Assembly: GCF_038725785.1 (NCBI RefSeq)
Contig: NZ_CP109796.1
Span: 4,836,001-4,900,000 of the forward strand
Direction: 5' to 3'
DNA from: Termitidicoccus mucosus
GTDB lineage: Bacteria > Verrucomicrobiota > Verrucomicrobiia > Opitutales > Opitutaceae
DNA: 64,000 bases
A program made the position numbers and the translations under genes. The notes beneath the pieces were generated by a model. The model searched no databases, was not told the DNA's origin, and saw only the letters and a list, made by a program, of their open reading frames with translations. Shown here one piece after another: positions 1 to 64,000 of this stretch; the first letter of the stretch is position 1, and every line of letters starts with the position of its first letter.

Positions 1-166
1 TCCACTTTTGATTCAGCGCGTCCGCAGTCTCCTCCAGCCACCACGATGCGGTGTCGAACAGACCTGCCAGTTTTCCGAACAGCGCGCTGATGCCTAAAAA
101 TACAACCGCGGGCAGGAGCAGTGCGGCTCCGATCAGAAAAATGAAAAGGGAATGAAATATTTTCAT
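1..166 (-). CDS. N-terminal fragment of a membrane-anchored protein (cut by window start)
   Basis: The first 55 codons of a minus-strand gene are visible; the rest lies outside the window. The start is the ATG at 166-164, preceded by a weak purine-poor leader (tcctt). Residues 5-33 are strongly hydrophobic (FHSLFIFLIGAALLLPAVVF), so this is either an uncleaved N-terminal membrane anchor or a signal peptide. A short amphipathic stretch rich in Trp, Glu and Asp follows. No family can be named from so little. It is in line with the glycosyltransferase just upstream on the same strand, whose stop at 208 is about 40 bases from this start, so the two could share a transcript. Confidence 0.6.
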   Translation of the reverse strand, partial: MKIFHSLFIFLIGAALLLPAVVFLGISALFGKLAGLFDTASWWLEETADALNQKW

Positions 167-207
167 AAGGACACTTGAAAATGCAGGTTGGCTGGCTTGA
201 ACATTTG

Positions 208-1371
208 TCACTCCGCAAGGGCTGGCGGGAATCCCCTCATCGCGTCCAGAACGCGCCCGGGCGGGATTTCTTTTATCCAGTCGCGCCGTTTGGAGACGGT
301 GACGATTTTGCTGTTTGCTGCATCGAGCGGGTGCCATTCGGGGTTTTTCTTGCGCATCAAAGCCACGGCGGAAACACGGACGGCGTTCGCCAGGTGCATG
401 GTGGCGGTTTCCACGGAAATGATCAGCGCGCACCGGCGCAAAACCGCCGGGAGCTGGAAAAAATTGTCATTCGCGCTGAACACATGAACCCGTTTCTGTC
501 CGCCGGCTTTGACAAGCGCCAGGGTTTCCGGGATTTTGTCCGGCAGGGCATTTACCAGAAAGACCGCGTCGCGCCATTCGGGTTGTTGCCGCATGGCTTT
601 TATCAATTCGACGACATGCGCCATCGGCCAGCAGCGCCTGGGTGTTTTGGCCGATGGATTGACAAACACAAGGGGGTTTCCTGCCGCGCCAAGGGTGTCT
701 ATGTAACCGGTCGCCCAGCGCGTCCATTCATCCGGAATGTCCACGAACGGGAGGCGTTCCCTCAAGGTGAGGCCAAAGCCGAACAGAGACTGAAACCAGC
801 AGGAGAAAATTTCGCTGACATGACCAATGCCGCGAATTTCGGACGGAAGCGCGATATCCAGTTTTTTATATGAAAAATCATGAACAAGGCCGCGAAGTCC
901 GCCAGCAAAGCGCCTGATGCCGGCAACAAAGCTGTCCGGGCCGATTTTGCGGGCAAGCGCGGCGTAGCGATGGGGACGCACCAACGCGAGGGAGATGATA
1001 ATAGGGTAGTTTTCCCGGCGCGCCGATGTGATGGACTCCGCGCGCAAATCGGGGCGATAGGTTTGGCTGTAGATTTTTTGGATGAACGGGCAGGCGGCCA
1101 GCCAGTCGTATAATATGTATTTTCTCAATCCCTCCCACTTGGCCGCGTTTTTTGTGCACCGCAGTTCGTCCACCCACAGGTGGATTTGCAAATGGGGAAA
1201 GCGCCCGGCAAGCGCCTTGAAAAAATTCTGGAGATACGCGTAGTCCCCGATCGCCAGGTGCGTGATGAAAAGGATTTTTCCCGGCCTGTCGCGCAGGTGA
1301 GCGGGAACAAATGGAGCGGCAGGCGCGACGCGCCACACCCCTTCCAAGCATGATGGAAGCGAGACGTGCAT
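208..1371 (-). CDS. Glycosyltransferase family 9 (heptosyltransferase-like)
   Basis: Likely transfers a heptose or similar sugar from a nucleotide-activated donor to an LPS core or other surface glycan, on the cytoplasmic face of the inner membrane. From the ATG at 1371 it has 387 residues, close to the family size. The Rossmann-like N-terminal strand and turn GKILFITHLAIGDY (residues 31-44) matches the GT9 start. A second nucleotide-binding half begins near 231 (VFVNPSAKTPRRCWP), and the family-typical SVETATMHLANA segment is at 319-330. The frame stays open up to 1485, but that extra sequence is not protein-like, so the internal ATG is preferred without a clear ribosome site. A heptose-7-phosphate kinase at 50386 supports heptose use in this genome. 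Acceptor unknown. Confidence 0.8.
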   Translation of the reverse strand: MHVSLPSCLEGVWRVAPAAPFVPAHLRDRPGKILFITHLAIGDYAYLQNFFKALAGRFPHLQIHLWVDELRCTKNAAKWEGLRKYILYDWLAACPFIQKIYSQTYRPDLRAESITSARRENYPIIISLALVRPHRYAALARKIGPDSFVAGIRRFAGGLRGLVHDFSYKKLDIALPSEIRGIGHVSEIFSCWFQSLFGFGLTLRERLPFVDIPDEWTRWATGYIDTLGAAGNPLVFVNPSAKTPRRCWPMAHVVELIKAMRQQPEWRDAVFLVNALPDKIPETLALVKAGGQKRVHVFSANDNFFQLPAVLRRCALIISVETATMHLANAVRVSAVALMRKKNPEWHPLDAANSKIVTVSKRRDWIKEIPPGRVLDAMRGFPPALAE

Positions 1372-1480
1372 AAACGGCAATGGGCTCGCGCCTGCCTTTG
1401 CCGTTGTCTGCGGGAGTTCCCTTGCGAGGATCGCCCTGGGTGCCTGAAACAAAAAAAGAGGGACGCATTTACTTGCGCCC

Positions 1481-1592
1481 CACAACAGGCACCTAGGAGA
1501 GCCTCACAAGAGGACGCTTTCAATGCGCCCCAATATAGGGGCGCATTTCAGCGATGTCTCTTGTGCCACGAAATTTCCTAGGTTTCGTTGTG
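1481..1592. repeat. 112-nt nested imperfect palindrome upstream of the GT9 gene
   Basis: Four pairs of matching arms are nested in order around a 6-base loop: cacaac (1481-1486) with gttgtg (1587-1592), acctagga (1491-1498) with tcctaggt (1576-1583), cacaagag (1505-1512) with ctcttgtg (1558-1565), and aatgcgcccc (1522-1531) with ggggcgcatt (1538-1547). Unpaired stretches of 3-10 bases separate the arms. It could fold as a long branched hairpin in RNA or a cruciform in DNA. It lies in the roughly 370-base gap between the GT9 start and the end of the next gene, in which I see no gene. It may be a leader structure or the relic of a small mobile element. Confidence 0.6.
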
Positions 1593-1742
1593 AACAGCAG
1601 CCGAAGCTACGCGAAAAAGTATGAATGCTAAAGTTTGGTGACCGGGTGACTGGAATAGGGTTGGTGTCGAAAGAAAAACACAAGCTGCAAGAGGGAGGGG
1701 AGTGTGTCAAATGGCCTTTGTTCGTTCGGAGAAATAGTGCCA

Positions 1743-2882
1743 TTACTCGCGGAAGAGCAGCGGGATAAAGGCGGCGAGATTGGGGCGCCAGACGCGGAAG
1801 GTGTGGCCGAGCGGGCCGACAGTGAAGGTGTGCTTCACTTCCTTCTTCGCGAGCCAGGCGGAGAGCTGCCGGTTGTTTTCCAGCAGGAAATCCTCCTCGC
1901 CGCAGGCGATCCAGAGCAGCGCCGGGCGCGGGGCGGCGGCATCGCCGAGCCCGGGCCAGGCGGTGTCGAAATCCTCCGGCAGGCCGCCGGAGCTGAACGC
2001 GCCGATCCAGCCGAAAAGCTCCGGATGGCTCAGGCCGATGTCGAGGCTCTCGGCGCCGCCCATCGAAAGCCCGGCGATGGCGCGGTGCCCGCGGCGCGGC
2101 GACACGCGGTAGGCGGACTCGACTCGCGGCAGCACCTCGCGGGTGAGAATGTCGCGAAAGGCGCGGACGTTGCGCGTCCAAAGGCCGCCCTCGCGCATGC
2201 GCGCCCAGCCGGCGGTCACGACCTCCAGGGTGCCGTAGCCGAGCGGCATGACGACGATCATCGGGCGGGCGCGTTTTTGCGCGATGAGGTTGTCGAGGAT
2301 GATGTGGGCGCGGCCGGTCGCGGTCCAGGAGCCGGCGTCGTCGCTGTATCCGTGGAGTAAATACAGAACAGGATAAGTGGCGTCCGCCGCCGGATCGTAG
2401 CCGGGCGGGGTGTAAACGACAAAATCAAGCTCGTCGCCGGAGACGCCGGATCGAAACGAATGCCGGTGGAGCACGCCGCGCGGGACGGCGGGATCGTGGC
2501 GGTCCCACGGGAGCGCGTCGCCGGGCGCGCCGGGGATGTGGACTTCGCTGGCGCTGGCGAGGAGGTTGTATTTGAGGAGCGGATTGGCGGGATCGGTCAT
2601 GCGCACGCCGTCCACGAGGAAGGTGTAGCTGTAGATGTCGGGCGCGAGCGGCGCGGTGGTGAGGGACCACAGGCCGGCGTCGTCTTTCACGAGCGGGGCG
2701 GGGCCGGCCAAGCCCTCGCAACGCACCACGACCGTGGCGGCGTCGGGCGCGCGCAGGCGGAACGTCACCGTGCGGTCGGCGTGGACTTCGGGCGAGACGG
2801 CAGGCGGCGGCTGGGAAAAGACAGAGGCGGTGACGGTCATGGCAAAAAGGGCGGAGACGATGGGAGGAAGGTATTTTTTCAT
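1743..2882 (-). CDS. Secreted alpha/beta-hydrolase esterase (CE1/enterochelin-esterase type) with N-terminal E-set domain
   Basis: Predicted exported carbohydrate esterase, most likely an acetyl- or feruloyl-xylan esterase. A signal peptide spans residues 1-23 (cleavage after VFS or FSQ). Residues 28-105 form an immunoglobulin-like E-set/CBM48-like domain (TVTFRLRAPDAATVVV). The catalytic domain covers 145-379 and carries the oxyanion HGYSDD region at 177-182, the nucleophile elbow GLSMGG with Ser273, a candidate Asp331 and His360 in the C-terminal GPLGHTF. Length (379 aa) fits this two-domain architecture. It stands alone between an unknown exported protein upstream and the GT9 gene downstream. 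Substrate is inferred from the family, not from the sequence; a siderophore esterase is a less likely alternative. Confidence 0.85.
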   Translation of the reverse strand: MKKYLPPIVSALFAMTVTASVFSQPPPAVSPEVHADRTVTFRLRAPDAATVVVRCEGLAGPAPLVKDDAGLWSLTTAPLAPDIYSYTFLVDGVRMTDPANPLLKYNLLASASEVHIPGAPGDALPWDRHDPAVPRGVLHRHSFRSGVSGDELDFVVYTPPGYDPAADATYPVLYLLHGYSDDAGSWTATGRAHIILDNLIAQKRARPMIVVMPLGYGTLEVVTAGWARMREGGLWTRNVRAFRDILTREVLPRVESAYRVSPRRGHRAIAGLSMGGAESLDIGLSHPELFGWIGAFSSGGLPEDFDTAWPGLGDAAAPRPALLWIACGEEDFLLENNRQLSAWLAKKEVKHTFTVGPLGHTFRVWRPNLAAFIPLLFRE

Positions 2883-2948
2883 GGCGGGGCGGGGTGGCGT
2901 GGTGTTTGTTGTCGGCGTTGTTTGTTTTTTGATTGAGCCGCGCAGGAG

Positions 2949-3090
2949 GCGAAGGGTGCGAAGAATGATCGGGCCAGCCGTGAAAACACAAGGGACGCCA
3001 AAAGCGAGTCGTTCTGTTTTTCTTTTTTCGTGTTCTTGCGGTTGTTGCAGGGATTCCTTTCTTCGCGGTCTTCGTGCCCTTCGCGGTTAA
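2949..3090. repeat. Phrase-type inverted repeat between two minus-strand genes
   Basis: Arms gcgaagggtgcgaag (2949-2963) and cttcgtgcccttcgc (3070-3084) pair with two mismatches. The right arm reiterates the phrase cttcgcggt/cttcgtgccc. Read on the minus strand it sits after the stop of the 3087-6050 gene and about 65 bases before the esterase start at 2882. It resembles the element at 18100-18246 in its phrase (ttcgcggtta), though it is more degenerate. No gene is visible in it. Confidence 0.55.
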
Positions 3091-6050
3091 TTCATGGGTC
3101 CGGTTTTGTCCGGTCGCAGGCGTTCCGTGATGGTTTCGGCGACTTGCTCGGGGATGGATTTCCAATCGGCGGGGCGCAGGCCGGGCGCCCCGGCATCGGT
3201 GAGAGGCCGATCGGCAAAGAGTTCGTGGCGGAGGCGCCAGAGCAAAATGTGCTCCATGTTGTAGGCGACGTTTTCGGTGCCGCCGGGGAAGACGGTTTTC
3301 CACGCGGCGTCGAAGGAGTCGCGGTCGCCGCGCAGGCGGGCGACCACGCAGGCGCGCGCGCCGGTCGCGCCGCCCGCCTCGCCGCCGCCGAAGAGGATGA
3401 TGCGTTCGCCGGTGGTGAGCCGGGCGGCGCGCGAAAAGACCCAGAGGTATTCGATGGAGAAGGGGTTTTCGGCGGCGAAGGCGCGAAGCGCGGCCAGCCC
3501 CTGCGGCGTGCCGAGCGCGCGCCAGGTGGAAAGCAGGCCGGGCATCATTTTTCCCCAGAATACGTTTTGCGGATCGGCCCGCGCGATGGAGGTCTGCATC
3601 TCCTCAAGCTCGTCGAGGCGGCCGAGCGCGAGCGCGGGATAGAGGCGCGGGTGGTAGCACGAGAATCCCAGGGCGTTTTCACGGACGAGCACCGCGGTCA
3701 TGCCGTCCTCGTCGAGGTCGAGCATGGCGGGAAGCAGGCGGTAAACACCGGCGGCCATGCCGTTTTGCGGGCGCTCCATCAAGTCGATGGCCTGGTCGTG
3801 GAAGCGCGCGACCGCGCCGGGGGCGTTGGCTTCGAGGTAGCTTTTCAGGGTGAAGAGCAGGTAATCGTCGCCGGGTGTTTCCCAAAAGGCGCGTTCGGCG
3901 GATTGGGCGCGTTCGAGCGGCGGGAGGGTTTGCCAGGCGTGGATGCGCGTGGTCGGCGGGAGCGCGCCGGGGGCGAGCCGCGAGGCGAGCAGCGCGCGGA
4001 GGGCGTCGAGGTCGGGCAGGCGGCGGAAGTTGGCCGCGTTGCCGGGGTTGGAGAGCACGGCGAGAAGACGGTGGTCGTTGAGCGGACCGCCTTCGTCGTG
4101 CGAGCGGCGCACGAGACGGGAGAGCGCGAGGGCGTCGGTGCTGCTGGCGGCGAGCCCCAGGAGCGCCCACGCGGACTGCCCGCGCAAGAGCCAGCCGCGC
4201 ATCGCCATGTAGCCGCAGCGCGGCGGGCTGTAGGCGGCGCCGGCGGGCAGGGCGACGCCGAACACCGGCCCGGGCGCAAAAAACATCGGGGCGCCCGCGG
4301 CCTCGATGCGCTGGAGCCGGTCGAGGTGGTCAATCGCGGGCAGCGAGGCGTCCCAGTTGTTTTGCTGGAAAAACACGGCCAGTTGCGGGAGGGCGGCGGC
4401 GACGGCGGCCTTGAAATTCGCCGCGAGCTGGGGCGAGGGATAACAGTTGGCCAGAAAGTCGTGGCGGGCGGCGAGCTGCACGCCGGTGTTTTCCCAGCCG
4501 AAGTTGAGCAGGTCGCGCGTGGTCACGGACGCGGCGGGCGCGAGCGGGCCCGCGCCTTCGCGGTAGGCGAGGCCGATGAGATTCGCGAGCGAGGGAAATC
4601 CGGCCAGGGCGCCGTCGGGATAGACGGCGGTGTCGCGTTCGGACTCGACGCGGGCGGCGGCGACCGCGTCGGCCAGCACGGAATCGCCGGCGGCGGGGGA
4701 GGGGAGAACCGCGTTTTCTGTCGTATTCGAATTTTCGATACGGTCGTCGAGCGTGCGCAGCCAGTCGCGGCGGGCGGCTTGCATCCAGCGGGCGATGACG
4801 GGCTCGTGCGGGCGGCTGCGGGCCTCGGCGACGAGCGGCGCGTAGTCGTGCTCGGATTGCAGCTCGAAATGGGAGACGAGCGGGAGGCAGGCGACCATGT
4901 TGCGCGCGCTGCCTTCCGCGACCGCGCCGGCGGCGAGCAGCGCGGCCGACCAGGCGGGCGCGTCGTGGCGCGCGGCTTCCAGATAAAACTCGCCCGGCTC
5001 GCGGGGCTTGAGAGCGAGGCGCAGCCGTTCGCGTTCGTCGGCGGCGGCAATGGCGTCGGCGTTGGCGGCGGCGACGGCGGCGGCGAACTGCTGTGGCGTC
5101 GGCGATTTCGGCGGTTCGTTCAGATAAGGGTGAAGGTTGGGATTTTTGCGCGGCTTGGGCGCGAGACGCCGGGAATCGGCGATGTGAATTTTGTCCGGCT
5201 GGCGCGGCGTGAGCACGAACTGCCACCAGCCGCGGGCTTGGGCCTCGGCGGTGGTGGCGAAGGCGTCAGGGGGGCTTCCGGCGAGGTGCCACATTTTCAT
5301 CGCCTGCGCCTGCCGCCTCGCGAGCCAGAGGACGACCGCCCAGCGGCGCCAGGATGCCGCGAATGGTTTGCCGGCGGCGGGGGCCGCGTCCGCCGCGTGT
5401 TCCGCGAGCGCGAGCCAAGCCGCGCCGCGCGCCGCGAGCGTCGAGTCCAGCGTGAGCATGGAGGCTTGGCCGGGCACGGCGCAGGCGAGGAGCTGGCCGG
5501 CCATGCGCGCGGCGGCGGCGGTGTCGCGGAGATCAGTGACGGCGGACTCGTCGGCGATCACGGCGCGCACGGTCGCCATGCGCGAGATCCCCATTTGCCC
5601 GAGCCCGTCCCAAAATGCCTCGTCGAGCGTTTGCGCGGCGTTCGGGGCGCGCGCGGCGGCATCCGCATCCGCATCGAAACCCGTCCAGCGGTGCGCGAGC
5701 AGTTGCGCGACGGTTTCGCGGTAAAATCCGGCGCCGTCCGCGAGTGTCGGGGCCGCGTAGAAAAGCGGAATCTCCCGCCACAGCGCGCCTTGCGCGTCGA
5801 GCCAGCGCAGCATCCACACGCACGCGCCGCTTTCGTCGCAGCGCACTTCGTAACGCACCTCCGCGATGCCCGCGCCCGCAAGGTTCTCGCGCCAGGCCAG
5901 CACGCGCGCCAGCTCGACCACAAACACACGCTGCACGGGGTCGTGGTAGTTGACCTCCGGCGCATACGACTGGGCGCGTGCGACCGCCGCCGCAAGAAAC
6001 GGCGCGGCAGCAAGAACCAGACGCGTGAAAACACAGACGGCGATGCGCAT
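3087..6050 (-). CDS. Large exported protein of unknown function
   Basis: I do not recognise a family. From the ATG at 6050 it has about 987 residues; the first 26 (MRIAVCVFTRLVLAAAPFLA...AVARAQ) make a convincing signal peptide, which is why this start is chosen over one 17 codons upstream. The mature part is rich in Ala, Leu, Arg and Trp, with many helical Ala/Leu stretches (AGQLLACA, AARMAGQLL, LASRLAPGALPP) suggestive of an alpha-solenoid or repeat fold, but no clean TPR or HEAT consensus is visible. No catalytic motif was found. Both strands are open over this region. The minus frame is chosen because it has the signal peptide and a normal residue mix, whereas the opposite frame is Arg/Gly/Glu-rich. 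It probably acts in the periplasm or at the surface. Confidence 0.7.
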   Translation of the reverse strand: MRIAVCVFTRLVLAAAPFLAAAVARAQSYAPEVNYHDPVQRVFVVELARVLAWRENLAGAGIAEVRYEVRCDESGACVWMLRWLDAQGALWREIPLFYAAPTLADGAGFYRETVAQLLAHRWTGFDADADAAARAPNAAQTLDEAFWDGLGQMGISRMATVRAVIADESAVTDLRDTAAAARMAGQLLACAVPGQASMLTLDSTLAARGAAWLALAEHAADAAPAAGKPFAASWRRWAVVLWLARRQAQAMKMWHLAGSPPDAFATTAEAQARGWWQFVLTPRQPDKIHIADSRRLAPKPRKNPNLHPYLNEPPKSPTPQQFAAAVAAANADAIAAADERERLRLALKPREPGEFYLEAARHDAPAWSAALLAAGAVAEGSARNMVACLPLVSHFELQSEHDYAPLVAEARSRPHEPVIARWMQAARRDWLRTLDDRIENSNTTENAVLPSPAAGDSVLADAVAAARVESERDTAVYPDGALAGFPSLANLIGLAYREGAGPLAPAASVTTRDLLNFGWENTGVQLAARHDFLANCYPSPQLAANFKAAVAAALPQLAVFFQQNNWDASLPAIDHLDRLQRIEAAGAPMFFAPGPVFGVALPAGAAYSPPRCGYMAMRGWLLRGQSAWALLGLAASSTDALALSRLVRRSHDEGGPLNDHRLLAVLSNPGNAANFRRLPDLDALRALLASRLAPGALPPTTRIHAWQTLPPLERAQSAERAFWETPGDDYLLFTLKSYLEANAPGAVARFHDQAIDLMERPQNGMAAGVYRLLPAMLDLDEDGMTAVLVRENALGFSCYHPRLYPALALGRLDELEEMQTSIARADPQNVFWGKMMPGLLSTWRALGTPQGLAALRAFAAENPFSIEYLWVFSRAARLTTGERIILFGGGEAGGATGARACVVARLRGDRDSFDAAWKTVFPGGTENVAYNMEHILLWRLRHELFADRPLTDAGAPGLRPADWKSIPEQVAETITERLRPDKTGPMN

Positions 6051-6468
6051 GCGAGCCGCGATGTATTGCGCATCCCGGCGACCGCCACAAGCCTGCAGCA
6101 TCGACCGGCGCGCAAGGAAGCGGGCATGGATGTGGCAACCTCATGACCCGTCAGGCGGCGAACACATGCGAGGATGCAAATCCCATGGGAGTTTTTGCAT
6201 AAACCTTACCGATCCGCCCAAGATTCCCACTATCTGCAGGTGAAGGGCCTCATGTCAATTCGCAAGCAAGCGGGTTGTATGTTTTAAGTATTTGATTATG
6301 ATTTAGATAATATTAAAAATAATGGAATACCAAAAATATTCTTCCTTGTTAAATTGGCATTAGATCCATTGAAGTGGGTAATTTTGGCTCGACATTTTTC
6401 TATAGTCTGACTGGCTCTTACGCTTCCTGCCCGCCGGACGGCGCAGGCTTCTTTTTTCTCTAACCAAT
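6051..6468. other. Divergent intergenic region, AT-rich in its right half
   Basis: This 418-base gap separates the exported unknown protein (leftward) and the nucleoside phosphorylase (rightward), so it must hold two promoters. From about 6262 to 6400 it is markedly AT-rich (gtatttgattatgatttag and similar), typical of promoter DNA in a GC-rich genome, but I cannot fix a single -35/-10 pair with confidence. Its last 43 bases contain a terminator-like hairpin listed separately. No gene or RNA gene was recognised. Confidence 0.5.
6426..6460 (+). terminator. Terminator-like hairpin directly before the phosphorylase start (possible attenuator)
   Basis: The arms cctgcccgccg and cggcgcagg, separated by a short ga loop, pair with one bulge and are followed by the T-run cttcttttttctc. 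The run ends 8 bases before the ATG at 6469, where a ribosome site would normally be, and no Shine-Dalgarno-like purine run is present. It could end transcription arriving from upstream, or act as an attenuator or translation gate for the phosphorylase. Confidence 0.5.
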
Positions 6469-7812
6469 ATGACAAAACGCACGCTTCCTCCCAGGAGATT
6501 CATTAAACCGACTTTCGAGTTCCTCATTGAAAAGAAACGCGACGGCGGCGAGTTCAACCAAGACGAAATACGCTACATCATCGACAGCACGCTGGACGGG
6601 GACATGCCCCAGCACCAGCTCGCCGCCCTGGCCATGGCGATTTATTTCCAAGGCATGTCGGCGCAGGAAACCGCCGAGCTGACCGAGGAAATGATGCTTT
6701 CCGGCGAAGTCATTGACCTCTCGCACATCGCGAAACCGAAGATCGACAAGTATTCCACCGGCGGGGTGGGCGACAAAACCTCCCTCGTCCTCGTGCCCCT
6801 CGCGATGGCCAGCGGGGTGGTCGTGCCCATGATGTCGGGCATCGAGCACGACTACGTCATCAACACCCTGACCAAGCTCGGCTCCATCCCCGGTTTCAAG
6901 GGCAACCTCACCAACGACCAGTTCGCGGCCCAGCTGGGCAAGATCGGCGGCGCCATCGTCGCGCAGACGCCCGATCTCGCGCCCGTCGAGGCCAAGTTCC
7001 ACGCGTTGCGCAAGGAAACCGGCACCATCCCGAGCCTTCCGCTCATCACCGGCAGCGTCCTTTCCAAGAAACTCGCCGAGGGCTCCGAAGGGCTCGTCAT
7101 CGACGTGAAGTGGGGCAACGGTTCCTTCATCAAGGACCTGGAGCAGGCCAAGCAACTCGCCCGCTCCATGACCCGCGTCGGCCGCTCGATGAAACGCCGC
7201 TGCGTCGCGCTCGTCACCGACATGAACCAGCCGCTCGGCGACACCGTCGGCACCGCGCTCGAAGTGAAGGAAGCCATCGAGCTTCTCAAAGGCAACGGCC
7301 CCGAGGACATCAAGGACCTCGTGCTCAAGCTCGGCATGGAAATCGTGCGCCTGGCCGGCGTCGCCGGCTCCACGCTTTCCGCCAAGCAGACCATCCAGCG
7401 CCATCTCACCGACGGCAGCGCGCTCGAGAAACTCAAGGACCTCGTCAAGGCGCAGGGCGGTGATCCCTCCTTCATCGACAGCCCGGACAAGTTTCCGCAG
7501 GCCAAGCATGTCCGCAAGCTCCCGGCGCCCAAGCGCGGTTACGTGCACACCATCAACGCGGCGATGGTCGCCCACGGCGTGCACCTGCTCGGCGCGGGCA
7601 AGAACGGCGCCAATGACAAGATCGACTACTCGGTCGGCGTGTCCGAGATCAAGAAGGTCGGCACGCAGGTGAAGCAGGGCGAGCCGCTCATGATGATCCA
7701 CTACAACGACGAGGCTCGTCTGGAGCAGGCGCTGGAGTATTTCAAGAACGCCTACCGTCTCGCGCCCAAGCGTCCGACCCCGCCCCCGCTGGTGGTCGAG
7801 CGCGTGGCCTGA
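6469..7812 (+). CDS. deoA: Pyrimidine/thymidine phosphorylase family protein, divergent active-site loops
   Basis: Nucleoside phosphorylase class II: expected to split thymidine or another pyrimidine nucleoside with phosphate into base and (deoxy)ribose-1-phosphate in the cytoplasm. Its 447 residues cover the alpha domain, the phosphate-binding KYSTGGVGDKTSL loop, ALRKETGTIPSLPLITGS...SKK with the Arg, Ser and Lys that contact the base, TDMNQPLG, and a C-terminal YSVGVSEIKKVG domain. Compared from memory with E. coli DeoA, the KHSTGG His85 is Tyr here and the signature GRGLGHTGGTLDKLE is replaced by GIEHDYVINTLTKLG, so substrate choice is uncertain. It is a single gene, followed by a clear terminator. 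The gene symbol refers to the family only. Confidence 0.85.
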   Translation: MTKRTLPPRRFIKPTFEFLIEKKRDGGEFNQDEIRYIIDSTLDGDMPQHQLAALAMAIYFQGMSAQETAELTEEMMLSGEVIDLSHIAKPKIDKYSTGGVGDKTSLVLVPLAMASGVVVPMMSGIEHDYVINTLTKLGSIPGFKGNLTNDQFAAQLGKIGGAIVAQTPDLAPVEAKFHALRKETGTIPSLPLITGSVLSKKLAEGSEGLVIDVKWGNGSFIKDLEQAKQLARSMTRVGRSMKRRCVALVTDMNQPLGDTVGTALEVKEAIELLKGNGPEDIKDLVLKLGMEIVRLAGVAGSTLSAKQTIQRHLTDGSALEKLKDLVKAQGGDPSFIDSPDKFPQAKHVRKLPAPKRGYVHTINAAMVAHGVHLLGAGKNGANDKIDYSVGVSEIKKVGTQVKQGEPLMMIHYNDEARLEQALEYFKNAYRLAPKRPTPPPLVVERVA

Positions 7813-7833
7813 GCCGCGAAGAATTGCGCATGC

Positions 7834-7867
7834 AAAAAGCCGTCCGTTTTGCCGGGCGGCTTTTTTG
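7834..7867 (+). terminator. Rho-independent terminator after the phosphorylase gene
   Basis: Arms aaaagccgtccg and cgggcggctttt around a ttttgc loop, followed directly by a T-run. One G-T pair is the only imperfection. It starts about 20 bases after the stop codon at 7812. Confidence 0.85.
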
Positions 7868-7964
7868 TCGGTCGATCAGCTTGATGCCACGCGGATGGCG
7901 GACGGGCAGGAAGGGTCGCGTCCTCATCGCCGCCCCTGTCAAAGGTCAAAAGACGCCGCGCAGC

Positions 7965-8110
7965 CGCGCGAGCGACTGGGAGCGCCGGCATCCTGCCGGC
8001 TTTGGCGGCGCGAAGCGCCGTTCGCACAGGCTGGACGCCCGTGCCACTCGATCCGGCGATGCAGAGCATCGTCTGCCGGCAGGATGCCGGCGCTCCCAGT
8101 CGCTCGCGCG
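7965..8110. repeat. Perfect 36-bp inverted repeat between convergent genes
   Basis: Positions 7965-8000 and 8075-8110 are exact reverse complements over 36 bases (core gactgggagcgccggcatcc). The 74-base centre holds a small hairpin ggcgcgaagcgcc and the string ggacgcccgtgccac, which also occurs in the elements at 44062 and 53114. It lies between the convergent phosphorylase and phosphate permease genes, beyond the terminator. It looks like a dispersed REP/BIME-type element; no second full copy is in this window. Confidence 0.85.
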
Positions 8111-8138
8111 CAGCACTGGGTTCGAATGGAAAAGAGTA

Positions 8139-9212
8139 TCACACACCGAAAAGCTGGAGGGCGATGCGCATCAGGCCGTAGCCGAGCAGGCCGGTGACGG
8201 GCAGCGTGAGCACCCAGGCCCACACGATGCGCCCGACGAGGCCCCATTTCACCGCGCTGAAGCGTTTCACGGAGCCCACGCCCATGATCGAGGTCGAGAT
8301 GACGTGGGTCGTGGAAAGCGGGATGCCGACGTGCGAGGCGGTCTGGATGACGATGGCCGCGGTGGTCTCGGCGGCGAAACCGTGGATGGGCTGGAGTTTC
8401 ACCATCTTGTGGCCCATCGTCTTGATGATGCGCCAGCCGCCCGCCGCCGTGCCCGCCGCCATGGTGAGCGCGCAGGTGATGATGACCCAGCGATGCACTT
8501 CCATGTCCGTGGTGCGGAGGAACCCGAGCCAGCCCGGGATGCCGTCAAACGCGCCCGATTGCGTGCCGGTGAAAAGCGCGAGCGTGACGATGCCCATGGT
8601 TTTCTGGGCGTCGTTTGAGCCGTGGCTGAACCCCATCCACGCGGCGCTGGCCAGCTGCAGCTTGCCGAAGATGACATTGATAAATCGCGGACGCACCCGG
8701 CGCAGGAAGAGATAGAGCAGCCACATGATGATTGCCGCGATGGTGAATCCGATGAAAGGCGAGATGAACATGGGCGCCACGACCTTGGGCCAGAGGCCGA
8801 CGGCCACGCCGGTTTTCGCGTCGTGCAGCGACCAGTGCAGCACGTGCCAGTTGCCGCGCGCCGAGGCCAGCGCCGCCCCGCAGAGCCCGCCGATGAGGGC
8901 GTGGCTGGAACTCGACGGCAGGCCGAGCCACCAGGTGAAAATGTTCCAGACGATGGCCGCCAGCAGCGCGCACAGCACGGTGGGCATGCTGATGACGGAC
9001 GTGTCCACGAGCCCGGCGCCGATGGTCTTGGCCACGCTGGTGCCGACGATGAGCGCGCCGGCGAGGTTGGTGACGGCCGCCATGAGCACGGCCTGGCGGG
9101 GCGTGAGCACCTTGGTCGAGACGACGGTGGCGATGGAGTTGGCGGTGTCGTGGAAGCCGTTGATATACTCGAACACGAGCGCGGCGAGGAGCACGAGCAG
9201 GAAAAATGTCAT
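8139..9212 (-). CDS. pit: PiT-family inorganic phosphate permease
   Basis: Inner-membrane low-affinity phosphate (or metal-phosphate) symporter. The 357-residue frame beginning MTFFLLVLLAAL carries both halves of the inverted PiT repeat, with the signatures EYINGFHDTANSIATVV near the N-terminus and SHGSNDAQKTMGIVTLAL in the second half, plus about ten hydrophobic helices. The frame is open upstream to 9974, but that extra sequence lies opposite the real DUF47 gene and is not protein-like, so the ATG at 9212 is used; the leader lacks a strong ribosome site. It is 29 bases downstream of the DUF47 gene on the same strand, the usual pit pairing. Regulation by a Pho box cannot be shown. Confidence 0.93.
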   Translation of the reverse strand: MTFFLLVLLAALVFEYINGFHDTANSIATVVSTKVLTPRQAVLMAAVTNLAGALIVGTSVAKTIGAGLVDTSVISMPTVLCALLAAIVWNIFTWWLGLPSSSSHALIGGLCGAALASARGNWHVLHWSLHDAKTGVAVGLWPKVVAPMFISPFIGFTIAAIIMWLLYLFLRRVRPRFINVIFGKLQLASAAWMGFSHGSNDAQKTMGIVTLALFTGTQSGAFDGIPGWLGFLRTTDMEVHRWVIITCALTMAAGTAAGGWRIIKTMGHKMVKLQPIHGFAAETTAAIVIQTASHVGIPLSTTHVISTSIMGVGSVKRFSAVKWGLVGRIVWAWVLTLPVTGLLGYGLMRIALQLFGV

Positions 9213-9241
9213 GGGAACGGGGTTTGGACCGCGCGCGCGGC

Positions 9242-9880
9242 TCAGGAATACTTGAGCACGATTTGGAACACGACATTGCCGGCGTCGCGGCAGCGGTCGA
9301 TGGACTTTTCGAGCATCTCGAAAAATTCCTGCATGATGACGGTCTCCTTGGCGTCGTAGTTGCCCTGGTAGAGATCCTTGATCATGCCGAGCAGGTGCTT
9401 GTCGCCCTCGCCCTCGAGGAACTGGAGGCGGTTGTTGTCCTCGGCGATTTTTTCCATGTCGGAGCCGTGGCGGAGCTGCTTGACCATGCCGACGACACAC
9501 TCGGCGGCCTTGCTGAGGTAGTCGGATTGCTGGAGCAGTCCCTCGAGCGGAAGGCGTCCGGGGTAGATGGAGAGGCGCGAGACCAGTTTTTCGACGGTCT
9601 TGGGGATGCGGTAGAGCACGCTGGAGAGCGCCTCGATGTCCTCGCGTTCGATGGGGGTCACGAACGTGCGGCAGAGCTCCTCGGTGATGCGGGCGGTGAT
9701 TTTTTTGTCCTTGCGGCGGTTGTGCGCGAAATCGTCGAGGTCGCCCGCGCTGCGATAGGAACTGAGTCGTTGGAGATAGCTGGCGAGAAGTCTGGTGCTG
9801 GTGAGGGCTTCCTCGGCGCTGGCCTCCAACAGATCGTAGAACTTCTGGTCCTTGCCGAAGAGTTTTTTGAACGAGATCAT
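9242..9880 (-). CDS. DUF47 / PhoU-like Pit accessory protein
   Basis: A 212-residue, all-helical protein of the DUF47 family, a PhoU-like regulator that typically sits next to PiT permeases. The start MISFKKLFGKDQKFYDLLE is the family hallmark. Further matches are the acidic/basic helix bundle with RIPKTVEKLVSRL near the middle and the C-terminal FFEMLEKSIDRCRDAGNVV segment, which in this family contains the metal-binding E/D-rich helix. No membrane segment is visible, so it should act in the cytoplasm on the permease. It precedes pit by 29 bases, so the two are almost certainly co-transcribed. Confidence 0.92.
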   Translation of the reverse strand: MISFKKLFGKDQKFYDLLEASAEEALTSTRLLASYLQRLSSYRSAGDLDDFAHNRRKDKKITARITEELCRTFVTPIEREDIEALSSVLYRIPKTVEKLVSRLSIYPGRLPLEGLLQQSDYLSKAAECVVGMVKQLRHGSDMEKIAEDNNRLQFLEGEGDKHLLGMIKDLYQGNYDAKETVIMQEFFEMLEKSIDRCRDAGNVVFQIVLKYS

Positions 9881-10399
9881 GGAAATGAAATGCCGGGTCA
9901 GGTTGCGGGATTGGCGAAACGGGGGGAAGGGAAATTTTTCGAAATTTGTAACAGAAGCGTTGCAAAACCGTCACCCTGCCCGCGTGGGCTTGTTTTTAAC
10001 GCCTTCTTGGCGCAAGCCTTTCCAGACTCGTCGCTGTTCAAAACCTGCCGCTGCCTGACGGACGCCAGGACCCGTGAATAATCAAAAATAAATCATCACG
10101 GCCCAAGGGTAATTGCGCGCAGAATGCGAGACAGACGCGTGGCAGACAACAGGCATGACAGCCAACCAAATGAGTGCTGACGGGGCGTTTTTTAAGGATT
10201 TCCACGTGTCCTTGAACGGCCGCAAACGGGACGAAGGGTGTTTTTCTGGAAGTTTTTGATTAAAAATTACAATTCGAGCTGTAATATAAAATATTTATAA
10301 TCAATAAATTGAATTTCAAATTTAAAATATTCACATATTTTTTCCTAAAATGCTTGCGCCGGACGTTTAGAAAGAGCAATGAATTTACAATAATCGATA
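9881..10399. other. Divergent intergenic region with an AT-rich promoter-like half
   Basis: This 519-base gap separates the phosphate genes (leftward) from the pilus cluster (rightward). The right third, 10255-10400, drops sharply in GC (for example ataaaatatttataatcaat) and is the best candidate for the promoter of the filament operon. It contains a small dyad attaca...tgtaat (10266-10271 and 10280-10285) that could bind a regulator. No Shine-Dalgarno sequence is visible before the ATG at 10400. I see no gene in the region. Confidence 0.5.
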
Positions 10400-11515
10400 A
10401 TGGATACATTGGAACAAGTCGTTGAATATGGTCTCGGACGTCATGCGTCCGACGTTCACGTGTGTCTGGATGAGGCCGTCGCATTGCGCGTCGATGGGGA
10501 TATCGTCAAATTTCCCGAGGCCAGGACCCCCAAGGCGTTTTTCGACAACCTGCTCAGCCGGCTCCAGCCCGCCCAGCGGACGGCGTTTGTGGAGCAGGCG
10601 CACGCGGCTGATTTCGCGATGAATTGCGCGGGGCAGGACATGCGCTGCCATCTTTTCCATGCCGGCGGGAAACCCGTGCTGGCGATCCGTTTCATGCGCA
10701 GCCGCATCCCGACCATGGATGACGTGATGCTGCCGGCGGCCTTCCAAAAGGTCATCAAGGAAGGACGTCCCACGGGGCTGATTCTGGTGACGGGCTACAC
10801 CGGGTCCGGCAAATCGACCACGCTCGCCGCGGCGATCGACTGGCTGAATCAAAACAGTGACCTGCACATTGTCACCTTGGAGCATCCGGTGGAGTATCGT
10901 TACAAGTCCGTGCGCAGCGTCATCCGCCAGCGCGAGGTGGGGCGCGACGTGGTGAGTTTCGGCGCCGGCATGGTGGACGCGATGCGCGAGGACCCCGATG
11001 TGATCCTGATCGGCGAGCTCCGCGACGCCGAGACGGTCAAGGCCGCGGTCTCCGCCGCCGAGACGGGGCACTTGGTTTTCGGCACGCTGCACACCCGCAC
11101 TGCGGCGAGCACGATCAGCCGCATCCTCGATGTCATTCCCGCCGACGAGCGCGACCAAGTGCGCACGATGGTGGCCTCGTCCCTGTTGATGGTGATCGGG
11201 CAGCGCCTTATCGCCCGGGTGGGCGGCGGGCGCGTGGCCGCATTTGAATTGTTGCTAAATTGCCCCGCGGTGGCCGGTGCGATTCGGGAGAACAAGCCCG
11301 GCCAGATCGCCAATGAGATCGCCGTCAAAAAAGACATGGGCATGATAGATTTCGATACATGTTTGGTTGATTACGTTCGTAAAAAACTTGTAACTCCTGA
11401 AACAGCCATCTCCACCTCCGACAAGCCCGATGAGATCCGGAAGCGCCTCGGCCTGAGCCTGCGGCCCGCGCTGGGTGGCGCGGCGAAGCCTACCATGTCG
11501 GGAGGGCTCCGGTGA
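10400..11515 (+). CDS. pilT: PilT-like type IV filament ATPase
   Basis: Hexameric cytoplasmic AAA-type secretion ATPase; PilT family members drive pilus retraction. Length is 371 aa. The N-terminal ASDVH motif (16-20) is followed by Walker A GYTGSGKST (132-140), an Asp box (HIVTLEHPVEY), Walker B VILIGELRD (201-209) and the His box GHLVFGTLHTR (223-233). The C-terminal segment FELLLNCPAVAGAIRENK matches PilT rather than PilB, and the PilB N-terminal domain and Cys tetrad are absent. It heads the filament cluster and overlaps the secretin start by four bases (GTGA). Finding the retraction motor as first gene next to the secretin suggests a dynamic filament rather than a pure secretion piston; that last point is inference. 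Confidence 0.93.
   Translation: MDTLEQVVEYGLGRHASDVHVCLDEAVALRVDGDIVKFPEARTPKAFFDNLLSRLQPAQRTAFVEQAHAADFAMNCAGQDMRCHLFHAGGKPVLAIRFMRSRIPTMDDVMLPAAFQKVIKEGRPTGLILVTGYTGSGKSTTLAAAIDWLNQNSDLHIVTLEHPVEYRYKSVRSVIRQREVGRDVVSFGAGMVDAMREDPDVILIGELRDAETVKAAVSAAETGHLVFGTLHTRTAASTISRILDVIPADERDQVRTMVASSLLMVIGQRLIARVGGGRVAAFELLLNCPAVAGAIRENKPGQIANEIAVKKDMGMIDFDTCLVDYVRKKLVTPETAISTSDKPDEIRKRLGLSLRPALGGAAKPTMSGGLR
11500..11506 (+). promoter_or_regulatory. Ribosome binding site deciding the GTG start of the secretin gene
   Basis: The purine run gggaggg lies 5 bases before GTG at 11512, inside the 3' end of the PilT-like gene. It supports GTG over the later in-frame ATG at 11536. Confidence 0.65.
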
Positions 11516-13203
11516 AAAGACCAATTCAAACCAAGATGAACTTACTCCGTTGCCAGAATCTCCGTCGTCGCGCCGCCATTGTGATCATGGCTCTCTCTCT
11601 CTGCCCGGTCCTTCATGCCGTCGCGCAGCAGCAGCCGGCTCCGGTGCCCATCGAGGAGGCGTTGCTTCGCCAAGTGCCATATTTCAGTCAGGACAGCCAG
11701 CCTCTGGCGAAAGTGTTGCAGGCGCTCGGTCGCACCAACGGCATCAGCATCATGTGCGAGAAAGCCGTCGAGGGAGAGGTGAATGTGGAGTTTCACAACA
11801 TCACCCTCCGCGGCATTCTCGACGCACTTTGCGTGCAGGAGGGTTATTACTGGGACATCGAGGACGGCGGCTACGTTATGGTGCGCCGCTTCAAGACCTT
11901 CATTTATCAAGTCGAGTATCCGACGCTGGAGCGCAAGGGGTCGTCAAAATCCAATATCAATCTCGGGCAGACAAACTTTGATGCTTCCGCTGGAGGAAGC
12001 GGGGGCAGCGGAGGCAGCGGCGGCGGCGGCCGAGGAGGCGGCAGCGGCGGCGGCGGGGGAGAGGAAGACAGCGCAAGCGTTTCCCTTGAGATGACCACGG
12101 AAAACCAGTTCTGGGATAAAATTCAGCAGGAGCTCGACGCGGTGAAGGGCAAGGACGAGCGCGTCGTGTTCGATCGCTTTGCCGGCACCATCATGGTCAC
12201 CGGCTCGCGCCATACCCACGAGCATATCGCAAATTTCCTGAGCAATATCAACGGGCGCATCGCCCAGCAGGTGGAGATCGTCGGAAAAATCATCGAGGTG
12301 CAGCTCAACGACCAGGAAAAGCTCGGCATCGACTGGCAGCTTGCCGCCTCGTCGGTCGGAGATCTGATGATCGGAGGTCCTGTCGCGGGCTTGTATGAGG
12401 CGGGCAAGCTGAAAGGCTCCACCAACCTCACGAGCAGCGTCCTAGGCGGATTTCAGTTCGATGGGGATTCCTTTACCGGCTCGATTGGCATCGGCAAGCT
12501 GGACGCGCTCATTCAGGCGCTGTCCCAGCAGGGCACGCTCAACGCCATCACCTCGCCCCGGCTGGTCACGCTGAACAACCAGACGGCCTACATCAAGGAC
12601 ACCAACGATGTGCCGTATTTCCAGCGCCAGTCATCCTCCCAGATGTCCGGCGGAATTAACAATACCGCGATGACCAGCGAGACCTACAACGTCTCCACCA
12701 TTTCCATCGGCACCACGGTGGCGATCACACCGCACATCGCGGACAACGGCGACATTACGCTCGATATCACGCCGGCGATCACCCGGCTCGACAAGGAGAT
12801 CACGGCGCCGGACAATTATTCCAAGGCTCCCGCGCTTTTCGTGAAGATGACCTCCACGATCATCCGCCTGCGCTCTGGGGAGACCGCCATCATCGGCGGG
12901 TTGATCACCGAGGAAGAGGCCGACACCACCCGGTCGGTTCCCGGCCTCGGCAAGATTCCGTTTTTGGGCCGGCTTTTCCGCACAGAGGCCAAATACAAGG
13001 CCAAGAGCGAACTGGTCATCATGCTCACGCCGCGCATTCTCCAGCCGGGCGCCAGTTTGTCGGCCTCCGACCAGCGGGCCGCCGCCGCGCTGAGCCGCGG
13101 GGTCCGCGCCCACACCGGGAGCGGCATGAGCGTCGTTCCCGCGCCCTCGCCTGCGGTGTCTTCCACCGGTCGCACCGTCGAGGCCATCTCCCTGCTGGAC
13201 TGA
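11512..13203 (+). CDS. Secretin of the type IV pilus/type II secretion class (PilQ/MshL-like)
   Basis: Outer-membrane ring channel through which the filament or substrate passes. The 563 residues comprise an N-terminal signal region (hydrophobic 20-36, cleavage after AVAQ), one STN-like short N-domain (66-125: VLQALGRTNGISI, GILDALCVQEGYYW), a Gly/Ser linker at 160-184, a second N-domain (GRIAQQVEIVGKIIEV), then the secretin core with the family end signature VPGLGKIPFLGRLF around 475-490. It is short for a PilQ, with no AMIN domains. Start GTG overlaps the upstream stop. It is the first partner of the cluster and probably needs a pilotin that is not visible here. Akkermansia Amuc_1098 is a possible analogue from memory. 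Confidence 0.9.
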   Translation: MKRPIQTKMNLLRCQNLRRRAAIVIMALSLCPVLHAVAQQQPAPVPIEEALLRQVPYFSQDSQPLAKVLQALGRTNGISIMCEKAVEGEVNVEFHNITLRGILDALCVQEGYYWDIEDGGYVMVRRFKTFIYQVEYPTLERKGSSKSNINLGQTNFDASAGGSGGSGGSGGGGRGGGSGGGGGEEDSASVSLEMTTENQFWDKIQQELDAVKGKDERVVFDRFAGTIMVTGSRHTHEHIANFLSNINGRIAQQVEIVGKIIEVQLNDQEKLGIDWQLAASSVGDLMIGGPVAGLYEAGKLKGSTNLTSSVLGGFQFDGDSFTGSIGIGKLDALIQALSQQGTLNAITSPRLVTLNNQTAYIKDTNDVPYFQRQSSSQMSGGINNTAMTSETYNVSTISIGTTVAITPHIADNGDITLDITPAITRLDKEITAPDNYSKAPALFVKMTSTIIRLRSGETAIIGGLITEEEADTTRSVPGLGKIPFLGRLFRTEAKYKAKSELVIMLTPRILQPGASLSASDQRAAAALSRGVRAHTGSGMSVVPAPSPAVSSTGRTVEAISLLD

Positions 13204-13243
13204 TTCATTCTTCCATCAGGCCTCCTTTCGTATCCACGTCTCC

Positions 13244-15037
13244 ATGCCAGCCGCCGCCACACCTTCAGCCGCCGCTCCTGCAAAATCCTCCAGGACGCGT
13301 CCGCCCGTGCCCGTCGAGCTGGCCAAGGTGCAGCAGGCCCGCCAGGAGCATGATTTTGTCTGGATGCCGCGCGTCCTGAAGGAAAACGGCATCGGCGCAT
13401 CGAGCATCAAGATCGCCACGGATTATTTCAACCAGCAGGGCCGCCGCCAGAGTTACGGCGGCGTGCTGGTGGAGCTGGGCATCCTGCCCGCCGCTGCCGT
13501 GGCCAAGATGATCGCCGAGCATCACGGGCTCCAGTGCGTGTCGCTCATGGGGGTGCGCATTCCCGTCGAGGCCGTGCGCCTGTTGTCGCCCTCGGTGGCG
13601 CGCCGCCTGCGCGCGATCCCGCTGCGCCGCGTCAATGCGAAGGTGAGCGTCGCCATCACCGACCCGGCGGTTCCCGGCTTCGCCGAGGTTGCCGGCTCGT
13701 TCCGCCGCTTCGGGGTGAACGAAGTCGAGTATCTGGTCGCGCCCGAGGCCGAGGTGCTGGCCCGCATCGATGAGATGTATGCCACGCGCGCCGATGTCTC
13801 CGACCCGGGGCGTTTCTTCGACCTGCTGGTGGCCGACGCCGTCAACATGGGGGTGTCGGACATCCATCTGGTGCCCGAGGAGACGCTTTCGCAGATCAAG
13901 TTCCGCATCGACGGCGTGATGCACCCCTACAAGGTCATCGAGGGCGCGGTGCGCGATTCCATCTTTGCCCGGGTGAAGATGAAGGGCGGCCTCGACATCG
14001 CCATCCGCCACATCCCGCAGGACGGGCGCGCGAAGCTTGTCGTGGGCGGGCGCAAGGTGAACATGCGCTTCAACGCGCTGCCCACCCTTTACGGCGAGAG
14101 CATCGTCATCCGCATCCTCGACCAGTCGAAGGGCATCGTACCGCTCGACCGGCTCGGCATGCTCGACGATACGAAAGCCGCGATCCTGAAGGCGGCCAAC
14201 GCGCCCTTCGGCTTCACCTACTTCGTCGGCCCCACCGGCTCGGGCAAGACCACCTCGCTCTACTCGATCATCAACACCCTCGACGTTTCGAATTACACGA
14301 TGATGACGCTGGAGGACCCGATCGAATACGAGTTCCGCAACATCCGCCAGACCGAGGTCACCGAGCAGCTTACCTTTGCCATGGGCCTGCGCGCCCTCCT
14401 GCGTCAGGATCCCGACTACATCCTCGTGGGCGAGACCCGCGACGGCGAGACCGCCGAGCTCTCCATGCGCGCCGCGCTCACCGGCCACACCGGCTTTTCC
14501 ACCCTGCACGCCAACACCGCGCTCGGCGGCATCACCCGCCTCATCGACATGGGCGTGGAGCCGAGCATCATCATCGGCGCGGTGAATCTTTTTGTGTCCC
14601 AGCGCCTCATCCGCCGCCTCTGCGAGTGCAAGGAGCCGCACCCGCAGAGCGAGGCGATTGCCGGCATCCACGGCATCAGGCTGGAGCCGGGGCAGACCCT
14701 TTATCGTCCGAAACCCGGGGGCTGCGCCTTGTGCGGCGGCAATGGCTACAAGGGCCGCGTGGGCCTTTATGAATGCCGCCCGGTGGAGCCCTTTGCCGAC
14801 ATCATCGTGCGGCTGGGCAAGGACGCTTTGCGCGAGTGTGAGACGCTCGCGAGAAAACTTTGTGCGACCGAAACCGAGCAGACCGGAAGCTCGATTTTCC
14901 GCACGCTCCGCCAGGATGGATTCATCAAGGCGGCGCAGGGGCAGACCTCGATCGACGAGGTGGTTGCGCAGACGGAGGCGCCGGAAGGCGATTCCGAAAT
15001 TCCGGAAGCAACAACACAAAACACACAGATAACATGA
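13244..15037 (+). CDS. PilB/GspE-type assembly ATPase
   Basis: Cytoplasmic extension motor of type IV filaments. The 597 residues begin with a Pro/Ala-rich tail, then a GspE N-terminal domain (GGVLVELGILPAAAVAKMIAEHHGL, split here only by description), the NTPase core with Walker A GPTGSGKTTSLY near 329, Walker B region LVGETRDGETAEL near 394 and His box GHTGFSTLHANTA. A zinc-type Cys pair set follows, CECK near 459 and CALCGG near 494, which PilT-type ATPases lack. It lies 40 bases after the secretin and overlaps the pilin start by four bases (ATGA), so ATPase and pilin are translationally coupled. Confidence 0.93.
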   Translation: MPAAATPSAAAPAKSSRTRPPVPVELAKVQQARQEHDFVWMPRVLKENGIGASSIKIATDYFNQQGRRQSYGGVLVELGILPAAAVAKMIAEHHGLQCVSLMGVRIPVEAVRLLSPSVARRLRAIPLRRVNAKVSVAITDPAVPGFAEVAGSFRRFGVNEVEYLVAPEAEVLARIDEMYATRADVSDPGRFFDLLVADAVNMGVSDIHLVPEETLSQIKFRIDGVMHPYKVIEGAVRDSIFARVKMKGGLDIAIRHIPQDGRAKLVVGGRKVNMRFNALPTLYGESIVIRILDQSKGIVPLDRLGMLDDTKAAILKAANAPFGFTYFVGPTGSGKTTSLYSIINTLDVSNYTMMTLEDPIEYEFRNIRQTEVTEQLTFAMGLRALLRQDPDYILVGETRDGETAELSMRAALTGHTGFSTLHANTALGGITRLIDMGVEPSIIIGAVNLFVSQRLIRRLCECKEPHPQSEAIAGIHGIRLEPGQTLYRPKPGGCALCGGNGYKGRVGLYECRPVEPFADIIVRLGKDALRECETLARKLCATETEQTGSSIFRTLRQDGFIKAAQGQTSIDEVVAQTEAPEGDSEIPEATTQNTQIT

Positions 15038-15837
15038 AACGTAACATCACATCCCGCAAGGGCTTTACCCTTGTCGAAATGCTCGGCGTGCTCGCCATCA
15101 TCGCGATCCTCATCTCCGTGATCGCGGTCGGTGTCATGTCCGCCATCAACCGTGCCCAGATCGTGGCGACCACCTCCAACCTCAAGAACCTCGAGACCTC
15201 GACCATCGGTTTCGTGGCCCTGAACACATCGGGCGGCACCGTTCCGATCACCGAGGGGCCGGGCGATGCCCTCACGGGTGGTGCAGCCACGCCGCTTGCG
15301 ACCTTCGATCCGACGGCTCCCGCCGATCCGGTTGTTTTCGCTGCCTTGGACAACACCTATACCTTTGACCAAGTGCTGCGCGCCGCTGGCTTCATTGACA
15401 ACCAGATGTCGTGGCGGGTCGGACAGTCCGGGAACACCCAGAATGCTGCGGCCAATGAGCGCGTCTTCATCATCAGCCGCAATGCCTTCAGCACGGCCGG
15501 TGGTGCCGGCAATGCCTGGGACAACTACAACCGGTCGGAAGCCTCGATCATCGTCCCCGCCCAAATAGCGGCCGCCACCGGCCCCGCGGCGACTTTTGGC
15601 GCCAGCGGTGTTGACTTCCTGTTGGATGGTGTCAACGGCCTGCAGGCCGCCCGTTGCGCCTATGTCGTGCTCCAGGGTGTCAGCATCAAGCATGCGCAGG
15701 CGCTCTCCCGCGAGCTCAACGCTGGCATGGACGACTCCGAATTCCAAGCCTTCCAGTCCCGCGGCCGCTTCGTCTATGCCGCCCCGGCTGCCGGCGCCAC
15801 GACGGTCACCTGCTATTACTACCTGGCCAGCTTCTAA
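15034..15837 (+). CDS. Type IV prepilin (likely major subunit)
   Basis: Filament subunit processed by a prepilin peptidase not encoded in the window. It has 267 residues from the ATG at 15034. The cleavage motif is SRKG/FTLVEM with Gly10 at -1 and Glu15 at +5, followed by the hydrophobic helix LGVLAIIAILISVIAVGV. The long C-terminal head contains only two cysteines, Cys208 and Cys260, placed to close a C-terminal disulfide loop as in true pilins. It is larger than a GspG-type pseudopilin. A strong hairpin follows the gene, a usual arrangement for keeping pilin mRNA level high. An alternative is a pseudopilin of a secretion system. Confidence 0.9.
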   Translation: MKRNITSRKGFTLVEMLGVLAIIAILISVIAVGVMSAINRAQIVATTSNLKNLETSTIGFVALNTSGGTVPITEGPGDALTGGAATPLATFDPTAPADPVVFAALDNTYTFDQVLRAAGFIDNQMSWRVGQSGNTQNAAANERVFIISRNAFSTAGGAGNAWDNYNRSEASIIVPAQIAAATGPAATFGASGVDFLLDGVNGLQAARCAYVVLQGVSIKHAQALSRELNAGMDDSEFQAFQSRGRFVYAAPAAGATTVTCYYYLASF

Positions 15838-15926
15838 TCGCGGCATAAAGACGGCGTATCGCTCATGCGCCCTCCTCGCATGAGTTTCGCTGTCTGAGCC
15901 GGATTATTGGCAATAATATAAAACGC

Positions 15927-15951
15927 GCGGGGGATGCCCGGCATCCCCCGC
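15927..15951 (+). terminator. Strong hairpin after the pilin gene
   Basis: The arms gcgggggatgc (15927-15937) and gcatcccccgc (15941-15951) are perfect over 11 bp with a 3-base loop. The following tgttactat is a poor T-run, so it may be a partial terminator or a 3' mRNA stabiliser rather than a full stop. It sits about 90 bases after the pilin stop and about 165 bases before the next gene. Confidence 0.6.
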
Positions 15952-16113
15952 TGTTACTATACCAATGATTTTGAAACAGATCTCATGTCGGCGTTCCTTG
16001 ATTTATGGGCTAATGAGTGGCACGACGGCCGTCCCTTCAGCAGAAAGACTGTTCTCAATTATAAGTGGTATAGGACCAATTGATATTATTGGAGAGCCGG
16101 ATTTTTTGATGCC

Positions 16114-17526
16114 ATGAGAAAACAGCAACAGGCCATATTCATATGGGACAAAGTCGTGTATTACTCCACGGCGAAGGGGTGGGCGCGCACGGCCATCGAG
16201 CGCGTGGAGGACGCGGCTGCGATCGTGCAGGAGCATTGCAAACGCGACAACAAGATCATGCTGCTTTATGATCCGGAAACGCTCCAGACCGAATACAGCG
16301 AATGTCCGGGCGGGGGCCGTGCAATCGTGCGCGAAGTGCTTGCCGGCAGCCACGAAAGCCTGAACAATCCGCACACCGCCTGGGGCTTCCAAACCCCGTG
16401 GCAGATATCGGCCGCCGCAGGGGGGAACCAAGGGACCTTTTGCTCCTTTGAAACGGTTCCCTCACTCTATTTGCTGAACCAGACATTGTATGATCTGAAA
16501 TATCCGGTCAGCCGTTGTTTTTCCTTTGCCAGTCTGGCCATGTTTTCCGGGACGACTCCCGGCCGCACCAATGTGTTTCTGGTGGTGGACAAGGACGGGC
16601 AGGCATTTGTCTATCTCAACACCGCCGCCGGCCTGCGCGCGGCCCGCAAAGTCTCGGCCGGCAAGCGCGAGGATTTTGACGTGTGGTCGGAAATCAGTCT
16701 GATTTTTGGCGAATATGGCGTCACCTTTGAAGATGGCGGGATGCGCCCTGTGGTGCGCCTTTATCAGGCGCCGGGCACGGATGCCAAGACACAATGCCCT
16801 TATTGGGAGACCCTGGCTGCATTCGGGCAGGTGGAGCTTCACAATTTCAGCGTCCTCGCCACCCTGCTCGCAAGCATTCCGTCCCGGCATTCCAGCTCGT
16901 TGATCGAGGATTTGCCAAAAAATATCAGCTTGAATCTCGGCCTCAAAATCGGAGCGGCGGTGCTGGCGGCCATCCTGCTGGGCGGAGGTTCCTATGCTTA
17001 TAATGACCTGAGCAAAGACTCCCGTGAGATACGGTCGCTCGAAACCCTGCAGAGCTCGCTCGCGACACAGAAAACCGGCCTTGAGCGCAACAAACGGGAA
17101 ATTGAAGAATTCCTCAAATTATATGCCAACGACCGGTTTGATTATTCCCACGGACACTTGCAGTTGCTGCAAGCGTTGGGCGGGGCCATACCGCGGGACG
17201 CCACGCTCCTCAATATAAGCATCGGGGTGGAGGCCCCCTCGAAATTCAGGCTGAATGGCATATTCTGGAACCAGAAGGTGTCGATGTCCAAGCAAACCGG
17301 AAGCACTGCGGTGAACAATGTCAGCCCCGTCACGCCGATCACACGGCATCTGGAAAGTTCCGTCCAAGGATTGCTGGTTGCTCCAAACACCAACTCATTC
17401 AACAGCCAGACGGGAGACTTCGTGCTGGAGGGCAACACGCCTCGTCCGGAAGGCGTTGCCGCCGCCACACCCGCCAGCGCGCCGCCCCCTGCTAGGCGCC
17501 CGCCCGCAACCTCAGGCAGACGATAA
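16114..17526 (+). CDS. PilM/PilN-like fused inner-membrane platform protein (GspL-like)
   Basis: Probably the inner-membrane platform subunit that links the cytoplasmic motor to the periplasmic parts. It has 470 residues. Residues 1-265 are cytoplasmic and resemble a degenerate actin-like PilM/GspL domain (FLVVDKDGQAFVYLNTAAG, 155-173). A single membrane helix lies at about 275-297 (LKIGAAVLAAILLGGGSYAY). After it comes a PilN-like coiled-coil and ferredoxin-like periplasmic part (LETLQSSLATQKTGLERN) and a Pro/Ala-rich tail. In most type IV pili these are two proteins. Its stop overlaps the next start by one base (TAATG). The assignment rests on architecture and gene order rather than a strong motif. 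Confidence 0.7.
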   Translation: MRKQQQAIFIWDKVVYYSTAKGWARTAIERVEDAAAIVQEHCKRDNKIMLLYDPETLQTEYSECPGGGRAIVREVLAGSHESLNNPHTAWGFQTPWQISAAAGGNQGTFCSFETVPSLYLLNQTLYDLKYPVSRCFSFASLAMFSGTTPGRTNVFLVVDKDGQAFVYLNTAAGLRAARKVSAGKREDFDVWSEISLIFGEYGVTFEDGGMRPVVRLYQAPGTDAKTQCPYWETLAAFGQVELHNFSVLATLLASIPSRHSSSLIEDLPKNISLNLGLKIGAAVLAAILLGGGSYAYNDLSKDSREIRSLETLQSSLATQKTGLERNKREIEEFLKLYANDRFDYSHGHLQLLQALGGAIPRDATLLNISIGVEAPSKFRLNGIFWNQKVSMSKQTGSTAVNNVSPVTPITRHLESSVQGLLVAPNTNSFNSQTGDFVLEGNTPRPEGVAAATPASAPPPARRPPATSGRR

Positions 17527-18092
17527 TGAGCGACCAAATAAAAAAAATAAAATATCACAGTTCGCCTCTATGGGTGGCGGTGGCTGTCGTGGCCGCCTTG
17601 CTTACCGTGGGCGCGGCCTATTATTATTTTGATGCCAGGAAGGCCAACCGGCAAAGAAAGGCGCAATTGACCACGCTGAATCAAAGTCTGAGAAAAATGG
17701 TGGATGGATTGGCCCCCAATTATTCGAGCCAAAAGGCGCAGGTTACCCGGGACAACGCGGCCAAAATCAAGTCCGAAATGATGAACGGCACTGAGATGGA
17801 CATGTTTGTGTCGAGCCTGCGCCCGACGTGGACGGTGCAATCGCGCAGCGAGGAGAGCAACGCGGAATATATTCACCGGCGCTACCAGATCGCGCGCGGC
17901 ACCGCCCCCGTGTCGGCGTGGTCCGAGATTCAGGCCTTGCTGGAGCGCCTGGGCAAAACGCCGTCGCTCGCGGTCAACAGCATCGACATACGAACGGTGG
18001 GCGACAGCCGCAAGCGCGAGTTCAGCCGGGTGACCATCGCCTTTTCCATCTACATCCGCAAGCCGCCGGGAGCCGAGACGCCCGGGATATGA
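17526..18092 (+). CDS. PilO/GspM-like inner-membrane platform protein
   Basis: A 188-residue bitopic protein: a short basic cytoplasmic tail, one membrane helix at about 15-33 (LWVAVAVVAALLTVGAAYYYF), a coiled coil (about 35-85) and a small alpha/beta domain (IQALLERLGKTPSLAVNSIDI) at the C-terminus. This is the PilO/GspM layout, and it follows the PilM/N-like gene with a one-base overlap, as pilO follows pilN. It should form the periplasmic alignment complex with the upstream protein and the PilP-like product at 20429. The family call is by architecture and position; no diagnostic motif exists. Confidence 0.68.
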   Translation: MSDQIKKIKYHSSPLWVAVAVVAALLTVGAAYYYFDARKANRQRKAQLTTLNQSLRKMVDGLAPNYSSQKAQVTRDNAAKIKSEMMNGTEMDMFVSSLRPTWTVQSRSEESNAEYIHRRYQIARGTAPVSAWSEIQALLERLGKTPSLAVNSIDIRTVGDSRKREFSRVTIAFSIYIRKPPGAETPGI

Positions 18093-18099
18093 TTTTGTA

Positions 18100-18246
18100 A
18101 ATCGTGAAAGGATGCGAAAGGACCAAAAGGACGCAAAAACCGCGAAAAATATTTTTCTCAAAACCATCATGCATTTTCACCGATTTGAAATATTTTGCGT
18201 CCTTTCACGTCCTTTATGTCCTTTGCGTCCTTCGCGGTTATAATCG
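18100..18246. repeat. Phrase palindrome (aaaggacgcaaa type) 9 bases before a start codon
   Basis: The left arm, about 18100-18154, reiterates gaaagga/ggaccaaaaggacgc. The right arm, about 18188-18246, carries the inverted phrase as cctttcacgtcctttatgtc and ctttgcgtccttcgcggtt. Both arms meet the centre at the octamer aaatattt (18147-18154 and 18188-18195). The centre is about 33 bases and has no gene. It lies between the PilO-like stop and the ATG at 18256. Confidence 0.8.
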
Positions 18247-18255
18247 ATTTTATTT

Positions 18256-19038
18256 ATGAAACTGTTTTATAAGTCATGCGCGATCATTCTGGCGGGGCTC
18301 GGGTTTCTCGCCGTGAGCGCCCGCGCGCAGCCGCGCCTGCAGACACCCGCCACGATTCCGGCGGGGCAAACCCAGGCCGCCCGACCCACGCCACAACCAT
18401 CCGCCGCGCCGCAGCCGGCAGTGCAACTCGGCATGCAGCCGCAACCGGCCGCCGCGCCGCAGTCCACGCCGCCCGCCCCGGTTCCAGCGGCTGCCGGCCC
18501 GCGCCCGGCCGATCTCATGGCCGACATGCTGGGCGGCCCCCGGACGCAGGACGGCCTGCCGGTCTCGCCGGAGGCCCTGATGCGCAGCCATGACACCTCC
18601 TCCCGCGCGGACAACGCCCCCGCATCGACCGTGATCGGCGGCGTCGAGACGCCGTTTTACGGCAGCGTGCCCTCGCTGCCTCCCTCGCCGCCGCGCTCCG
18701 CCCAGCATGAGGAGATGATCACCCGCATGAAGATGGCCGTCGAGGACGTGGCCGCGCAATACGGCAACCCGAGCTTCGCCCAAGTGTTCACCAACGACCC
18801 CGTGCGCGCCAAGGTGCTGCGCCGCCGCATGGAAGTCCTGAAGCAGGTGGACCGCCTCAATGCCGAGATCGCCACCCTCGAGACGCACAGGACGCAATCC
18901 CAGCAGGAACTGCAAGTGACCCGGCAGCGCGTGGAGTCCTCGAAACAGGAGCTCAAGACCATCCAGGACCAGGTGCGGGAAATGAACACCCGGCTGCAGA
19001 ACGCGCGCAACCTTCTCCAGTCACTTGCCCAACAGTGA
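18256..19038 (+). CDS. Exported Pro-rich coiled-coil protein of the filament cluster
   Basis: No family recognised. It has 260 residues: signal peptide 1-24 (IILAGLGFLAVSARA), a long Pro/Ala/Gln linker to about residue 80, a middle segment, then a strong coiled coil from about 185 to the end (VDRLNAEIATLETHRTQSQQ, QVREMNTRLQNARNLL). The layout suggests a periplasmic tether or spacer that reaches across the periplasm to the secretin, comparable in position to PilP or a pilotin-like part. It overlaps the following open frame by four bases (GTGA), so it is part of the coupled operon. The upstream palindrome lies 9 bases from the start. Confidence 0.75.
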   Translation: MKLFYKSCAIILAGLGFLAVSARAQPRLQTPATIPAGQTQAARPTPQPSAAPQPAVQLGMQPQPAAAPQSTPPAPVPAAAGPRPADLMADMLGGPRTQDGLPVSPEALMRSHDTSSRADNAPASTVIGGVETPFYGSVPSLPPSPPRSAQHEEMITRMKMAVEDVAAQYGNPSFAQVFTNDPVRAKVLRRRMEVLKQVDRLNAEIATLETHRTQSQQELQVTRQRVESSKQELKTIQDQVREMNTRLQNARNLLQSLAQQ

Positions 19039-20432
19039 AAGAGACGCCGCCCATGAACGAGACGAGTCCCATGCTTGAAGTGGTCACCAGCCTGATGCAC
19101 CGCTGTGTCATCCTGGCGAGCGACAACGGCCAGACCTTGGAAGAGCGCCGCGATAATTTTTTGTCCGAACTGATTGTGCTCGGTGCCGATGTGGAATCTA
19201 TTTCCCCGGCGCACTGGCGCGTGACCGACCGCGAAAGCGGCGACACCTGCATGATCGAAGAGCAAGAAGGAGTTTATTATGTCGAACGAATCAACACACC
19301 TGACGCAATTTCAACAGAAGGCGCAAATACGCCTTCAGGAAATGGAAGTGGAGTGGCGCCGGACGCTTTTCGAGCGTTTCCGGGAGATCTGCCGCGAAGA
19401 AATGATGGAGGTCATGAAGACGCTCCTTTCCTCCATGCACAGCCCGGAGGAACTGCAGCAGCGTTTGGCGGAGCTCCAGCAGAGCCAGCAGAGCGCTCAG
19501 ATGGAACTCTTCAGCACGGTTTCCCAGACTTCGGAGGAAATCAAGGCGCTCGCCAGCAAACTCGAATCCCATTCGACGCAGCCGGATACGCAGGCGCTGG
19601 AAGAGATTACCAAAGAGGCGGCGGCCAAGCAGGAGAGTCTGGCCAAGGAGGCTATTTCCAAGCAGGAAGAGAACACGCGGAAGTTGCAGGAGGACGTGCG
19701 CCAGTCGGTGCAAGTTTCCCGCCTGTCGCTGATGAAGGGCGTGATCCTCTCGGCGGTGATCACGCTGCTGGTGTGCGCGGGAGCGGTGGCGGCACTCAAG
19801 TTCCTTGGCAATTCGGCGCTGGTGAGCGAGTCGGAGGTGAGGGCGCGAGAAACCCTTTCGCGCCAGAAAGCCGAGGCGGCCACGGAGCTCAAGACCTTGC
19901 AGGAGCGGAGGGCGGCCTTGGACAAGGAAATGGAGGACTTGGGCAAACGCCGGGACGCCTTGACGGCGGATATACGCCAGAGCACGGAGACCCAGCGGAC
20001 GGCGGCGGCCAACGTGAGCGCGCTCCAGCGGCAGATCACCCAGCTCCAGCAGATACAGGAGCAATTCCGCTTCAAGCTGGTGAAGGGGGAGGAACAGGGA
20101 GTCTTCGTGGAAGTGCCGCCGGACGCGACGCCCTTCGCCTACGGGGACAAGATCTTCATTCAAGTGAAGTAGCCGCCGCGCTCTCCAACGCGCTCGTCGC
20201 CGTGGCGGCATCCGTGCAGCCGCCCGCCCCCGCGCAACCGGCGTCCGAGGAGGAACTGGCCGAGTGCGTGCGCACCCTGCGGGCGCTGATCGATGTGGTC
20301 GGCACCGTGCAGCGCACGCTCGACCGCATCGGGCGGCAGGCTCCCGTGCGGGAAGCCGGTGTCCCGAAACGCGCCCGGGCCGGCAAACTCCGGAAATCAT
20401 CCCGCAAGGGAAAAAGAAAGGCAAAGGCATGA
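19035..20432 (+). CDS. Open frame enclosing the 19279 gene; its two ends look like separate small genes
   Basis: The frame starts with GTG at 19035 (or ATG at 19053), overlapping the previous stop as GTGA, and ends at 20432, overlapping the next start as ATGA. Residues 1-88 look like a real protein (FLSELIVLGADVESISPAHW). Residues from about 380 to 465 also do (ECVRTLRALIDVVGTVQRTL, followed by a basic tail). The middle 290 codons are Gly/Arg/Pro-rich and read like a shadow of the gene at 19279-20172, which has its own ribosome site. The likeliest reading is an upstream small gene whose stop was lost, plus a separate C-terminal gene starting near 20150-20201 or reached by -1 frameshifting. 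A true 465-residue overlapping protein is possible but less likely. Confidence 0.4.
   Translation: MKETPPMNETSPMLEVVTSLMHRCVILASDNGQTLEERRDNFLSELIVLGADVESISPAHWRVTDRESGDTCMIEEQEGVYYVERINTPDAISTEGANTPSGNGSGVAPDAFRAFPGDLPRRNDGGHEDAPFLHAQPGGTAAAFGGAPAEPAERSDGTLQHGFPDFGGNQGARQQTRIPFDAAGYAGAGRDYQRGGGQAGESGQGGYFQAGREHAEVAGGRAPVGASFPPVADEGRDPLGGDHAAGVRGSGGGTQVPWQFGAGERVGGEGARNPFAPESRGGHGAQDLAGAEGGLGQGNGGLGQTPGRLDGGYTPEHGDPADGGGQRERAPAADHPAPADTGAIPLQAGEGGGTGSLRGSAAGRDALRLRGQDLHSSEVAAALSNALVAVAASVQPPAPAQPASEEELAECVRTLRALIDVVGTVQRTLDRIGRQAPVREAGVPKRARAGKLRKSSRKGKRKAKA
19266..19272 (+). promoter_or_regulatory. Ribosome binding site for the enclosed gene at 19279
   Basis: gaaggag lies 6 bases before the ATG at 19279. 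It is one of the few strong Shine-Dalgarno sequences in the window and the best evidence that translation restarts here in the other frame. Confidence 0.75.
19279..20172 (+). CDS. Membrane-anchored coiled-coil protein of the filament cluster
   Basis: No family recognised. It has 297 residues: a charged N-terminal helical part with coiled coil (about 55-145, Gln/Glu/Lys-rich), one membrane helix at about 153-174 (VILSAVITLLVCAGAVAALKF), then a second coiled coil (about 185-270, LKTLQERRAALDKEMEDLGK) and a short beta-rich end (GVFVEVPPDATPFAYGDKIF). The two long coiled coils on either side of one membrane crossing suggest a transmembrane strut. Codon third positions are GC-rich in this frame, unlike in the enclosing frame. 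The start is fixed by gaaggag. It is coupled to its neighbours in the operon. Confidence 0.82.
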   Translation: MSNESTHLTQFQQKAQIRLQEMEVEWRRTLFERFREICREEMMEVMKTLLSSMHSPEELQQRLAELQQSQQSAQMELFSTVSQTSEEIKALASKLESHSTQPDTQALEEITKEAAAKQESLAKEAISKQEENTRKLQEDVRQSVQVSRLSLMKGVILSAVITLLVCAGAVAALKFLGNSALVSESEVRARETLSRQKAEAATELKTLQERRAALDKEMEDLGKRRDALTADIRQSTETQRTAAANVSALQRQITQLQQIQEQFRFKLVKGEEQGVFVEVPPDATPFAYGDKIFIQVK

Positions 20433-21142
20433 AAACTACGAATGACAAATTACGAATGACGAGTTACCTCCCCCCCTCCGCATGCCGACGCCTTTGCTCA
20501 TTCGTCATTCGTAATTTGCTTCTCGCGTTTCTTTGCGCGGCGGGCCTCCGCGCCGCGCCGGGCATCACGCGCGACGGGCCCGTCTCCTCCTCCAACGCCC
20601 ACGGTCGCGCGGCCGTCAAGTCGTTCAATCTCGAAACCCCCGACCAGCCTCCGGAAACGAAGATGCAGACCATCGGGGACGTGATGGGGAAAGTGTCCCA
20701 GTTGTCCCTGCCTTCCGAATTGCTCCGACCCTCCAGCGGGCGTGTGCAGCTTTTCAGCATCGCCCGGCTGACCGAGCAGGACATGGCCAACCCCTTCGAG
20801 ATACGCGTGCAGGTGGCGGTCGATGTGCAGGAGACCGCGATCGAGGTAGGGGGCATAATCGAGGGCATCAATAGCCAGCGCAGCACGGCCATCCTCATCA
20901 TCCACCCGCCCAATATCCGCGCGGCTGGCACGCCGGAAGGCGCCCCGGCCCCGTCCGGCGCGGCAAAGAAAAATGGGAATGGAAAGCCGGTCCCGCACGT
21001 GTGCTCCGTCGGCGACGTGGTCGAGGGATTCCGCGTCTACACGATCCTGCGCGACTCCGTGGTGCTGGAACAGGCGGAAAAACTTTTCGAGGTCCCTCGC
21101 GGCCAGCCTGTGACGGTGAGCGTGCCGCTCTCGGCGCTATGA
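20429..21142 (+). CDS. PilP/GspC-like periplasmic protein with a repeat-derived N-terminus
   Basis: Probably the periplasmic link between the inner-membrane platform and the secretin. From ATG 20429 it has 237 residues; a second in-frame ATG at 20456 gives 228. The hydrophobic signal segment FVIRNLLLAFLCAAGLRAAP ends near residue 44. The C-terminal SVGDVVEGFRVYTILRDSVV followed by LFEVPRGQPVTVSV has the strand pattern of PilP/GspC homology domains (a short VGD-hx-GF-x-V turn). The first about 31 codons coincide with a palindromic repeat (20435-20518), so the signal peptide seems to have been recruited from repeat DNA. The ATG overlaps the previous stop (ATGA). Confidence 0.72.
   Translation: MKTTNDKLRMTSYLPPSACRRLCSFVIRNLLLAFLCAAGLRAAPGITRDGPVSSSNAHGRAAVKSFNLETPDQPPETKMQTIGDVMGKVSQLSLPSELLRPSSGRVQLFSIARLTEQDMANPFEIRVQVAVDVQETAIEVGGIIEGINSQRSTAILIIHPPNIRAAGTPEGAPAPSGAAKKNGNGKPVPHVCSVGDVVEGFRVYTILRDSVVLEQAEKLFEVPRGQPVTVSVPLSAL
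20435..20518. repeat. Phrase palindrome (acgaatgac type) inside the PilP-like coding sequence
   Basis: caaattacgaatgacga (20446-20462) pairs exactly with tcgtcattcgtaatttg (20502-20518); the left side also repeats acgaatgac at 20438. The 39-base centre is C-rich. The whole element is in frame and gives the N-terminal peptides NDKLRMT and SFVIRN. Confidence 0.85.
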
Positions 21143-21170
21143 GCATTTTGCGGTCAATCAAAATTCCCGC

Positions 21171-21356
21171 TTCGTCGCTATTACCGATGCGTGGAAAAGC
21201 ATGTTTCTCACACAAAGGCACGAAGGCACAAAGGATGGGGGAGTCATGAAAAACTGCCCTTCAATAAACTGATAATTTATGCAAAATCTCCATAACTGTC
21301 TTTCTTTGTGCCTCTGTGCCTTTGTGTGAGAAACAACCATTCAAAATAGCGAGGAA
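21171..21356. repeat. Composite nested palindrome before the PilC-like gene
   Basis: The outer pair ttcgtcgctatt (21171-21182) and aatagcgaggaa (21345-21356) encloses an inner 31-base pair, 21203-21233 and 21304-21334, that matches at 29 positions (core tctcacacaaaggcac). The outer motif is the same as in the element at 51366-51546, although the inner phrase differs. It fills most of the 261-base gap before the ATG at 21405, and I see no gene in it. Confidence 0.85.
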
Positions 21357-21404
21357 TCAAATTCTCCAACTAACTAAAACAACACCCTGACAGGAACTCT
21401 TAAG

Positions 21405-22604
21405 ATGCCCGCATATCTGGTCAGATACACAACGAGCAAGGGGCGCGTCCGCAAGGAGCGGATGTATGCCCCCGACGTGGCGTATTTGCAGGGCATGCTC
21501 CAGCGCAAGCAGTGCTGGCCGCTCTCGATCAAGGTCGAGGAAAGCCGGCACCGCAGCTACAAGACCAAGCTGAAGGCGGCCGACCTCATTTCCATCCTCG
21601 ACCAGATCCAGATCCAGCTCGAGGTGAACATCAACATCGATGACGCCTTCCGCAATCTCGTGGACGAGTTTCCTCGGGGAAAGCCGCGTTTTGTCGTCTC
21701 GCACATTTCCGACCAGATCAACTCCTCGGGGCGCGTGGCCGAGGCCTGCGGGCAGTTCCCGCGCATCTTTCCCGATTACATCCAGCAAATGGTCGCGGTG
21801 GGTGAAAGCACGGGCAGGCTCGCGCAGGCTTTCCGCCGCCTGGTGGAGTATTTTCAGAATGCGGACCAGCTGAAAGCGACCATTGTCAGCGCATGCATGT
21901 ATCCTGCCATGATAGTCATGGCCATGATTGCATTCATTTTTGTCATCTTTGGATTCACAGTACCCCAGCTGATGAAGGTGTATCTGGAGCTTGAAATCGT
22001 TCTGCCGCGGGCGACCATGATCGTGCTGGCCATTTCAAATTTTGTAAAAGGAAATATAATTGTTTTGGGAATATTGACAGCGGTCTCGCCGTTTTTCCTG
22101 ACCATGGCGTTTCGTTCCAAGCTGGTGCGGCCGATGATCGACTGGTTTCTGGCCAAGGCGGCCATTATCGGGCCGATTACCCGGGACGTGTGCATCGCCC
22201 GTTTTGCGACCAACATGGGAGCCCTCTATGAGTCCGAAATCCCCATTGTCCAAGGGCTGGCGATCTGTTCGCGCATCGCGGGAAATGCGGTATATAATCG
22301 CGGTCTGGCCATGGTCAGGGAGGCCGTGGAGCAGGGAAAAACGATCGCCGAGGGGCTGAAAGAGGCGAAGATATTTCCGACCATGGTCGTCCTTACCATC
22401 CGCATAGGCGAGGAGAACGGGAAACTGGATGACTCGCTTCGGAAGCTCTCGGATTACCACAGCCGGAAAGCGAGGGAAAAGATCGAGCGGACCCTGAAAC
22501 TATTCGAACCATGCATGCTGATCGGGTTGGTGATCACGGTGGGCATCCTCGCCTATGCGCTGCTTTCGCCGATGATGCTCATGCTGGAGGCCCTTTCCAA
22601 ATAA
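21405..22604 (+). CDS. pilC: PilC/GspF-type inner-membrane platform protein
   Basis: Polytopic core of the assembly platform that is turned by the ATPases. It has 399 residues and two GspF domains. The first includes VAVGESTGRLAQAFRRLVEY around 127-146, and the second includes the matching RIGEENGKLDDSLRKLSDY motif around 325-343. Membrane helices lie near 165-190 (MYPAMIVMAMIAFIFVIFGF), 205-225 and 375-397. The N-terminus has the usual YLVRYTTSKGRVRKE strand start. It is separated from the PilP-like gene by a composite palindrome and is followed 12 bases later by a second prepilin gene. Confidence 0.92.
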   Translation: MPAYLVRYTTSKGRVRKERMYAPDVAYLQGMLQRKQCWPLSIKVEESRHRSYKTKLKAADLISILDQIQIQLEVNINIDDAFRNLVDEFPRGKPRFVVSHISDQINSSGRVAEACGQFPRIFPDYIQQMVAVGESTGRLAQAFRRLVEYFQNADQLKATIVSACMYPAMIVMAMIAFIFVIFGFTVPQLMKVYLELEIVLPRATMIVLAISNFVKGNIIVLGILTAVSPFFLTMAFRSKLVRPMIDWFLAKAAIIGPITRDVCIARFATNMGALYESEIPIVQGLAICSRIAGNAVYNRGLAMVREAVEQGKTIAEGLKEAKIFPTMVVLTIRIGEENGKLDDSLRKLSDYHSRKAREKIERTLKLFEPCMLIGLVITVGILAYALLSPMMLMLEALSK

Positions 22605-22615
22605 AGACGAGACCC

Positions 22616-23686
22616 ATGAAACTTCGATCCAGACTCCATTCCGGCATATCAAAGGCTTTCACTCTGGTGGAGGTGATCGCGGTGATGACGATCATCGCAA
22701 TCTTTGCCGGCATATCGATAATGCCAGTACTGACGATTATCGACAATTCGCGAAAACGAGCGGAGGCCAAAAGGCTGGCGATGATCGCCGACGAGATACG
22801 GGCATCCTTCATGCAGGAAGAGTTGCAGTTCAATATCTCGGCGCTTCCAGGCGAGGTTTCGCGACATGCGGCGGACGGAGCCGATGCGATGTTCACGACA
22901 CTGTTCGACGACCATACCTATGCGCCTGTTGACAACAATGCTTGGTTCGCGAAGCTGGCATGGCTGCGGGGGCAGCGCGGTCTTTCGGAGGCGGAAGGTT
23001 CCGATATATATGGCATCAAGACCAATGCCTGGAGGGGGCGGCGCGTTTTGCTCAGGGGGCCGATTGAGGACAACCAGCAGCGCTATATCCTGCTTTCATT
23101 CATGTTTCCCCATGGCGCCACGTTTGCCCTGCCCGATCCGGCCACCGGCTATGGCGGTGATTATGATGCATGGTTCAATTCCATATATGATCACAAATGG
23201 GGGGCCGGTGAAATCAATCTGGGCGTTGGTGACGCCACTTGGGCCGCATGGAGAGGGCGCGCCCAGCGCGGGCAGACTTTTTTCGAGCGGGTCGCGTGCG
23301 AGCGCATCGTGCAGCCACGTTACAGGATCTCGGTAAACAATCGGACTGGCAATGAGATCATAAAAGTTTACGCGAACATGCAGGATGGCCGGGGGCCGGC
23401 GGTGGACGCAGCCCGCACTATCGTGGCGGGGCGGAGCTACATTGTTAGGCCGGGCGCGGTTATTTCAACGGCGGAGGAGGATCCCGGACTAGGCCATCGT
23501 GTGGGGATTTTGGCCGGACGACGGGTTCGAGTCTATCGTGTGGCGTTTAGCGATGATTTTTTTGATGACTATTCCAGCGAGGGGCTGATTTACTCGTTTT
23601 TGCTGAACGAAGAGGTGACCGTGTTCGGCCAGCAGGTTAGACTTCCAGATGCAGGGGGAGGTGGCGCTGGTGGAGGAGAACCGTAA
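22616..23686 (+). CDS. Second type IV prepilin-like protein
   Basis: It has 356 residues from the ATG at 22616 and is longer than a normal pilin, so probably a minor or tip subunit. The prepilin peptidase motif is SKA/FTLVEV, with Ala14 instead of the usual Gly at -1 and Glu19 at +5, followed by a hydrophobic helix (IAVMTIIAIFAGISIMPVL). The large head contains many aromatic residues and ends in a Gly-rich tail (DAGGGGAGGGEP). It starts 12 bases after the PilC-like stop, so the genes are co-transcribed. The frame extends upstream into the PilC-like gene, but only this ATG gives the short basic leader expected of a prepilin. Adhesive function is inference. Confidence 0.85.
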   Translation: MKLRSRLHSGISKAFTLVEVIAVMTIIAIFAGISIMPVLTIIDNSRKRAEAKRLAMIADEIRASFMQEELQFNISALPGEVSRHAADGADAMFTTLFDDHTYAPVDNNAWFAKLAWLRGQRGLSEAEGSDIYGIKTNAWRGRRVLLRGPIEDNQQRYILLSFMFPHGATFALPDPATGYGGDYDAWFNSIYDHKWGAGEINLGVGDATWAAWRGRAQRGQTFFERVACERIVQPRYRISVNNRTGNEIIKVYANMQDGRGPAVDAARTIVAGRSYIVRPGAVISTAEEDPGLGHRVGILAGRRVRVYRVAFSDDFFDDYSSEGLIYSFLLNEEVTVFGQQVRLPDAGGGGAGGGEP

Positions 23687-23758
23687 TCAATGCAGTAAAT
23701 GCAAAAATCTTAAAATAGGATATTGCGTTTTTGAATCTTAATTCTTTTTTCCTCTGTC

Positions 23759-24781
23759 ATGAGATATTTCTGGCAAGATTCCAGGCATCGTTTCGTTCAG
23801 CCCGTTTTGAGTCTGATGATGGGAGGATGCTTATGGGGAATTCTTGGGGCACAGCCTGCAGAGCAACGGGGGGCACAGATGGGGATGGTGGCTTTGTTGG
23901 CCCATCCGGATACAGGAGGAAGTGCCTTGGGCGGGGGTAGTTACAAGATCTGCGAAATTGTGGAAATCTTCGCCATTCCGGCTCCACATTATCGTTTCGT
24001 GCGCTGGGAGGGGAAAGTGACGCAGCCGTCGCTGTCGCGCACCCGGACCATGACAACGGCAAACTCCTTTCCAATTACGGCGGTATTTGAGCCCCAGCGC
24101 TATAGGCTGAACATAACATGCGAGCCAGTGTATGCGGGGCAGGTCGAGGGCGGAGGCTGGTTCCCGTATGGCGTGACTGCGCCCGTACATGCCGTGCCAG
24201 CGCAGGGGCAGGGGTATGTGTTTTCCCACTGGGATGGTCCGGTTGCCGATGCCTATGCGGCCGACACGACGCTCGCGAATCCGTTGACTGGCCCGGTGAA
24301 ACTCAAAGCTCATTTCAAACGCATGGTGGACAATTGCACCCTCACGGTGATCGCGGAGCCGGCTTTGGGCGGCGAGGTGACGGCGAGCGGTGTCCATGAG
24401 CCCGGCACGGTGGTCAAACTGACAGCCAAGCCCGCGCGCGGATTTGTCTTCAACGGCTGGCAGGGGGCGGTGAGCAACCCGGGTTCCACCGAGACGGAAA
24501 TTCTCGTTAATCAGGACATAAATGTAAAAGCAATGTTTATTTATCAGAAAGCCTTGATTCGTGCGAAAATTGTGCCTGAAGCCGCGGGTAAGGTGTCGGG
24601 CGACTTGGGCGTCCGCCCATGTTATGTCCCCGCCATTTTGAAGGCAGAGGCGATGCCGGGCTATGTCTTTGACGGTTGGGAGGGAGCTGTATCGACCAAA
24701 TCTGGTGAGCAAACCACCGTGACCCCGTCAGAAGTCGGGAAAGCGGTGGTGGTCATAGCCCGCTTCCGGGCAATCCCCTGA
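23759..24781 (+). CDS. Small exported InlB B-repeat protein
   Basis: It has 340 residues with an N-terminal signal segment (about 12-32, VLSLMMGGCLWGILGAQ) and then about four divergent InlB B-type/bacterial repeat domains of 70-75 residues. Each ends in the pattern hydrophobic-x-F-x-x-W-x-G followed by a strand such as VKAMF or VIARF (YRFVRWEG, YVFSHWDG, FVFNGWQG, YVFDGWEG). Such repeats are beta-grasp-like modules of surface or secreted proteins. It lies just 6 bases before the 4055-residue protein built from the same module, so it may be its partner or a truncated paralogue. No anchor motif is visible at the C-terminus. Confidence 0.8.
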   Translation: MRYFWQDSRHRFVQPVLSLMMGGCLWGILGAQPAEQRGAQMGMVALLAHPDTGGSALGGGSYKICEIVEIFAIPAPHYRFVRWEGKVTQPSLSRTRTMTTANSFPITAVFEPQRYRLNITCEPVYAGQVEGGGWFPYGVTAPVHAVPAQGQGYVFSHWDGPVADAYAADTTLANPLTGPVKLKAHFKRMVDNCTLTVIAEPALGGEVTASGVHEPGTVVKLTAKPARGFVFNGWQGAVSNPGSTETEILVNQDINVKAMFIYQKALIRAKIVPEAAGKVSGDLGVRPCYVPAILKAEAMPGYVFDGWEGAVSTKSGEQTTVTPSEVGKAVVVIARFRAIP

Positions 24782-24787
24782 GAAAGA

Positions 24788-27700
24788 ATGCCCATGATTA
24801 ACAGATCCAAACTAGCCATGACTCCCAAATTTGTCGTCAGGATATTTGTTTTCATTTTGGCATCCGCAGCGTTGCATGCCGGACCAGTAAACTCGTATCT
24901 GACCGTCAGGAAGAGCGATCAAGCCGGGATCGGCGGGCTCGTGGTCTCGACTCCCAGTTGCGTGCTGGATTCCCCGGCATCACTGGCGAACGGCACTTCC
25001 GTGACACTCACGGCAAGCGTTCCCGACACACTCACCGGGCGATTCCTGTGGTGGGAGCACAAGATCGGCGGGGGTCTCCTGGTCGGCGCCAAACAAAAAA
25101 GCACGGATAATTCCATCACCATTACGATGAGCGAGGCGGATGGGGACCAAGAGATCGTCGCGGTATTTGCATCCAATGCAGTTGAGAAAAGCGTCACCCT
25201 GAAGGCCTCTCCAACCGCCGGGGGCGCGGTATCGGCGGAATCTGAAAGTGGTGTGGCGTTGGATGCTGCTGCGCTGGCTTCGTTGCGAGGATCTCCTTTT
25301 GCGCTTATTCGCCTGAACGGCTCGATGAGCCCCGGATATCAATTTGACGGATGGACGGCAAACACCCCTTTGATTACCCTGCCCTCGCAGTTGCAGGGCG
25401 GCACCGCGATGATCTATGGCGATGGGGAAATTACCGGGCATTTTTCAGTCCGTACCTATTCGCTTTCGGTGACAGTGAACCCGTCTGGGGGCGGACGCAC
25501 GGCTGAAGTGGTTGGGGTGTCCAGATACGTGTCAGGCGACAGCGCCACCTTGAAGGTGACCGGCTGTCCGGCGGATTATGAGTTTGTAAGATGGAACAAG
25601 ATTTCGGGAGAGTTGGCTTTCCTTGGCGGGGCGAGCTCATCGACGGCACAGGAAGTGCAGGTCACCCTTGGCTCCCCTGAAGGCGCCGGATGGGTAGTCG
25701 AGGCTGAGTTCAGGAAAATCTACAGCGGCCCCCTCGGTGCCATCACCGTTGGCGCGGCATCCGGGGGGTATGTGGTGGTGAGAGGAGGCACGATTGCCGG
25801 CGGCAGCAACGACACTTTTACCGGGGAGATCGGACAGCCATTGGATTTGAGGGCCAATGTGTATAACACCAGTGAATACGAATTTACCGGATGGGAAGGC
25901 ATCTCGGGTGCCAATGCGATGACAGTCGCCACTTTTGCCGGCACGCCTCAATCGGTGAGGGCTCTGTTCCAGCCGAGGCCCCTTTCTTTTACTGTCAAAG
26001 TAGATCCCGCCGCCGGGGGAGTGCTCACGGCACAAAGCGGCACCTTGTCGGTTTCCACCGGGGGAACGCCCACGCGCCAGTTCCCGTTTAACAGCCGCAT
26101 CTCCTTAGTCGCGAGTGCGAACCCGGGGTATGATTTCCATAAATTCAATCTGCTGCCCACTTCGCTTTCGCTTGAAAGCGTGAGCGGAAACACCGCCGAG
26201 TTTATTCACAAGAAAGCTTCGACATCGATCACCGCCACATTCAAAAAACGCTCCGACTTGCAGACGCTGACCGTGACCTCTGGCTCGGGCGGCGGCGTGG
26301 TCGCGAGCGGATCGTATAACACCTATTCCGACACCAGCCTTCCCCCGGCGGATAATCCGGTGATTACAAAATCCATGAACGTGGCGGCGGGGACGACCGA
26401 GGCGGAAAACTTCGCGCGGGACACCATGGTGCGGCTGGAGGCGGTCCCGGCGGCAAACCATGCTTTTGACGGCTGGACCTCCTCGGAAAGCCTGGGGGCT
26501 TCCGGCACGACCTCCATTTCCCTGACCGGCGACAAGACGGTCACGGCCAGATTCAGGCGCACCGCCTCGGCACTGCGGATGGAAGTGTGGCCGCAGGCCG
26601 CCTTCGATGCCGGCGCCCGCGTGAAGGTGTCCGGCGCGGTGCAATCCGGGCGGGTGTCGGAAACCACGCAATCCTCGACGGGCTCGGTGCTCGTCGAGGC
26701 GGTGAAGACGGGCGGCGGCCCCGAGTCGGACAGGTGGGTGTTCCTCCGGTGGGAGTCCGACTGGCCCGATATCAACAACACCACGCATCCGTCGTTCAAT
26801 GTTAACATGAACGCGGACCGGAGCATCAAGGCCGTGTTTGCCGCCAGACCCAAGGTGACAATCGCCGTGGCGCCCGCCGGCGCGGTGGGACGGGCTTATG
26901 TGGAGTCGGACGGCAGAACCCAGCAGGACTATAACGCCAATGACACCGCGACCATCTACGCGGAGAAAACGAGTCCCGGCTGGCATTTTACCGGTTTCAC
27001 CATCGCCACCTCCAGCACGACCGCGACCGTCGGCGGGGCTCCCGACGGCGGAAAACTCAGGCATCAGTTCACGGTGACGGAAGACACCACGGTCACCGCG
27101 AATTTCGAGCGGGGCGTCAGCGCCCAGATGTGGGTGAAAAGGGTCACGGCCTCACAGCCGGATTCCGAGGAGGACATCACCGGCATCAACGTCAATGACA
27201 GGCATAACATCAAGGGCGACTCCTATGTCCGCCACGGGAACAGCCAGAATCTGGTCAGCATGGTGCCGCCCGCCTCTGAGTCCTTCTGGTTCCAAGCGGA
27301 CAGTTCCATCAGTTTGAGCGCCACGAAGGTGCTCGATTACCCGAATGGCAACACCTACCGTTTCGTCCGCTGGCGGATTCAGAATGAGGTCTCCGGGGTC
27401 TGGACGGAAACGACCTCGACCTCGATGGTTTATAATTATACCATTCCGGCCGCCTCCGGCTCCCTCAAATTTTTCGCCTGCTACACCGACGAGCGCGATA
27501 TCCAGGCGGGCGTGGAGTTGGACGGTGCCTTGCTGTCCGGGTCGGTCGCCAGCGCCCGCGGCATCACGGTCAAGTATGACAACGCCCCGCTCGTGGTCGG
27601 GACCGGCACGCCGGACAACAAGCTCCAGTATTCAGGCTCCGGCCGCTCGCTCGTGACCAGCAGCAGCGGCGGTGGCGGCGGCAGTCCCGCGCCCGCTCCT

Positions 27701-30700
27701 TCCGGCGCGCCTCGGGCGGCCGGCGGCCTCAGGAGCGCAGGGGCTCCCGTGGCTCTTGGCGGGCCTCTCGGCGCCCCTGCGGACGACGTGATTTTCCGCG
27801 GCTGGAGCGTGACCGGCGAGTCGAAGGGCCAGCCGAACAGTATCGTCGATCTCGCCAGCCCGTCCACCACGCTGGAGGTCCGCGCCGACGGCAGCGTGAC
27901 CGCGCGCTACAAGAGCAAGATCGTGCTCAACGTCGGGCTCAAGACCATCCCCGCGGGGGCGACCGGCCTGACGCTCGGCGAGATGGTGTCGGGGACAAAC
28001 ACCACCACCGGCGAGACGCTTGCCATGGGGTCGGGCGCCACGGTTTCCCTGGCGCTCGGCCGGGGCGACACTGTCACGCTCACCGCGCAGGAGGAAAAGA
28101 AGATCGGCGCGGACACTTATCGCTTCGCCGGCTGGGACCGGGACGGCGACGGCGTCCTGGCCGAGGGCGAGCGCACCACCAACCGCGTGCTCAATCCCAA
28201 CACCAGCCTGCCGGAAAGCACGGTCAACGCATTTTACGAGCGCATGCAGAAGCTCACGGTGGACGTCATTCCGGACAGGAACTCCGGGCGCGTCTCTATC
28301 GAAACCGTGCCGGTTCCCCCGGAGTCGCTGCCCTACACGGACGAGTATGGCTACGGGCGCGCCCGCACGCTGAAGGCCGAGCCCGGCACCGGCATGCGGT
28401 TTGTCCAGTGGATCGTCACGGGCTCGGCGACGCTCAGCGCCTCCGCCACCACCGCGGTGAACGCCATCGCGATGTATTCCGACTGCGAGGCCATCGCCGA
28501 GTTCGAGCCGAGACCGAACGACCTCGAGGTGCAGATACGCCTGAACGGAGGCTCGGGCTCCGTGCCCTCGTCCCTGAAGGTTGACGCCGACGGCACCCAG
28601 CTCGCATCCGGCGAAAGCAAAACTTACTACTACGGCAACAACGCCAAGGTCACCGCCATCGTCCCGCCCGGCGGCGCGTATATATTTGACCGCTGGGAGA
28701 CGGCGGCGGGCTACTCCCCGATCAAGACCGCGCCGGGCGGCGCGGGCTCCGTGGACACCCGCAGCAATCCCGGCTATGTGGAGATGCTCGGGCCGCAGAC
28801 CGTGATCGCCCACTATACGGGCGTCCACCGCCTCACGCTCAATGTTGACACCCAAGGCGGCGGCACGGGCGGCACGGTTACGCTGGACCGCTCCACCTCG
28901 CCGTTGCTGCCGCGGGCCGAGTCGGGCGACACCTACACCTATTATTACAACGATCCCTACGGCATGACCGCGGCGGCGGCGGCGGGATACCGGTTCATCG
29001 GATGGCGCATCGACGACGGCAGCGGCAATCCTCCCTCGACCGTCGCGTCGCCGCGCCACTCGGGCGCCATCCGGAGCGACCTGACCATCACGGCCGTGTT
29101 CGCGAAGGAATACACCATCACCTTTGAGGTCACGCCCCGCATTGACAGGATCGGCGGCTGGGTCAGCAAACCGTCCGCCGGCACCACGTTCGCCACCTAC
29201 ACGGCCTACCACGGCGAACGCATCAACTCGGTCGAGGCCGCCCCCAACGTGGACTATGGCTTCAGCTTTGTCAGGTGGATCGCCGACGCCGCGGCATTGG
29301 ACACGACCGGGCAGCCGGTGAACGGTTCGACTTCCAGTGTGGCCTCGCTGGTGGTCACCGGCCCGCACATCCTGACGGCGAATTTCACCCAGGCGGGCAG
29401 GGAGATCAAAATCATCGCGCAAATCGTCGTGGACGACGTGCCGGACACGGGCAAAGCATCGGGACTCGGCATCTTCGCCAACGGCTCCACGGTGCCCGGC
29501 GCCGGGACGGGGACGACGCTCGCGCACGGCGATGAGAAATTATACTACATCGGCGACCATGCGACGCTGGACGCCTCCGTGCCGCTCGCGCTTCAGGACA
29601 CCTATGTGTTCATGGCGTGGGAGGAAGGCGACGTCGCGACTCGCGAGCTCAATCCCCTGCTCGCGACCAAGACGGTCACCGCCCACTACCGGACCAAGGC
29701 GCGGCTGACGATGGCGATTTCGCCGGAGGGCATCGGCACGACCACGCCCTCGGTGGGCGCGCACCCGTCGGGCGCCGACTCGGAGCGTGATTATTATGTC
29801 GGCAAGGTCATCCCCACGGTGCGCACCGACCTCCGGTCCGACACCATGGACTTCTATGCCTTCACCGGCTGGACCACCGTCGGCGGCGCCGGGCCGCAGA
29901 ACCCGGACAGCACCAGCACCAGCGTCACGCTGGACGTCCGGGAAAAGGCGCTCACCGCCAACTACGTCGCCGGCCACAAGCTGGAGGTCCGCGTGAAATA
30001 CGAGAGCGAGGCCAATGCCTCCCAGGCGGTGCAGTTCACCACCGTGGCTGGCAGCCGCACCGCCGTTTCCTCCGGCGGCGGAAACAGCGCCGGCATCTGG
30101 CAGTCGGGCCCGCAGGTCATAAACTATTCGCTACGCACGATACCGGACGGAGAGGATATCGAAATCCGGGCCTACACCAACAGCCCTTCCTACCGGTTTG
30201 TCGGCTGGATTCAGAACGAGGGTGACACCCCGTCCGGCGGCCCGAATCTCGTGGTGCACATGGACTCGGCCAAGACCTACACCGCCGTGTTCGAGCGCGT
30301 CCGCGTGCAACTCAAGGTTTACACCATCCCGGGCGGCGTTGACGGCGTGAAAGCCGAGGCCGTGACGAATGCGAAGCTCGTTTCCGGCGAGGGCGCCGAG
30401 CCGCGGGTCTATGAGGTGTTTTACGGTCAGGCCCCCACGCTTCAGGCTACCTCCACCAATCCCGACTACTATTTCTCCCGCTGGATCAGGGGCGGGTCTT
30501 ACACCGAACTCAGGCCGGGTGAGACGGCGATAACCGCCAACCCTTGGTCGCCCGGCGCCCTGACCGCGGGCGTGACGGAGATCACGGCCTATTTCGGGGC
30601 AGGCGGGAGCCTCCGGACGCTGTTCCTGTTCACCGAGCCGGTGGCCAATGTGGACATCCACCACGTGGACGCGCCCGGCGCGTCGAGCCGCACCTACACC

Positions 30701-33700
30701 ACCATGACGTTCGCGGACGGGGAGACCCGCCCCGTGTGCATCGCTTATGTCGCGGTGAGCACGATCGATCTCTATACGAACATCCCCATCCGTGCCGATT
30801 CCACGGCGTCGGGGATGGAAAATGACCATAATTCCTCCGCCACCGCCGAGCACCCCGATGGCCAGACCTACGGATTCCTCCGCTGGAAGCCCGAACGCTA
30901 CAACCATGACGTGTCCGCGGCGGGCTCTTACCTGCGTGATCTCTACGAAAACAACACCTATATCAGGCACCCGCGCTCTGCGGAAATAACAGGAGGGTCG
31001 CTCTATTACACCGCCGTTTATGCGCTGCCGGGCGCCTACAGTCTCACGCTCAGGCTGGAACTGGCCGCCCATGAGGACGGCACTCCCGTGGAGCTCGATC
31101 CGGATTACGCGAACGATTTCAAGGAAGTCTCGGGTTTCAATGATCTGGTGGGCAACATCAACGGGAGCACGCTGGATCCCTTCACCGGCAGCCCGTTGCT
31201 GTTTGTGAATCGCTCCATCCGCGAAAAACGCGCCATCATGTCCAGTCCGCATACCGAGACCTTCAGCGCCGACGATGAATTCACGTCCGGCCCGTATAGC
31301 ATCTATAAATGGACGTTTGAAAGGCCTTGGGGCAATGTGATCGGGGAAGTGACCGGCGACTCCGCCGACTTTTCCTTGGAGGGCTCGTCTCCCGCGCCGC
31401 GAGCCGCCGCGCGCGGGGCCGCCGCGTCTCCCTTCGGCGGCCCGACGGCCAGTCCGGCGGGCGGGTCGGGCTGGGGTTGGGGAGACGGAGGCTGGGGAAG
31501 GAGAGGCCAGTCCCCGGCGGGCAATTCCTACGGCATACAATCCGGCGAGACCGGGGAGTCGGAGCGCGTCACCGCCTATGTGAGCCTGCTGTGGGGCAAG
31601 ATCAGCATGACCAGGCCCGTCTTCATCCAGCCGGAGACATGGACGACCACGCCGGAGGTCGCGAATCCGGGCGGCTTCACCTTCCTCCGCTATGCGAACA
31701 CGGGGGTCCCGGCGGACATATTCTACGCCAAGGATGTCTCGCCCGCGCCCGCGCCCTACGTGAAGCAAGCCATGCGCGTGCATGGCGGCACGCCGCCGGT
31801 GCTCAACTTTGCCAGCACGCCCGCGAATTACCGCGCCGCGGGCTGGAGCCTCGACGGCACCACGACGATTGCCTTCACCCAGTCCGGGTTCAGTTGGGCC
31901 TCCTGGCCGTCAGGCTGGCCCCGGAAAGTCGAGGAAGATATCGACGTCACGCCGGTTTACATCCGCAGGATGCAAGCCACGGCGGTGCTGAAGGTGAGCG
32001 ACGAGGCCGCCTCCGGCTTCGGCAATAATTTCAACGACAAGGTTGACTTCATGTATGTCGGCACCCTCGACAAGGGGACTTCGACCCTGTCCTCCACCTA
32101 TGATTACATGGGCGGCATCCAGCTCAAGGCCACGCCCGACGCGGCGCAGTTCCATGTCCTGGAGAAATGGATCATCGAGCGGGCCAAGGCCGACGGCGGC
32201 ACGACCTTCGATCCCGCCGACACGGAGGAAGTCATCGTGACCGACTCGTCCCAGCACACGCTCAACGTCACGGTGGAGTACCCGGTCAGGGTCACGGCGG
32301 TGTTTGGCTACAAAAAATTCGACTTCCATGCCGATGTCGCCGACAGCCTCGACGGCGCCAAGCACGGCAAGGTCATGATCGACGGCAAGCCCGCCGGCGG
32401 CGACCTGTTCGTCACGGCCTCCTCCTTCTACAGCAAGGTGCACACCATCACCGCGATTCCCGACGCGGGCTATGCGTTGGCGCCCCATGTCGGATGGACG
32501 GTTTCGCCCTCCGGTCTCTCGATCCCCGCCGACCGCTTCGCGCCCGAGACCACGATCAACGTGGAGGCTGAAAAAACCGCGACCGCGCACTTCGAGCGCA
32601 TGGTCACGCTCACCATGCGGCTCACCCCGGCGGAGCTGATGGGCTCCTCGTATGCGCACCTGACGACGCCGACGGCGGGAGTCCACCACACGCTCGGCGG
32701 CAAGCAACTGGTCGATACCTCCACCGTCACCGTCGCCGCCGGCGTTGACGGCGACTATGACTTCATCGACTGGACCATCGAGGATGACAACGGCACGCGC
32801 ACCGCGGCCGGCTCCTCCCAGACGCTCAGCCTGCTGGGCAACACCATCGCGACGGCCAATTACAACCGCCTGCACGAGGTCACGCTGAGCGTCGATCCCG
32901 CGCCCTTCGCCGAGGAAAGCTCCGCGAGGATGAGCAGCTCCACCTACGCCACCGCGCCCTCGCTCACGGTCACGGCCAACGGCACCGCCACCGGCGCCAA
33001 GAAATACCGCACGGGCGCCGTCCTGAACTTCACGGCGACGCCGGGCGCGCACTTCACCTTCAAGCATTGGGAAATCGCCATCGACGGCGTGCCGCAGGCG
33101 CCGGACACGAGCCCGGCCATGACGCTCACGGTCGGCGCCCCGATCACCGCCAAGGCCGTGTATGAACCCAAAAACTACACCATCACGGTCAATCACGCCT
33201 CCCATGACATGGCGCCTCCGGGGCTCAACCCGCCCATGGCCGCGACCCTGACCGCCACCCATGCCTCGGGCTTCGGCTCCGATGTTACGCGCGACCTGCT
33301 CGCCGAGGGCAACAGCGTCACGCTGCCCTATGGCACTGACATCAGCCTCGCGACCAGCCCGGCCTTGCATTATGCCTTCCTCGAATGGACCGGCGGCGTC
33401 CCGAATCCCTCCACCGCCATGCCGCTCACATTCAAGGTGGATGGAAACCGCACGGTCACAGCTTGGTTCCAGCGCAGCCATTATCTGCTGGAAACGACGG
33501 TCCTGCCCAATGACACCAGCGGCTCGATCACCGTCATTTCCGGAACCCGGAGCGGAAACCCCAGCGTCCATGCCCGCAATGAAGTGCTCAAACTCGGCGT
33601 GGCGGACACCGCCGCGACGATCTTCCAGAAATGGGAGAACAACACCATCGACCGCGAGCGAACGGTGACCATGAACGCCGACCGTTCGCTGACCGCGACC

Positions 33701-36700
33701 TTTGTCAAGGCGGTCTATATCAAGATCGACAACGACAACGCCCGCGGCACGGTGACAGTCGAAGGCGCGCGCAAGAAGGAGGGCGACTATTACGTGTTCG
33801 CCGAGGGCGACCCCATCTCCATCAGCGCGAACCCCGCCGAGCACTACGACTTCGACCGCTGGACCTTCAGCCCCGCCAAGCCCGCGGACGCGACCGCCGA
33901 CGACAACGCGGCGCTCACCTTCACGGCCGGCGACAGCGTGGACATCACGGCGCTGTTCACGGAAAAGAACTACTCCATCAAGGTGACCGCCCAGCCGGTT
34001 GCCGGCGTGACCTCCGTCACGGGCACGCAACCGCCGTCGGGTTACCATGACTTCCTCGTGACCGACACGACCTCGCGCCTGTATGGATCGCCGGCGATGA
34101 TGGTCACGGTCACGCCCAAGGACGAACCCGGCGAGCGCTACCGCTTCGACAACTGGGACGGCAACAGCAGCCTGCCCAACCCAACCCGTGTCTGGAATTG
34201 CGACAGCAACGTCGTCTGGGTCGCGCACTTGCTGCGGCAGGCCCGGATTGTGGTTGCCGACCCGATCGACATCACGATCCATGCCGGCGGCGAGCCCGGC
34301 GGAGGCAGTGTCGTGGTTGCGCCCGGCGAATACCGCGTGGACGTGGGCGGCACCCTCGTCGTCACGCCGGCTCCCGCCGCCGGGTATGAGTTCGCCGAAT
34401 GGCGCGGACTCCCCGGCACGGGCGCAAACGTGGATATCCTCACGGACAGGCTCACCCTCGCCATCAACGCCACCAACGCGGGCGAGGACATCGTGCTCAC
34501 CCCGTGCTTCCGCAAACAGACCCACCAAGTGACCGTCAGGCAGTGGAATCAGGCGTCCGGCATGGAGGTTGACGCTGGCAGCATCAGTCTTTCGCCCACG
34601 CCCGTGTCCGGGGGGAACAAATACAACGACGGCACCGTGGTGACCGCCAAGGTCACTTCCGTTTACTCCGGCTATCGCTTCCTGGGCTGGGATACCGACA
34701 ACGATCCCTCGCACATGGTCGATGTCGCCGCGACGGCGGATATGAAATATACTTTCACGATCACGAATGGCACCACCCTCTATGCGGTGTTCAAGCCGGT
34801 GTATCGGCTGACCCTTTCGGCCAGTCCCGCCTCTGCCGGCACGGTGGCGGTGGTCGGCGCCAGCAACGCCTCCAAGGTTGACGTGAGCCCGGGCGTCTAC
34901 GAATTCGACCAAGGCACGACTGTCACCGTCAGGGCCACGGCCACCGGTTCGCTCCCATTCCTTGAATGGGTGGGGGATGTGTCCTCCGTGACATCGCCCG
35001 AAACGACGGTCGAGATGATTCAGGACCGCGTGGTCACGGCATTATTTGGTTCGCTGGTGTTTCATAATCTGACCATCAATGTTTCCCCGGCGGGCAAGGG
35101 AACAGTCTCCGCTTCGGGGGAGAGCACGCTGGTCACCCATACCCGGACAATTTCTCGCCGGGAAAACACCGATGTGGTGTTGGCTGCCGCCGTCACGGAG
35201 CCCGGATATGTGTTTGCCGGTTGGTCCGGCGACGCATCCGCTGCCAGTGCGGGCGCACTGGTGAGTATTGATGGCCCCAAGACCGTGACGGCCAATTTCG
35301 AACGTGCGATCTACGAGATCACCGCCCGTCCGCAGGTTCTCGGCACCGGCACGGTGTCAGGATTGAACGTAGATGGACGTTATTACTATGACGAAGAAAT
35401 CACGCTTACTGCCACACCGGCACCAGGGTATCATTTTGTCCAATGGATCACCAGCGGAGAGGACTTGACCCCCATCGGCACCAATGCGGCCAAGCTCGTG
35501 GTCAAACGTTCCCAGCTTGTTCTGGCGCAATTTGAACCCGACGGCGAAGGATATGGCGTTACCGTATATGTCGTCGGAGGCCAGCTCGTAAGCAAAGTGA
35601 AGATTTCGGATCCTGATTACGGGGAAGTATGGGAAATCACGGTCAGGCCGGATCAGCATCACTCGTTTTACAGGTGGGAGGGTGATGACAGCTTCGCTTA
35701 CGGGAGGCTGGAAAATGGTGATTACGTATGCAGGGTATACACAGGCGATGGTCCCAAGGAGGTGACCGCCGTCTTTGCGCTCGATGCCTATGCGGCGACT
35801 GCCGTCGCAAGTCCGGCGCATGCAGGCTCTGCCCAAATCTTTATCGAGGAGGGAACCTCATATATAAATGATGCTGGGCAGGTCGTGTATCCCGCCGGAA
35901 CCAAATTGCGTTTCATTGCGACTGAGGCCAATGGAGACTGGATGTTCACCAACTGGGACAATCTCGGCGAGATTGTGGATGACAGCAATCCCAAGAGCGT
36001 GGTCGTGCGGGTGAGGGACAGGACGATCACCGCTGTCGCCCACTTTGACCCGGTGCCAACGCTGCATCACGTTACGTTTAAGATGAACTTTATTGGAGCC
36101 CCGTGCGATCAGGCTAGGATCACGATGGGAGGCGCGACGCACAACAGGGTGGATGGCCCCATTACCAAAATATTTAGGGAAGGAGCGACCGTGGTGGCCC
36201 GTTGTGTCATCCAGCGTGACGATTCAGGTCGGGCGGTGCCGTTTATTATTGATGGCTGGCACGGGCTCGGCATACATGCTGCCGATCCGGTCACCGAGTC
36301 CGATGGTTCTGGCTCAACCGCGTCGGTCACAGTGTCGAGCGGGGATTTGATGATTACCGTGGACATCAGGCCAATCGGCGCGTTGCTTCAAACTAGGACG
36401 ACAATAGCAGGGAAGCCGGATGACGGAGTGGTTTCCACTGAAGGTGCCACAATCACGATGGGTGATCAGTATAACATAGGCGATGAGGTCATGGTCTGGC
36501 TCACGGTGAATCCAGGCTACCGTCTTGACGACAAGAATGTCACTGATGATGGCTGGAGCATCAATACCTACGGTATCATGTTGGGTGGCGCCTCCAGTGT
36601 TTTCATGGAGTTTGCCGTGGTGACGCCGGGCACGTTCACTGGTGCATCCGATGATGCAACACACAGCCATTATCGGGAGTATGCCCGGGACGCCGATGGC

Positions 36701-36955
36701 AATTATATTGTTCCGGGTCATAATCGTCGCCTTGTCATCAAGTATGATCCTTCGGACGATGCTCCCAGGCAGTATGGCAAACGGGTGCGCCTGAATGGCG
36801 AAATCACCATCGCCTCGAGCCGGGTTATCGAAGAGGGCGATGGCCCCGGTACCGGTGGTGGCGCGGAAACGAGATACCGGGTGGAATCCGAGTCCAGCAA
36901 TAGGCTGGACAGCAGTCGCAACAAATCGAGCGGATTTATGTTCCATGATGAATGA
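24788..36955 (+). CDS. Giant (4055 aa) surface/secreted protein of InlB B-type repeats
   Basis: After a signal peptide (about 11-32, FVVRIFVFILASAALHAG) almost the whole protein is made of InlB B-repeat/Flg_new-type modules, on the order of forty to fifty by eye. They are recognisable by F-x-x-W motifs (YQFDGWTA, YRFAGWDRDG, YVFAGWSG) and by ends such as VTANFE and VTAVF. Two low-complexity inserts interrupt the array near residues 956-1000 (Gly/Ser/Ala/Pro-rich) and 2202-2250 (Ala/Gly/Trp-rich). No LPxTG, autotransporter or known sorting domain is seen, and the end is a polar Ser/Asn/Arg tail. Third-position GC is lower in the first about 700 and last about 650 codons than in the middle. It likely acts as an adhesin or fibre; export by the adjacent secretin system is my inference. 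Confidence 0.88.
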   Translation: MPMINRSKLAMTPKFVVRIFVFILASAALHAGPVNSYLTVRKSDQAGIGGLVVSTPSCVLDSPASLANGTSVTLTASVPDTLTGRFLWWEHKIGGGLLVGAKQKSTDNSITITMSEADGDQEIVAVFASNAVEKSVTLKASPTAGGAVSAESESGVALDAAALASLRGSPFALIRLNGSMSPGYQFDGWTANTPLITLPSQLQGGTAMIYGDGEITGHFSVRTYSLSVTVNPSGGGRTAEVVGVSRYVSGDSATLKVTGCPADYEFVRWNKISGELAFLGGASSSTAQEVQVTLGSPEGAGWVVEAEFRKIYSGPLGAITVGAASGGYVVVRGGTIAGGSNDTFTGEIGQPLDLRANVYNTSEYEFTGWEGISGANAMTVATFAGTPQSVRALFQPRPLSFTVKVDPAAGGVLTAQSGTLSVSTGGTPTRQFPFNSRISLVASANPGYDFHKFNLLPTSLSLESVSGNTAEFIHKKASTSITATFKKRSDLQTLTVTSGSGGGVVASGSYNTYSDTSLPPADNPVITKSMNVAAGTTEAENFARDTMVRLEAVPAANHAFDGWTSSESLGASGTTSISLTGDKTVTARFRRTASALRMEVWPQAAFDAGARVKVSGAVQSGRVSETTQSSTGSVLVEAVKTGGGPESDRWVFLRWESDWPDINNTTHPSFNVNMNADRSIKAVFAARPKVTIAVAPAGAVGRAYVESDGRTQQDYNANDTATIYAEKTSPGWHFTGFTIATSSTTATVGGAPDGGKLRHQFTVTEDTTVTANFERGVSAQMWVKRVTASQPDSEEDITGINVNDRHNIKGDSYVRHGNSQNLVSMVPPASESFWFQADSSISLSATKVLDYPNGNTYRFVRWRIQNEVSGVWTETTSTSMVYNYTIPAASGSLKFFACYTDERDIQAGVELDGALLSGSVASARGITVKYDNAPLVVGTGTPDNKLQYSGSGRSLVTSSSGGGGGSPAPAPSGAPRAAGGLRSAGAPVALGGPLGAPADDVIFRGWSVTGESKGQPNSIVDLASPSTTLEVRADGSVTARYKSKIVLNVGLKTIPAGATGLTLGEMVSGTNTTTGETLAMGSGATVSLALGRGDTVTLTAQEEKKIGADTYRFAGWDRDGDGVLAEGERTTNRVLNPNTSLPESTVNAFYERMQKLTVDVIPDRNSGRVSIETVPVPPESLPYTDEYGYGRARTLKAEPGTGMRFVQWIVTGSATLSASATTAVNAIAMYSDCEAIAEFEPRPNDLEVQIRLNGGSGSVPSSLKVDADGTQLASGESKTYYYGNNAKVTAIVPPGGAYIFDRWETAAGYSPIKTAPGGAGSVDTRSNPGYVEMLGPQTVIAHYTGVHRLTLNVDTQGGGTGGTVTLDRSTSPLLPRAESGDTYTYYYNDPYGMTAAAAAGYRFIGWRIDDGSGNPPSTVASPRHSGAIRSDLTITAVFAKEYTITFEVTPRIDRIGGWVSKPSAGTTFATYTAYHGERINSVEAAPNVDYGFSFVRWIADAAALDTTGQPVNGSTSSVASLVVTGPHILTANFTQAGREIKIIAQIVVDDVPDTGKASGLGIFANGSTVPGAGTGTTLAHGDEKLYYIGDHATLDASVPLALQDTYVFMAWEEGDVATRELNPLLATKTVTAHYRTKARLTMAISPEGIGTTTPSVGAHPSGADSERDYYVGKVIPTVRTDLRSDTMDFYAFTGWTTVGGAGPQNPDSTSTSVTLDVREKALTANYVAGHKLEVRVKYESEANASQAVQFTTVAGSRTAVSSGGGNSAGIWQSGPQVINYSLRTIPDGEDIEIRAYTNSPSYRFVGWIQNEGDTPSGGPNLVVHMDSAKTYTAVFERVRVQLKVYTIPGGVDGVKAEAVTNAKLVSGEGAEPRVYEVFYGQAPTLQATSTNPDYYFSRWIRGGSYTELRPGETAITANPWSPGALTAGVTEITAYFGAGGSLRTLFLFTEPVANVDIHHVDAPGASSRTYTTMTFADGETRPVCIAYVAVSTIDLYTNIPIRADSTASGMENDHNSSATAEHPDGQTYGFLRWKPERYNHDVSAAGSYLRDLYENNTYIRHPRSAEITGGSLYYTAVYALPGAYSLTLRLELAAHEDGTPVELDPDYANDFKEVSGFNDLVGNINGSTLDPFTGSPLLFVNRSIREKRAIMSSPHTETFSADDEFTSGPYSIYKWTFERPWGNVIGEVTGDSADFSLEGSSPAPRAAARGAAASPFGGPTASPAGGSGWGWGDGGWGRRGQSPAGNSYGIQSGETGESERVTAYVSLLWGKISMTRPVFIQPETWTTTPEVANPGGFTFLRYANTGVPADIFYAKDVSPAPAPYVKQAMRVHGGTPPVLNFASTPANYRAAGWSLDGTTTIAFTQSGFSWASWPSGWPRKVEEDIDVTPVYIRRMQATAVLKVSDEAASGFGNNFNDKVDFMYVGTLDKGTSTLSSTYDYMGGIQLKATPDAAQFHVLEKWIIERAKADGGTTFDPADTEEVIVTDSSQHTLNVTVEYPVRVTAVFGYKKFDFHADVADSLDGAKHGKVMIDGKPAGGDLFVTASSFYSKVHTITAIPDAGYALAPHVGWTVSPSGLSIPADRFAPETTINVEAEKTATAHFERMVTLTMRLTPAELMGSSYAHLTTPTAGVHHTLGGKQLVDTSTVTVAAGVDGDYDFIDWTIEDDNGTRTAAGSSQTLSLLGNTIATANYNRLHEVTLSVDPAPFAEESSARMSSSTYATAPSLTVTANGTATGAKKYRTGAVLNFTATPGAHFTFKHWEIAIDGVPQAPDTSPAMTLTVGAPITAKAVYEPKNYTITVNHASHDMAPPGLNPPMAATLTATHASGFGSDVTRDLLAEGNSVTLPYGTDISLATSPALHYAFLEWTGGVPNPSTAMPLTFKVDGNRTVTAWFQRSHYLLETTVLPNDTSGSITVISGTRSGNPSVHARNEVLKLGVADTAATIFQKWENNTIDRERTVTMNADRSLTATFVKAVYIKIDNDNARGTVTVEGARKKEGDYYVFAEGDPISISANPAEHYDFDRWTFSPAKPADATADDNAALTFTAGDSVDITALFTEKNYSIKVTAQPVAGVTSVTGTQPPSGYHDFLVTDTTSRLYGSPAMMVTVTPKDEPGERYRFDNWDGNSSLPNPTRVWNCDSNVVWVAHLLRQARIVVADPIDITIHAGGEPGGGSVVVAPGEYRVDVGGTLVVTPAPAAGYEFAEWRGLPGTGANVDILTDRLTLAINATNAGEDIVLTPCFRKQTHQVTVRQWNQASGMEVDAGSISLSPTPVSGGNKYNDGTVVTAKVTSVYSGYRFLGWDTDNDPSHMVDVAATADMKYTFTITNGTTLYAVFKPVYRLTLSASPASAGTVAVVGASNASKVDVSPGVYEFDQGTTVTVRATATGSLPFLEWVGDVSSVTSPETTVEMIQDRVVTALFGSLVFHNLTINVSPAGKGTVSASGESTLVTHTRTISRRENTDVVLAAAVTEPGYVFAGWSGDASAASAGALVSIDGPKTVTANFERAIYEITARPQVLGTGTVSGLNVDGRYYYDEEITLTATPAPGYHFVQWITSGEDLTPIGTNAAKLVVKRSQLVLAQFEPDGEGYGVTVYVVGGQLVSKVKISDPDYGEVWEITVRPDQHHSFYRWEGDDSFAYGRLENGDYVCRVYTGDGPKEVTAVFALDAYAATAVASPAHAGSAQIFIEEGTSYINDAGQVVYPAGTKLRFIATEANGDWMFTNWDNLGEIVDDSNPKSVVVRVRDRTITAVAHFDPVPTLHHVTFKMNFIGAPCDQARITMGGATHNRVDGPITKIFREGATVVARCVIQRDDSGRAVPFIIDGWHGLGIHAADPVTESDGSGSTASVTVSSGDLMITVDIRPIGALLQTRTTIAGKPDDGVVSTEGATITMGDQYNIGDEVMVWLTVNPGYRLDDKNVTDDGWSINTYGIMLGGASSVFMEFAVVTPGTFTGASDDATHSHYREYARDADGNYIVPGHNRRLVIKYDPSDDAPRQYGKRVRLNGEITIASSRVIEEGDGPGTGGGAETRYRVESESSNRLDSSRNKSSGFMFHDE

Positions 36956-37370
36956 GAAGGTGCTGTATCTTCTGGCGGCGATCAAGGAGCCGGCCGCTCC
37001 CTTGATCGACTCGCGGGTGATCGATCTCGCCCTTCTGTTCGTCGGGCTGGTCGTGGCCGTAGCCGCCGTATGGCTGCAATGGGGGCATTTCAAACGCTCC
37101 CATCCGGCCCATCCGCAGGGCAGCGCGACCACCGCCCCGTTTGGCGCGAGCCCGCACCGGCGCTGGAAAAACCTCTACTGGCGCGAGGTGCGCGCCACGT
37201 TTTTCCTCGCGTTGATTTCGCTGATCATGGTCGGTTTCACCGTCGTGTTCCACAAGGAGGTGACCATGCCCGGCGTGGTCTCGATCGTCTTCTGGCTCGG
37301 AATGTTTTTCTACAACCTCTGGGTCGCGCAATGGCTCGCCTGGCGCATCGCCACCAGGCGAAAACGTTGA
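36945..37370 (+). CDS. Small membrane protein of unknown function
   Basis: It has 141 residues, starting at ATG 36945 (or the adjacent ATG at 36948) and overlapping the giant gene by 11 bases, so it is translationally coupled to it. Three membrane helices are visible at about 25-45 (VIDLALLFVGLVVAVAAVWL), 83-102 and 109-133, with basic loops (HFKRSHPAHPQ, RRWKNLYWR) that should face the cytoplasm. No motif is recognised. The position between the giant repeat protein and the DUF11 protein suggests a role in their export or anchoring; this is inference only. Confidence 0.75.
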   Translation: MMNEKVLYLLAAIKEPAAPLIDSRVIDLALLFVGLVVAVAAVWLQWGHFKRSHPAHPQGSATTAPFGASPHRRWKNLYWREVRATFFLALISLIMVGFTVVFHKEVTMPGVVSIVFWLGMFFYNLWVAQWLAWRIATRRKR

Positions 37371-37418
37371 CGCGCCCGTGTGTCCCGAGGTTCGTGTCCG
37401 CCCATCGGTAATTTTTTT

Positions 37419-38921
37419 ATGATGCAAAATCCCTCCGTCCGATTCCGCACGTGGTTTCTCGCCGCGGCCTTGCTGGCCGCGCCATTTGTCCGGTTGCCCG
37501 CCGATGGCGTGGCGCCGCCCGTGCCGCCGACCCCCGGCATCCCGCCGCCGCCCGCCGCCGCCGCGCCGCGCTTCAGCTCCGATCTCTATCGGGTGGAAAA
37601 GCAGATTGTCTCCTCGTCGGGCAGGGTGGGGGAGGAGGCGGTTTACAGCATCCGCGTGGATGCGCGCGACGACATCGAGCAGGTGCGCCTGCTGGAGATC
37701 CTCCCGCCCGGGCTCGAATACATCGGCGCGGAACCGGCGCCGGCCGAGGTCGTGAACGGCGCCTATCTCTGGGCGTGGGAGGGCATGCAGCGCAACACCT
37801 CCCGCGAGGTGCGCCTCCGTGTGCGCCCGGCGGACGGCGGATGGTTTGTCACCAATACCAAGGTGGCCGTCGTGCCCGTCGTCGCGCTGCCGCTTTTTGC
37901 GGGCCGGCCCAAGCTGCAACTCGAAAAGACCGGCCCCTCGGCCGCCGAGCTCGGCAGCGACATCAACTTCCAGCTCGTCGTGAGCAACGTCGGCACGGCG
38001 GCGGCGGAAAACGTCCGCGTCTCCGACACGCTGCCCGCCGGCCTTTACGGCGCCGACCGCAGCGGCAACGTCGTCAACTTCCACATCGACCGGCTGGCGG
38101 CCGGCGAGCGGCGCGTCTTCGACGTGCCGGTGAAGGCCGCCGTCAAGGGCGAGTGGGACAACCACGCCAACGTCTTTTTCGAGCAGGCGATCCAGGCCAA
38201 CGCCACCGCTCACGTCTCGATCGTCGAATCCAAGGTCTCCATTGCCAAGAGCGGCCCGGCGCGCGCCTACACGTTTACCGAGGCCGGCTACACCATCACC
38301 GTGCACAACGACGGCGACACCGTGCTGGAGAACATCCGGCTGGCCGACGAGGTCGTGGACGGACTGCGTTTCGTCGAGGCGTCGGACGGCGGCCAGTTCC
38401 ACCGCGACACGGTCACCTGGACGATTCCGCGCCTCGCGCAGGGCGAAAGCGCCTCCCGCACCGTGCGGCTCTCCGGCCAGAAAATCTACACCTCGACCGC
38501 CGAGGCCGTGGCGACGCTTGTCACCGGCAAGCAGGCGAAAGCCTCCGCCACCACGGTGTGGGAAGGCGCCCCCGGCGTGCTCACCGAGCTGATGGAGGAC
38601 GTCGATCCCGTGCGGGTCGGCAAAAACGTCGTCTATACGGTTCGCATCACCAACCAGAGCCCGATGACCGCGATCACCGGCGATGTGCTTCTCAAGCTGA
38701 CCGGAGAACTGCGTCCGCTGGAGGTGACCAAAAAATCCGGCGCAGCCATCGACGGGCAGGACATCATTGCGAAGGGCGTGCAGATCAAGCCGAAGGGCTC
38801 CTATACCTTCAAGGTCACGACCGAGGCCGTCAAATCCGGCATGGCGTGGGCGCGGCTGGAGTTCAGCGCCGACTTCCTGCAACGTCCCTCCGTGAAGGAA
38901 GAGTCCACCAACGTGTATTGA
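37419..38921 (+). CDS. Exported DUF11-repeat protein
   Basis: It has 500 residues from the ATG at 37419; an upstream GTG at 37380 would add 13 residues ahead of a normal signal peptide, so it is not preferred. The signal peptide is FLAAALLAAPFVRLPADG. After a Pro-rich spacer come about four DUF11-like immunoglobulin-type repeats, recognisable by phrases such as VRVSDTLPAGLYGADR, IRLADEVVDGLRFVEA and YTVRITNQSPMTAI. This module also occurs in chlamydial OmcB-type envelope proteins, but the Cys pairs of OmcB are absent. It lies 48 bases after the small membrane protein and likely contributes to the same surface structure. Confidence 0.8.
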   Translation: MMQNPSVRFRTWFLAAALLAAPFVRLPADGVAPPVPPTPGIPPPPAAAAPRFSSDLYRVEKQIVSSSGRVGEEAVYSIRVDARDDIEQVRLLEILPPGLEYIGAEPAPAEVVNGAYLWAWEGMQRNTSREVRLRVRPADGGWFVTNTKVAVVPVVALPLFAGRPKLQLEKTGPSAAELGSDINFQLVVSNVGTAAAENVRVSDTLPAGLYGADRSGNVVNFHIDRLAAGERRVFDVPVKAAVKGEWDNHANVFFEQAIQANATAHVSIVESKVSIAKSGPARAYTFTEAGYTITVHNDGDTVLENIRLADEVVDGLRFVEASDGGQFHRDTVTWTIPRLAQGESASRTVRLSGQKIYTSTAEAVATLVTGKQAKASATTVWEGAPGVLTELMEDVDPVRVGKNVVYTVRITNQSPMTAITGDVLLKLTGELRPLEVTKKSGAAIDGQDIIAKGVQIKPKGSYTFKVTTEAVKSGMAWARLEFSADFLQRPSVKEESTNVY

Positions 38922-38990
38922 TCTCCCCGGCGTCCTCCGTGCATGCATGGGTGCGTCCTGCGCGCGACGCATGCATGGAAAATGTCCGTG

Positions 38991-39030
38991 CCGCCCGCCC
39001 TCTCTTCCCCAAGACGGGCGGGCGGATTGT
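38991..39030 (+). terminator. Terminator-like hairpin at the end of the filament/giant gene block
   Basis: ccgcccgcc (38991-38999) pairs with ggcgggcgg (39017-39025), and attgtttt follows. A second inverted pair, gcatgcat...atgcatg, lies just upstream at 38941-38978. Together they are the most likely end of the transcript that began at the pilus genes. Confidence 0.55.
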
Positions 39031-39192
39031 TTTCGAGCCGGGCGCCCCGGATTCTGCAAAAAGCGGATGGATGCCGAAATTTCGATGGATGCCACTGAAG
39101 CCTTGGATTGCATCCGGGAAGATTTACATCATTTTTTCATTCCTCGCTTTGGACGCAATTCCACGCAGCGTCCATAGCACCTGAGCAATGGC

Positions 39193-42100
39193 ATGAACCA
39201 AGCACCCTCGTCCCGTTATTCCCTCGCCGCACTCGCATGGTTGCTGGCCCTGCTGGGCGCCACTCCGGCCATGGCCGCCACGCCGGACGAGATCGCCGCC
39301 TTGCGCGCCCAGGCCATCGCGGGCTCGCCCGCCGCCCAATACAATCTCGGCCTCGTTTATCTGAACCAGGAGGACGCCGCCTACGATCCGGCCGAGGCCT
39401 ACGCATGGATGCAGCTCGCCTCCGAAAATGGCGTCGCCGGATTGTCCCTCGGCACCCTTTCCGCCCGGCTCGACGCCGCCCAGTCCGGCCGCGCCACCAG
39501 GCGCCTCGCCGAACTCCGCGCCGCCGTCGCGGCGGCAAAGCCCGCGCGTCCGCCTGTCGTTTCCGTCTCCCCCGTCAGCGCCGCGCCGCTCACCGCGGCG
39601 CAGGCGGGTCCGGTCGCCGCCGCCAACCCCGCGCCCCAGGGCGCCGCCGCCGTGAACGAACTCACCGCCATGATGGAATCGCTCATCGCGGAAAACAAAC
39701 AACTCAGGGCCACCGTTGTCGCCCAGGAAAACCGCCAGTCCCTTCTCCAGCAGGAACTCTCCGCCGCCCGGCTCGACGCCGCCCAGTCCGCCGCCAACGA
39801 GAAAAAGAAAAACGAAAACCTCGCCCGCGACCTCGCCTCCGCCCGCCAGTCCACGGCCGCGCTGGAGAAAAAAAACGACGCGCTCGCCACCGAGGCCCGC
39901 GACCTCGCCGGGCAGCTTGCGCAAACCCGCGCCGCCGCCGGCCAGGCCCGGGATGAATCCCTCAAGGAACTCACCGCCCTGCGCTCCGACCACGCCGAGG
40001 CCGCCCGGCAAAACGCCGACCTCGCCGGGAAACTTGCCGCCGCCGAAAAACTCTCCGCCGAACTCGACGCCTCGAAACGCAGCCTTCAGGCCGCGCGCGC
40101 CTCCCACGCCGAGGCCGCCGCGCTCCTCGACTCCACCCGCACCCAGCTCGACGCGGTGCGCAAGGAAAATGCCAGCCTCGCGCAGCAACTCGCCGCCAGC
40201 CAGTCCACCGCCACCCTCGTCGCCTCCCAGGGCTCCGCCGCCCGGCAGCAACTCGAGGAATCACGCCGCGAACTCGAAACCGACCGCGCCGCCGCCGACC
40301 AGGCCGCGCGCGAAACCAAAACGCTCCAGCGCCAGCTTGCCGCCCGCCAGCAGGAACTCGACGCCGCCCTCGCCGAGTCCGGAACGAAGCAGGAAAAAAT
40401 CTCCGCCCTCGAAACCCGGCTGGCCGACATCCAGACCCGCGTCGCCTCGTCCGACGAATCCGCCGCCAAAACCATCGGCGAACTCCGCGACCGGCTCGGC
40501 GTCGCGCAACAACAACTCGACGAAGCTGGCGCGACCAACGTCCGGCTCGCCGATGACTCCGCCGCCCGGCGCGGCCAAATTGACACCCTGCGCGCCGAAC
40601 TCGACTCCGCCAAGACCGCCGCCCGCGCCGCAAACGAAGCCGCCGCGCAAACCGTCGCACAGCTCCAGTCCCGGCTCGCCGACCGCCAGAAGGAACTCGA
40701 TGCCTCGCTTTCCGAATCCGGCGCGAAACAGGAAAAGGTCGCCGCTCTCGAAACCCTGATTGCCGAGCTTCAGGAAACCGCCGCCAAAACAGCCGGGGAA
40801 CTCCGCGACCAACTCGACGCGACCCGGCGCCAGCGCGACGAATCCGTCTCCGAATCCGTCTCCGAATCCGGCGCGAAGCAGGAAAGAATCGCAGAGCTCG
40901 AAACCCGGCTGGTCGAAACCGCCGCCGCCCGCGACGAGACCGCGCGCCAGCTTGCCGCCTCGCAGGAACAGGCCGCCGGCTTGTCCACGGATTCGGCCGC
41001 CCTTCGCGAACAGATCGCCCGGCTCAATGCCGAACTCGAAACGACAAAAACCGCCGCCCATGCCTCGGACGAAACGGCCGCGCGGCTCGCCGCCGAACTT
41101 CGCCAGGAACTTTCCGCCGCGCAAACCCGGCTGGCCGACGCCCAGACCCGCGCCGCCTCGTCTGATGAAGCCGCCACCAAAACCATCGGTGAACTCCGCG
41201 ACCGGCTCGGGGTCGCGCAACAACAACTCACCGAAACCAACGAGGCCAACGCCCGGCTCGCCGATGACTCCGCCGCCCGGCGCGGCCAAATCGACACGCT
41301 GCGCGCCGAACTCGATTCCGCCAAGACCGCCGCCCACGCGGCAAACGAAACCGCCGCGCAAACCATCGAACAACTCCAGTCCCGGCTCGCCGACCGCCAG
41401 CGGCAACTCGACGCGGCCCTCTCCGAATCCGGCGCGAAACAGGACAAGATCACCGCGCTCGAAACCCAACTCGCCGACATCCAGAGCCGCGCCGTTTCAT
41501 CCGACGAAGCCACCGCCAAGGCCATCGCCGGCCTCCGCGACCAGCTCGACGAGAGCCGGCGCCAGCGCGACGAATCTGCTTCCGATGCTGGCGCGAAGCA
41601 GGAAAAAATCACCGCGCTGGAAACCCGGCTGGCCGAAACCGTCGCCGCCCGCGACGAGACCGCGCGCCAGCTTGCTGCCTCGCAGGAACAGGCCGCCGGT
41701 TTGTCCAGGGATTCCGCCGCCCTCCGCGAGCAGATCGCCCGGCTCGACACCGAGCTCGAAACGACAAAAACCTCCGCCCGCGCCTCGGACGAGTCTGCCG
41801 CGCAAACCATCGAACAACTCCAGTCCCGGCTCGCCGACCGCCAGCGGCAACTCGACGCGGCCCTCTCCGAGTCCGGTGCGAAACAGGATAAGATCGCCGC
41901 GCTCGAAACCCAGCTCGCCGACATCCAGAGTCGCGCCGTTTCATCCGACGAATCCGCCGCCAAGACCATCGCCGGGCTTCGCGACCAGCTCGGTGCCGCG
42001 CAGCAGCAACTCACCGAAGCCAATGAGGCCAGCACCCGCCTCGCCGACGACTCCGCCGCCCAGCGCGGGCAACTCGACACCCTGCGCGCCGAACTCGATT

Positions 42101-43785
42101 CCGCCAAGACCGCTGCCCTTGCCTCCGGCGAAACCGCCGCGCAAACCATCGCCGAATTTCGCCGCCAGCTCGACGACTCCCGGGCCGGCGATGCCGCGAA
42201 ACAGGAAGCCATCACCCGCCTCGAAGCCCGGTTCGCCGATACAAACACCTCCCTTGAACAAACCGCCCGGCAACTCACCGAGGCCGGCGAAAACATCGCC
42301 CGCCTGACCGAAAATGCCGCCGCCCTCCGCGAGCAAAACACCACCCTGCTTGCCGGACTCGAAACGGCCAAAAGCAACGCCGCCGCCGCCGATCAAACCG
42401 CCGCGCAGACCATCTCCGACCTTCGCGATCAACTCGACGCGACCCGGCGGCAGCTCGCCGAGTTCATCGCCGACGCCGCGGAAAAACAGGACAAGCTCGC
42501 CGCGCAGGACACCCGGCTGGCCGAAATCGCCGCCGCCCGCGACGAGACCGCGCGCCAACTTGCCGCCTCGCAGGAACAAGCCGCCGGTTTGTCCAGGGAT
42601 TCCGCCGCCCTCCGCGAGCAGATCGCCCGGCTCGACACCGAGCTCGAAACGACAAAAACCGCCGCCCGCGCCTCGGACGAAACCGCCGCCCAAACCATCA
42701 CCGCCCAGCGCGGACAAATCGACACCCTTCGCGCCGAACTCGATACTGCCAAGACCGGTGCGTCCGCCGCCGCCGAAACCGCCGCGCAAACCATCGCACA
42801 ACACCGCGCCGACCTCGACACCGCCCGCCGGCAACTCGCCGACACCCGGGAAACCGTCGCGCGTCTCACTGGCGACGCGGACGGCCTCCGCGAGCAGATC
42901 GCCAGCCTGAACGCTGGGCTGGAGACGGCCAGGACCGGCGCCGCCGAGGCCGCCCGGGCCGCCGCCCATTCGCTCGAGCAACTCCGCGTCCGGCTCGATG
43001 CCGCGGAGCAGCAGCGCGACGAGGCCGCCGCCGCAGCCGGCGCCAGGCAGGAAAAAATCACCTTGCTGGAAAAACAACTCGCCGACACCCAGGCCGAGAC
43101 CGCCTCGTCCGCCGAGGCCGCCGCCAAGACCGCCGCCGGGCTCCGCGAGCAACTCGCCGCCTCCGGTGAATCCGCCGCCCGCCTCACCGAGGCCGCCGCC
43201 GCCCTGCGCGAGCAGAACGCCACCCTGCGCGTGGAGCTTGCCGACACCAAGTCGCGCGCGACCACCTCCCTCGAAACCGCCGCGCAGACCATCGGCAAGC
43301 TCCACGCCGAACTCGAAGCCAGGAAACGCCAGTTCGAGGACGCCCTTGCCGACTCCCGCGCCCGGCAGGAACGGGTCATGATCCTCGAAAAAAACCTCGC
43401 GGACACCGTCGCCGCCGCCCGGCACGAACGCGGCCAGATCATGCAGCAGCTTGCCGCCACCCAGTCCGAGCTCGACCAAACCCGCCGCTATATCGCGGAT
43501 ATCGCCGCGGGCTACCAGAACCTCGCCTCGCGCGCCGCCCAGCTCGCCGGTCCGGCTCCCGCGGCCCCCGCCCGCCCGCTTTCCACCCCCGCCCGCCCGG
43601 CGCCGCCCCCGCCCGCAGTTCTTCCCGTGCGCACCCACAAGGTCGCCGCCGGCGACACCCTTTCCAAGCTGGCCAAGGACTATTATGGCTCCGTCGAGCG
43701 CTGGCCGGAAATCTACGAGGCCAATCGCGAAGCCCTCAAAAATCCCGCCTCCCTCGACCTTGGGATGGAACTCCTCATCCCCTGA
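39193..43785 (+). CDS. 1530-residue exported coiled-coil protein with SEL1-like head and LysM tail
   Basis: Domains in order: signal peptide 1-28 (LAWLLALLGATPAMA), a SEL1/TPR-like helical repeat around 29-100 (GSPAAQYNLGLVYLNQED), an Ala/Pro linker, about 1300 residues of heptad coiled coil (QLAASQEQAAGLSRDSAALR), a Pro-rich linker, and one LysM domain at about 1479-1530 (HKVAAGDTLSKLAKDYYG). LysM binds peptidoglycan, so the protein could be fixed to the wall while its rod spans or spaces the envelope. Long stretches are near-identical at the DNA level, so length variation by recombination is likely. It is preceded by a terminator-like hairpin, so it is probably its own unit. The partner is unknown. 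Confidence 0.88.
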   Translation: MNQAPSSRYSLAALAWLLALLGATPAMAATPDEIAALRAQAIAGSPAAQYNLGLVYLNQEDAAYDPAEAYAWMQLASENGVAGLSLGTLSARLDAAQSGRATRRLAELRAAVAAAKPARPPVVSVSPVSAAPLTAAQAGPVAAANPAPQGAAAVNELTAMMESLIAENKQLRATVVAQENRQSLLQQELSAARLDAAQSAANEKKKNENLARDLASARQSTAALEKKNDALATEARDLAGQLAQTRAAAGQARDESLKELTALRSDHAEAARQNADLAGKLAAAEKLSAELDASKRSLQAARASHAEAAALLDSTRTQLDAVRKENASLAQQLAASQSTATLVASQGSAARQQLEESRRELETDRAAADQAARETKTLQRQLAARQQELDAALAESGTKQEKISALETRLADIQTRVASSDESAAKTIGELRDRLGVAQQQLDEAGATNVRLADDSAARRGQIDTLRAELDSAKTAARAANEAAAQTVAQLQSRLADRQKELDASLSESGAKQEKVAALETLIAELQETAAKTAGELRDQLDATRRQRDESVSESVSESGAKQERIAELETRLVETAAARDETARQLAASQEQAAGLSTDSAALREQIARLNAELETTKTAAHASDETAARLAAELRQELSAAQTRLADAQTRAASSDEAATKTIGELRDRLGVAQQQLTETNEANARLADDSAARRGQIDTLRAELDSAKTAAHAANETAAQTIEQLQSRLADRQRQLDAALSESGAKQDKITALETQLADIQSRAVSSDEATAKAIAGLRDQLDESRRQRDESASDAGAKQEKITALETRLAETVAARDETARQLAASQEQAAGLSRDSAALREQIARLDTELETTKTSARASDESAAQTIEQLQSRLADRQRQLDAALSESGAKQDKIAALETQLADIQSRAVSSDESAAKTIAGLRDQLGAAQQQLTEANEASTRLADDSAAQRGQLDTLRAELDSAKTAALASGETAAQTIAEFRRQLDDSRAGDAAKQEAITRLEARFADTNTSLEQTARQLTEAGENIARLTENAAALREQNTTLLAGLETAKSNAAAADQTAAQTISDLRDQLDATRRQLAEFIADAAEKQDKLAAQDTRLAEIAAARDETARQLAASQEQAAGLSRDSAALREQIARLDTELETTKTAARASDETAAQTITAQRGQIDTLRAELDTAKTGASAAAETAAQTIAQHRADLDTARRQLADTRETVARLTGDADGLREQIASLNAGLETARTGAAEAARAAAHSLEQLRVRLDAAEQQRDEAAAAAGARQEKITLLEKQLADTQAETASSAEAAAKTAAGLREQLAASGESAARLTEAAAALREQNATLRVELADTKSRATTSLETAAQTIGKLHAELEARKRQFEDALADSRARQERVMILEKNLADTVAAARHERGQIMQQLAATQSELDQTRRYIADIAAGYQNLASRAAQLAGPAPAAPARPLSTPARPAPPPPAVLPVRTHKVAAGDTLSKLAKDYYGSVERWPEIYEANREALKNPASLDLGMELLIP
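41353..41955 (+). repeat. Near-identical 444-bp internal repeat in the coiled-coil gene
   Basis: The segment beginning gccgcgcaaaccatcgaaca at 41353 recurs at 41797, exactly 444 bases (148 codons) later, with only scattered silent or near-silent changes over about 150 bases. A second block, cgcgacgagaccgcgcgcca, occurs near 40930, 41650 and 42540. These copies indicate recent duplication within the rod. Confidence 0.8.
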
Positions 43786-43910
43786 CCGCCGGCCCGGCCT
43801 TCACCGCGGGGCTTGGCGGTTTGCATGGTGTTTTTCTTCGACATTGGCGCGTCGGCGCCGAAGGGCGTAAGCCTCCGGCTGATACCCATTCACAATGATA
43901 ATTGGACAAA

Positions 43911-43991
43911 TGGAGGGCCGAGCTCCTGCGAGGCCGTCGCGGTCGGACGTAACGTTTTCCGGCGACGGCCTCGCAGGAGCTCGGCCCTCCA
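43911..43991. repeat. Palindromic element, family A copy 1
   Basis: Arms 43911-43940 and 43962-43991 are exact reverse complements over 30 bases (core ggagggccgagctcctgcga). The 21-base loop is unrelated to those of the other copies. It lies in the 460-base gap between two convergent genes, with a family B element just to the right; the gap holds no gene. The right flank ttttcattggga is shared with the copy at 62532. Confidence 0.9.
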
Positions 43992-44061
43992 TCGAAAGGA
44001 TATTTTCATTGGGAATTGTATGAGATCCTTTTGGAGGGGCGGCCTCCCGTCCGTCCGGGTC

Positions 44062-44174
44062 GGGTGGCATGGGCGTCCCGCCCATGCGACGGCGCTCCGC
44101 GCCGCGAGGCCTCGATCAACAGGGGCGGGGTCGCTCATGCCACCCAATCCCACGGGCGGGACGCCCGTGCCACG
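44062..44174. repeat. Palindromic element, family B copy 1
   Basis: Small hairpins catgggcg-tcc-cgcccatg (44068-44086) and cacgggcg-gga-cgcccgtg (44151-44169) flank a centre, and gggtggcat (44062-44070) pairs with atgccaccc (44137-44145). A second such element is at 53114. Confidence 0.8.
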
Positions 44175-44245
44175 CAAACCACACAGAAGACGACACGGAG
44201 GTCGTCCTTCCATCAAAAGCCGTGTATTCCGTCATCGTCCGCGTA

Positions 44246-47200
44246 TCAACGGCGCGGGCGGACGAAGCGCAATCCGGCCAGCGCGGCAAACGCGAGCAGA
44301 AGCCACGGCGAGGGCGCGCCGCCGCCGGTGCTGCTTTGTTCCGCAGATCCATTGCCGCCGGTCGTTGGCGGCGGCGGAGGCTCGGGCGGCGGCTGTTGCT
44401 TGAGTTCGAGGGTCGAGATCCGGTTTTGATGGTCGGGCTCGATTTTGCGAATGGCGGCATTGCCGGTGTCGGCCACGTAGAGGTGGCCGTCCACCCCGGC
44501 GATGATGTCCCGCGGATACTTGAAGCGCGCCTGCGCCGCCGTGCCGTCGGCGCGCGTGGGTTCCAGCGGGTCGCCCGCCAGGGTGCCGGCCTCGTAGTTG
44601 CCCGTGCTGTTGGTGAAGACCGTGCGGATGGCGGAATTTTCGCAATCGGCCACGTAGAGCGTGCCGCTCCGGAACGCGAGTCCCATGGGCCGGTTGAAAT
44701 GGGCGTCGAAGCCGGCGCCGTCGCTGAAGGCCGCCTCGCCCGGCAGCCCGGCGATGGTGGCCAGGGTGCCGCTGTCGATCTTGCGGATGACGTGGTTGCC
44801 AGTGTCGGCCACGTAGATTTCGCCGGAGTCGGTCACCACGATGCCGGAGGGTTGGTTGAGCCGGGCGCCGGCCGCGTCGCCGTCGGCCCAGCCTGCTTCC
44901 CCGTCGGCGCCGAAAAGGGTGGTCACCGTGCCGCCGGCGATCACGCGGATCGCGTGGTTGAGGGTGTCGGCCACATAGACGGTTCCGGTGGCAACCGCCA
45001 CGTCGCCCGGACTGGTGAATCGCGCCGTGGCGGCCGCGTCGCCGTCGGCGAGGCCGGAGGCGGACGCGCCGGCGAAGGTCGTGACCGAGGGGGCCAGGGT
45101 GCCGGCGTGGGTGACGAGGCGGATTTGATGATTGCCGCTGTCGGCCACGTAGAGGTCGCGCGCGGGAGTGATGGCGATGCCGCTGGGGCTGTTGAAACGG
45201 GCCTCGCCGCCGGCGCCGTTGGCGAGGCCGGGCGCCTCGGTTTCGCCGGCATAGGAGCCGACGTGGAAGGTCCCGGAGGCCGCGGGGGCGATGGTGCGGA
45301 TGGCGTGCAGTTTGTCGTCGGCGACGTAGAGGGTGCCGGTGCCGTCGCGCGCCAGCGAGACCGGGCTGGGCACGAGGGATTCGACGACCCGGAGCGTGGT
45401 GACGCTGCTCGCGGAATGACTCACCGTGTCGATGACGTTGGTCGCGGTGCACCGATATTGGTAGGCGTTCATGTCCGGGGTGAGGCCGGAGATGACGAGG
45501 CGGGCGCCGTCCTCGGAAATCACATAGGTGCCGCCGTGCGGGGGGATTTCCCCGTTGCCCAGCAGTATCCAGGTCGTCCCGCCGTCGGGGGACATTTCCC
45601 ATGTGATCTGCGCCTTTGGATAGCCATCCGCCACGGCCGCCAGCGTGACATCGAAGTCGCGCACGCCGTCCGTGGCGACGGGGAGCCGCTGGAGCTCCAC
45701 CGGCTTGGTGTAGGCGATGAACGTGCCCTCCAGCGTGTATTCGCCCGCGCTGCCGTAGGCGGTGAAGCCGGAGGAGGCTGCGCTCGAGCCGGAGCCGGCG
45801 TAGCCGATGCCCCGGACTTGCAGGTAATACGAGGAGCCGCCTTCCAGTGTCAGGGATTCGATGCGCGCGTCCATCTCGGGCGAATCGGGGTCGCCGGCGG
45901 TCGCGATGGCGGGCAGGCCGTAAAAGAAGGGTTGCACCTCGAAGGAAAGTTTCGCGTCCGCCGCCACCGCCGCCGGCCTGGCGTGGATGGCGACGGTGTA
46001 ATAGGAGGAGCCCGCGGCGCCGGGGAGCGTGAGCCGGTGCATGTTGACGTCGGTGTCGCCCAGAAGGACGGCGGACTGGCTGAACGTGCTGCCGCTGGTG
46101 AGGGGGATGGTGGTGGCGTCGAAACGTCCTCCGCCGATGCCGTCGGCGGTGAAACCGACACCGTTGTCCGCATCGCCAATGATGGCGATGTCGTCTTCGT
46201 GATTATTCGCCCCCTCGTATTCGCCTTTGCTCCATTGCACGATTCTCGCCGTAAATGCCGCGCCCATGATAGCGCCCCAAGAGTTGTCGGCATGGCCGCT
46301 GTAGTATTCTTCGGAGCCCGGTCCGCCATCATGCCCAAGCCCGAAAGTATGACCAAGCTCATGGGAGGCCGTTTCGGGCATACTTGTGTAGGGTGCATCG
46401 TTGAACGCCCAGCACGGCTCATCCTTGTTGGCGGAGAATGAGTTGAGGTAGGCCCATCCACCCGCGAGTCCCTCGCTATCCGCAATCCATGCCTGATCGG
46501 GCGTAAAGATGCAGCGCATCCGTTTGTTTTTCGGGGCACTATTGAAACGCTCAACATCCGTGGTCACATTGACATTGAACGGCCTGAAATCCTCGCTGAC
46601 CACGTTCCAAATATGAACAATTTCGTCCGCGGTAAGGGCGAATGATCGCGCGACGATTGGATTGCCGTCATTGAATTCACTGTTCCAGTTGGTATCAGTC
46701 ACTGTTTCCCCGTCGAAATCCAAATAAAGCACTCCGCTGGCGTTCTCGCGGCTGTTGCGCAGGGGAATCTCGATGGGAGCGGAAGCCGCGCCTTTGGAAG
46801 ATTGACCTCCCGGCATCAAGGGGAATTGCACGCACATCACTTTCCCGATGGGGACTTGCCGAAGCCAACCCCGCCCATCGGCTCCCGTGGTGATAGTGTA
46901 GGCAAGTTTTTCGCCGCGCAGTGTGATGAGACCGGACAGATCGCCATTATCAAGGCTGAGGAAAAATCCCGCGCGCTCATGGCCGGTCATTGTTCCGCCG
47001 ACATGTCGAGAGGAGTCATCGATGGCGACCATGTTTACTTTGCCACGCATCTGCTTTCCTCCGCCTAAGTCGAAATCGATGAAATCTCCCTTGTTGATGG
47101 CAGGCAGCGCGGTGTGTGCAGCGGCAAGATCGATTTCCATCGCCGATGTTGTGGTGCCATGTGGAGCCGGGGCGTCAGCCACTTTTCCCGTGAGTTCCCA

Positions 47201-47431
47201 CGGGGAGACAGCGCCACCGGTAGGGGTCGCCTCGGCGGACTCGCCTGCGGCGGCGGCGGATTGCTCCATCGCGTCCGCCGTCACGGATTTATGCGGCGCG
47301 GCGGAGGCAGGTTGAGCCGTCTCCTCCCGTGCATGGGACGCGTGGCCGGCGTGCCGCGCATTCCAGCGCCAGGCAACAATTAACGCGGCTAGCAACAGGC
47401 AGACCGCAATCAATGGACGAACGTGTTTCAT
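44246..47431 (-). CDS. Exported metzincin protease with Ig-like and NHL-repeat domains and C-terminal sorting-type tail
   Basis: It has 1061 residues. A signal/anchor segment (7-22) is followed by a low-complexity spacer and a zinc protease domain containing SHELGHTFGLGHDGG (metzincin HExxHxxGxxH) and the Met-turn GAIMGA. A pre-peptidase-like beta domain follows, then an immunoglobulin-like domain, then at least five NHL-type propeller repeats (GEARFNSPSGIAITPARDLY, DLYVADSGNHQIRLV). The last 30 residues are a Gly/Pro/Ser stretch, a hydrophobic helix (WLLLAFAALAGLRF) and RPRR, as in bacterial C-terminal sorting signals. It should be a surface or secreted enzyme acting on proteins. It is convergent with the coiled-coil gene. 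The exact sorting family is not assignable. Confidence 0.87.
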   Translation of the reverse strand: MKHVRPLIAVCLLLAALIVAWRWNARHAGHASHAREETAQPASAAPHKSVTADAMEQSAAAAGESAEATPTGGAVSPWELTGKVADAPAPHGTTTSAMEIDLAAAHTALPAINKGDFIDFDLGGGKQMRGKVNMVAIDDSSRHVGGTMTGHERAGFFLSLDNGDLSGLITLRGEKLAYTITTGADGRGWLRQVPIGKVMCVQFPLMPGGQSSKGAASAPIEIPLRNSRENASGVLYLDFDGETVTDTNWNSEFNDGNPIVARSFALTADEIVHIWNVVSEDFRPFNVNVTTDVERFNSAPKNKRMRCIFTPDQAWIADSEGLAGGWAYLNSFSANKDEPCWAFNDAPYTSMPETASHELGHTFGLGHDGGPGSEEYYSGHADNSWGAIMGAAFTARIVQWSKGEYEGANNHEDDIAIIGDADNGVGFTADGIGGGRFDATTIPLTSGSTFSQSAVLLGDTDVNMHRLTLPGAAGSSYYTVAIHARPAAVAADAKLSFEVQPFFYGLPAIATAGDPDSPEMDARIESLTLEGGSSYYLQVRGIGYAGSGSSAASSGFTAYGSAGEYTLEGTFIAYTKPVELQRLPVATDGVRDFDVTLAAVADGYPKAQITWEMSPDGGTTWILLGNGEIPPHGGTYVISEDGARLVISGLTPDMNAYQYRCTATNVIDTVSHSASSVTTLRVVESLVPSPVSLARDGTGTLYVADDKLHAIRTIAPAASGTFHVGSYAGETEAPGLANGAGGEARFNSPSGIAITPARDLYVADSGNHQIRLVTHAGTLAPSVTTFAGASASGLADGDAAATARFTSPGDVAVATGTVYVADTLNHAIRVIAGGTVTTLFGADGEAGWADGDAAGARLNQPSGIVVTDSGEIYVADTGNHVIRKIDSGTLATIAGLPGEAAFSDGAGFDAHFNRPMGLAFRSGTLYVADCENSAIRTVFTNSTGNYEAGTLAGDPLEPTRADGTAAQARFKYPRDIIAGVDGHLYVADTGNAAIRKIEPDHQNRISTLELKQQPPPEPPPPPTTGGNGSAEQSSTGGGAPSPWLLLAFAALAGLRFVRPRR

Positions 47432-47622
47432 GGTGGCTAAATTGAGTGGCTGGCCTAAAAACCTTCAGATGCCTGATAGGTTTTTTGGCAAAAATGATGC
47501 AAAACCGCTAGATGAGTATCCTATAAAAGTAAATAATTATTAATAATCACATTATAGAATTAAAAAAATATGAATTACATCTTGATAAATGCAAAATAAT
47601 GGCCATGGCTCTCGAGTTTTCC

Positions 47623-48297
47623 ATGAAACTTAATACTTTCAGCCGCATCCTCGGTGTCGCCATCGGGATGCTCATGACGAATCTTCTTGTGCAAGGGCAG
47701 ACGGGCTCGCTCGCGGGCCGCGATGTCATCGGTTTTTGGGAGGTGGGTCCCGGCATCATGCTTTCGTCCGGTTTGAAGGTGAAACAAAGCGGCGGGCGCG
47801 TCATCGAGGGCGACTCGACTTTCATCGGCGGCACCTTTTCGGGCGGGGCATTGCTCAAGGGGCATCATAAGCTCCAGCTTACCGCCGGCTACTTCTATGC
47901 GGCGGATGACGTGAGGGCCTCGGACCTCCCGTCCGGCGAGATCGAGCAGCGGATCAACTTCATCCCGGTGGTGGCCGAGTATCACTATCGTTTCGCTTTC
48001 AGCGAAACGGTGGCGCTGCGCGCCGGAGCGCTCTTCGGCGTTTCCGCGATCAGTCTCACCTACACCAATACCGACCTGGACTCGTTTCCCGGCAAAAAAC
48101 ACTACGAGGCCGCCGTCACCTATGGCGGCAGCGTCGGAATGGACGTCAGGCTCACCGACAATCTCCACCTCGACTTCGGCTACAAATATGTCGGCACCGG
48201 CAAGACCTCTTTCAGGCCCAAGGGCGGCGGCTCGGAATACAGGATGGATTCCATCGGCGGCCACTTGCTTTCCGCCGCCCTCCAGATGCGTTTCTGA
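47623..48297 (+). CDS. Outer-membrane beta-barrel protein
   Basis: It has 224 residues from the ATG at 47623. This start gives a clean signal peptide (FSRILGVAIGMLMTNLLVQG); an in-frame ATG at 47599 adds eight unlikely residues. The mature part alternates hydrophobic and polar residues in strands with aromatic girdles (LQLTAGYFYAADD, VVAEYHYRFAFSETVALRAG, LHLDFGYKYVGTGK), and the chain ends in Phe (LQMRF), the usual signal for barrel assembly by BamA. This fits an eight-strand OmpA/OmpW-like barrel. It has an AT-rich upstream region (47510-47600) and no operon partner. Function beyond a barrel is unknown. Confidence 0.78.
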   Translation: MKLNTFSRILGVAIGMLMTNLLVQGQTGSLAGRDVIGFWEVGPGIMLSSGLKVKQSGGRVIEGDSTFIGGTFSGGALLKGHHKLQLTAGYFYAADDVRASDLPSGEIEQRINFIPVVAEYHYRFAFSETVALRAGALFGVSAISLTYTNTDLDSFPGKKHYEAAVTYGGSVGMDVRLTDNLHLDFGYKYVGTGKTSFRPKGGGSEYRMDSIGGHLLSAALQMRF

Positions 48298-48387
48298 AAA
48301 AGCCGCCGGGCGGGTTCTCTCCGTAAGCGAGGCGCCCCCGCGCAAACAGGCAACCCAGGCCGGGGATGCCGCGGCCGGCGCGGAAAA

Positions 48388-48915
48388 TCACCATCCGTAA
48401 TCCTTCGGTGAGAATCCCCGCGCCTTCATCGCGGCCTTGAGCGCGTCGAGATCGAGCCGCGCGCCGGGCCGGACGCCGTGCCGCTCGAACCAGCCTTGGT
48501 TCATCTCCAGCGCAAACTGCATGTCCTTGCCCCGCGACGAAACCGTCGTCTCGTCGTGCGGATACATCGGGTAAATCTCGCGCAGCACGCCGTCGGCGGT
48601 GAAGTAGCCGATATCGAGCGGCGTGGGCGTGTTGCGCATGTAGAACCCCATCCGGGCCGGTTTCTGGTAAACGAAAATCATCCCCTGGTCCTCCGCCAGA
48701 TCGCGCCGCCCCATCAACCCGCGCGCCATCTCCAGTTGTTGCACCGCCAGTTGCATCCGCACCGTCTGCCCGCCGACCTTGATGGAAAAATACTCCGACA
48801 CCGGTTTGCGCGCCTGCGCGTCCGATTTGGCCCCGCCGCATCCGGCCAGCGTTCCCGCGAACGCCAGCGCCAGCAGCACACCCAACAACGATGAAACCGG
48901 ATTTGCGTTTTTCAT
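48388..48915 (-). CDS. DUF192 family lipoprotein
   Basis: It has 175 residues from the ATG at 48915 and was chosen because it begins a lipoprotein signal peptide with the lipobox LAGC at about 22-25 (LAFAGTLAGCGG). The mature part is a single DUF192 domain: VQQLEMARGLMGRRDLAEDQ, then MIFVYQKPARMGFYMRNTPT with the conserved W/Y-M-x-N-T turn, and VLEMN-like ALEMNQGWFERHGV. Members are small periplasmic or secreted proteins of poorly known role. It is convergent with the beta-barrel gene and divergent from the M24 peptidase gene, whose start lies about 145 bases away, so the two share a promoter region. Confidence 0.88.
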   Translation of the reverse strand: MKNANPVSSLLGVLLALAFAGTLAGCGGAKSDAQARKPVSEYFSIKVGGQTVRMQLAVQQLEMARGLMGRRDLAEDQGMIFVYQKPARMGFYMRNTPTPLDIGYFTADGVLREIYPMYPHDETTVSSRGKDMQFALEMNQGWFERHGVRPGARLDLDALKAAMKARGFSPKDYGW

Positions 48916-49060
48916 GCCATCTGTGGCTAATGCCCGCGCGAACAAATTCAAACCATTTGGGGATTTTCGATTGCAGGCGCCGCCGCGCCGTGTGCTAAAC
49001 GAAGCGAAGGCTCCTGCAATCGACAGCCGCGCATCAAAATCCCAATCCCTTCTTCCATCC

Positions 49061-50221
49061 ATGTCTTCCGCCCGTTCCGCCGCATCCACTGCGCCCGCCC
49101 TGCTTCTCTTCGCTGACTCCGCGCACAACGCCGACCAGCTTTATTTCGGACGCGTCCATGTGCCCGACGCGTTCATTTCCTTCGCCCTCGGCGGCAAAAA
49201 ATACGCCGTGGTCAACGCCCTCGAATTTGCCCGCGTGAAGCGCGATTCCGACTTCGACGTCGTCCTCCCGCTCGAACCCTACGCCGATGCCGCGTTCGGG
49301 AAATACTCGCATCTCGGGCGCCTCTCGCCCGCCGAGACCATCGCGGTCATCGCCGCCGAATTCCGCGTGCGGCATTTCCGCGTGCCCGAGGACTTCCCCG
49401 CCAGCCTTTACGCGCGCCTCACGCAGCTCCACGGCCTCCGGCTCGACCCCGCCAACGGCCCCTTTTTCCCGGAACGCGAAATCAAGACCGCCCGCGAGGC
49501 CGCCGCCCTCCGCGAAGGCAACCGCGCCGCCGCGCTCGGCATCGCCGCCGCGGAGCGCGCCTTGCGCGCCGCCACCGTCCGCGCGGGCAAACTCTTTCTC
49601 GACGGACGTCCGCTCACCTCCGAGCGCCTCAAGACCGCCATCGAAATCGCCTGCCTGGAGGCGGGCGCGTTCTCCCTCGACACCATCGCCGCCGGCGGCG
49701 ACCAGGCTTGCGACCCGCACGAGGCCGGGCATGGCCCGCTGCGCGCCGGCGAGCTCATTGTCGTGGACGTTTTTCCGCGCGTGCAAAAGACCGGCTACCA
49801 CGGCGACATGACGCGCACCTTCCTGAAAGGCCGCGCCAGCGACGCCCGGCGCGCGCTCGTCGCCGCCGTCCGCGAGGCGCAACTCGCCGCGCTCAAGGCC
49901 ATCCGCGCCGGTGTCAACGGCCAGGTCGTGCACGGCGCGGTCAACACGGTTTTCGCCGCCCGCGGCTACGAGACGAAACGCACCGCCAAGGGCGCGACGG
50001 GCTTTTTCCACGGCACCGGGCACGGCCTCGGCCTCGCCGTGCACGAGGCGCCGCGCGTGAGCACAGTGGATTATGTGTTGAAAAAAGGCTCCGTGGTGAC
50101 CGTCGAGCCGGGCCTGTATTATCCCGGCCTGGGCGGCTGCCGCATCGAGGACGTCGTCCAAGTCACCGCCACGCGTCCCAAAATGCTCTCCGATTTCCAC
50201 TACGAATGGGAAATTGAATGA
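49061..50221 (+). CDS. pepP: M24 metallopeptidase (Xaa-Pro aminopeptidase-like)
   Basis: Cytoplasmic two-metal aminopeptidase expected to remove N-terminal residues before proline. It has 386 residues from the ATG at 49061. A creatinase-like N-terminal domain (1-140) precedes the pita-bread catalytic domain, with ligands Asp236 (VVDVFP), Asp249 (GYHGDMTRTF), His321 (GTGHGLGL), Glu349 (TVEPGLYY) and Glu363 (CRIEDVV) all present. The stop codon TGA at 50219 is the first triplet of a palindromic element's left arm, so the C-terminus may be defined by repeat DNA. A 5-residue tail EWEIE precedes it. Whether the substrate is Xaa-Pro dipeptides or longer peptides is not resolved. Confidence 0.9.
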   Translation: MSSARSAASTAPALLLFADSAHNADQLYFGRVHVPDAFISFALGGKKYAVVNALEFARVKRDSDFDVVLPLEPYADAAFGKYSHLGRLSPAETIAVIAAEFRVRHFRVPEDFPASLYARLTQLHGLRLDPANGPFFPEREIKTAREAAALREGNRAAALGIAAAERALRAATVRAGKLFLDGRPLTSERLKTAIEIACLEAGAFSLDTIAAGGDQACDPHEAGHGPLRAGELIVVDVFPRVQKTGYHGDMTRTFLKGRASDARRALVAAVREAQLAALKAIRAGVNGQVVHGAVNTVFAARGYETKRTAKGATGFFHGTGHGLGLAVHEAPRVSTVDYVLKKGSVVTVEPGLYYPGLGGCRIEDVVQVTATRPKMLSDFHYEWEIE

Positions 50222-50368
50222 ATGCGGAATTCGGATTGCGGAATGCGGAATAAAAGGCATCGCCAGCCGCCGTCCGTTTTTCCAAAACTCCGCCATCATC
50301 CGTCCGCGCCGCCGCCTCGCTCCAAAGGTTTTCCCATTCCGAATTCCGCAATCCGCATTCCGCATTCA
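50219..50368. repeat. Phrase palindrome (gaatgcggaat type) from a stop codon to 17 bases before the next start
   Basis: Left arm 50219-50251 and right arm 50336-50368 pair over 33 bases with two mismatches. Each arm repeats gaatgcggaattcggattgc-like phrases. The 84-base centre is C-rich with no gene. The element begins at the stop codon of the peptidase gene and fills the gap to the ATG at 50386. Confidence 0.9.
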
Positions 50369-50385
50369 ATGCAATCCGCATTCCC

Positions 50386-51366
50386 ATGATTTCCCACTCC
50401 GCCGCCAAGTCACTGCTCGAAAAGATCGCCGGCCTGCGCATCCTCGTCATCGGCGACGTCATGCTCGACCACTATGTGTGGGGCGACGCCACCCGCATCT
50501 CGCCGGAGGCGCCGGTGCCCGTGGTGGACATCGCCCGCGACACCTACACCGCCGGCGGCGCCGCCAACGTGGCCCTTAACATCGCCGCGCTCGGCGCGCG
50601 GTGCACCGTCGCCGGCCTGTTCGCGGACGACGAAGCCGGCCAGCGCCTCGCCCGCATTTTGGGCGAACACGCGATCGCGACGATTCCCACGCCCGGCACC
50701 GGCTCCACCATCCTCAAGACGCGCATCGTCGTCCAGCGCCAGCAACTCTGCCGCCTCGACCGCGAATCGCCGCCCTCCGCCTACGCCATCGAACCGCGCA
50801 AAATCGTCCCGCTTCTGGCCGAGGCCGTCCGCTCGCACGACGCCGTCATCCTTTCCGACTACGCGAAGGGCCTTCTCACCGACCAGCTCATCCGCATCGT
50901 CACCCGCCTCGGCCGCGCCGCCGGAAAGCTCATCACGCTCGATCCCAAACCCAAGCGCCAGCTCGCCTTCCGCGACCTCGACCTCATCACCCCCAACCGC
51001 AGGGAGGCGCTCCAACTCGCCGGCATCGAGCCCGAGCCTGGCGCGCCGTTTCCCGCGGAGGAAGTCTGCGCCCGCCTGCACAAACTCTACCGCACCCGCA
51101 ACCTCGTCATCACCATGAGCGAGGACGGCATGCTCCTTTCCTCCGGCGGAAAAATCACCCGCGTCATCCCCACCGCCGCGCGCGAAGTCTTCGACGTGTC
51201 CGGCGCCGGCGACACCGCGCTGGCCTCGCTCACGCTGGCGCTCGCCGCCGGCGCGCCGCTGCCCGCCGCCGCCGAGTTCGCCAACGCCGCCGCCGGCGTG
51301 GTCGTCGGCAAGCTCGGCACCGCCACGACGACACCCGCCGAGATTCTGGCCTACGTCAAAAAGTAG
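50386..51366 (+). CDS. rfaE1: D-glycero-beta-D-manno-heptose-7-phosphate kinase (stand-alone RfaE1/HldE N-domain)
   Basis: Cytoplasmic PfkB-family kinase of ADP-heptose synthesis, phosphorylating heptose-7-phosphate at C1. It has 326 residues. Seen are the N-terminal VIGDVMLDHYVWG, the substrate site GGAANVALNIAALG (57-70), the RLDRES segment, the LDPKPKRQLAF region and the catalytic DVSGAGDTALASL near 269-281 with the GAGD aspartate. The nucleotidyltransferase half present in bifunctional HldE is absent, so a separate RfaE2 must be elsewhere. The GT9 glycosyltransferase at 208 is a likely consumer of the product. A PfkB sugar kinase of other specificity is a weaker alternative. Confidence 0.87.
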   Translation: MISHSAAKSLLEKIAGLRILVIGDVMLDHYVWGDATRISPEAPVPVVDIARDTYTAGGAANVALNIAALGARCTVAGLFADDEAGQRLARILGEHAIATIPTPGTGSTILKTRIVVQRQQLCRLDRESPPSAYAIEPRKIVPLLAEAVRSHDAVILSDYAKGLLTDQLIRIVTRLGRAAGKLITLDPKPKRQLAFRDLDLITPNRREALQLAGIEPEPGAPFPAEEVCARLHKLYRTRNLVITMSEDGMLLSSGGKITRVIPTAAREVFDVSGAGDTALASLTLALAAGAPLPAAAEFANAAAGVVVGKLGTATTTPAEILAYVKK

Positions 51367-51546
51367 AAATTAGGATTTAGGGTTCCTCGCTATTTTCGAT
51401 GGCTGGTTTCCTTATTTAACCGCAGAGAACGCAAAGAACTCATGGGAAAACAGGATTGTTTCCTGCGCTCTTTGCGTTCTTTGCGGTTAATTTTTTGTTG
51501 TTTTCAGACATCGAAAATAGCGACGAACCGGATTTAGAAATTAGGA
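51366..51546. repeat. Three-layer nested palindrome in a 355-base gap
   Basis: Outermost, the phrase agaaattaggatttag (51365-51380) recurs in permuted direct form at 51530-51545. Next, ggttcctcgctattttcgat (51381-51400) pairs with its inverse ending at 51529, with one mismatch over 21 bases. Inside, 51416-51439 (ccgcagagaacgcaaagaac) pairs with 51467-51490. The middle layer shares its motif with the element at 21171. The remainder of the gap to 51722 shows no gene. Confidence 0.85.
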
Positions 51547-51721
51547 AAGGGAAATACACGCTGTCGCGCCGCCGGTATTTTCGTTGCGCCCGTGGCGTTG
51601 TTGCGTGAGACAAAAGCGGAAAAATCCGCCCGGCGCGCGCTCCTGATTTCCCTCGCTCCGCCCTCCGCTTTCTGACTCTCTGGCAACCCGCGCCCCGCGC
51701 GCCCAATCCAAATCACTCCGC

Positions 51722-52177
51722 ATGAAACCGCTCCTGACTTTTCTCCTCGCCGCCGCCGCGCTCGCGTTTATCTCCGCCTGCGGCTCGCCCACGCGCGGCA
51801 AAAGCGCCGCCCATGTCATCATCCCCGCCGGCACCTTCGGGGTGGAAAATTCCTGGACGCCCCCCGAGGCGCAGGTGCAGGAGATGGAGCGCGAGCTTGC
51901 CCGCATGTTCTACGCCGCCGACCGCCGCATCACCGGCCTGCCCGACGGCGTGCCCCCGTATCCGCTTTCCGATTACAACATCCGCTACAGCGGCAGCGGC
52001 CCCGCCGAGAGCCGTTATATTTTTGCCGAGGCCATGCACACCTCGCTGCCCGAAAGCGCGCGCCTCCTCACCATGGAAAAAGTCAACATGCCCGAGAGCG
52101 GCGGCCCGCGTTACCTCACTTTCATGTATGACATGAACCGGAAGCGCATCACCAACGTCCGCTTCAATACCCCGTGA
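51722..52177 (+). CDS. Small putative lipoprotein of unknown function
   Basis: It has 151 residues. The start ATG begins a lipoprotein signal peptide (LLTFLLAAAALAFISAC, lipobox ISAC with Cys at about 20). The mature domain is short, with YRI-type strands (SDYNIRYSGSGPAESRYIF) and an amphipathic N-terminal helix (EAQVQEMERELARMFYAADR), but I recognise no family. It lies between the three-layer palindrome and another palindrome at 52180 that begins just after its stop, so it may be co-transcribed with surE downstream. Function unknown; location by lipobox is the periplasmic face of a membrane. Confidence 0.75.
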   Translation: MKPLLTFLLAAAALAFISACGSPTRGKSAAHVIIPAGTFGVENSWTPPEAQVQEMERELARMFYAADRRITGLPDGVPPYPLSDYNIRYSGSGPAESRYIFAEAMHTSLPESARLLTMEKVNMPESGGPRYLTFMYDMNRKRITNVRFNTP

Positions 52178-52179
52178 GG

Positions 52180-52305
52180 GAAGAAAGTGACAGGTATCAA
52201 GTAACAAGTGACAAAAAACAGGGAAAAATGCGGCGCGCGAAGCGCGCGCTGCCGGCGCCGAAGGCGCCCACTTTCCACTTGATACTTGTCACTTGATACT
52301 TCCTC
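52180..52305. repeat. Phrase palindrome (tatcaagtgacaag type) ending 4 bases before surE
   Basis: The left arm 52180-52212 repeats gtgacaggtatcaagtaaca and the right arm 52276-52305 carries the inverse, cacttgatacttgtcactt. The centre contains two perfect hairpins with GAAG loops, gcgcgcgaagcgcgc (52233-52247) and ggcgccgaaggcgcc (52254-52268). The ATG of surE is at 52310, so the right arm occupies the ribosome-binding zone. Confidence 0.88.
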
Positions 52306-52309
52306 AAAA

Positions 52310-53098
52310 ATGAAGCTCCTCCTCACCAACGACGACGGCATCGCCAGCGCCTTCCTCCATGTCCTCATCGGCGCGCTCCGCGACGCCGGGCACGATCTCT
52401 TTGTCGTCGCCCCCAAGAACGAGCAAAGCTGGATTGGCGCGGCCAAGTCCCGCCACCGCCCCGTCCGCTCCGAGCGCGCCGGGCGCGACTTCGGCTGCCC
52501 GGCGTGGACGGTTGACGGCACCCCCGCCGACTGCGTCAACATCGCCCTCGCGCACCTCATGCCTGCCGCGCCCGACGCCGTCGTCAGCGGCATCAACATC
52601 GGTTACAATGCCTCCCTCGGCTTCATCCTCGCCAGCGGCACCATCGGCGGCGCGTGGGAAGGCGCCGCGCACGGGCTGCCCGGCATCGCCCTCTCGCAAC
52701 ACCTCGCCCCGGACGTTTTCGAGCAACTTCGCCGCGCCCAGGGCCGTCCCGATGACGCCGGCGCGTCCGTCACCCTCGCCGCGACCGCGCGCCGCGCCGC
52801 CGTGCTCGTCCCGGAGCTGGTCCGCGCCACGCCGCCGCGCTCGTTCATCGTGCACAACCTGAACTTTCCGTATCCCTGCCATGAATACAGCGAGGTCCGG
52901 CGCACCGTCCCCGCGCGCGTGCTCGTGACCCGCCTCTTCGCGCCGCAGCCCGCCGGAGCGGATGGCGCCCATCATTTTATTTATCGACCGGGCGAGGACA
53001 TCACCCAGCCCGATTCCCCGCTGACCGACCGAGCCGCGATCGAGGCCGGTTTCATCAGCCACACGGTGCTGGATTACACGCAAATCGGCCAAGTGTGA
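52310..53098 (+). CDS. surE: 5'/3'-nucleotidase SurE
   Basis: Metal-dependent nucleotidase/polyphosphatase acting on nucleoside monophosphates in stationary-phase survival and repair. It has 262 residues from the ATG at 52310; an in-frame ATG 8 codons upstream lies inside the repeat and is rejected. The family N-terminus LLLTNDDGIASAF supplies the metal ligands Asp8 and Asp9. DGTPADCVNIAL and the SGINIGYNASLGF motif with the third-site Asn are in place, as is the GTIGGAWEGAAHGLPGIALS segment. It follows a lipoprotein gene and a palindrome, with no Shine-Dalgarno sequence of its own. A small tail difference aside, the family match is complete. Confidence 0.93.
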   Translation: MKLLLTNDDGIASAFLHVLIGALRDAGHDLFVVAPKNEQSWIGAAKSRHRPVRSERAGRDFGCPAWTVDGTPADCVNIALAHLMPAAPDAVVSGINIGYNASLGFILASGTIGGAWEGAAHGLPGIALSQHLAPDVFEQLRRAQGRPDDAGASVTLAATARRAAVLVPELVRATPPRSFIVHNLNFPYPCHEYSEVRRTVPARVLVTRLFAPQPAGADGAHHFIYRPGEDITQPDSPLTDRAAIEAGFISHTVLDYTQIGQV

Positions 53099-53113
53099 CA
53101 CGGCTTGGGATCG

Positions 53114-53252
53114 GCGTGGCACGGGCGTCCCGCCCGTGTGGGTCGGGTGGCATGGGCGACCTCGCCCATGCCAGCGGTGCTCCATGCCGCCGATGTCTGG
53201 AAAAACCGGCGATGCTGCGCATCGTCACACGGGCGAGTCGCCCGTGCCACGC
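53114..53252. repeat. Palindromic element, family B copy 2
   Basis: gcgtggcac (53114-53122) pairs with gtgccacgc (53244-53252). Inside are hairpins cacgggcg-tcc-cgcccgtg (53120-53138), catgggcg-acct-cgcccatg (53151-53170) and cacgggcg-agt-cgcccgtg (53228-53246). It lies between the convergent surE and exonuclease genes. Confidence 0.8.
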
Positions 53253-53279
53253 AATCCGCCGCGCCGTCGCGCCTCCGCC

Positions 53280-54173
53280 TCAGAACAGCTCCCGCTGCTC
53301 ATACCGCTGCCGGGCTTCGGCCAGGGCCGTGCGCATTTCCAGTTCCTCCAGCAGCGCCAGCAGTTCCTCCAGCCGCACCCGGCCCGCCGCGTTGCGCTCC
53401 GCATCGCTCACCGGCGGCAGCGACAGGTTGAGCGTCGTCAGCCGCAGGTTCCGCCGCAGCGCGTCCGCCTGCGCGCGCACCGGCTCGCGAAACCGCTCCG
53501 GCTTCAACTCGTCCGCGCGCGCGATGACGGCTTCCAGCGAGCCGCATTGTTCTAGCCACTTCACCGCCGTCTTCGGCCCCACGCCCGCGAGTCCGGGAAT
53601 GTTGTCCGACGCGTCGCCGACCAGCGCGAGATAATCCGCGATTTGCGCGGGGCGCACGCCGAATTTTTCCACCACGCCCGCCTCGTCGAGCACGCGCCAG
53701 CCGAGCTTCGCGTTGCCGGCCGGCGGCGGCAGGAGCAGCCTCACGCGCGTGTCCACCATTTGCGCGAAATCCTTGTCCGCGCTCACGATGAGCACCTCGT
53801 TGCCCGCGTCCGCGAGCCGGCGCGCCTCCGCCGCGAGCAGGTCGTCCGACTCCACGCCGTCACGCTCCACGCCGACGAACCCCATCGCCCGGGTGAGCGA
53901 TTTTACGTAGGGCAGTTGTTTCACCAGCGCCTCGGGCATCTCCGCGCGCTGGGCCTTGTATTCAGGAAGCAATGCCAGCCGGTCCTGCGCCCCGCCGAGA
54001 TCGAAAAACACCAGCGTGCCCGACGGGTGCTCCTGGTCGGCGAGCCGCCAGAGCGATTTGACCCAGCCGTGGAGCGCGTTGGTCGGAAACCCGTCCGCCC
54101 GCGTCAGTTCGGGAATTGCGAAAAAGCACCGGTAAGCCAGGTTGAATCCGTCAACAAGAAGCCATTTCGACAT
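53280..54173 (-). CDS. 5'-3' exonuclease / flap endonuclease (PolA N-terminal domain type)
   Basis: Structure-specific nuclease, 297 residues, comparable to the free-standing 5' nuclease ExoIX/Xni or the N-domain of DNA polymerase I. The catalytic carboxylates are seen in LLVDGFNLAYRCFF (Asp8), GVESDDLLA, VLIVSADKDFAQM and LVGDASDNIPG, followed by the helix-hairpin-helix GLAGVGPKTAVKWLEQCG that binds DNA. An arch region between them contains YKAQRAEMPEALVKQLPY. No polymerase or 3'-5' exonuclease domain follows, so it is stand-alone, and flap or RNA-primer removal is the expected role. It is convergent with surE and divergent from purD. Xni is one possible name. Confidence 0.88.
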   Translation of the reverse strand: MSKWLLVDGFNLAYRCFFAIPELTRADGFPTNALHGWVKSLWRLADQEHPSGTLVFFDLGGAQDRLALLPEYKAQRAEMPEALVKQLPYVKSLTRAMGFVGVERDGVESDDLLAAEARRLADAGNEVLIVSADKDFAQMVDTRVRLLLPPPAGNAKLGWRVLDEAGVVEKFGVRPAQIADYLALVGDASDNIPGLAGVGPKTAVKWLEQCGSLEAVIARADELKPERFREPVRAQADALRRNLRLTTLNLSLPPVSDAERNAAGRVRLEELLALLEELEMRTALAEARQRYEQRELF

Positions 54174-54213
54174 ATGGCTCCGCAGCCAAGCAGGCCGCGC
54201 GCGGGCCGCAATG

Positions 54214-54258
54214 ACTTTCTTACTTTCTTACTACCTTGCTTTCTTACTATTGTCTTTT
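54214..54258. repeat. Tandem phrase (tttcttact) before purD
   Basis: The phrase cttactttcttact is repeated as ctttcttactttcttactac and cttgctttcttactattgtc over 54214-54258. The inverted half found in other elements is absent. It ends 12 bases before the purD start at 54270. Confidence 0.7.
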
Positions 54259-54269
54259 CCCCTTTTCCC

Positions 54270-55619
54270 ATGACCACCGCGCAAGCCACTGCCTCCGCCC
54301 TCCCCAAAAACATCCTCGTCGTCGGTTCCGGCGGGCGCGAGCACACCCTCGTCAAAACCATCCTCGCCTCGCCGTCCGCGCCGCGCGTCATCGCCGCGCC
54401 CGGCAACGCCGGCATCGCCGCCGAGGTCGCCTGCCATCCCGTCGCCGCCGACGACATCCCCGGCCTTGTCGCCCTCGCGCAACGCGAGCGCGTCGACTTC
54501 GTCGTGGTCGGCCCCGAAGTTCCGCTTTCGCTCGGGCTGGTCGATGCCCTCGCCGCGGCCGGCATCCCCGCCTACGGCCCCCGCGCCGACGGCGCGCGCC
54601 TCGAAGCCTCGAAAATCTATACCAAGGAGATTTTGCAGAAATACAAAATCCCCACCGCGCCCGCCGCCGCCTTCGACGACCCCGCCGCCGCCGTCGCCTA
54701 CCTGCGCGCCCGCCCCGCCCCCATCGTGGTGAAGGCCGACGGGCTCGCCGCCGGCAAGGGCGTCGTCGTGGCCGCCACGCATGCCGAGGCCGAGGCCGCC
54801 GTCCACACGCTCCTGCCCGCCCCTCAATCGAAAATCGTTTCGAGCGACAGCGACAGTCAGCCAAATCGAAAATCGAAAATCCTCATCGAGGACTGCCTCA
54901 CGGGCGAGGAAACCTCGATTCTCGTCATTGTCTCCGGGCGCGATTATTTCACGCTTCCCACGTCCCAGGATCACAAGCGCATCGGCGACGGCGACACCGG
55001 GCCCAACACCGGCGGCATGGGCACCTACTCGCCCGCCGACATCGTCACCTCCGAACTCCTCGCCCGCATCGACCGCGACATCGTCCGCCCCTCCGTCAAC
55101 GCCATCGCCGACGAGGGCATCGACTTTCGCGGCACGCTGTTCATCGGCATCATGCTCACGCCGGACGGCCCCCAGGTCCTCGAATACAACACCCGCTTCG
55201 GCGACCCCGAGACCCAGGTGGTGCTCCCGCGCCTCGACACCGACCTGCTCGCGCTGCTCTGGGCCGCCGCCCGCGGCGGCCTCGGCGCGGTCGCGCCCGC
55301 CGTCCGCATCCGCCCCGGGCACGCGATCTGCGTCGTCATCGCCTCGAAAGGCTACCCGGAAAAATTCCCGAAAAACATCCCCATCCAGCTTCCCGCCGGC
55401 CTCCCGCCCGGCGTGCAAATCATCCACGCCGGCACCGCGCGCGACGCCTCCGGGCAACTCGTCACCGCCGGAGGCCGCGTCCTCGGCGTGACCGCCCTCG
55501 CCCCGAGCCTCCGCGAAGCCGCCGACCGCGCCTATGCCGCCTGCGAACAAATCGCCTGCGAAATCAAATACTACCGCCGCGACATCGGCGCGCGGGCGCT
55601 GAAAAGGCTGAAGGACTGA
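54270..55619 (+). CDS. purD: Phosphoribosylamine-glycine ligase with an in-frame repeat insertion
   Basis: Second step of purine synthesis: ATP-dependent joining of glycine to phosphoribosylamine. It has 449 residues from the ATG at 54270, slightly long for PurD. The N-terminal LVVGSGGREH (16-25), the ATP-grasp part PIVVKADGLAAGKGVVVA, DCLTGEETSILVI, NTGGMGTYSPAD and the C-terminal LEYNTRFGDPETQVVLPRLD with metal ligands are all intact. Residues 185-204 (SKIVSSDSDSQPNRKSKI) replace the usual FGDAG loop and are encoded by a simple DNA repeat (54825-54882), still in frame. The loop lies between helices of the ATP-grasp fold, where length change is tolerable. It follows a repeat-rich leader and is a single gene. 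Confidence 0.93.
   Translation: MTTAQATASALPKNILVVGSGGREHTLVKTILASPSAPRVIAAPGNAGIAAEVACHPVAADDIPGLVALAQRERVDFVVVGPEVPLSLGLVDALAAAGIPAYGPRADGARLEASKIYTKEILQKYKIPTAPAAAFDDPAAAVAYLRARPAPIVVKADGLAAGKGVVVAATHAEAEAAVHTLLPAPQSKIVSSDSDSQPNRKSKILIEDCLTGEETSILVIVSGRDYFTLPTSQDHKRIGDGDTGPNTGGMGTYSPADIVTSELLARIDRDIVRPSVNAIADEGIDFRGTLFIGIMLTPDGPQVLEYNTRFGDPETQVVLPRLDTDLLALLWAAARGGLGAVAPAVRIRPGHAICVVIASKGYPEKFPKNIPIQLPAGLPPGVQIIHAGTARDASGQLVTAGGRVLGVTALAPSLREAADRAYAACEQIACEIKYYRRDIGARALKRLKD
54825..54882 (+). repeat. Phrase repeat (aatcgaaaatcg) inside purD
   Basis: caatcgaaaatcg at 54825 is repeated as aaatcgaaaatcgaaaatcc at 54863, with cgacagcgacag in between. It is in frame with purD and adds about 20 residues. 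It looks like an element of the same type as the intergenic phrase repeats. Confidence 0.8.
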
Positions 55620-55757
55620 GGTTCCGGAGGCAGAAAGCACATCTCATAGCCCATGCCATTTCCTCATAAAGGCGCGCCCTCTTTGCCGCTCTCGTGGCTT
55701 CCGGTATTTTGTGCTTTCCGCATCCCCGGCGGTGAGTTTCCTCAACTGCTTCCCGTC

Positions 55758-56489
55758 ATGCGCCACCGCAATCTCCATCGCATTCTCACCGCGTGCGCCT
55801 GCCTTTTTTCGCTCTTCGCCCTGCCGGGCTCCCGACTCCGCGCGGAAACCGTCCCGTCCTTTTCCGCCGCCGCCGATCTCGGCGAGGGGCTCCGTTACCT
55901 TCGTATCAATAATATCGATACGGACGGCGCCGCGCTCCAGGCCGCGCTTTCGCAGCCCGCGCCGCTCGTCATCGACCTGCGCGCCGCCGCCGCGCCGCGG
56001 GATGGCGGCGTCGCCGGTTTCGCCGGGCGAACGGCGCATGATCCCGCGCCGCTCCGCCTCCTGCTGGTCAACGCCGGCACGCCCGCCGGCCTGCTCCGCG
56101 CCTTCGCGCTTCCCGCCCCCGGCTGGCTTACCCTCGGACCGGCCACTCCGGGCCTGGCGGTTGACATCGCCGTGTCCGCCTCCGTCGAGGCCGACCGCAG
56201 GGCCGTCGCGGCGCTTGCCGCGGGCACGCCGCCGGAAAAACTCCTCAACCGGCAGCCCGAAAAAAACCGCTACGACGAAGCCGCGCTCATCCGCGACTAC
56301 ACCAACCAGCCCGCCGAAGCGCCCGCGCCCGCCGGCCACACCAGCAATGACGGCACGGAATCCGCCCCGCCCGGCGCCTCCGCCGCGCAGCCCGACGCGG
56401 ACGCCGCCGAATCCCCGCCCGCCGACGCCGTCCTGCAGCGAGCCCGGGACATCCACCGCGCGCTCCTCGCCCTCAAAAAGATTCCCTAG
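55758..56489 (+). CDS. Exported protein of unknown function
   Basis: It has 243 residues from the ATG at 55758. This start opens a good signal peptide (ILTACACLFSLFALPGSRLRA); the frame is open 35 codons upstream, but that part is not a better start. The mature domain of about 150 residues has mixed alpha/beta character (YLRINNIDTDGAALQAALSQ, PLVIDLRAAAAPRDG), reminiscent of the fold seen in protease-like carboxyl-terminal domains. The link is too weak to use. An Ala/Pro/Asp-rich linker follows and then a short helix (VLQRARDIHRALLALKKIP). It lies downstream of purD and before a palindrome. Function unknown; periplasmic location inferred. Confidence 0.65.
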   Translation: MRHRNLHRILTACACLFSLFALPGSRLRAETVPSFSAAADLGEGLRYLRINNIDTDGAALQAALSQPAPLVIDLRAAAAPRDGGVAGFAGRTAHDPAPLRLLLVNAGTPAGLLRAFALPAPGWLTLGPATPGLAVDIAVSASVEADRRAVAALAAGTPPEKLLNRQPEKNRYDEAALIRDYTNQPAEAPAPAGHTSNDGTESAPPGASAAQPDADAAESPPADAVLQRARDIHRALLALKKIP

Positions 56490-56513
56490 GCCCGAGCCCG
56501 CCCCGTTGCCCAA

Positions 56514-56603
56514 AATCGTTCTCGTTCTCTTGCCCGTTCTCGTTCTCTCTATTGCTTGCGTAACATTTCGAGAACGAAAACGAGCAAGAAAACGAGAACG
56601 ATT
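56514..56603. repeat. Phrase palindrome (cgttctcgttctc type) before the phosphatase gene
   Basis: Left arm 56514-56547 and right arm 56570-56603 pair over 34 bases with three mismatches, each arm built from the phrase cgttctcgttctc. The centre is only 22 bases. The ATG of the phosphatase at 56624 follows 20 bases later. Confidence 0.88.
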
Positions 56604-56623
56604 GGAAAAGACTCACAGCCTTC

Positions 56624-57118
56624 ATGCCCGGACACATCCTCACCGTTTGCACTGCCAACATTTGCCGCAGCCCGATGGCCGAGGCGCTGCTCCGGCATGC
56701 GCTCCGCGCCGAACCCGAACCCCTCCGCTCGCTCAAAGTCGTCTCCGCCGGCATCGCCGCGCACCGTGGTGAAGCCATCTCGGAAAACTCCCTCATTGCC
56801 CTGAAAAAAGTCGGCATCGACTACGCCCAGTTCCGCTCGCAACCCCTCACCCGCGAACTGGTCGATGGCGCCCTCGCCATCTTCTGCATGACCGAGTCGC
56901 ATCGCGCGATGATCCAGCTCAACTTCGATCCGCCGCCGAAACACCTTTATCTCTTTCGCGAGCTTATCGGCAATGGCGCTCCCGTGGAGATCGCCGATCC
57001 CTTCGGCGGGCCGCTGGGCCTCTACGAGAGCAGCCGCGACGAGATGGTCGAGGCCATCCCGTCCATCCTCGATCTCCTGCGCAAAATCACCGCGCCGCCG
57101 GCATCACCGCCGGTTTAA
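56624..57118 (+). CDS. Low-molecular-weight protein-tyrosine phosphatase
   Basis: It has 164 residues. The P-loop is VCTANICRSPMAE with the nucleophile Cys9 and phosphate-binding Arg15; the general acid is Asp125 in ADPFGG. The middle motif FCMTESHRAM and the KHLYLFREL strand fit the family. The residue after CTAN is Ile13. In YwlE-type arginine phosphatases this position is Thr, so Ile favours phosphotyrosine; this is established for YwlE variants and inferred here. Such enzymes regulate exopolysaccharide or other kinases, but no tyrosine kinase is nearby. It is preceded by a palindrome and followed by a family A palindrome. Confidence 0.9.
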   Translation: MPGHILTVCTANICRSPMAEALLRHALRAEPEPLRSLKVVSAGIAAHRGEAISENSLIALKKVGIDYAQFRSQPLTRELVDGALAIFCMTESHRAMIQLNFDPPPKHLYLFRELIGNGAPVEIADPFGGPLGLYESSRDEMVEAIPSILDLLRKITAPPASPPV

Positions 57119-57145
57119 GCCACAAATCCAAGTTTCTCCTTGTTT

Positions 57146-57234
57146 CCGATGGAGGGCCGAGCTCCTGCGAGGCCGTAACCGGGAAACGTTGTCGCAAACT
57201 GCAACGGCCTCGCAGGAGCTCGGCCCTCCATCGG
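57146..57234. repeat. Palindromic element, family A copy 2
   Basis: Arms 57146-57176 and 57204-57234 are exact reverse complements over 31 bases, with the same core (ggagggccgagctcctgcga) as the copies at 43911 and 62532. The loop is 27 bases. It lies between the phosphatase stop and the end of the convergent methyltransferase gene. Confidence 0.9.
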
Positions 57235-57240
57235 CCAGAT

Positions 57241-57999
57241 TCATTTCGGCCCTGACCTCAATCCCAGCAGAAACTCGCGATTGCCGTCCGCCCCGGTGAT
57301 GGGCGAGTCCATCGAGCCGGTGAGCGCCGCGCCGGGAAGCTCCGCGAGCGCGAACGCGGTGATGTCCGCAAGCACCGCATCCTGCACGGCGCGGTCCCGG
57401 ATGACGCCGCGGCCTTTGTCCACCTCGGCCTTGCCGGCCTCGAATTGCGGCTTCACCAGCGCGACGAGCGCGCCGCCCGCGCGCAAGAACGGCCACACGG
57501 CGGGCAGCACGGATTTGAGCGAGATGAATGACAGGTCCATCACGATGGCGTCGAATTCCGCGCGCGGCAGGTCGCCTGGGCGCAGCAGGCGGGCGTTGAT
57601 TTTTTCGAGGTTGGTGACGCGCGGGTCGGCGCGGAGCCGCGCGTGGAGTTGCGCGCGGCCGACATCCACGCACACGGCAGATGCCGCGCCGGCTTGCAGG
57701 CAGCAGTCGGTGAAGCCTCCGGTGGAGGCGCCCACGTCGAGGATGTGGGCGCCGTTGAGATCGAGCGGGAATTTTTCCATGAACCCCGCGAGCTTCTCCC
57801 CGCCGCGGCTGACGAAACGCGGCGGCTGCTCCAGCATGAGCTCGATGTCGGCGGGCACTTCCCTGCCGGGTTTGTCGAGCCGCGTGGTGCCGTGCAGCAC
57901 GCGGCCGGCCATGATGAGCGCCTTGGCCTGCGAACGGGATTCGGCGAGGCCGCGGGCGACGAGGAGTTCATCGAGGCGTTGTCTGGCGGGCGATGGCAT
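57241..57999 (-). CDS. tlyA: TlyA-type rRNA 2'-O-methyltransferase (hemolysin A family)
   Basis: It has 252 residues from the ATG at 57999. The S4 RNA-binding domain covers 1-60 ([20 protein letters not shown]). It is followed by an SAM-dependent FtsJ-like domain with [20 protein letters not shown] (motif I), [33 protein letters not shown] (motif IV) and [12 protein letters not shown]. Length and order match TlyA, which methylates 2'-hydroxyls in 16S/23S rRNA and can confer capreomycin sensitivity; older annotations call it hemolysin. It is convergent with the phosphatase gene. The upstream frame to 58152 contains no better start. Confidence 0.9.
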
Positions 58000-58134
58000 G
58001 GCGGGCGGTTTGATCCGCCAGCACAACAGCGTCCGCGGGGAAGTGAAAGGTTGTTTTGCCGGACGGCCGGGCGCGGGGAGTGAGCCGGAATGCGAAATAG
58101 CGTTGGCCTGCGGTCCTCGGTCCGGCGCGGCCGC

Positions 58135-58190
58135 GCGCCGTAGCGCAGGCATCCCTGCCTGCCGTCTCTTTGGGCGGCGCGAAGCGCGCT
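58135..58190. repeat. Short GC-rich palindromes (gcaggcat and gcgcgaagcgc) between two minus-strand genes
   Basis: gcaggca-tccc-tgcctgc (58145-58162) is a perfect 7-bp hairpin, followed by gcgcgaagcgc (58177-58187), a GAAG-loop hairpin also found at about 8005 and 52233. The gap carries no other feature. Confidence 0.7.
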
Positions 58191-58194
58191 GACA

Positions 58195-61100
58195 TCATTC
58201 CGGATGCACTGGCGCGCGCCAAAGCGTCACGGGACCGAGCAGGCCGGATTCGGGAAGCGCCGGGGCCGCCGCGCCGCGCGGGCCGGGACGCACGGGACTG
58301 GACAGGATTTTTTCGCCGTCCGGCAGCGCCATGTCGCCGACCAAGCGATTGGTCCACTGGTTGGTGACCTTGATTTCCAGATGATTGTCGCCGTCTTGCA
58401 GCGCGCCGGTGATGTCAATGCGATACGGCGGTTTCCACAGGATGCCGAGCGGCTTGCCATTGAGCGAAACTTCCGCGATGTCGCCGACGCCGCCGAGGTC
58501 CAGCACGATGCGTGCGCCGTCCGCCAGCCACGCATGGCCGGCCTGAAAGACATGCGCGTAAGTCGCCGTGCCTGAAAAATACTTCACGCCGGCATCCGCA
58601 TGCGCTCCCCACGGTGCGAGTTTTTCAAACCGCGCCCGCGCCGGGGCGCCGAGGCCGGTCGGGAAGGCCACATCCCACGGCTGGCGGTCGAGCGTGGCGA
58701 GTTTCACGGGCTCCGGCGCCGCGGGCACGGCGCGGACTTTTTCCGCGGACGGTTTTCTGAAGACGACAAACACGGCCTCGCGCACGGCGAGGCGGAGGGG
58801 CACGGTGGTGCGCAGGCCGTCGGCGTTTTGCTCGAAACTCGCGGCGGCGATCGAGCCGTCGTCGGCGTGCCAGAGCTCCGCCTCGCGCCCGCTCACGCGG
58901 AAGCGCGCGCGGATGTCCTGCGGCGTGTCGATGAGGTTGGCCACGTAATAGATATCCGTGCCGGTCGCCTCGTCGCGGCGGTGCAGCCAGGCGAGTTCGG
59001 TGTCGAGGTCGCCGCCGTGCTCGAAATCCTTTGCGATCTTCTGCATCGCCATCACGCGGTCCATCGGCCAGCCCCAGATGACGGTGCCCTTGCCGACGCG
59101 CCGGATGGTGCGGCTCACGCCGTCGAGGTCGCCCCAGATGCCGGCGGCGAGGGCGCGCACCTCGTCGTCGCATGCGGGAAACCCGGCGAGGCTCGGCGAG
59201 CGCCGGGGTTTTTGCCCGACCACGATCGCCCCGCCGCGCACGAGCGCGTCGATTTTTTTCAACAACTCCGGGCGCATCTCGTCCGTCCCGGGCAGCACCA
59301 GCACGCGGTAGCTCATGCCGTCGGGCAGCATGAGGCGTCCGTCGCCGGCGACCGACATGCGGTTGAGCAGCACGTCGGCGTTGATGAAATCGTAATCATA
59401 TCCCTCCGGCGGAGTCGGGCGCGTGCCGTCGGCCCAGATCGGCGGCGTGGAGGGCGCGCCCTCGTCGAGCAGGTAGGCGATGTCGGCGACGAAGAGGCCC
59501 TGTTGCAACAGGTGGCTGCTGCGCGCGACGTAGGCCATGTAGGGCGCGGCCAGCCCGGCCCAGGTGATGTTGCGGTGGAGATGCGTGCCGACCATGGTGT
59601 TGCCGGGCCGGGTGTCGAGCGGCTGGTGCGCCGAGGTGTGAAACACGATGCGGTTGACACCCTGGGCCAGCCAGTAGTCGCCGACTTTTTTCAGCGTGTA
59701 GGGCGATTCGTAGCCGCCGCCGGTGAACGACTCCGCCGCGACGAGCCGCTTCCCATACGCGTGCGAGGCCGACGCCGCGCCGCGCACGTCCTGCAAATAC
59801 ATCAGGCGCGGATGCAGGTCGCGCACCCAGAATTCGCCGGCGGGAATCTCGACCTTGCTTTTGTTGAGCAGCGTGTCCTCGGGCATTTCGAGCGACACGC
59901 CCGCCGCCTCGGCGTAGATGCCGATGCCGTCGCGGCGCAGCAAGTCCGCCATGGTGCCGTAGTGGTTTTCGGCCCACAGGTCGGCCAGCGTGCGGCGGAA
60001 ATCCCACAGGAAACGGTCGCTCGCCCCGGCGCTCTCGACGACGCGCCCGGTCAGCGCGGGCAGGAACGGCGCGGGCTCGTAGCCGCGGCGCGCGCGAAAC
60101 TCCTTGAGCATGTCGTCGCTCCAGTTGTTCGTGCCCGCCTCCCAGCTGTCCATCATCACGTAGCGGAGCGATTTTCCGTAGAGCGGGCCGAGCGCCTTTT
60201 TCAACGGGTCGAAATAGCCGTGGTAATACGCCTCCATGTGGCGGCGGCTGAGCTTGTCGGCCTCGAACCCGGAGCCCTCGGGCGTGGCCGGGCGGTTCTT
60301 CGCGCCGGTGAGCGAATAGCCGAGGCGCAGGATGCACCATTTGCCGGGCGGCGCATCCCAGTCGAGAGTGCCGTCGGGTTTCATTTTCGAGGTGAGGTCG
60401 ATGACCTCGCGCCGCGCCACGGTGTCGGACGCGGGCACGGCGGGCGTCGCGACCGTGTCGTATTCGAACAGGAAGCTGAACCCCGCCTTTTCCTCCCAGC
60501 GGTGCACGCGCGCGCCGCCGTGCAGCACGGCCTCGCTGAGCACGTAGCGTTCGGCGGGCGGGCTCGGCTGCTGGCTCATCGTGGCGGCGGGGCCGATGGG
60601 CGCGCCGGTCATTTCGATGCGGAAAAATTTCGCCTCGACCGGCTCGAACACGTAGGTGCGCACCATGCCCTGCCGGTAGAGTTGCGTGCCGGGCAGCGTG
60701 ACGAGCGTGCGAAAATTCACGCCGTCGTCGCCCGCGAGTACGCGCCCCACCGGGATGCCGTTGGCGCTGCCGCCGCGCCCGCCGAGCGTGATGGCGCGGG
60801 CCGCGAATTTTCCGGGAAACTCATACTGCACCCAGGCCGGGCCGCCGTCCTTGGGCGCATCGATGGCGAGCGTCGAGTTCAGGTCGTCGTCGAGCAGCGC
60901 CGCGCCGTCCACCGGGCCGTGGTTGGTCGTGACGGACGGGCGGGCGGGCGGGGTGTCTTTCTCGCCCTCCGGCATCCGGTAGGCCACCACGGCGCTGTCG
61001 GCGTAAAACGTCGGGTCTTTCGACGGGCCGTTGTAGTAGCCGGAGCGGGTGTTGCGGATCTGGCCGTTTTCCGAGGGCGGCTGCGGCAGGTGGACGGAGA

Positions 61101-61593
61101 TTTTTTTCATGCCGCCAGGCGCGCCGGCGGCGTCGGTCGCGTCAATGACGAGCTCGCTCCACACGAGTTTTTTCATTGCCTGTTCGGGTTTCACCCACGG
61201 GCCGCCGGTCTCGCTCCAGCCGGGCGAGCTGAAGATGCCCATTTCGAGGCCGAGCCGGTCGGCCTCGGCGGCGGCGTGGCGCACGGCGTCATACCATTCG
61301 GGCGTGCCGAACTTGATTTGCGGATCGGTCTCCTGGCCCGCGCCGGAGTTCACATCGGCGAGCATGAACCCGCCGAGCCCGGCGCGTTTCATCCATTCGA
61401 GGTCCTTGGTGATGCCCTCCTTGGTGATGTTGCTCCGCGTCCAGTGCCACCATGTGCGCGGCCGGGCCGACCCGGGCGGGTTGGCGAAGCCTTCCGCGAG
61501 CGGGTCGGCGGCGGATGGCGCGGCATGAAGCGGGAGGAGCAGCGCGAGCGCGGGAAGCAGGCTTTGTAGTTTAATTTTGGATACGAGTTTCAT
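58195..61593 (-). CDS. Exported glycoside hydrolase, GH106-type alpha-L-rhamnosidase
   Basis: It has 1132 residues from the ATG at 61593, where the signal peptide begins (LQSLLPALALLLPLHAAPSA). Near residue 30 the family-typical GFANPPGSARPRTWWHWTRS appears, then ITKDLEWMKRAGLGGFMLAD (TIM-barrel start) and GIFSSPGWSETGGPWVKPEQ. Later parts include GYFDPLKKALGPLYGKSLRY and the segment VAAESFTGGGYESPYTLK with a candidate acid Glu. The C-terminal beta domains carry YAHVFQAGHAWLADGARIVL and a GILWKPPYRIDITGAL motif. GH106 releases terminal L-rhamnose from rhamnogalacturonan and related polymers. The acetylesterase at 63268 fits the same substrate. The catalytic pair is not assigned here. Confidence 0.85.
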   Translation of the reverse strand: MKLVSKIKLQSLLPALALLLPLHAAPSAADPLAEGFANPPGSARPRTWWHWTRSNITKEGITKDLEWMKRAGLGGFMLADVNSGAGQETDPQIKFGTPEWYDAVRHAAAEADRLGLEMGIFSSPGWSETGGPWVKPEQAMKKLVWSELVIDATDAAGAPGGMKKISVHLPQPPSENGQIRNTRSGYYNGPSKDPTFYADSAVVAYRMPEGEKDTPPARPSVTTNHGPVDGAALLDDDLNSTLAIDAPKDGGPAWVQYEFPGKFAARAITLGGRGGSANGIPVGRVLAGDDGVNFRTLVTLPGTQLYRQGMVRTYVFEPVEAKFFRIEMTGAPIGPAATMSQQPSPPAERYVLSEAVLHGGARVHRWEEKAGFSFLFEYDTVATPAVPASDTVARREVIDLTSKMKPDGTLDWDAPPGKWCILRLGYSLTGAKNRPATPEGSGFEADKLSRRHMEAYYHGYFDPLKKALGPLYGKSLRYVMMDSWEAGTNNWSDDMLKEFRARRGYEPAPFLPALTGRVVESAGASDRFLWDFRRTLADLWAENHYGTMADLLRRDGIGIYAEAAGVSLEMPEDTLLNKSKVEIPAGEFWVRDLHPRLMYLQDVRGAASASHAYGKRLVAAESFTGGGYESPYTLKKVGDYWLAQGVNRIVFHTSAHQPLDTRPGNTMVGTHLHRNITWAGLAAPYMAYVARSSHLLQQGLFVADIAYLLDEGAPSTPPIWADGTRPTPPEGYDYDFINADVLLNRMSVAGDGRLMLPDGMSYRVLVLPGTDEMRPELLKKIDALVRGGAIVVGQKPRRSPSLAGFPACDDEVRALAAGIWGDLDGVSRTIRRVGKGTVIWGWPMDRVMAMQKIAKDFEHGGDLDTELAWLHRRDEATGTDIYYVANLIDTPQDIRARFRVSGREAELWHADDGSIAAASFEQNADGLRTTVPLRLAVREAVFVVFRKPSAEKVRAVPAAPEPVKLATLDRQPWDVAFPTGLGAPARARFEKLAPWGAHADAGVKYFSGTATYAHVFQAGHAWLADGARIVLDLGGVGDIAEVSLNGKPLGILWKPPYRIDITGALQDGDNHLEIKVTNQWTNRLVGDMALPDGEKILSSPVRPGPRGAAAPALPESGLLGPVTLWRAPVHPE

Positions 61594-61770
61594 GGGGAGG
61601 CGGCGCGCGCGGGGCGCGCGTTGTTTGCGCCCAGCAAACACGCGAGGCCGGGGGATGCGAAGGCGATTGGCGGAGGACTGTCAGAATGGCGCACTTTTCG
61701 ACTTGTCCCATATTCAATCTTTCCTAACTTCATTCCATAAAAAAGTCATAACCATTTAATATACAATATC

Positions 61771-62442
61771 ATGACAATCACGCGATTAATCGGATGGGCC
61801 GCATGTGTTTTTTTCGCGGCCTTAAGCATGACCGCAACCGTCTTTGCCACCGCCCAAAGGTCCGATATATTAATATACGAAGGAAAAGAATACTTTCTCC
61901 ACACGAATCCGCTCAACGAGTTTCTTGAAAAAAATTCTGATATAAAAGTGCCCGAGACAAGGATGCAAATAACTTCATTGTGGCGTGGATATGTCGCCAC
62001 ATTTGAAATAAGGGATGGATGTCTGTTCATCAAGGATGTGCGAATACCAAAAGGTTCCGACAAGGAAACTCATGAACTGATATGGGAAAGCGTGATTGAT
62101 AAGATTATCAAGAAGGAAAAAGACCGGCGGGCGGATTGGTTTTCGGGTCTGCTGGTTTTACCGCATGGAAAAATAATCAATTACGTCCATATGGGTTACG
62201 CATCCACTTTTGAGAACTATATATTATTGGAAATCGACAAAGGGAAATACGTAAAGGAGCGACGTTTGCCTGGCGAGGCATACTGGTTCTTCAAAAAGAA
62301 ACAATTCGAATTGTTCAGGCAAACCGATGAATATAAAAAACTCGTGGAGGATCTTATCAAAAAGGGAAGCAGTCGGGACGAGGCAGAATCATTCTTGGAG
62401 ATATTCGTGATTGATTATTCCAAAAAGATACTGAACGATTGA
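61771..62442 (+). CDS. AT-rich exported protein of unknown function
   Basis: It has 223 residues and no recognised family. Residues 1-27 form a signal peptide (GWAACVFFAALSMTATVFA); the mature part is Lys/Glu-rich and charged (VIDKIIKKEKDRRADWFSG) with an alpha/beta pattern and no Cys. Its DNA is clearly lower in GC than all neighbours, with AT-rich third positions and an AT-rich leader (aatatacaatatc). That suggests recent horizontal acquisition. It lies alone between the GH106 gene (divergent) and a palindrome. An immunity-type or envelope stress protein is possible, but nothing in the sequence decides this. The start fits a weak AT-rich promoter upstream, without a clear ribosome site. Confidence 0.75.
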   Translation: MTITRLIGWAACVFFAALSMTATVFATAQRSDILIYEGKEYFLHTNPLNEFLEKNSDIKVPETRMQITSLWRGYVATFEIRDGCLFIKDVRIPKGSDKETHELIWESVIDKIIKKEKDRRADWFSGLLVLPHGKIINYVHMGYASTFENYILLEIDKGKYVKERRLPGEAYWFFKKKQFELFRQTDEYKKLVEDLIKKGSSRDEAESFLEIFVIDYSKKILND

Positions 62443-62531
62443 TGCGCCTTGGCGCGACGGGGAATTATTGTCCTCCGAGACAAACCGGAGCAGATCGTAA
62501 GCAACGGCATTATACCATTTCCGAACGAGAT

Positions 62532-62628
62532 TCACACTTATGGGGGCCGAGCTCCCGCGAGGCCGTCGCGGTTAACCGCCCTGTTTTTCCGCGACGGCCT
62601 CGCGGGAGCTCGGCCCCCATAAGTGTGA
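62532..62628. repeat. Palindromic element, family A copy 3 (long arms)
   Basis: Arms 62532-62571 and 62589-62628 are exact reverse complements over 40 bases. The core ggccgagctcccgcgaggcc is the family A core with a few changes present in both arms, showing paired (compensatory) change. The outer flanks ccatttccgaac (62515) and ttttcattgggg (62630) extend the pairing imperfectly and link to copies 1 and 4. Confidence 0.92.
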
Positions 62629-62647
62629 TTTTCATTGGGGAATGATA

Positions 62648-63094
62648 TTAAGCCGCGTGTGGTCCGGCGGGTTCCGCCTCGTATAATTGCCGCACGGACT
62701 GCCTGTTCAGCACGATGATCGTGAAGGTGCCCAGCACGGTGCCGAAAGGCATGAAGAGGCACAGGATTGCAGCCACCACAAAACTGAACATGCGCCCGCG
62801 GCGCTTCGCCATGCTGCGCCCGGATATGAACGCGCAGGCCGCCATGGCCCAGCCAAAAAACGCAAACCCGGAGCCAAGGAGTATAAAGAACCAGCCAAAC
62901 CATTCCGGCGGGGGCTGCGCACCGCCGCCCAGTGCCTCCGGGCTCACGATCGCCATGGCGCCAAGCCCCACGTAAATGAGCGGGAAAAATGAAAAAAGCG
63001 CCAGTATCCCGGCGACAACATAATGAAAGATAACCAAGAGTCTCAGATGCTCCTGATCCTGGTTTGGCAGGGCCGGCGGTGTTTGCGCATTCAT
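62648..63094 (-). CDS. Small polytopic membrane protein of unknown function
   Basis: It has 148 residues from the ATG at 63094. Hydrophobic segments lie at about 22-50 (VIFHYVVAGILALFSFFPLI), 66-91 (WFGWFFILLGSGFAFFGWAM) and 103-128 (FSFVVAAILCLFMPFGTVLG), which gives three to four membrane helices; a basic stretch SGRSMAKRRGR lies between the last two. The pattern resembles the DUF4064/DUF4190-type small membrane proteins, but no motif decides this. The upstream frame to 63232 is open only because it reads through a degraded family A repeat, so it is rejected. Function unknown. Confidence 0.75.
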   Translation of the reverse strand: MNAQTPPALPNQDQEHLRLLVIFHYVVAGILALFSFFPLIYVGLGAMAIVSPEALGGGAQPPPEWFGWFFILLGSGFAFFGWAMAACAFISGRSMAKRRGRMFSFVVAAILCLFMPFGTVLGTFTIIVLNRQSVRQLYEAEPAGPHAA

Positions 63095-63183
63095 GAGGGG
63101 CACGATGAAAATCCCGGCCAAGGGTGCAATGTGAATTTTTCCGAGGTGATTATCATACCGTTCGTAATCAAAAATGGCACGAT

Positions 63184-63230
63184 GCCATTTCCGAACAAGA
63201 CTCACCCTCGTGGGAGCCCGGCCCTCCAAC
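63184..63230. repeat. Truncated family A element (copy 4)
   Basis: tgccatttccgaacaagact matches the left flank of copy 3, and gggagcccggccctccaac matches an arm end. The partner arm is missing, so this is a degraded half-copy. It sits upstream of the membrane protein gene on the opposite strand and contains no gene. Confidence 0.7.
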
Positions 63231-63267
63231 AAAAGAGTGGTTTCTATTTATCAGAGGTCTCTTGATT

Positions 63268-64000
63268 TCAGGAAGCCGGGCGCGGCGGAAAACCCGGCGG
63301 GCGCGGCAGCTCGACCCGCGGGTCGGGCGGAATCTTGAAGCCGTCCGGCAAAGGGCTCGGGTGCGCGGGATCGAACGCGCCCGCATCCGCCGCGATATGG
63401 CGCGCGAGTTCGGGAAGGGCGCGGCGGACGCCCTCCACGATGCAGCGCGAGAAAAGGTAGCCGCCGTAGGTGTTGGTGTGCAACCCGTCCACATAGGCGA
63501 GCGGCGCGGCTTTTTCACCGAGGGTGCGCACGATTTCCGCGCTCATCGCATTGAGGTCGATGAAGGCGGCATCGGCTAGCCGCGCGGCTTCCCGGGCGGC
63601 CGCGGGATAATTGCCCAGGCCCGGTGTATTCAAAAATCCATTACGCCGGTCGATCTTCGTCATGGGCGAGACGATCACGGGCGTGCCGCCGCGGCGCCTC
63701 ACCTCGGCGGCATAGGCGGCGAGCAGCCATTTGTAATCGGTGTACGCATCCGCATGCGTGTTCACCCAATCGCCCGCCTTGTCCTCGACCGGCCACATCG
63801 CGTCGTGCCCGCGCTGGTTGAGGTCGTTGTGGCCGAATTGCATGAACACATAATCGCCGGGCCTCATCAGGCTCATGACCTTGTCCCAGCGGCGCTGAAA
63901 ACGAAACGCCTTCAGCGTCTGGCCCGACTCGGCGTGGTTGGCAATGACGACGGGCGGCGCAAACCAGCGCGGCAGTTGCTGGCCCCAGGTGCCGAAAGGC
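63268..64000 (-). CDS. SGNH-type rhamnogalacturonan acetylesterase-like protein (cut by window end)
   Basis: Only the C-terminal 243 or so residues are seen; the 5' end lies beyond 64000. The frame continues in phase to the window edge (FGTWGQQLPRWFAPPVVIAN, then HAESGQTLKAF), so a start at the internal ATG near 63876 is wrong. Family features are the SGNH block with Asn-His-Ala-Glu-Ser, PGDYVFMQFGHNDLNQRG (Gly-His-Asn-Asp) and the catalytic Asp-His pair in YVDGLHTNTYGG. Together with the GH106 gene this fits deacetylation of rhamnogalacturonan-I. The C-terminal 45 residues are a Pro/Arg-rich tail. No signal peptide can be judged. Confidence 0.87.
   Translation of the reverse strand, partial: PFGTWGQQLPRWFAPPVVIANHAESGQTLKAFRFQRRWDKVMSLMRPGDYVFMQFGHNDLNQRGHDAMWPVEDKAGDWVNTHADAYTDYKWLLAAYAAEVRRRGGTPVIVSPMTKIDRRNGFLNTPGLGNYPAAAREAARLADAAFIDLNAMSAEIVRTLGEKAAPLAYVDGLHTNTYGGYLFSRCIVEGVRRALPELARHIAADAGAFDPAHPSPLPDGFKIPPDPRVELPRPPGFPPRPAS

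Follow-up and report, generated by a model that had tools for sequence, protein, structure and literature searches.

A type IV pilus locus encoding a 4055-residue InlB-repeat protein in Termitidicoccus mucosus and its counterparts in Opitutaceae

The DNA of Termitidicoccus mucosus analyzed here (the window) is a stretch of 64,000 nt of contig NZ_CP109796.1 (positions 4,836,001 to 4,900,000). Positions 10400-38921 of the window comprise 15 consecutive genes, all on the plus strand, together with one nested gene, in the order PilT-secretin-PilB-pre1-PilMN-PilO-CC1-X/CC2-PilP-PilC-pre2-inlS-giant-TM-DUF11. We called the families with Pfam and NCBIfam, and the ORF, Pfam and NCBIfam checks agreed with the ORFs and motifs that a first-pass annotation, made from the sequence alone, had placed in this region. 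Directly 3' of the locus (39193-43785), the window encodes a 1530-aa protein combining Sel1, a long coiled coil and a C-terminal LysM, of which no homologue was found in the retrieved flanks of other giant loci.

The identities of PilT, the secretin, the MshEN-bearing PilB, PilC and the two prepilins are certain. The first gene encodes a PilT-type retraction ATPase of 371 aa (10400..11515; TIGR01420, 354 bits, over the cut-off), which has the Walker A motif GYTGSGKS at residue 132 and relatives at 73-90% identity. The following secretin (563 aa; 11512..13203; PF00263, 6e-42) is closest to MshL, scoring 215 bits against TIGR02519 and thus below the cut-off of 250. The extension ATPase of the PilB/MshE (PilB/GspE) type (597 aa; 13244..15037) matched PF00437 (4e-96) and the MshEN domain (PF05157; 6e-10), and its end overlaps the start of prepilin 1 (pre1; 267 aa; 15034..15837) by an ATGA. 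This prepilin carries the signal RKGFTLVEM, scored above the cut-off of TIGR02532 and is the probable major pilin. Farther downstream lie the PilC/GspF platform protein (399 aa; 21405..22604; PF00482, 1e-45), conserved at 71-75% identity, and the large prepilin pre2 (356 aa; 22616..23686) with the prepilin signal KAFTLVE. The secretin, ATPases, prepilins and PilC of the first-pass annotation were thus all recovered, albeit in the order PilT, secretin, PilB instead of the two ATPases followed by the secretin.

The genes between pre1 and PilC include candidates for the PilM, N, O, P alignment complex, recognized by position and topology. The GspL/PilM+N-like protein (PilMN; 470 aa; 16114..17526) has an N-terminal domain, one transmembrane segment (TM) and a periplasmic part, and its relatives keep 49-53%. 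It is followed by a PilO-like inner-membrane protein (188 aa; 17526..18092), assigned by topology and position, while a PilP-like protein (237 aa; 20429..21142) was assigned by its position. The names given in the first-pass annotation derive from position, topology and length; none of the three proteins matched a family profile in Pfam or NCBIfam, and the PilMN alignment retrieved noise only from PDB profiles. In addition, CC1 (260 aa; 18256..19038), a coiled-coil protein with a signal peptide, is conserved in synteny.

The ORF X465 (19035..20432) wholly overlaps a second conserved gene in another frame, CC2 (19279..20172), coding for a TM coiled-coil protein of 297 aa with 52-59% identity to its relatives. 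In 7/7 genomes, X465 is open across the whole of CC2, and in three of them (G000, G004 and G126) its last 4 nt are shared with the gene that follows. Its product has a conserved N-terminus, a Gly-rich middle and a Lys-rich C-terminus. We had first taken X465 to be nothing more than a frame shadowing CC2, which was rejected by codon-shuffle and divergence tests. Synonymous shuffles based on the T4P codon table left X465 open by chance with a probability that did not exceed 0.0074 in any genome; with its own codons permuted, it was at most 0.043, the worst case being G007. The third-position difference between G000 and G001 was 0.165 for CC2 against 0.464 for PilMN and 0.287 for PilO, and that between G004 and G125 was 0.099 against 0.368 and 0.439, respectively. 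The value for CC1 was likewise low in the former pair (0.166). Judged from these sequence comparisons, dual coding of X465 and CC2 is likely the best reading.

Four genes for non-pilin proteins follow pre2, all of which had been described in the first-pass annotation and were confirmed here, the two InlB proteins by matches to PF18998 and the DUF11 protein by a match to PF01345. The protein termed inlS (340 aa; 23759..24781; PF18998, 1e-36) is secreted and has four InlB B-repeats, and the giant (4055 aa; 24788..36955; PF18998, 1e-99) comes next. The giant stop is overlapped by 11 nt by the gene of a small multi-TM protein (141 aa; 36945..37370), and a secreted DUF11-repeat protein (37380..38921; start likely at 37419; PF01345, 3e-37) completes the locus. 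The latter also matched Chlamydia OMP6 (PF03504) weakly, and its orthologues share the C-terminal VKEESTxVY, slightly varied in G126.

The PF18998 repeats in the InlB proteins of the locus scored above the gathering score. With an iterated profile, we detected ~35 InlB-like repeats at ~95-aa spacing across residues 16-3781 of the giant, among which 16 repeat stretches pass on Pfam alone. By inspection the giant starts with a Sec signal peptide, and it ends with a ~275-aa C-terminus free of repeats. PF18998/PF09479 were the only domains detected. The giant thus shares a repeat family (PF18998) with Internalin B, but the Pfam search found neither a leucine-rich repeat nor a Gram-positive anchor in it, and we do not regard it as an internalin. 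In inlS, the giant, the TM protein and the DUF11 protein, we recognized no domain of an exporter or of an outer-membrane anchor, and Sec is the only export signal that we identified in the giant. An alignment of inlS retrieved noise only from PDB profiles.

The machinery comprises an extension ATPase, a platform PilC, a secretin, prepilins with the N-methyl motif and a dedicated PilT. The type II secretion system (T2SS) is devoid of a retraction ATPase, and the presence of PilT therefore marks the machinery as a type IV pilus (T4P) and not as a T2SS. Scores against GspD, GspE and GspF stayed under the cut-offs for the secretin, ATPase and PilC-like protein, respectively, although GspF was the top-scoring NCBIfam family for the PilC-like protein. 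This last match would suit an alternative in which inlS and the giant are not displayed on a pilus but released as soluble matrix proteins in a TcpF/CofJ- or T2SS-like manner, as would the giant having no visible cell-wall or outer-membrane anchor and the precedent of TcpF (PMC9565799). We nevertheless consider soluble release improbable, since a retraction ATPase is present and a repeat chain of 4055 aa would be more typical of a tethered fibre.

Had the first-pass annotation been right in proposing a dedicated unit of pilus and giant, synteny was expected in relatives, and this expectation was borne out. By tblastn and ORF comparison, the 15 genes have one and the same order in the genome of the window (G000) and in four others (G004, G125, G126 and G007), which together represent three genera, as exemplified by contig NZ_JAQFIP010000018.1 of Ereboglobus sp. 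PH5-10 (G004), in which the full order is kept. This synteny rules out that the giant is a general InlB protein placed here by accident. The giant orthologues are 4389 aa (G004), 4883 aa (G126) and ~3888 aa (G007) in length; that of G125 is split near the start by an apparent frameshift into a frame of 309 codons and an overlapping one of 4132. In the joined L102-L104 of G125, which cover the giant N-terminus, the split may be an error or a real mutation. In G000, G004 and G126, neighbouring genes from pre2 through inlS, giant and TM to DUF11 overlap by up to 35 nt or are separated by at most 80 nt. Between pre2 and the giant no strong terminator was found, terminator-like matches being overall no more frequent than in shuffles.

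The giants align end to end and evolve fast, with 33-37% identity between genera against 71-78% for PilB and PilC. Such a difference is what would be expected of an exposed partner of the pilus. It bears on the idea that the giant stays inside the cell as a periplasmic or envelope strut of the pilus machine, for which one could invoke the other envelope coiled-coil proteins of the operon, CC1 and CC2, and a giant with no export signal identified beyond Sec. We regard this idea as very improbable, because the low identity across genera suggests exposure and an extended chain of ~35 domains would be far longer than the periplasm.

The system-specific PilMN protein gave high scores in 7/252 Opitutaceae genomes, and the small TM protein was also found in 7/252, its orthologues being confined to genomes with the giant-type system or fragmentary MAG relatives. 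Among the 165 good-quality Opitutaceae genomes, both markers single out exactly G000, G004, G007, G125 and G126, a coincidence with a chance of ~1e-9 by our arithmetic, which ignores shared ancestry. In a class sample searched for pre2 and a phylum sample searched for PilMN, the markers were found only in Opitutaceae; the pilus part occurs also in one MAG labelled Puniceicoccales (L101). The carriers may be linked to insect-gut hosts, a lead drawn in part from record titles.

The co-occurrence of PilMN and TM across the 165 genomes likewise supports a dedicated unit, but the physical linkage is not obligatory. Separability of pilus and giant genes in relatives, one of several findings that together would have refuted the first-pass annotation, is seen in one MAG of the same genus, G001 (72% complete). 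There inlS and the giant come after uvrC instead of pre2, and pilus genes are on contigs other than that of inlS and the giant; searches of this incomplete MAG recovered neither PilC nor pre2. If this contig is right, the pilus and giant halves can live apart, which weakens the claim of a single operon, but not that of co-occurrence.

In our main rival explanation, inlS, the giant, TM and DUF11 would constitute a surface-adhesin module of their own, exported and anchored independently of the pilus, merely co-inherited with the T4P, co-regulated with it and complementary to it. The location apart from the pilus genes in G001 fits an independent module, as does its possession of an own membrane protein, the orthologues of which co-occur with the module. 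Furthermore, large InlB proteins in G053, G056, G022 and G011:C33 are away from T4P genes, indicating that a pilus is not in itself required for a protein to have InlB repeats. Against independence, its four proteins bear no recognized exporter or outer-membrane anchor domain, and the adjacency to pre2 recurs in a sister type of T4P with a different InlB protein, as detailed below. We judge an independent module to be unlikely, albeit clearly less so than soluble release.

A profile of pre2 retrieved ~60 full-length relatives in T4P loci of Opitutaceae, and we examined the DNA downstream of 49 further pre2 relatives. Twenty-seven of those 49, plus three retrieved earlier, gave 30 complete sister loci, which have the order PilC-pre2-X-secretin-PilB-pre1, followed by PilMN where checked. 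The gene in the slot X begins where pre2 ends or close to that point, and its product is 411-1720 aa long, has a signal peptide by inspection and bears InlB B-repeats (PF18998) in 30/30 sister loci. Thus, the pairing of pre2 with an InlB protein exists independently of the giant. In the present genome, six ORFs have InlB matches, three of which directly follow a pre2-type prepilin, and the giant sits right behind one of these three. The pairing leaves practically no room for pilus and giant being neighbours by chance: the separate location in G001 would suit chance, but five genomes of three genera have the same order and an InlB protein follows pre2 in every sister locus.

Trees of PilB and PilQ separated the loci with a giant (T1) from their sister loci (T2) as two clades. 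The InlB pairing with pre2 is common to both lineages and may have had one origin or two. We take the recurrence of this pairing across the family as the strongest argument that the prepilin and the InlB protein may work together. There are exceptions: in G007_5194 the secretin directly follows pre2 with no InlB gene between them, and a more distant group of pre2 has no InlB gene beside it. Slot proteins (L155-L185, L059, L060, L062) share a C-terminal tail of ~45 aa, LKYRxxxRTLLQ...PFVLEKP, behind repeats of variable length, which is possibly a docking or sorting signal. Neither the giant nor inlS shows the sister-type tail RTLL...PFVLEKP, but a weaker tail is particular to the giants, reading RSSGHxID in those of Ereboglobus and being less strict in G000 and G007. 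An AlphaFold model of pre2 built from 46 sequences (pLDDT 77.9), which superseded a first model from five sequences (pLDDT 48), has a long pilin helix and a many-stranded head. Foldseek found no fold match for it in the PDB (best E 0.02, TM 0.14), and a PDB profile search matched the pilin helix alone and no cargo-binding fold, so that the predicted structure speaks neither for nor against pre2 as a carrier.

The T2 loci of this genome follow VirB4/TraG-like and TrbI/VirB10-like genes, and the same block of type IV secretion system (T4SS) genes lies upstream in all 16 other T2 loci examined, as well as in G011 and G007_5194, as far as the contigs reach. Two widely separated chromosomal regions (L059:1-16000 and L060:1-16000; G000:C1 at ~425-441 kb and at ~7614-7630 kb) carry T4P loci that are nearly identical, include the gene of a 585-aa InlB protein and are preceded by T4SS genes (TraG P-loop, TrbI). 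These are probably parts of a conjugative element, whereas no T4SS genes were recognized beside the giant locus. An element with both a T4P and a mating adhesin would parallel IncI plasmids, in which a conjugative thin pilus has the PilV adhesin, as in TP114 (PMC9045228). The sister T4P type resembles the IncI pilus in adjoining T4SS genes and carrying a variable adhesin-like protein, but PilV is itself a minor pilin, and here the InlB-repeat protein is separate.

Beyond the observed gene set, gene order, co-occurrence and pre2-InlB pairing, and beyond the repeat architecture of the giant and its rapid divergence, we propose, with moderate confidence, that the locus encodes a dedicated T4P plus an adhesive fibre, the giant being linked to pre2 and carried by way of the secretin. 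The pilus would be built and retracted by PilT, PilB, PilC, the secretin and the GspL/PilO/PilP-like proteins, with pre1 as its probable main subunit and the large prepilin pre2 probably at the tip or in low abundance. After reaching the periplasm by Sec, inlS and the giant would dock on pre2, directly or one via the other, and the growing pilus would carry them out through the secretin. Displayed as a long chain of ~35 small beta domains, the giant may bind a surface, toward which retraction by PilT would pull the cell. The docking, the export route and the adhesion are inferred. With its repeats being small domains arranged one after another, a ~430 kDa chain might conceivably pass through the secretin; TcpF is far smaller than the giant.

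The steps of Sec export, prepilin docking and secretin carriage follow the precedents of TcpF/TcpB and PilY1. PilY1 is displayed at pilus tips (PMC10191384). Like PilY1/PilC1 of type IVa pili, the giant is a large non-pilin protein tied to a T4P and a prepilin; unlike PilY1, it has InlB repeats in place of PF05567, is 4055 aa long and is encoded beside a large prepilin. A search of six genomes for PF05567 found no match, the controls being equally silent. TcpF is carried by the minor pilin TcpB through the secretin in a system devoid of a retraction ATPase (PMC9565799). The giant is similar to TcpF/CofJ of type IVb pili in being an operon-encoded, non-pilin protein exported by Sec (signal peptide by inspection), and by analogy it would ride pre2 through the secretin. 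The present system differs in having PilT, no N-terminal signal of the TcpF (T4bP) kind was recognized, and the pre2 model is without a PDB match. Finally, the MSHA pilus has MshQ as a putative adhesin (PMC7096442). The MshL-like secretin, the MshEN extension ATPase and a large putative adhesin in the locus recall MSHA, but the MshL score is under the cut-off, the gene order is different, PilT lies inside the operon and the giant has no MshQ family match.

T4P with an operon-encoded non-pilin partner are therefore known (PilY1, TcpF/CofJ and MshQ), so that the first-pass statement that no such system had been described holds in part. What is new here is the InlB-repeat type of the partner, its size and its pairing with pre2; the library of papers that we searched contained none on InlB repeats, whether in connection with T4P, in Verrucomicrobia or in general. 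Altogether, the first-pass interpretation is partly supported. If the proposed pilus-borne fibre is real, it would be a new class of non-pilin adhesin on pili, with InlB repeats to 4883 aa and no PilY1 domain, and would offer a testable pair of prepilin and cargo in >30 loci. It would also raise how a ~430-kDa repeat chain would cross a secretin. More tentatively, the Opitutaceae may have a general cassette of pre2 plus an InlB protein, in which the large prepilin carries an InlB protein of variable length on a T4P, serving conjugation machines (elements of T4SS plus T4P; proteins of 0.4-1.7 kaa) and, in insect-gut lineages, having been converted into a chromosomal attachment organelle (fibre of 4-5 kaa). 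Pilus adhesins of conjugative elements and gut attachment would then be linked in a poorly studied phylum.

T4P clusters were also noticed on other replicons. G000:C2 (102402 bp), in which secretin matches recur at a distance of 51195 bases, has the appearance of a 51.2-kb plasmid present twice in head-to-tail arrangement, which might be an artefact of the assembly, and one copy of its T4P cluster appears broken into short frames; a plasmid collection searched for the replicon gave no match. The second replicon of G007 (G007:C2, 99831 bp; L064/L111/L112) has a T4P cluster with PilT and CC1- and CC2-like genes, in which a 580-aa InlB ORF lies upstream of PilT and the secretin groups with the giant type.
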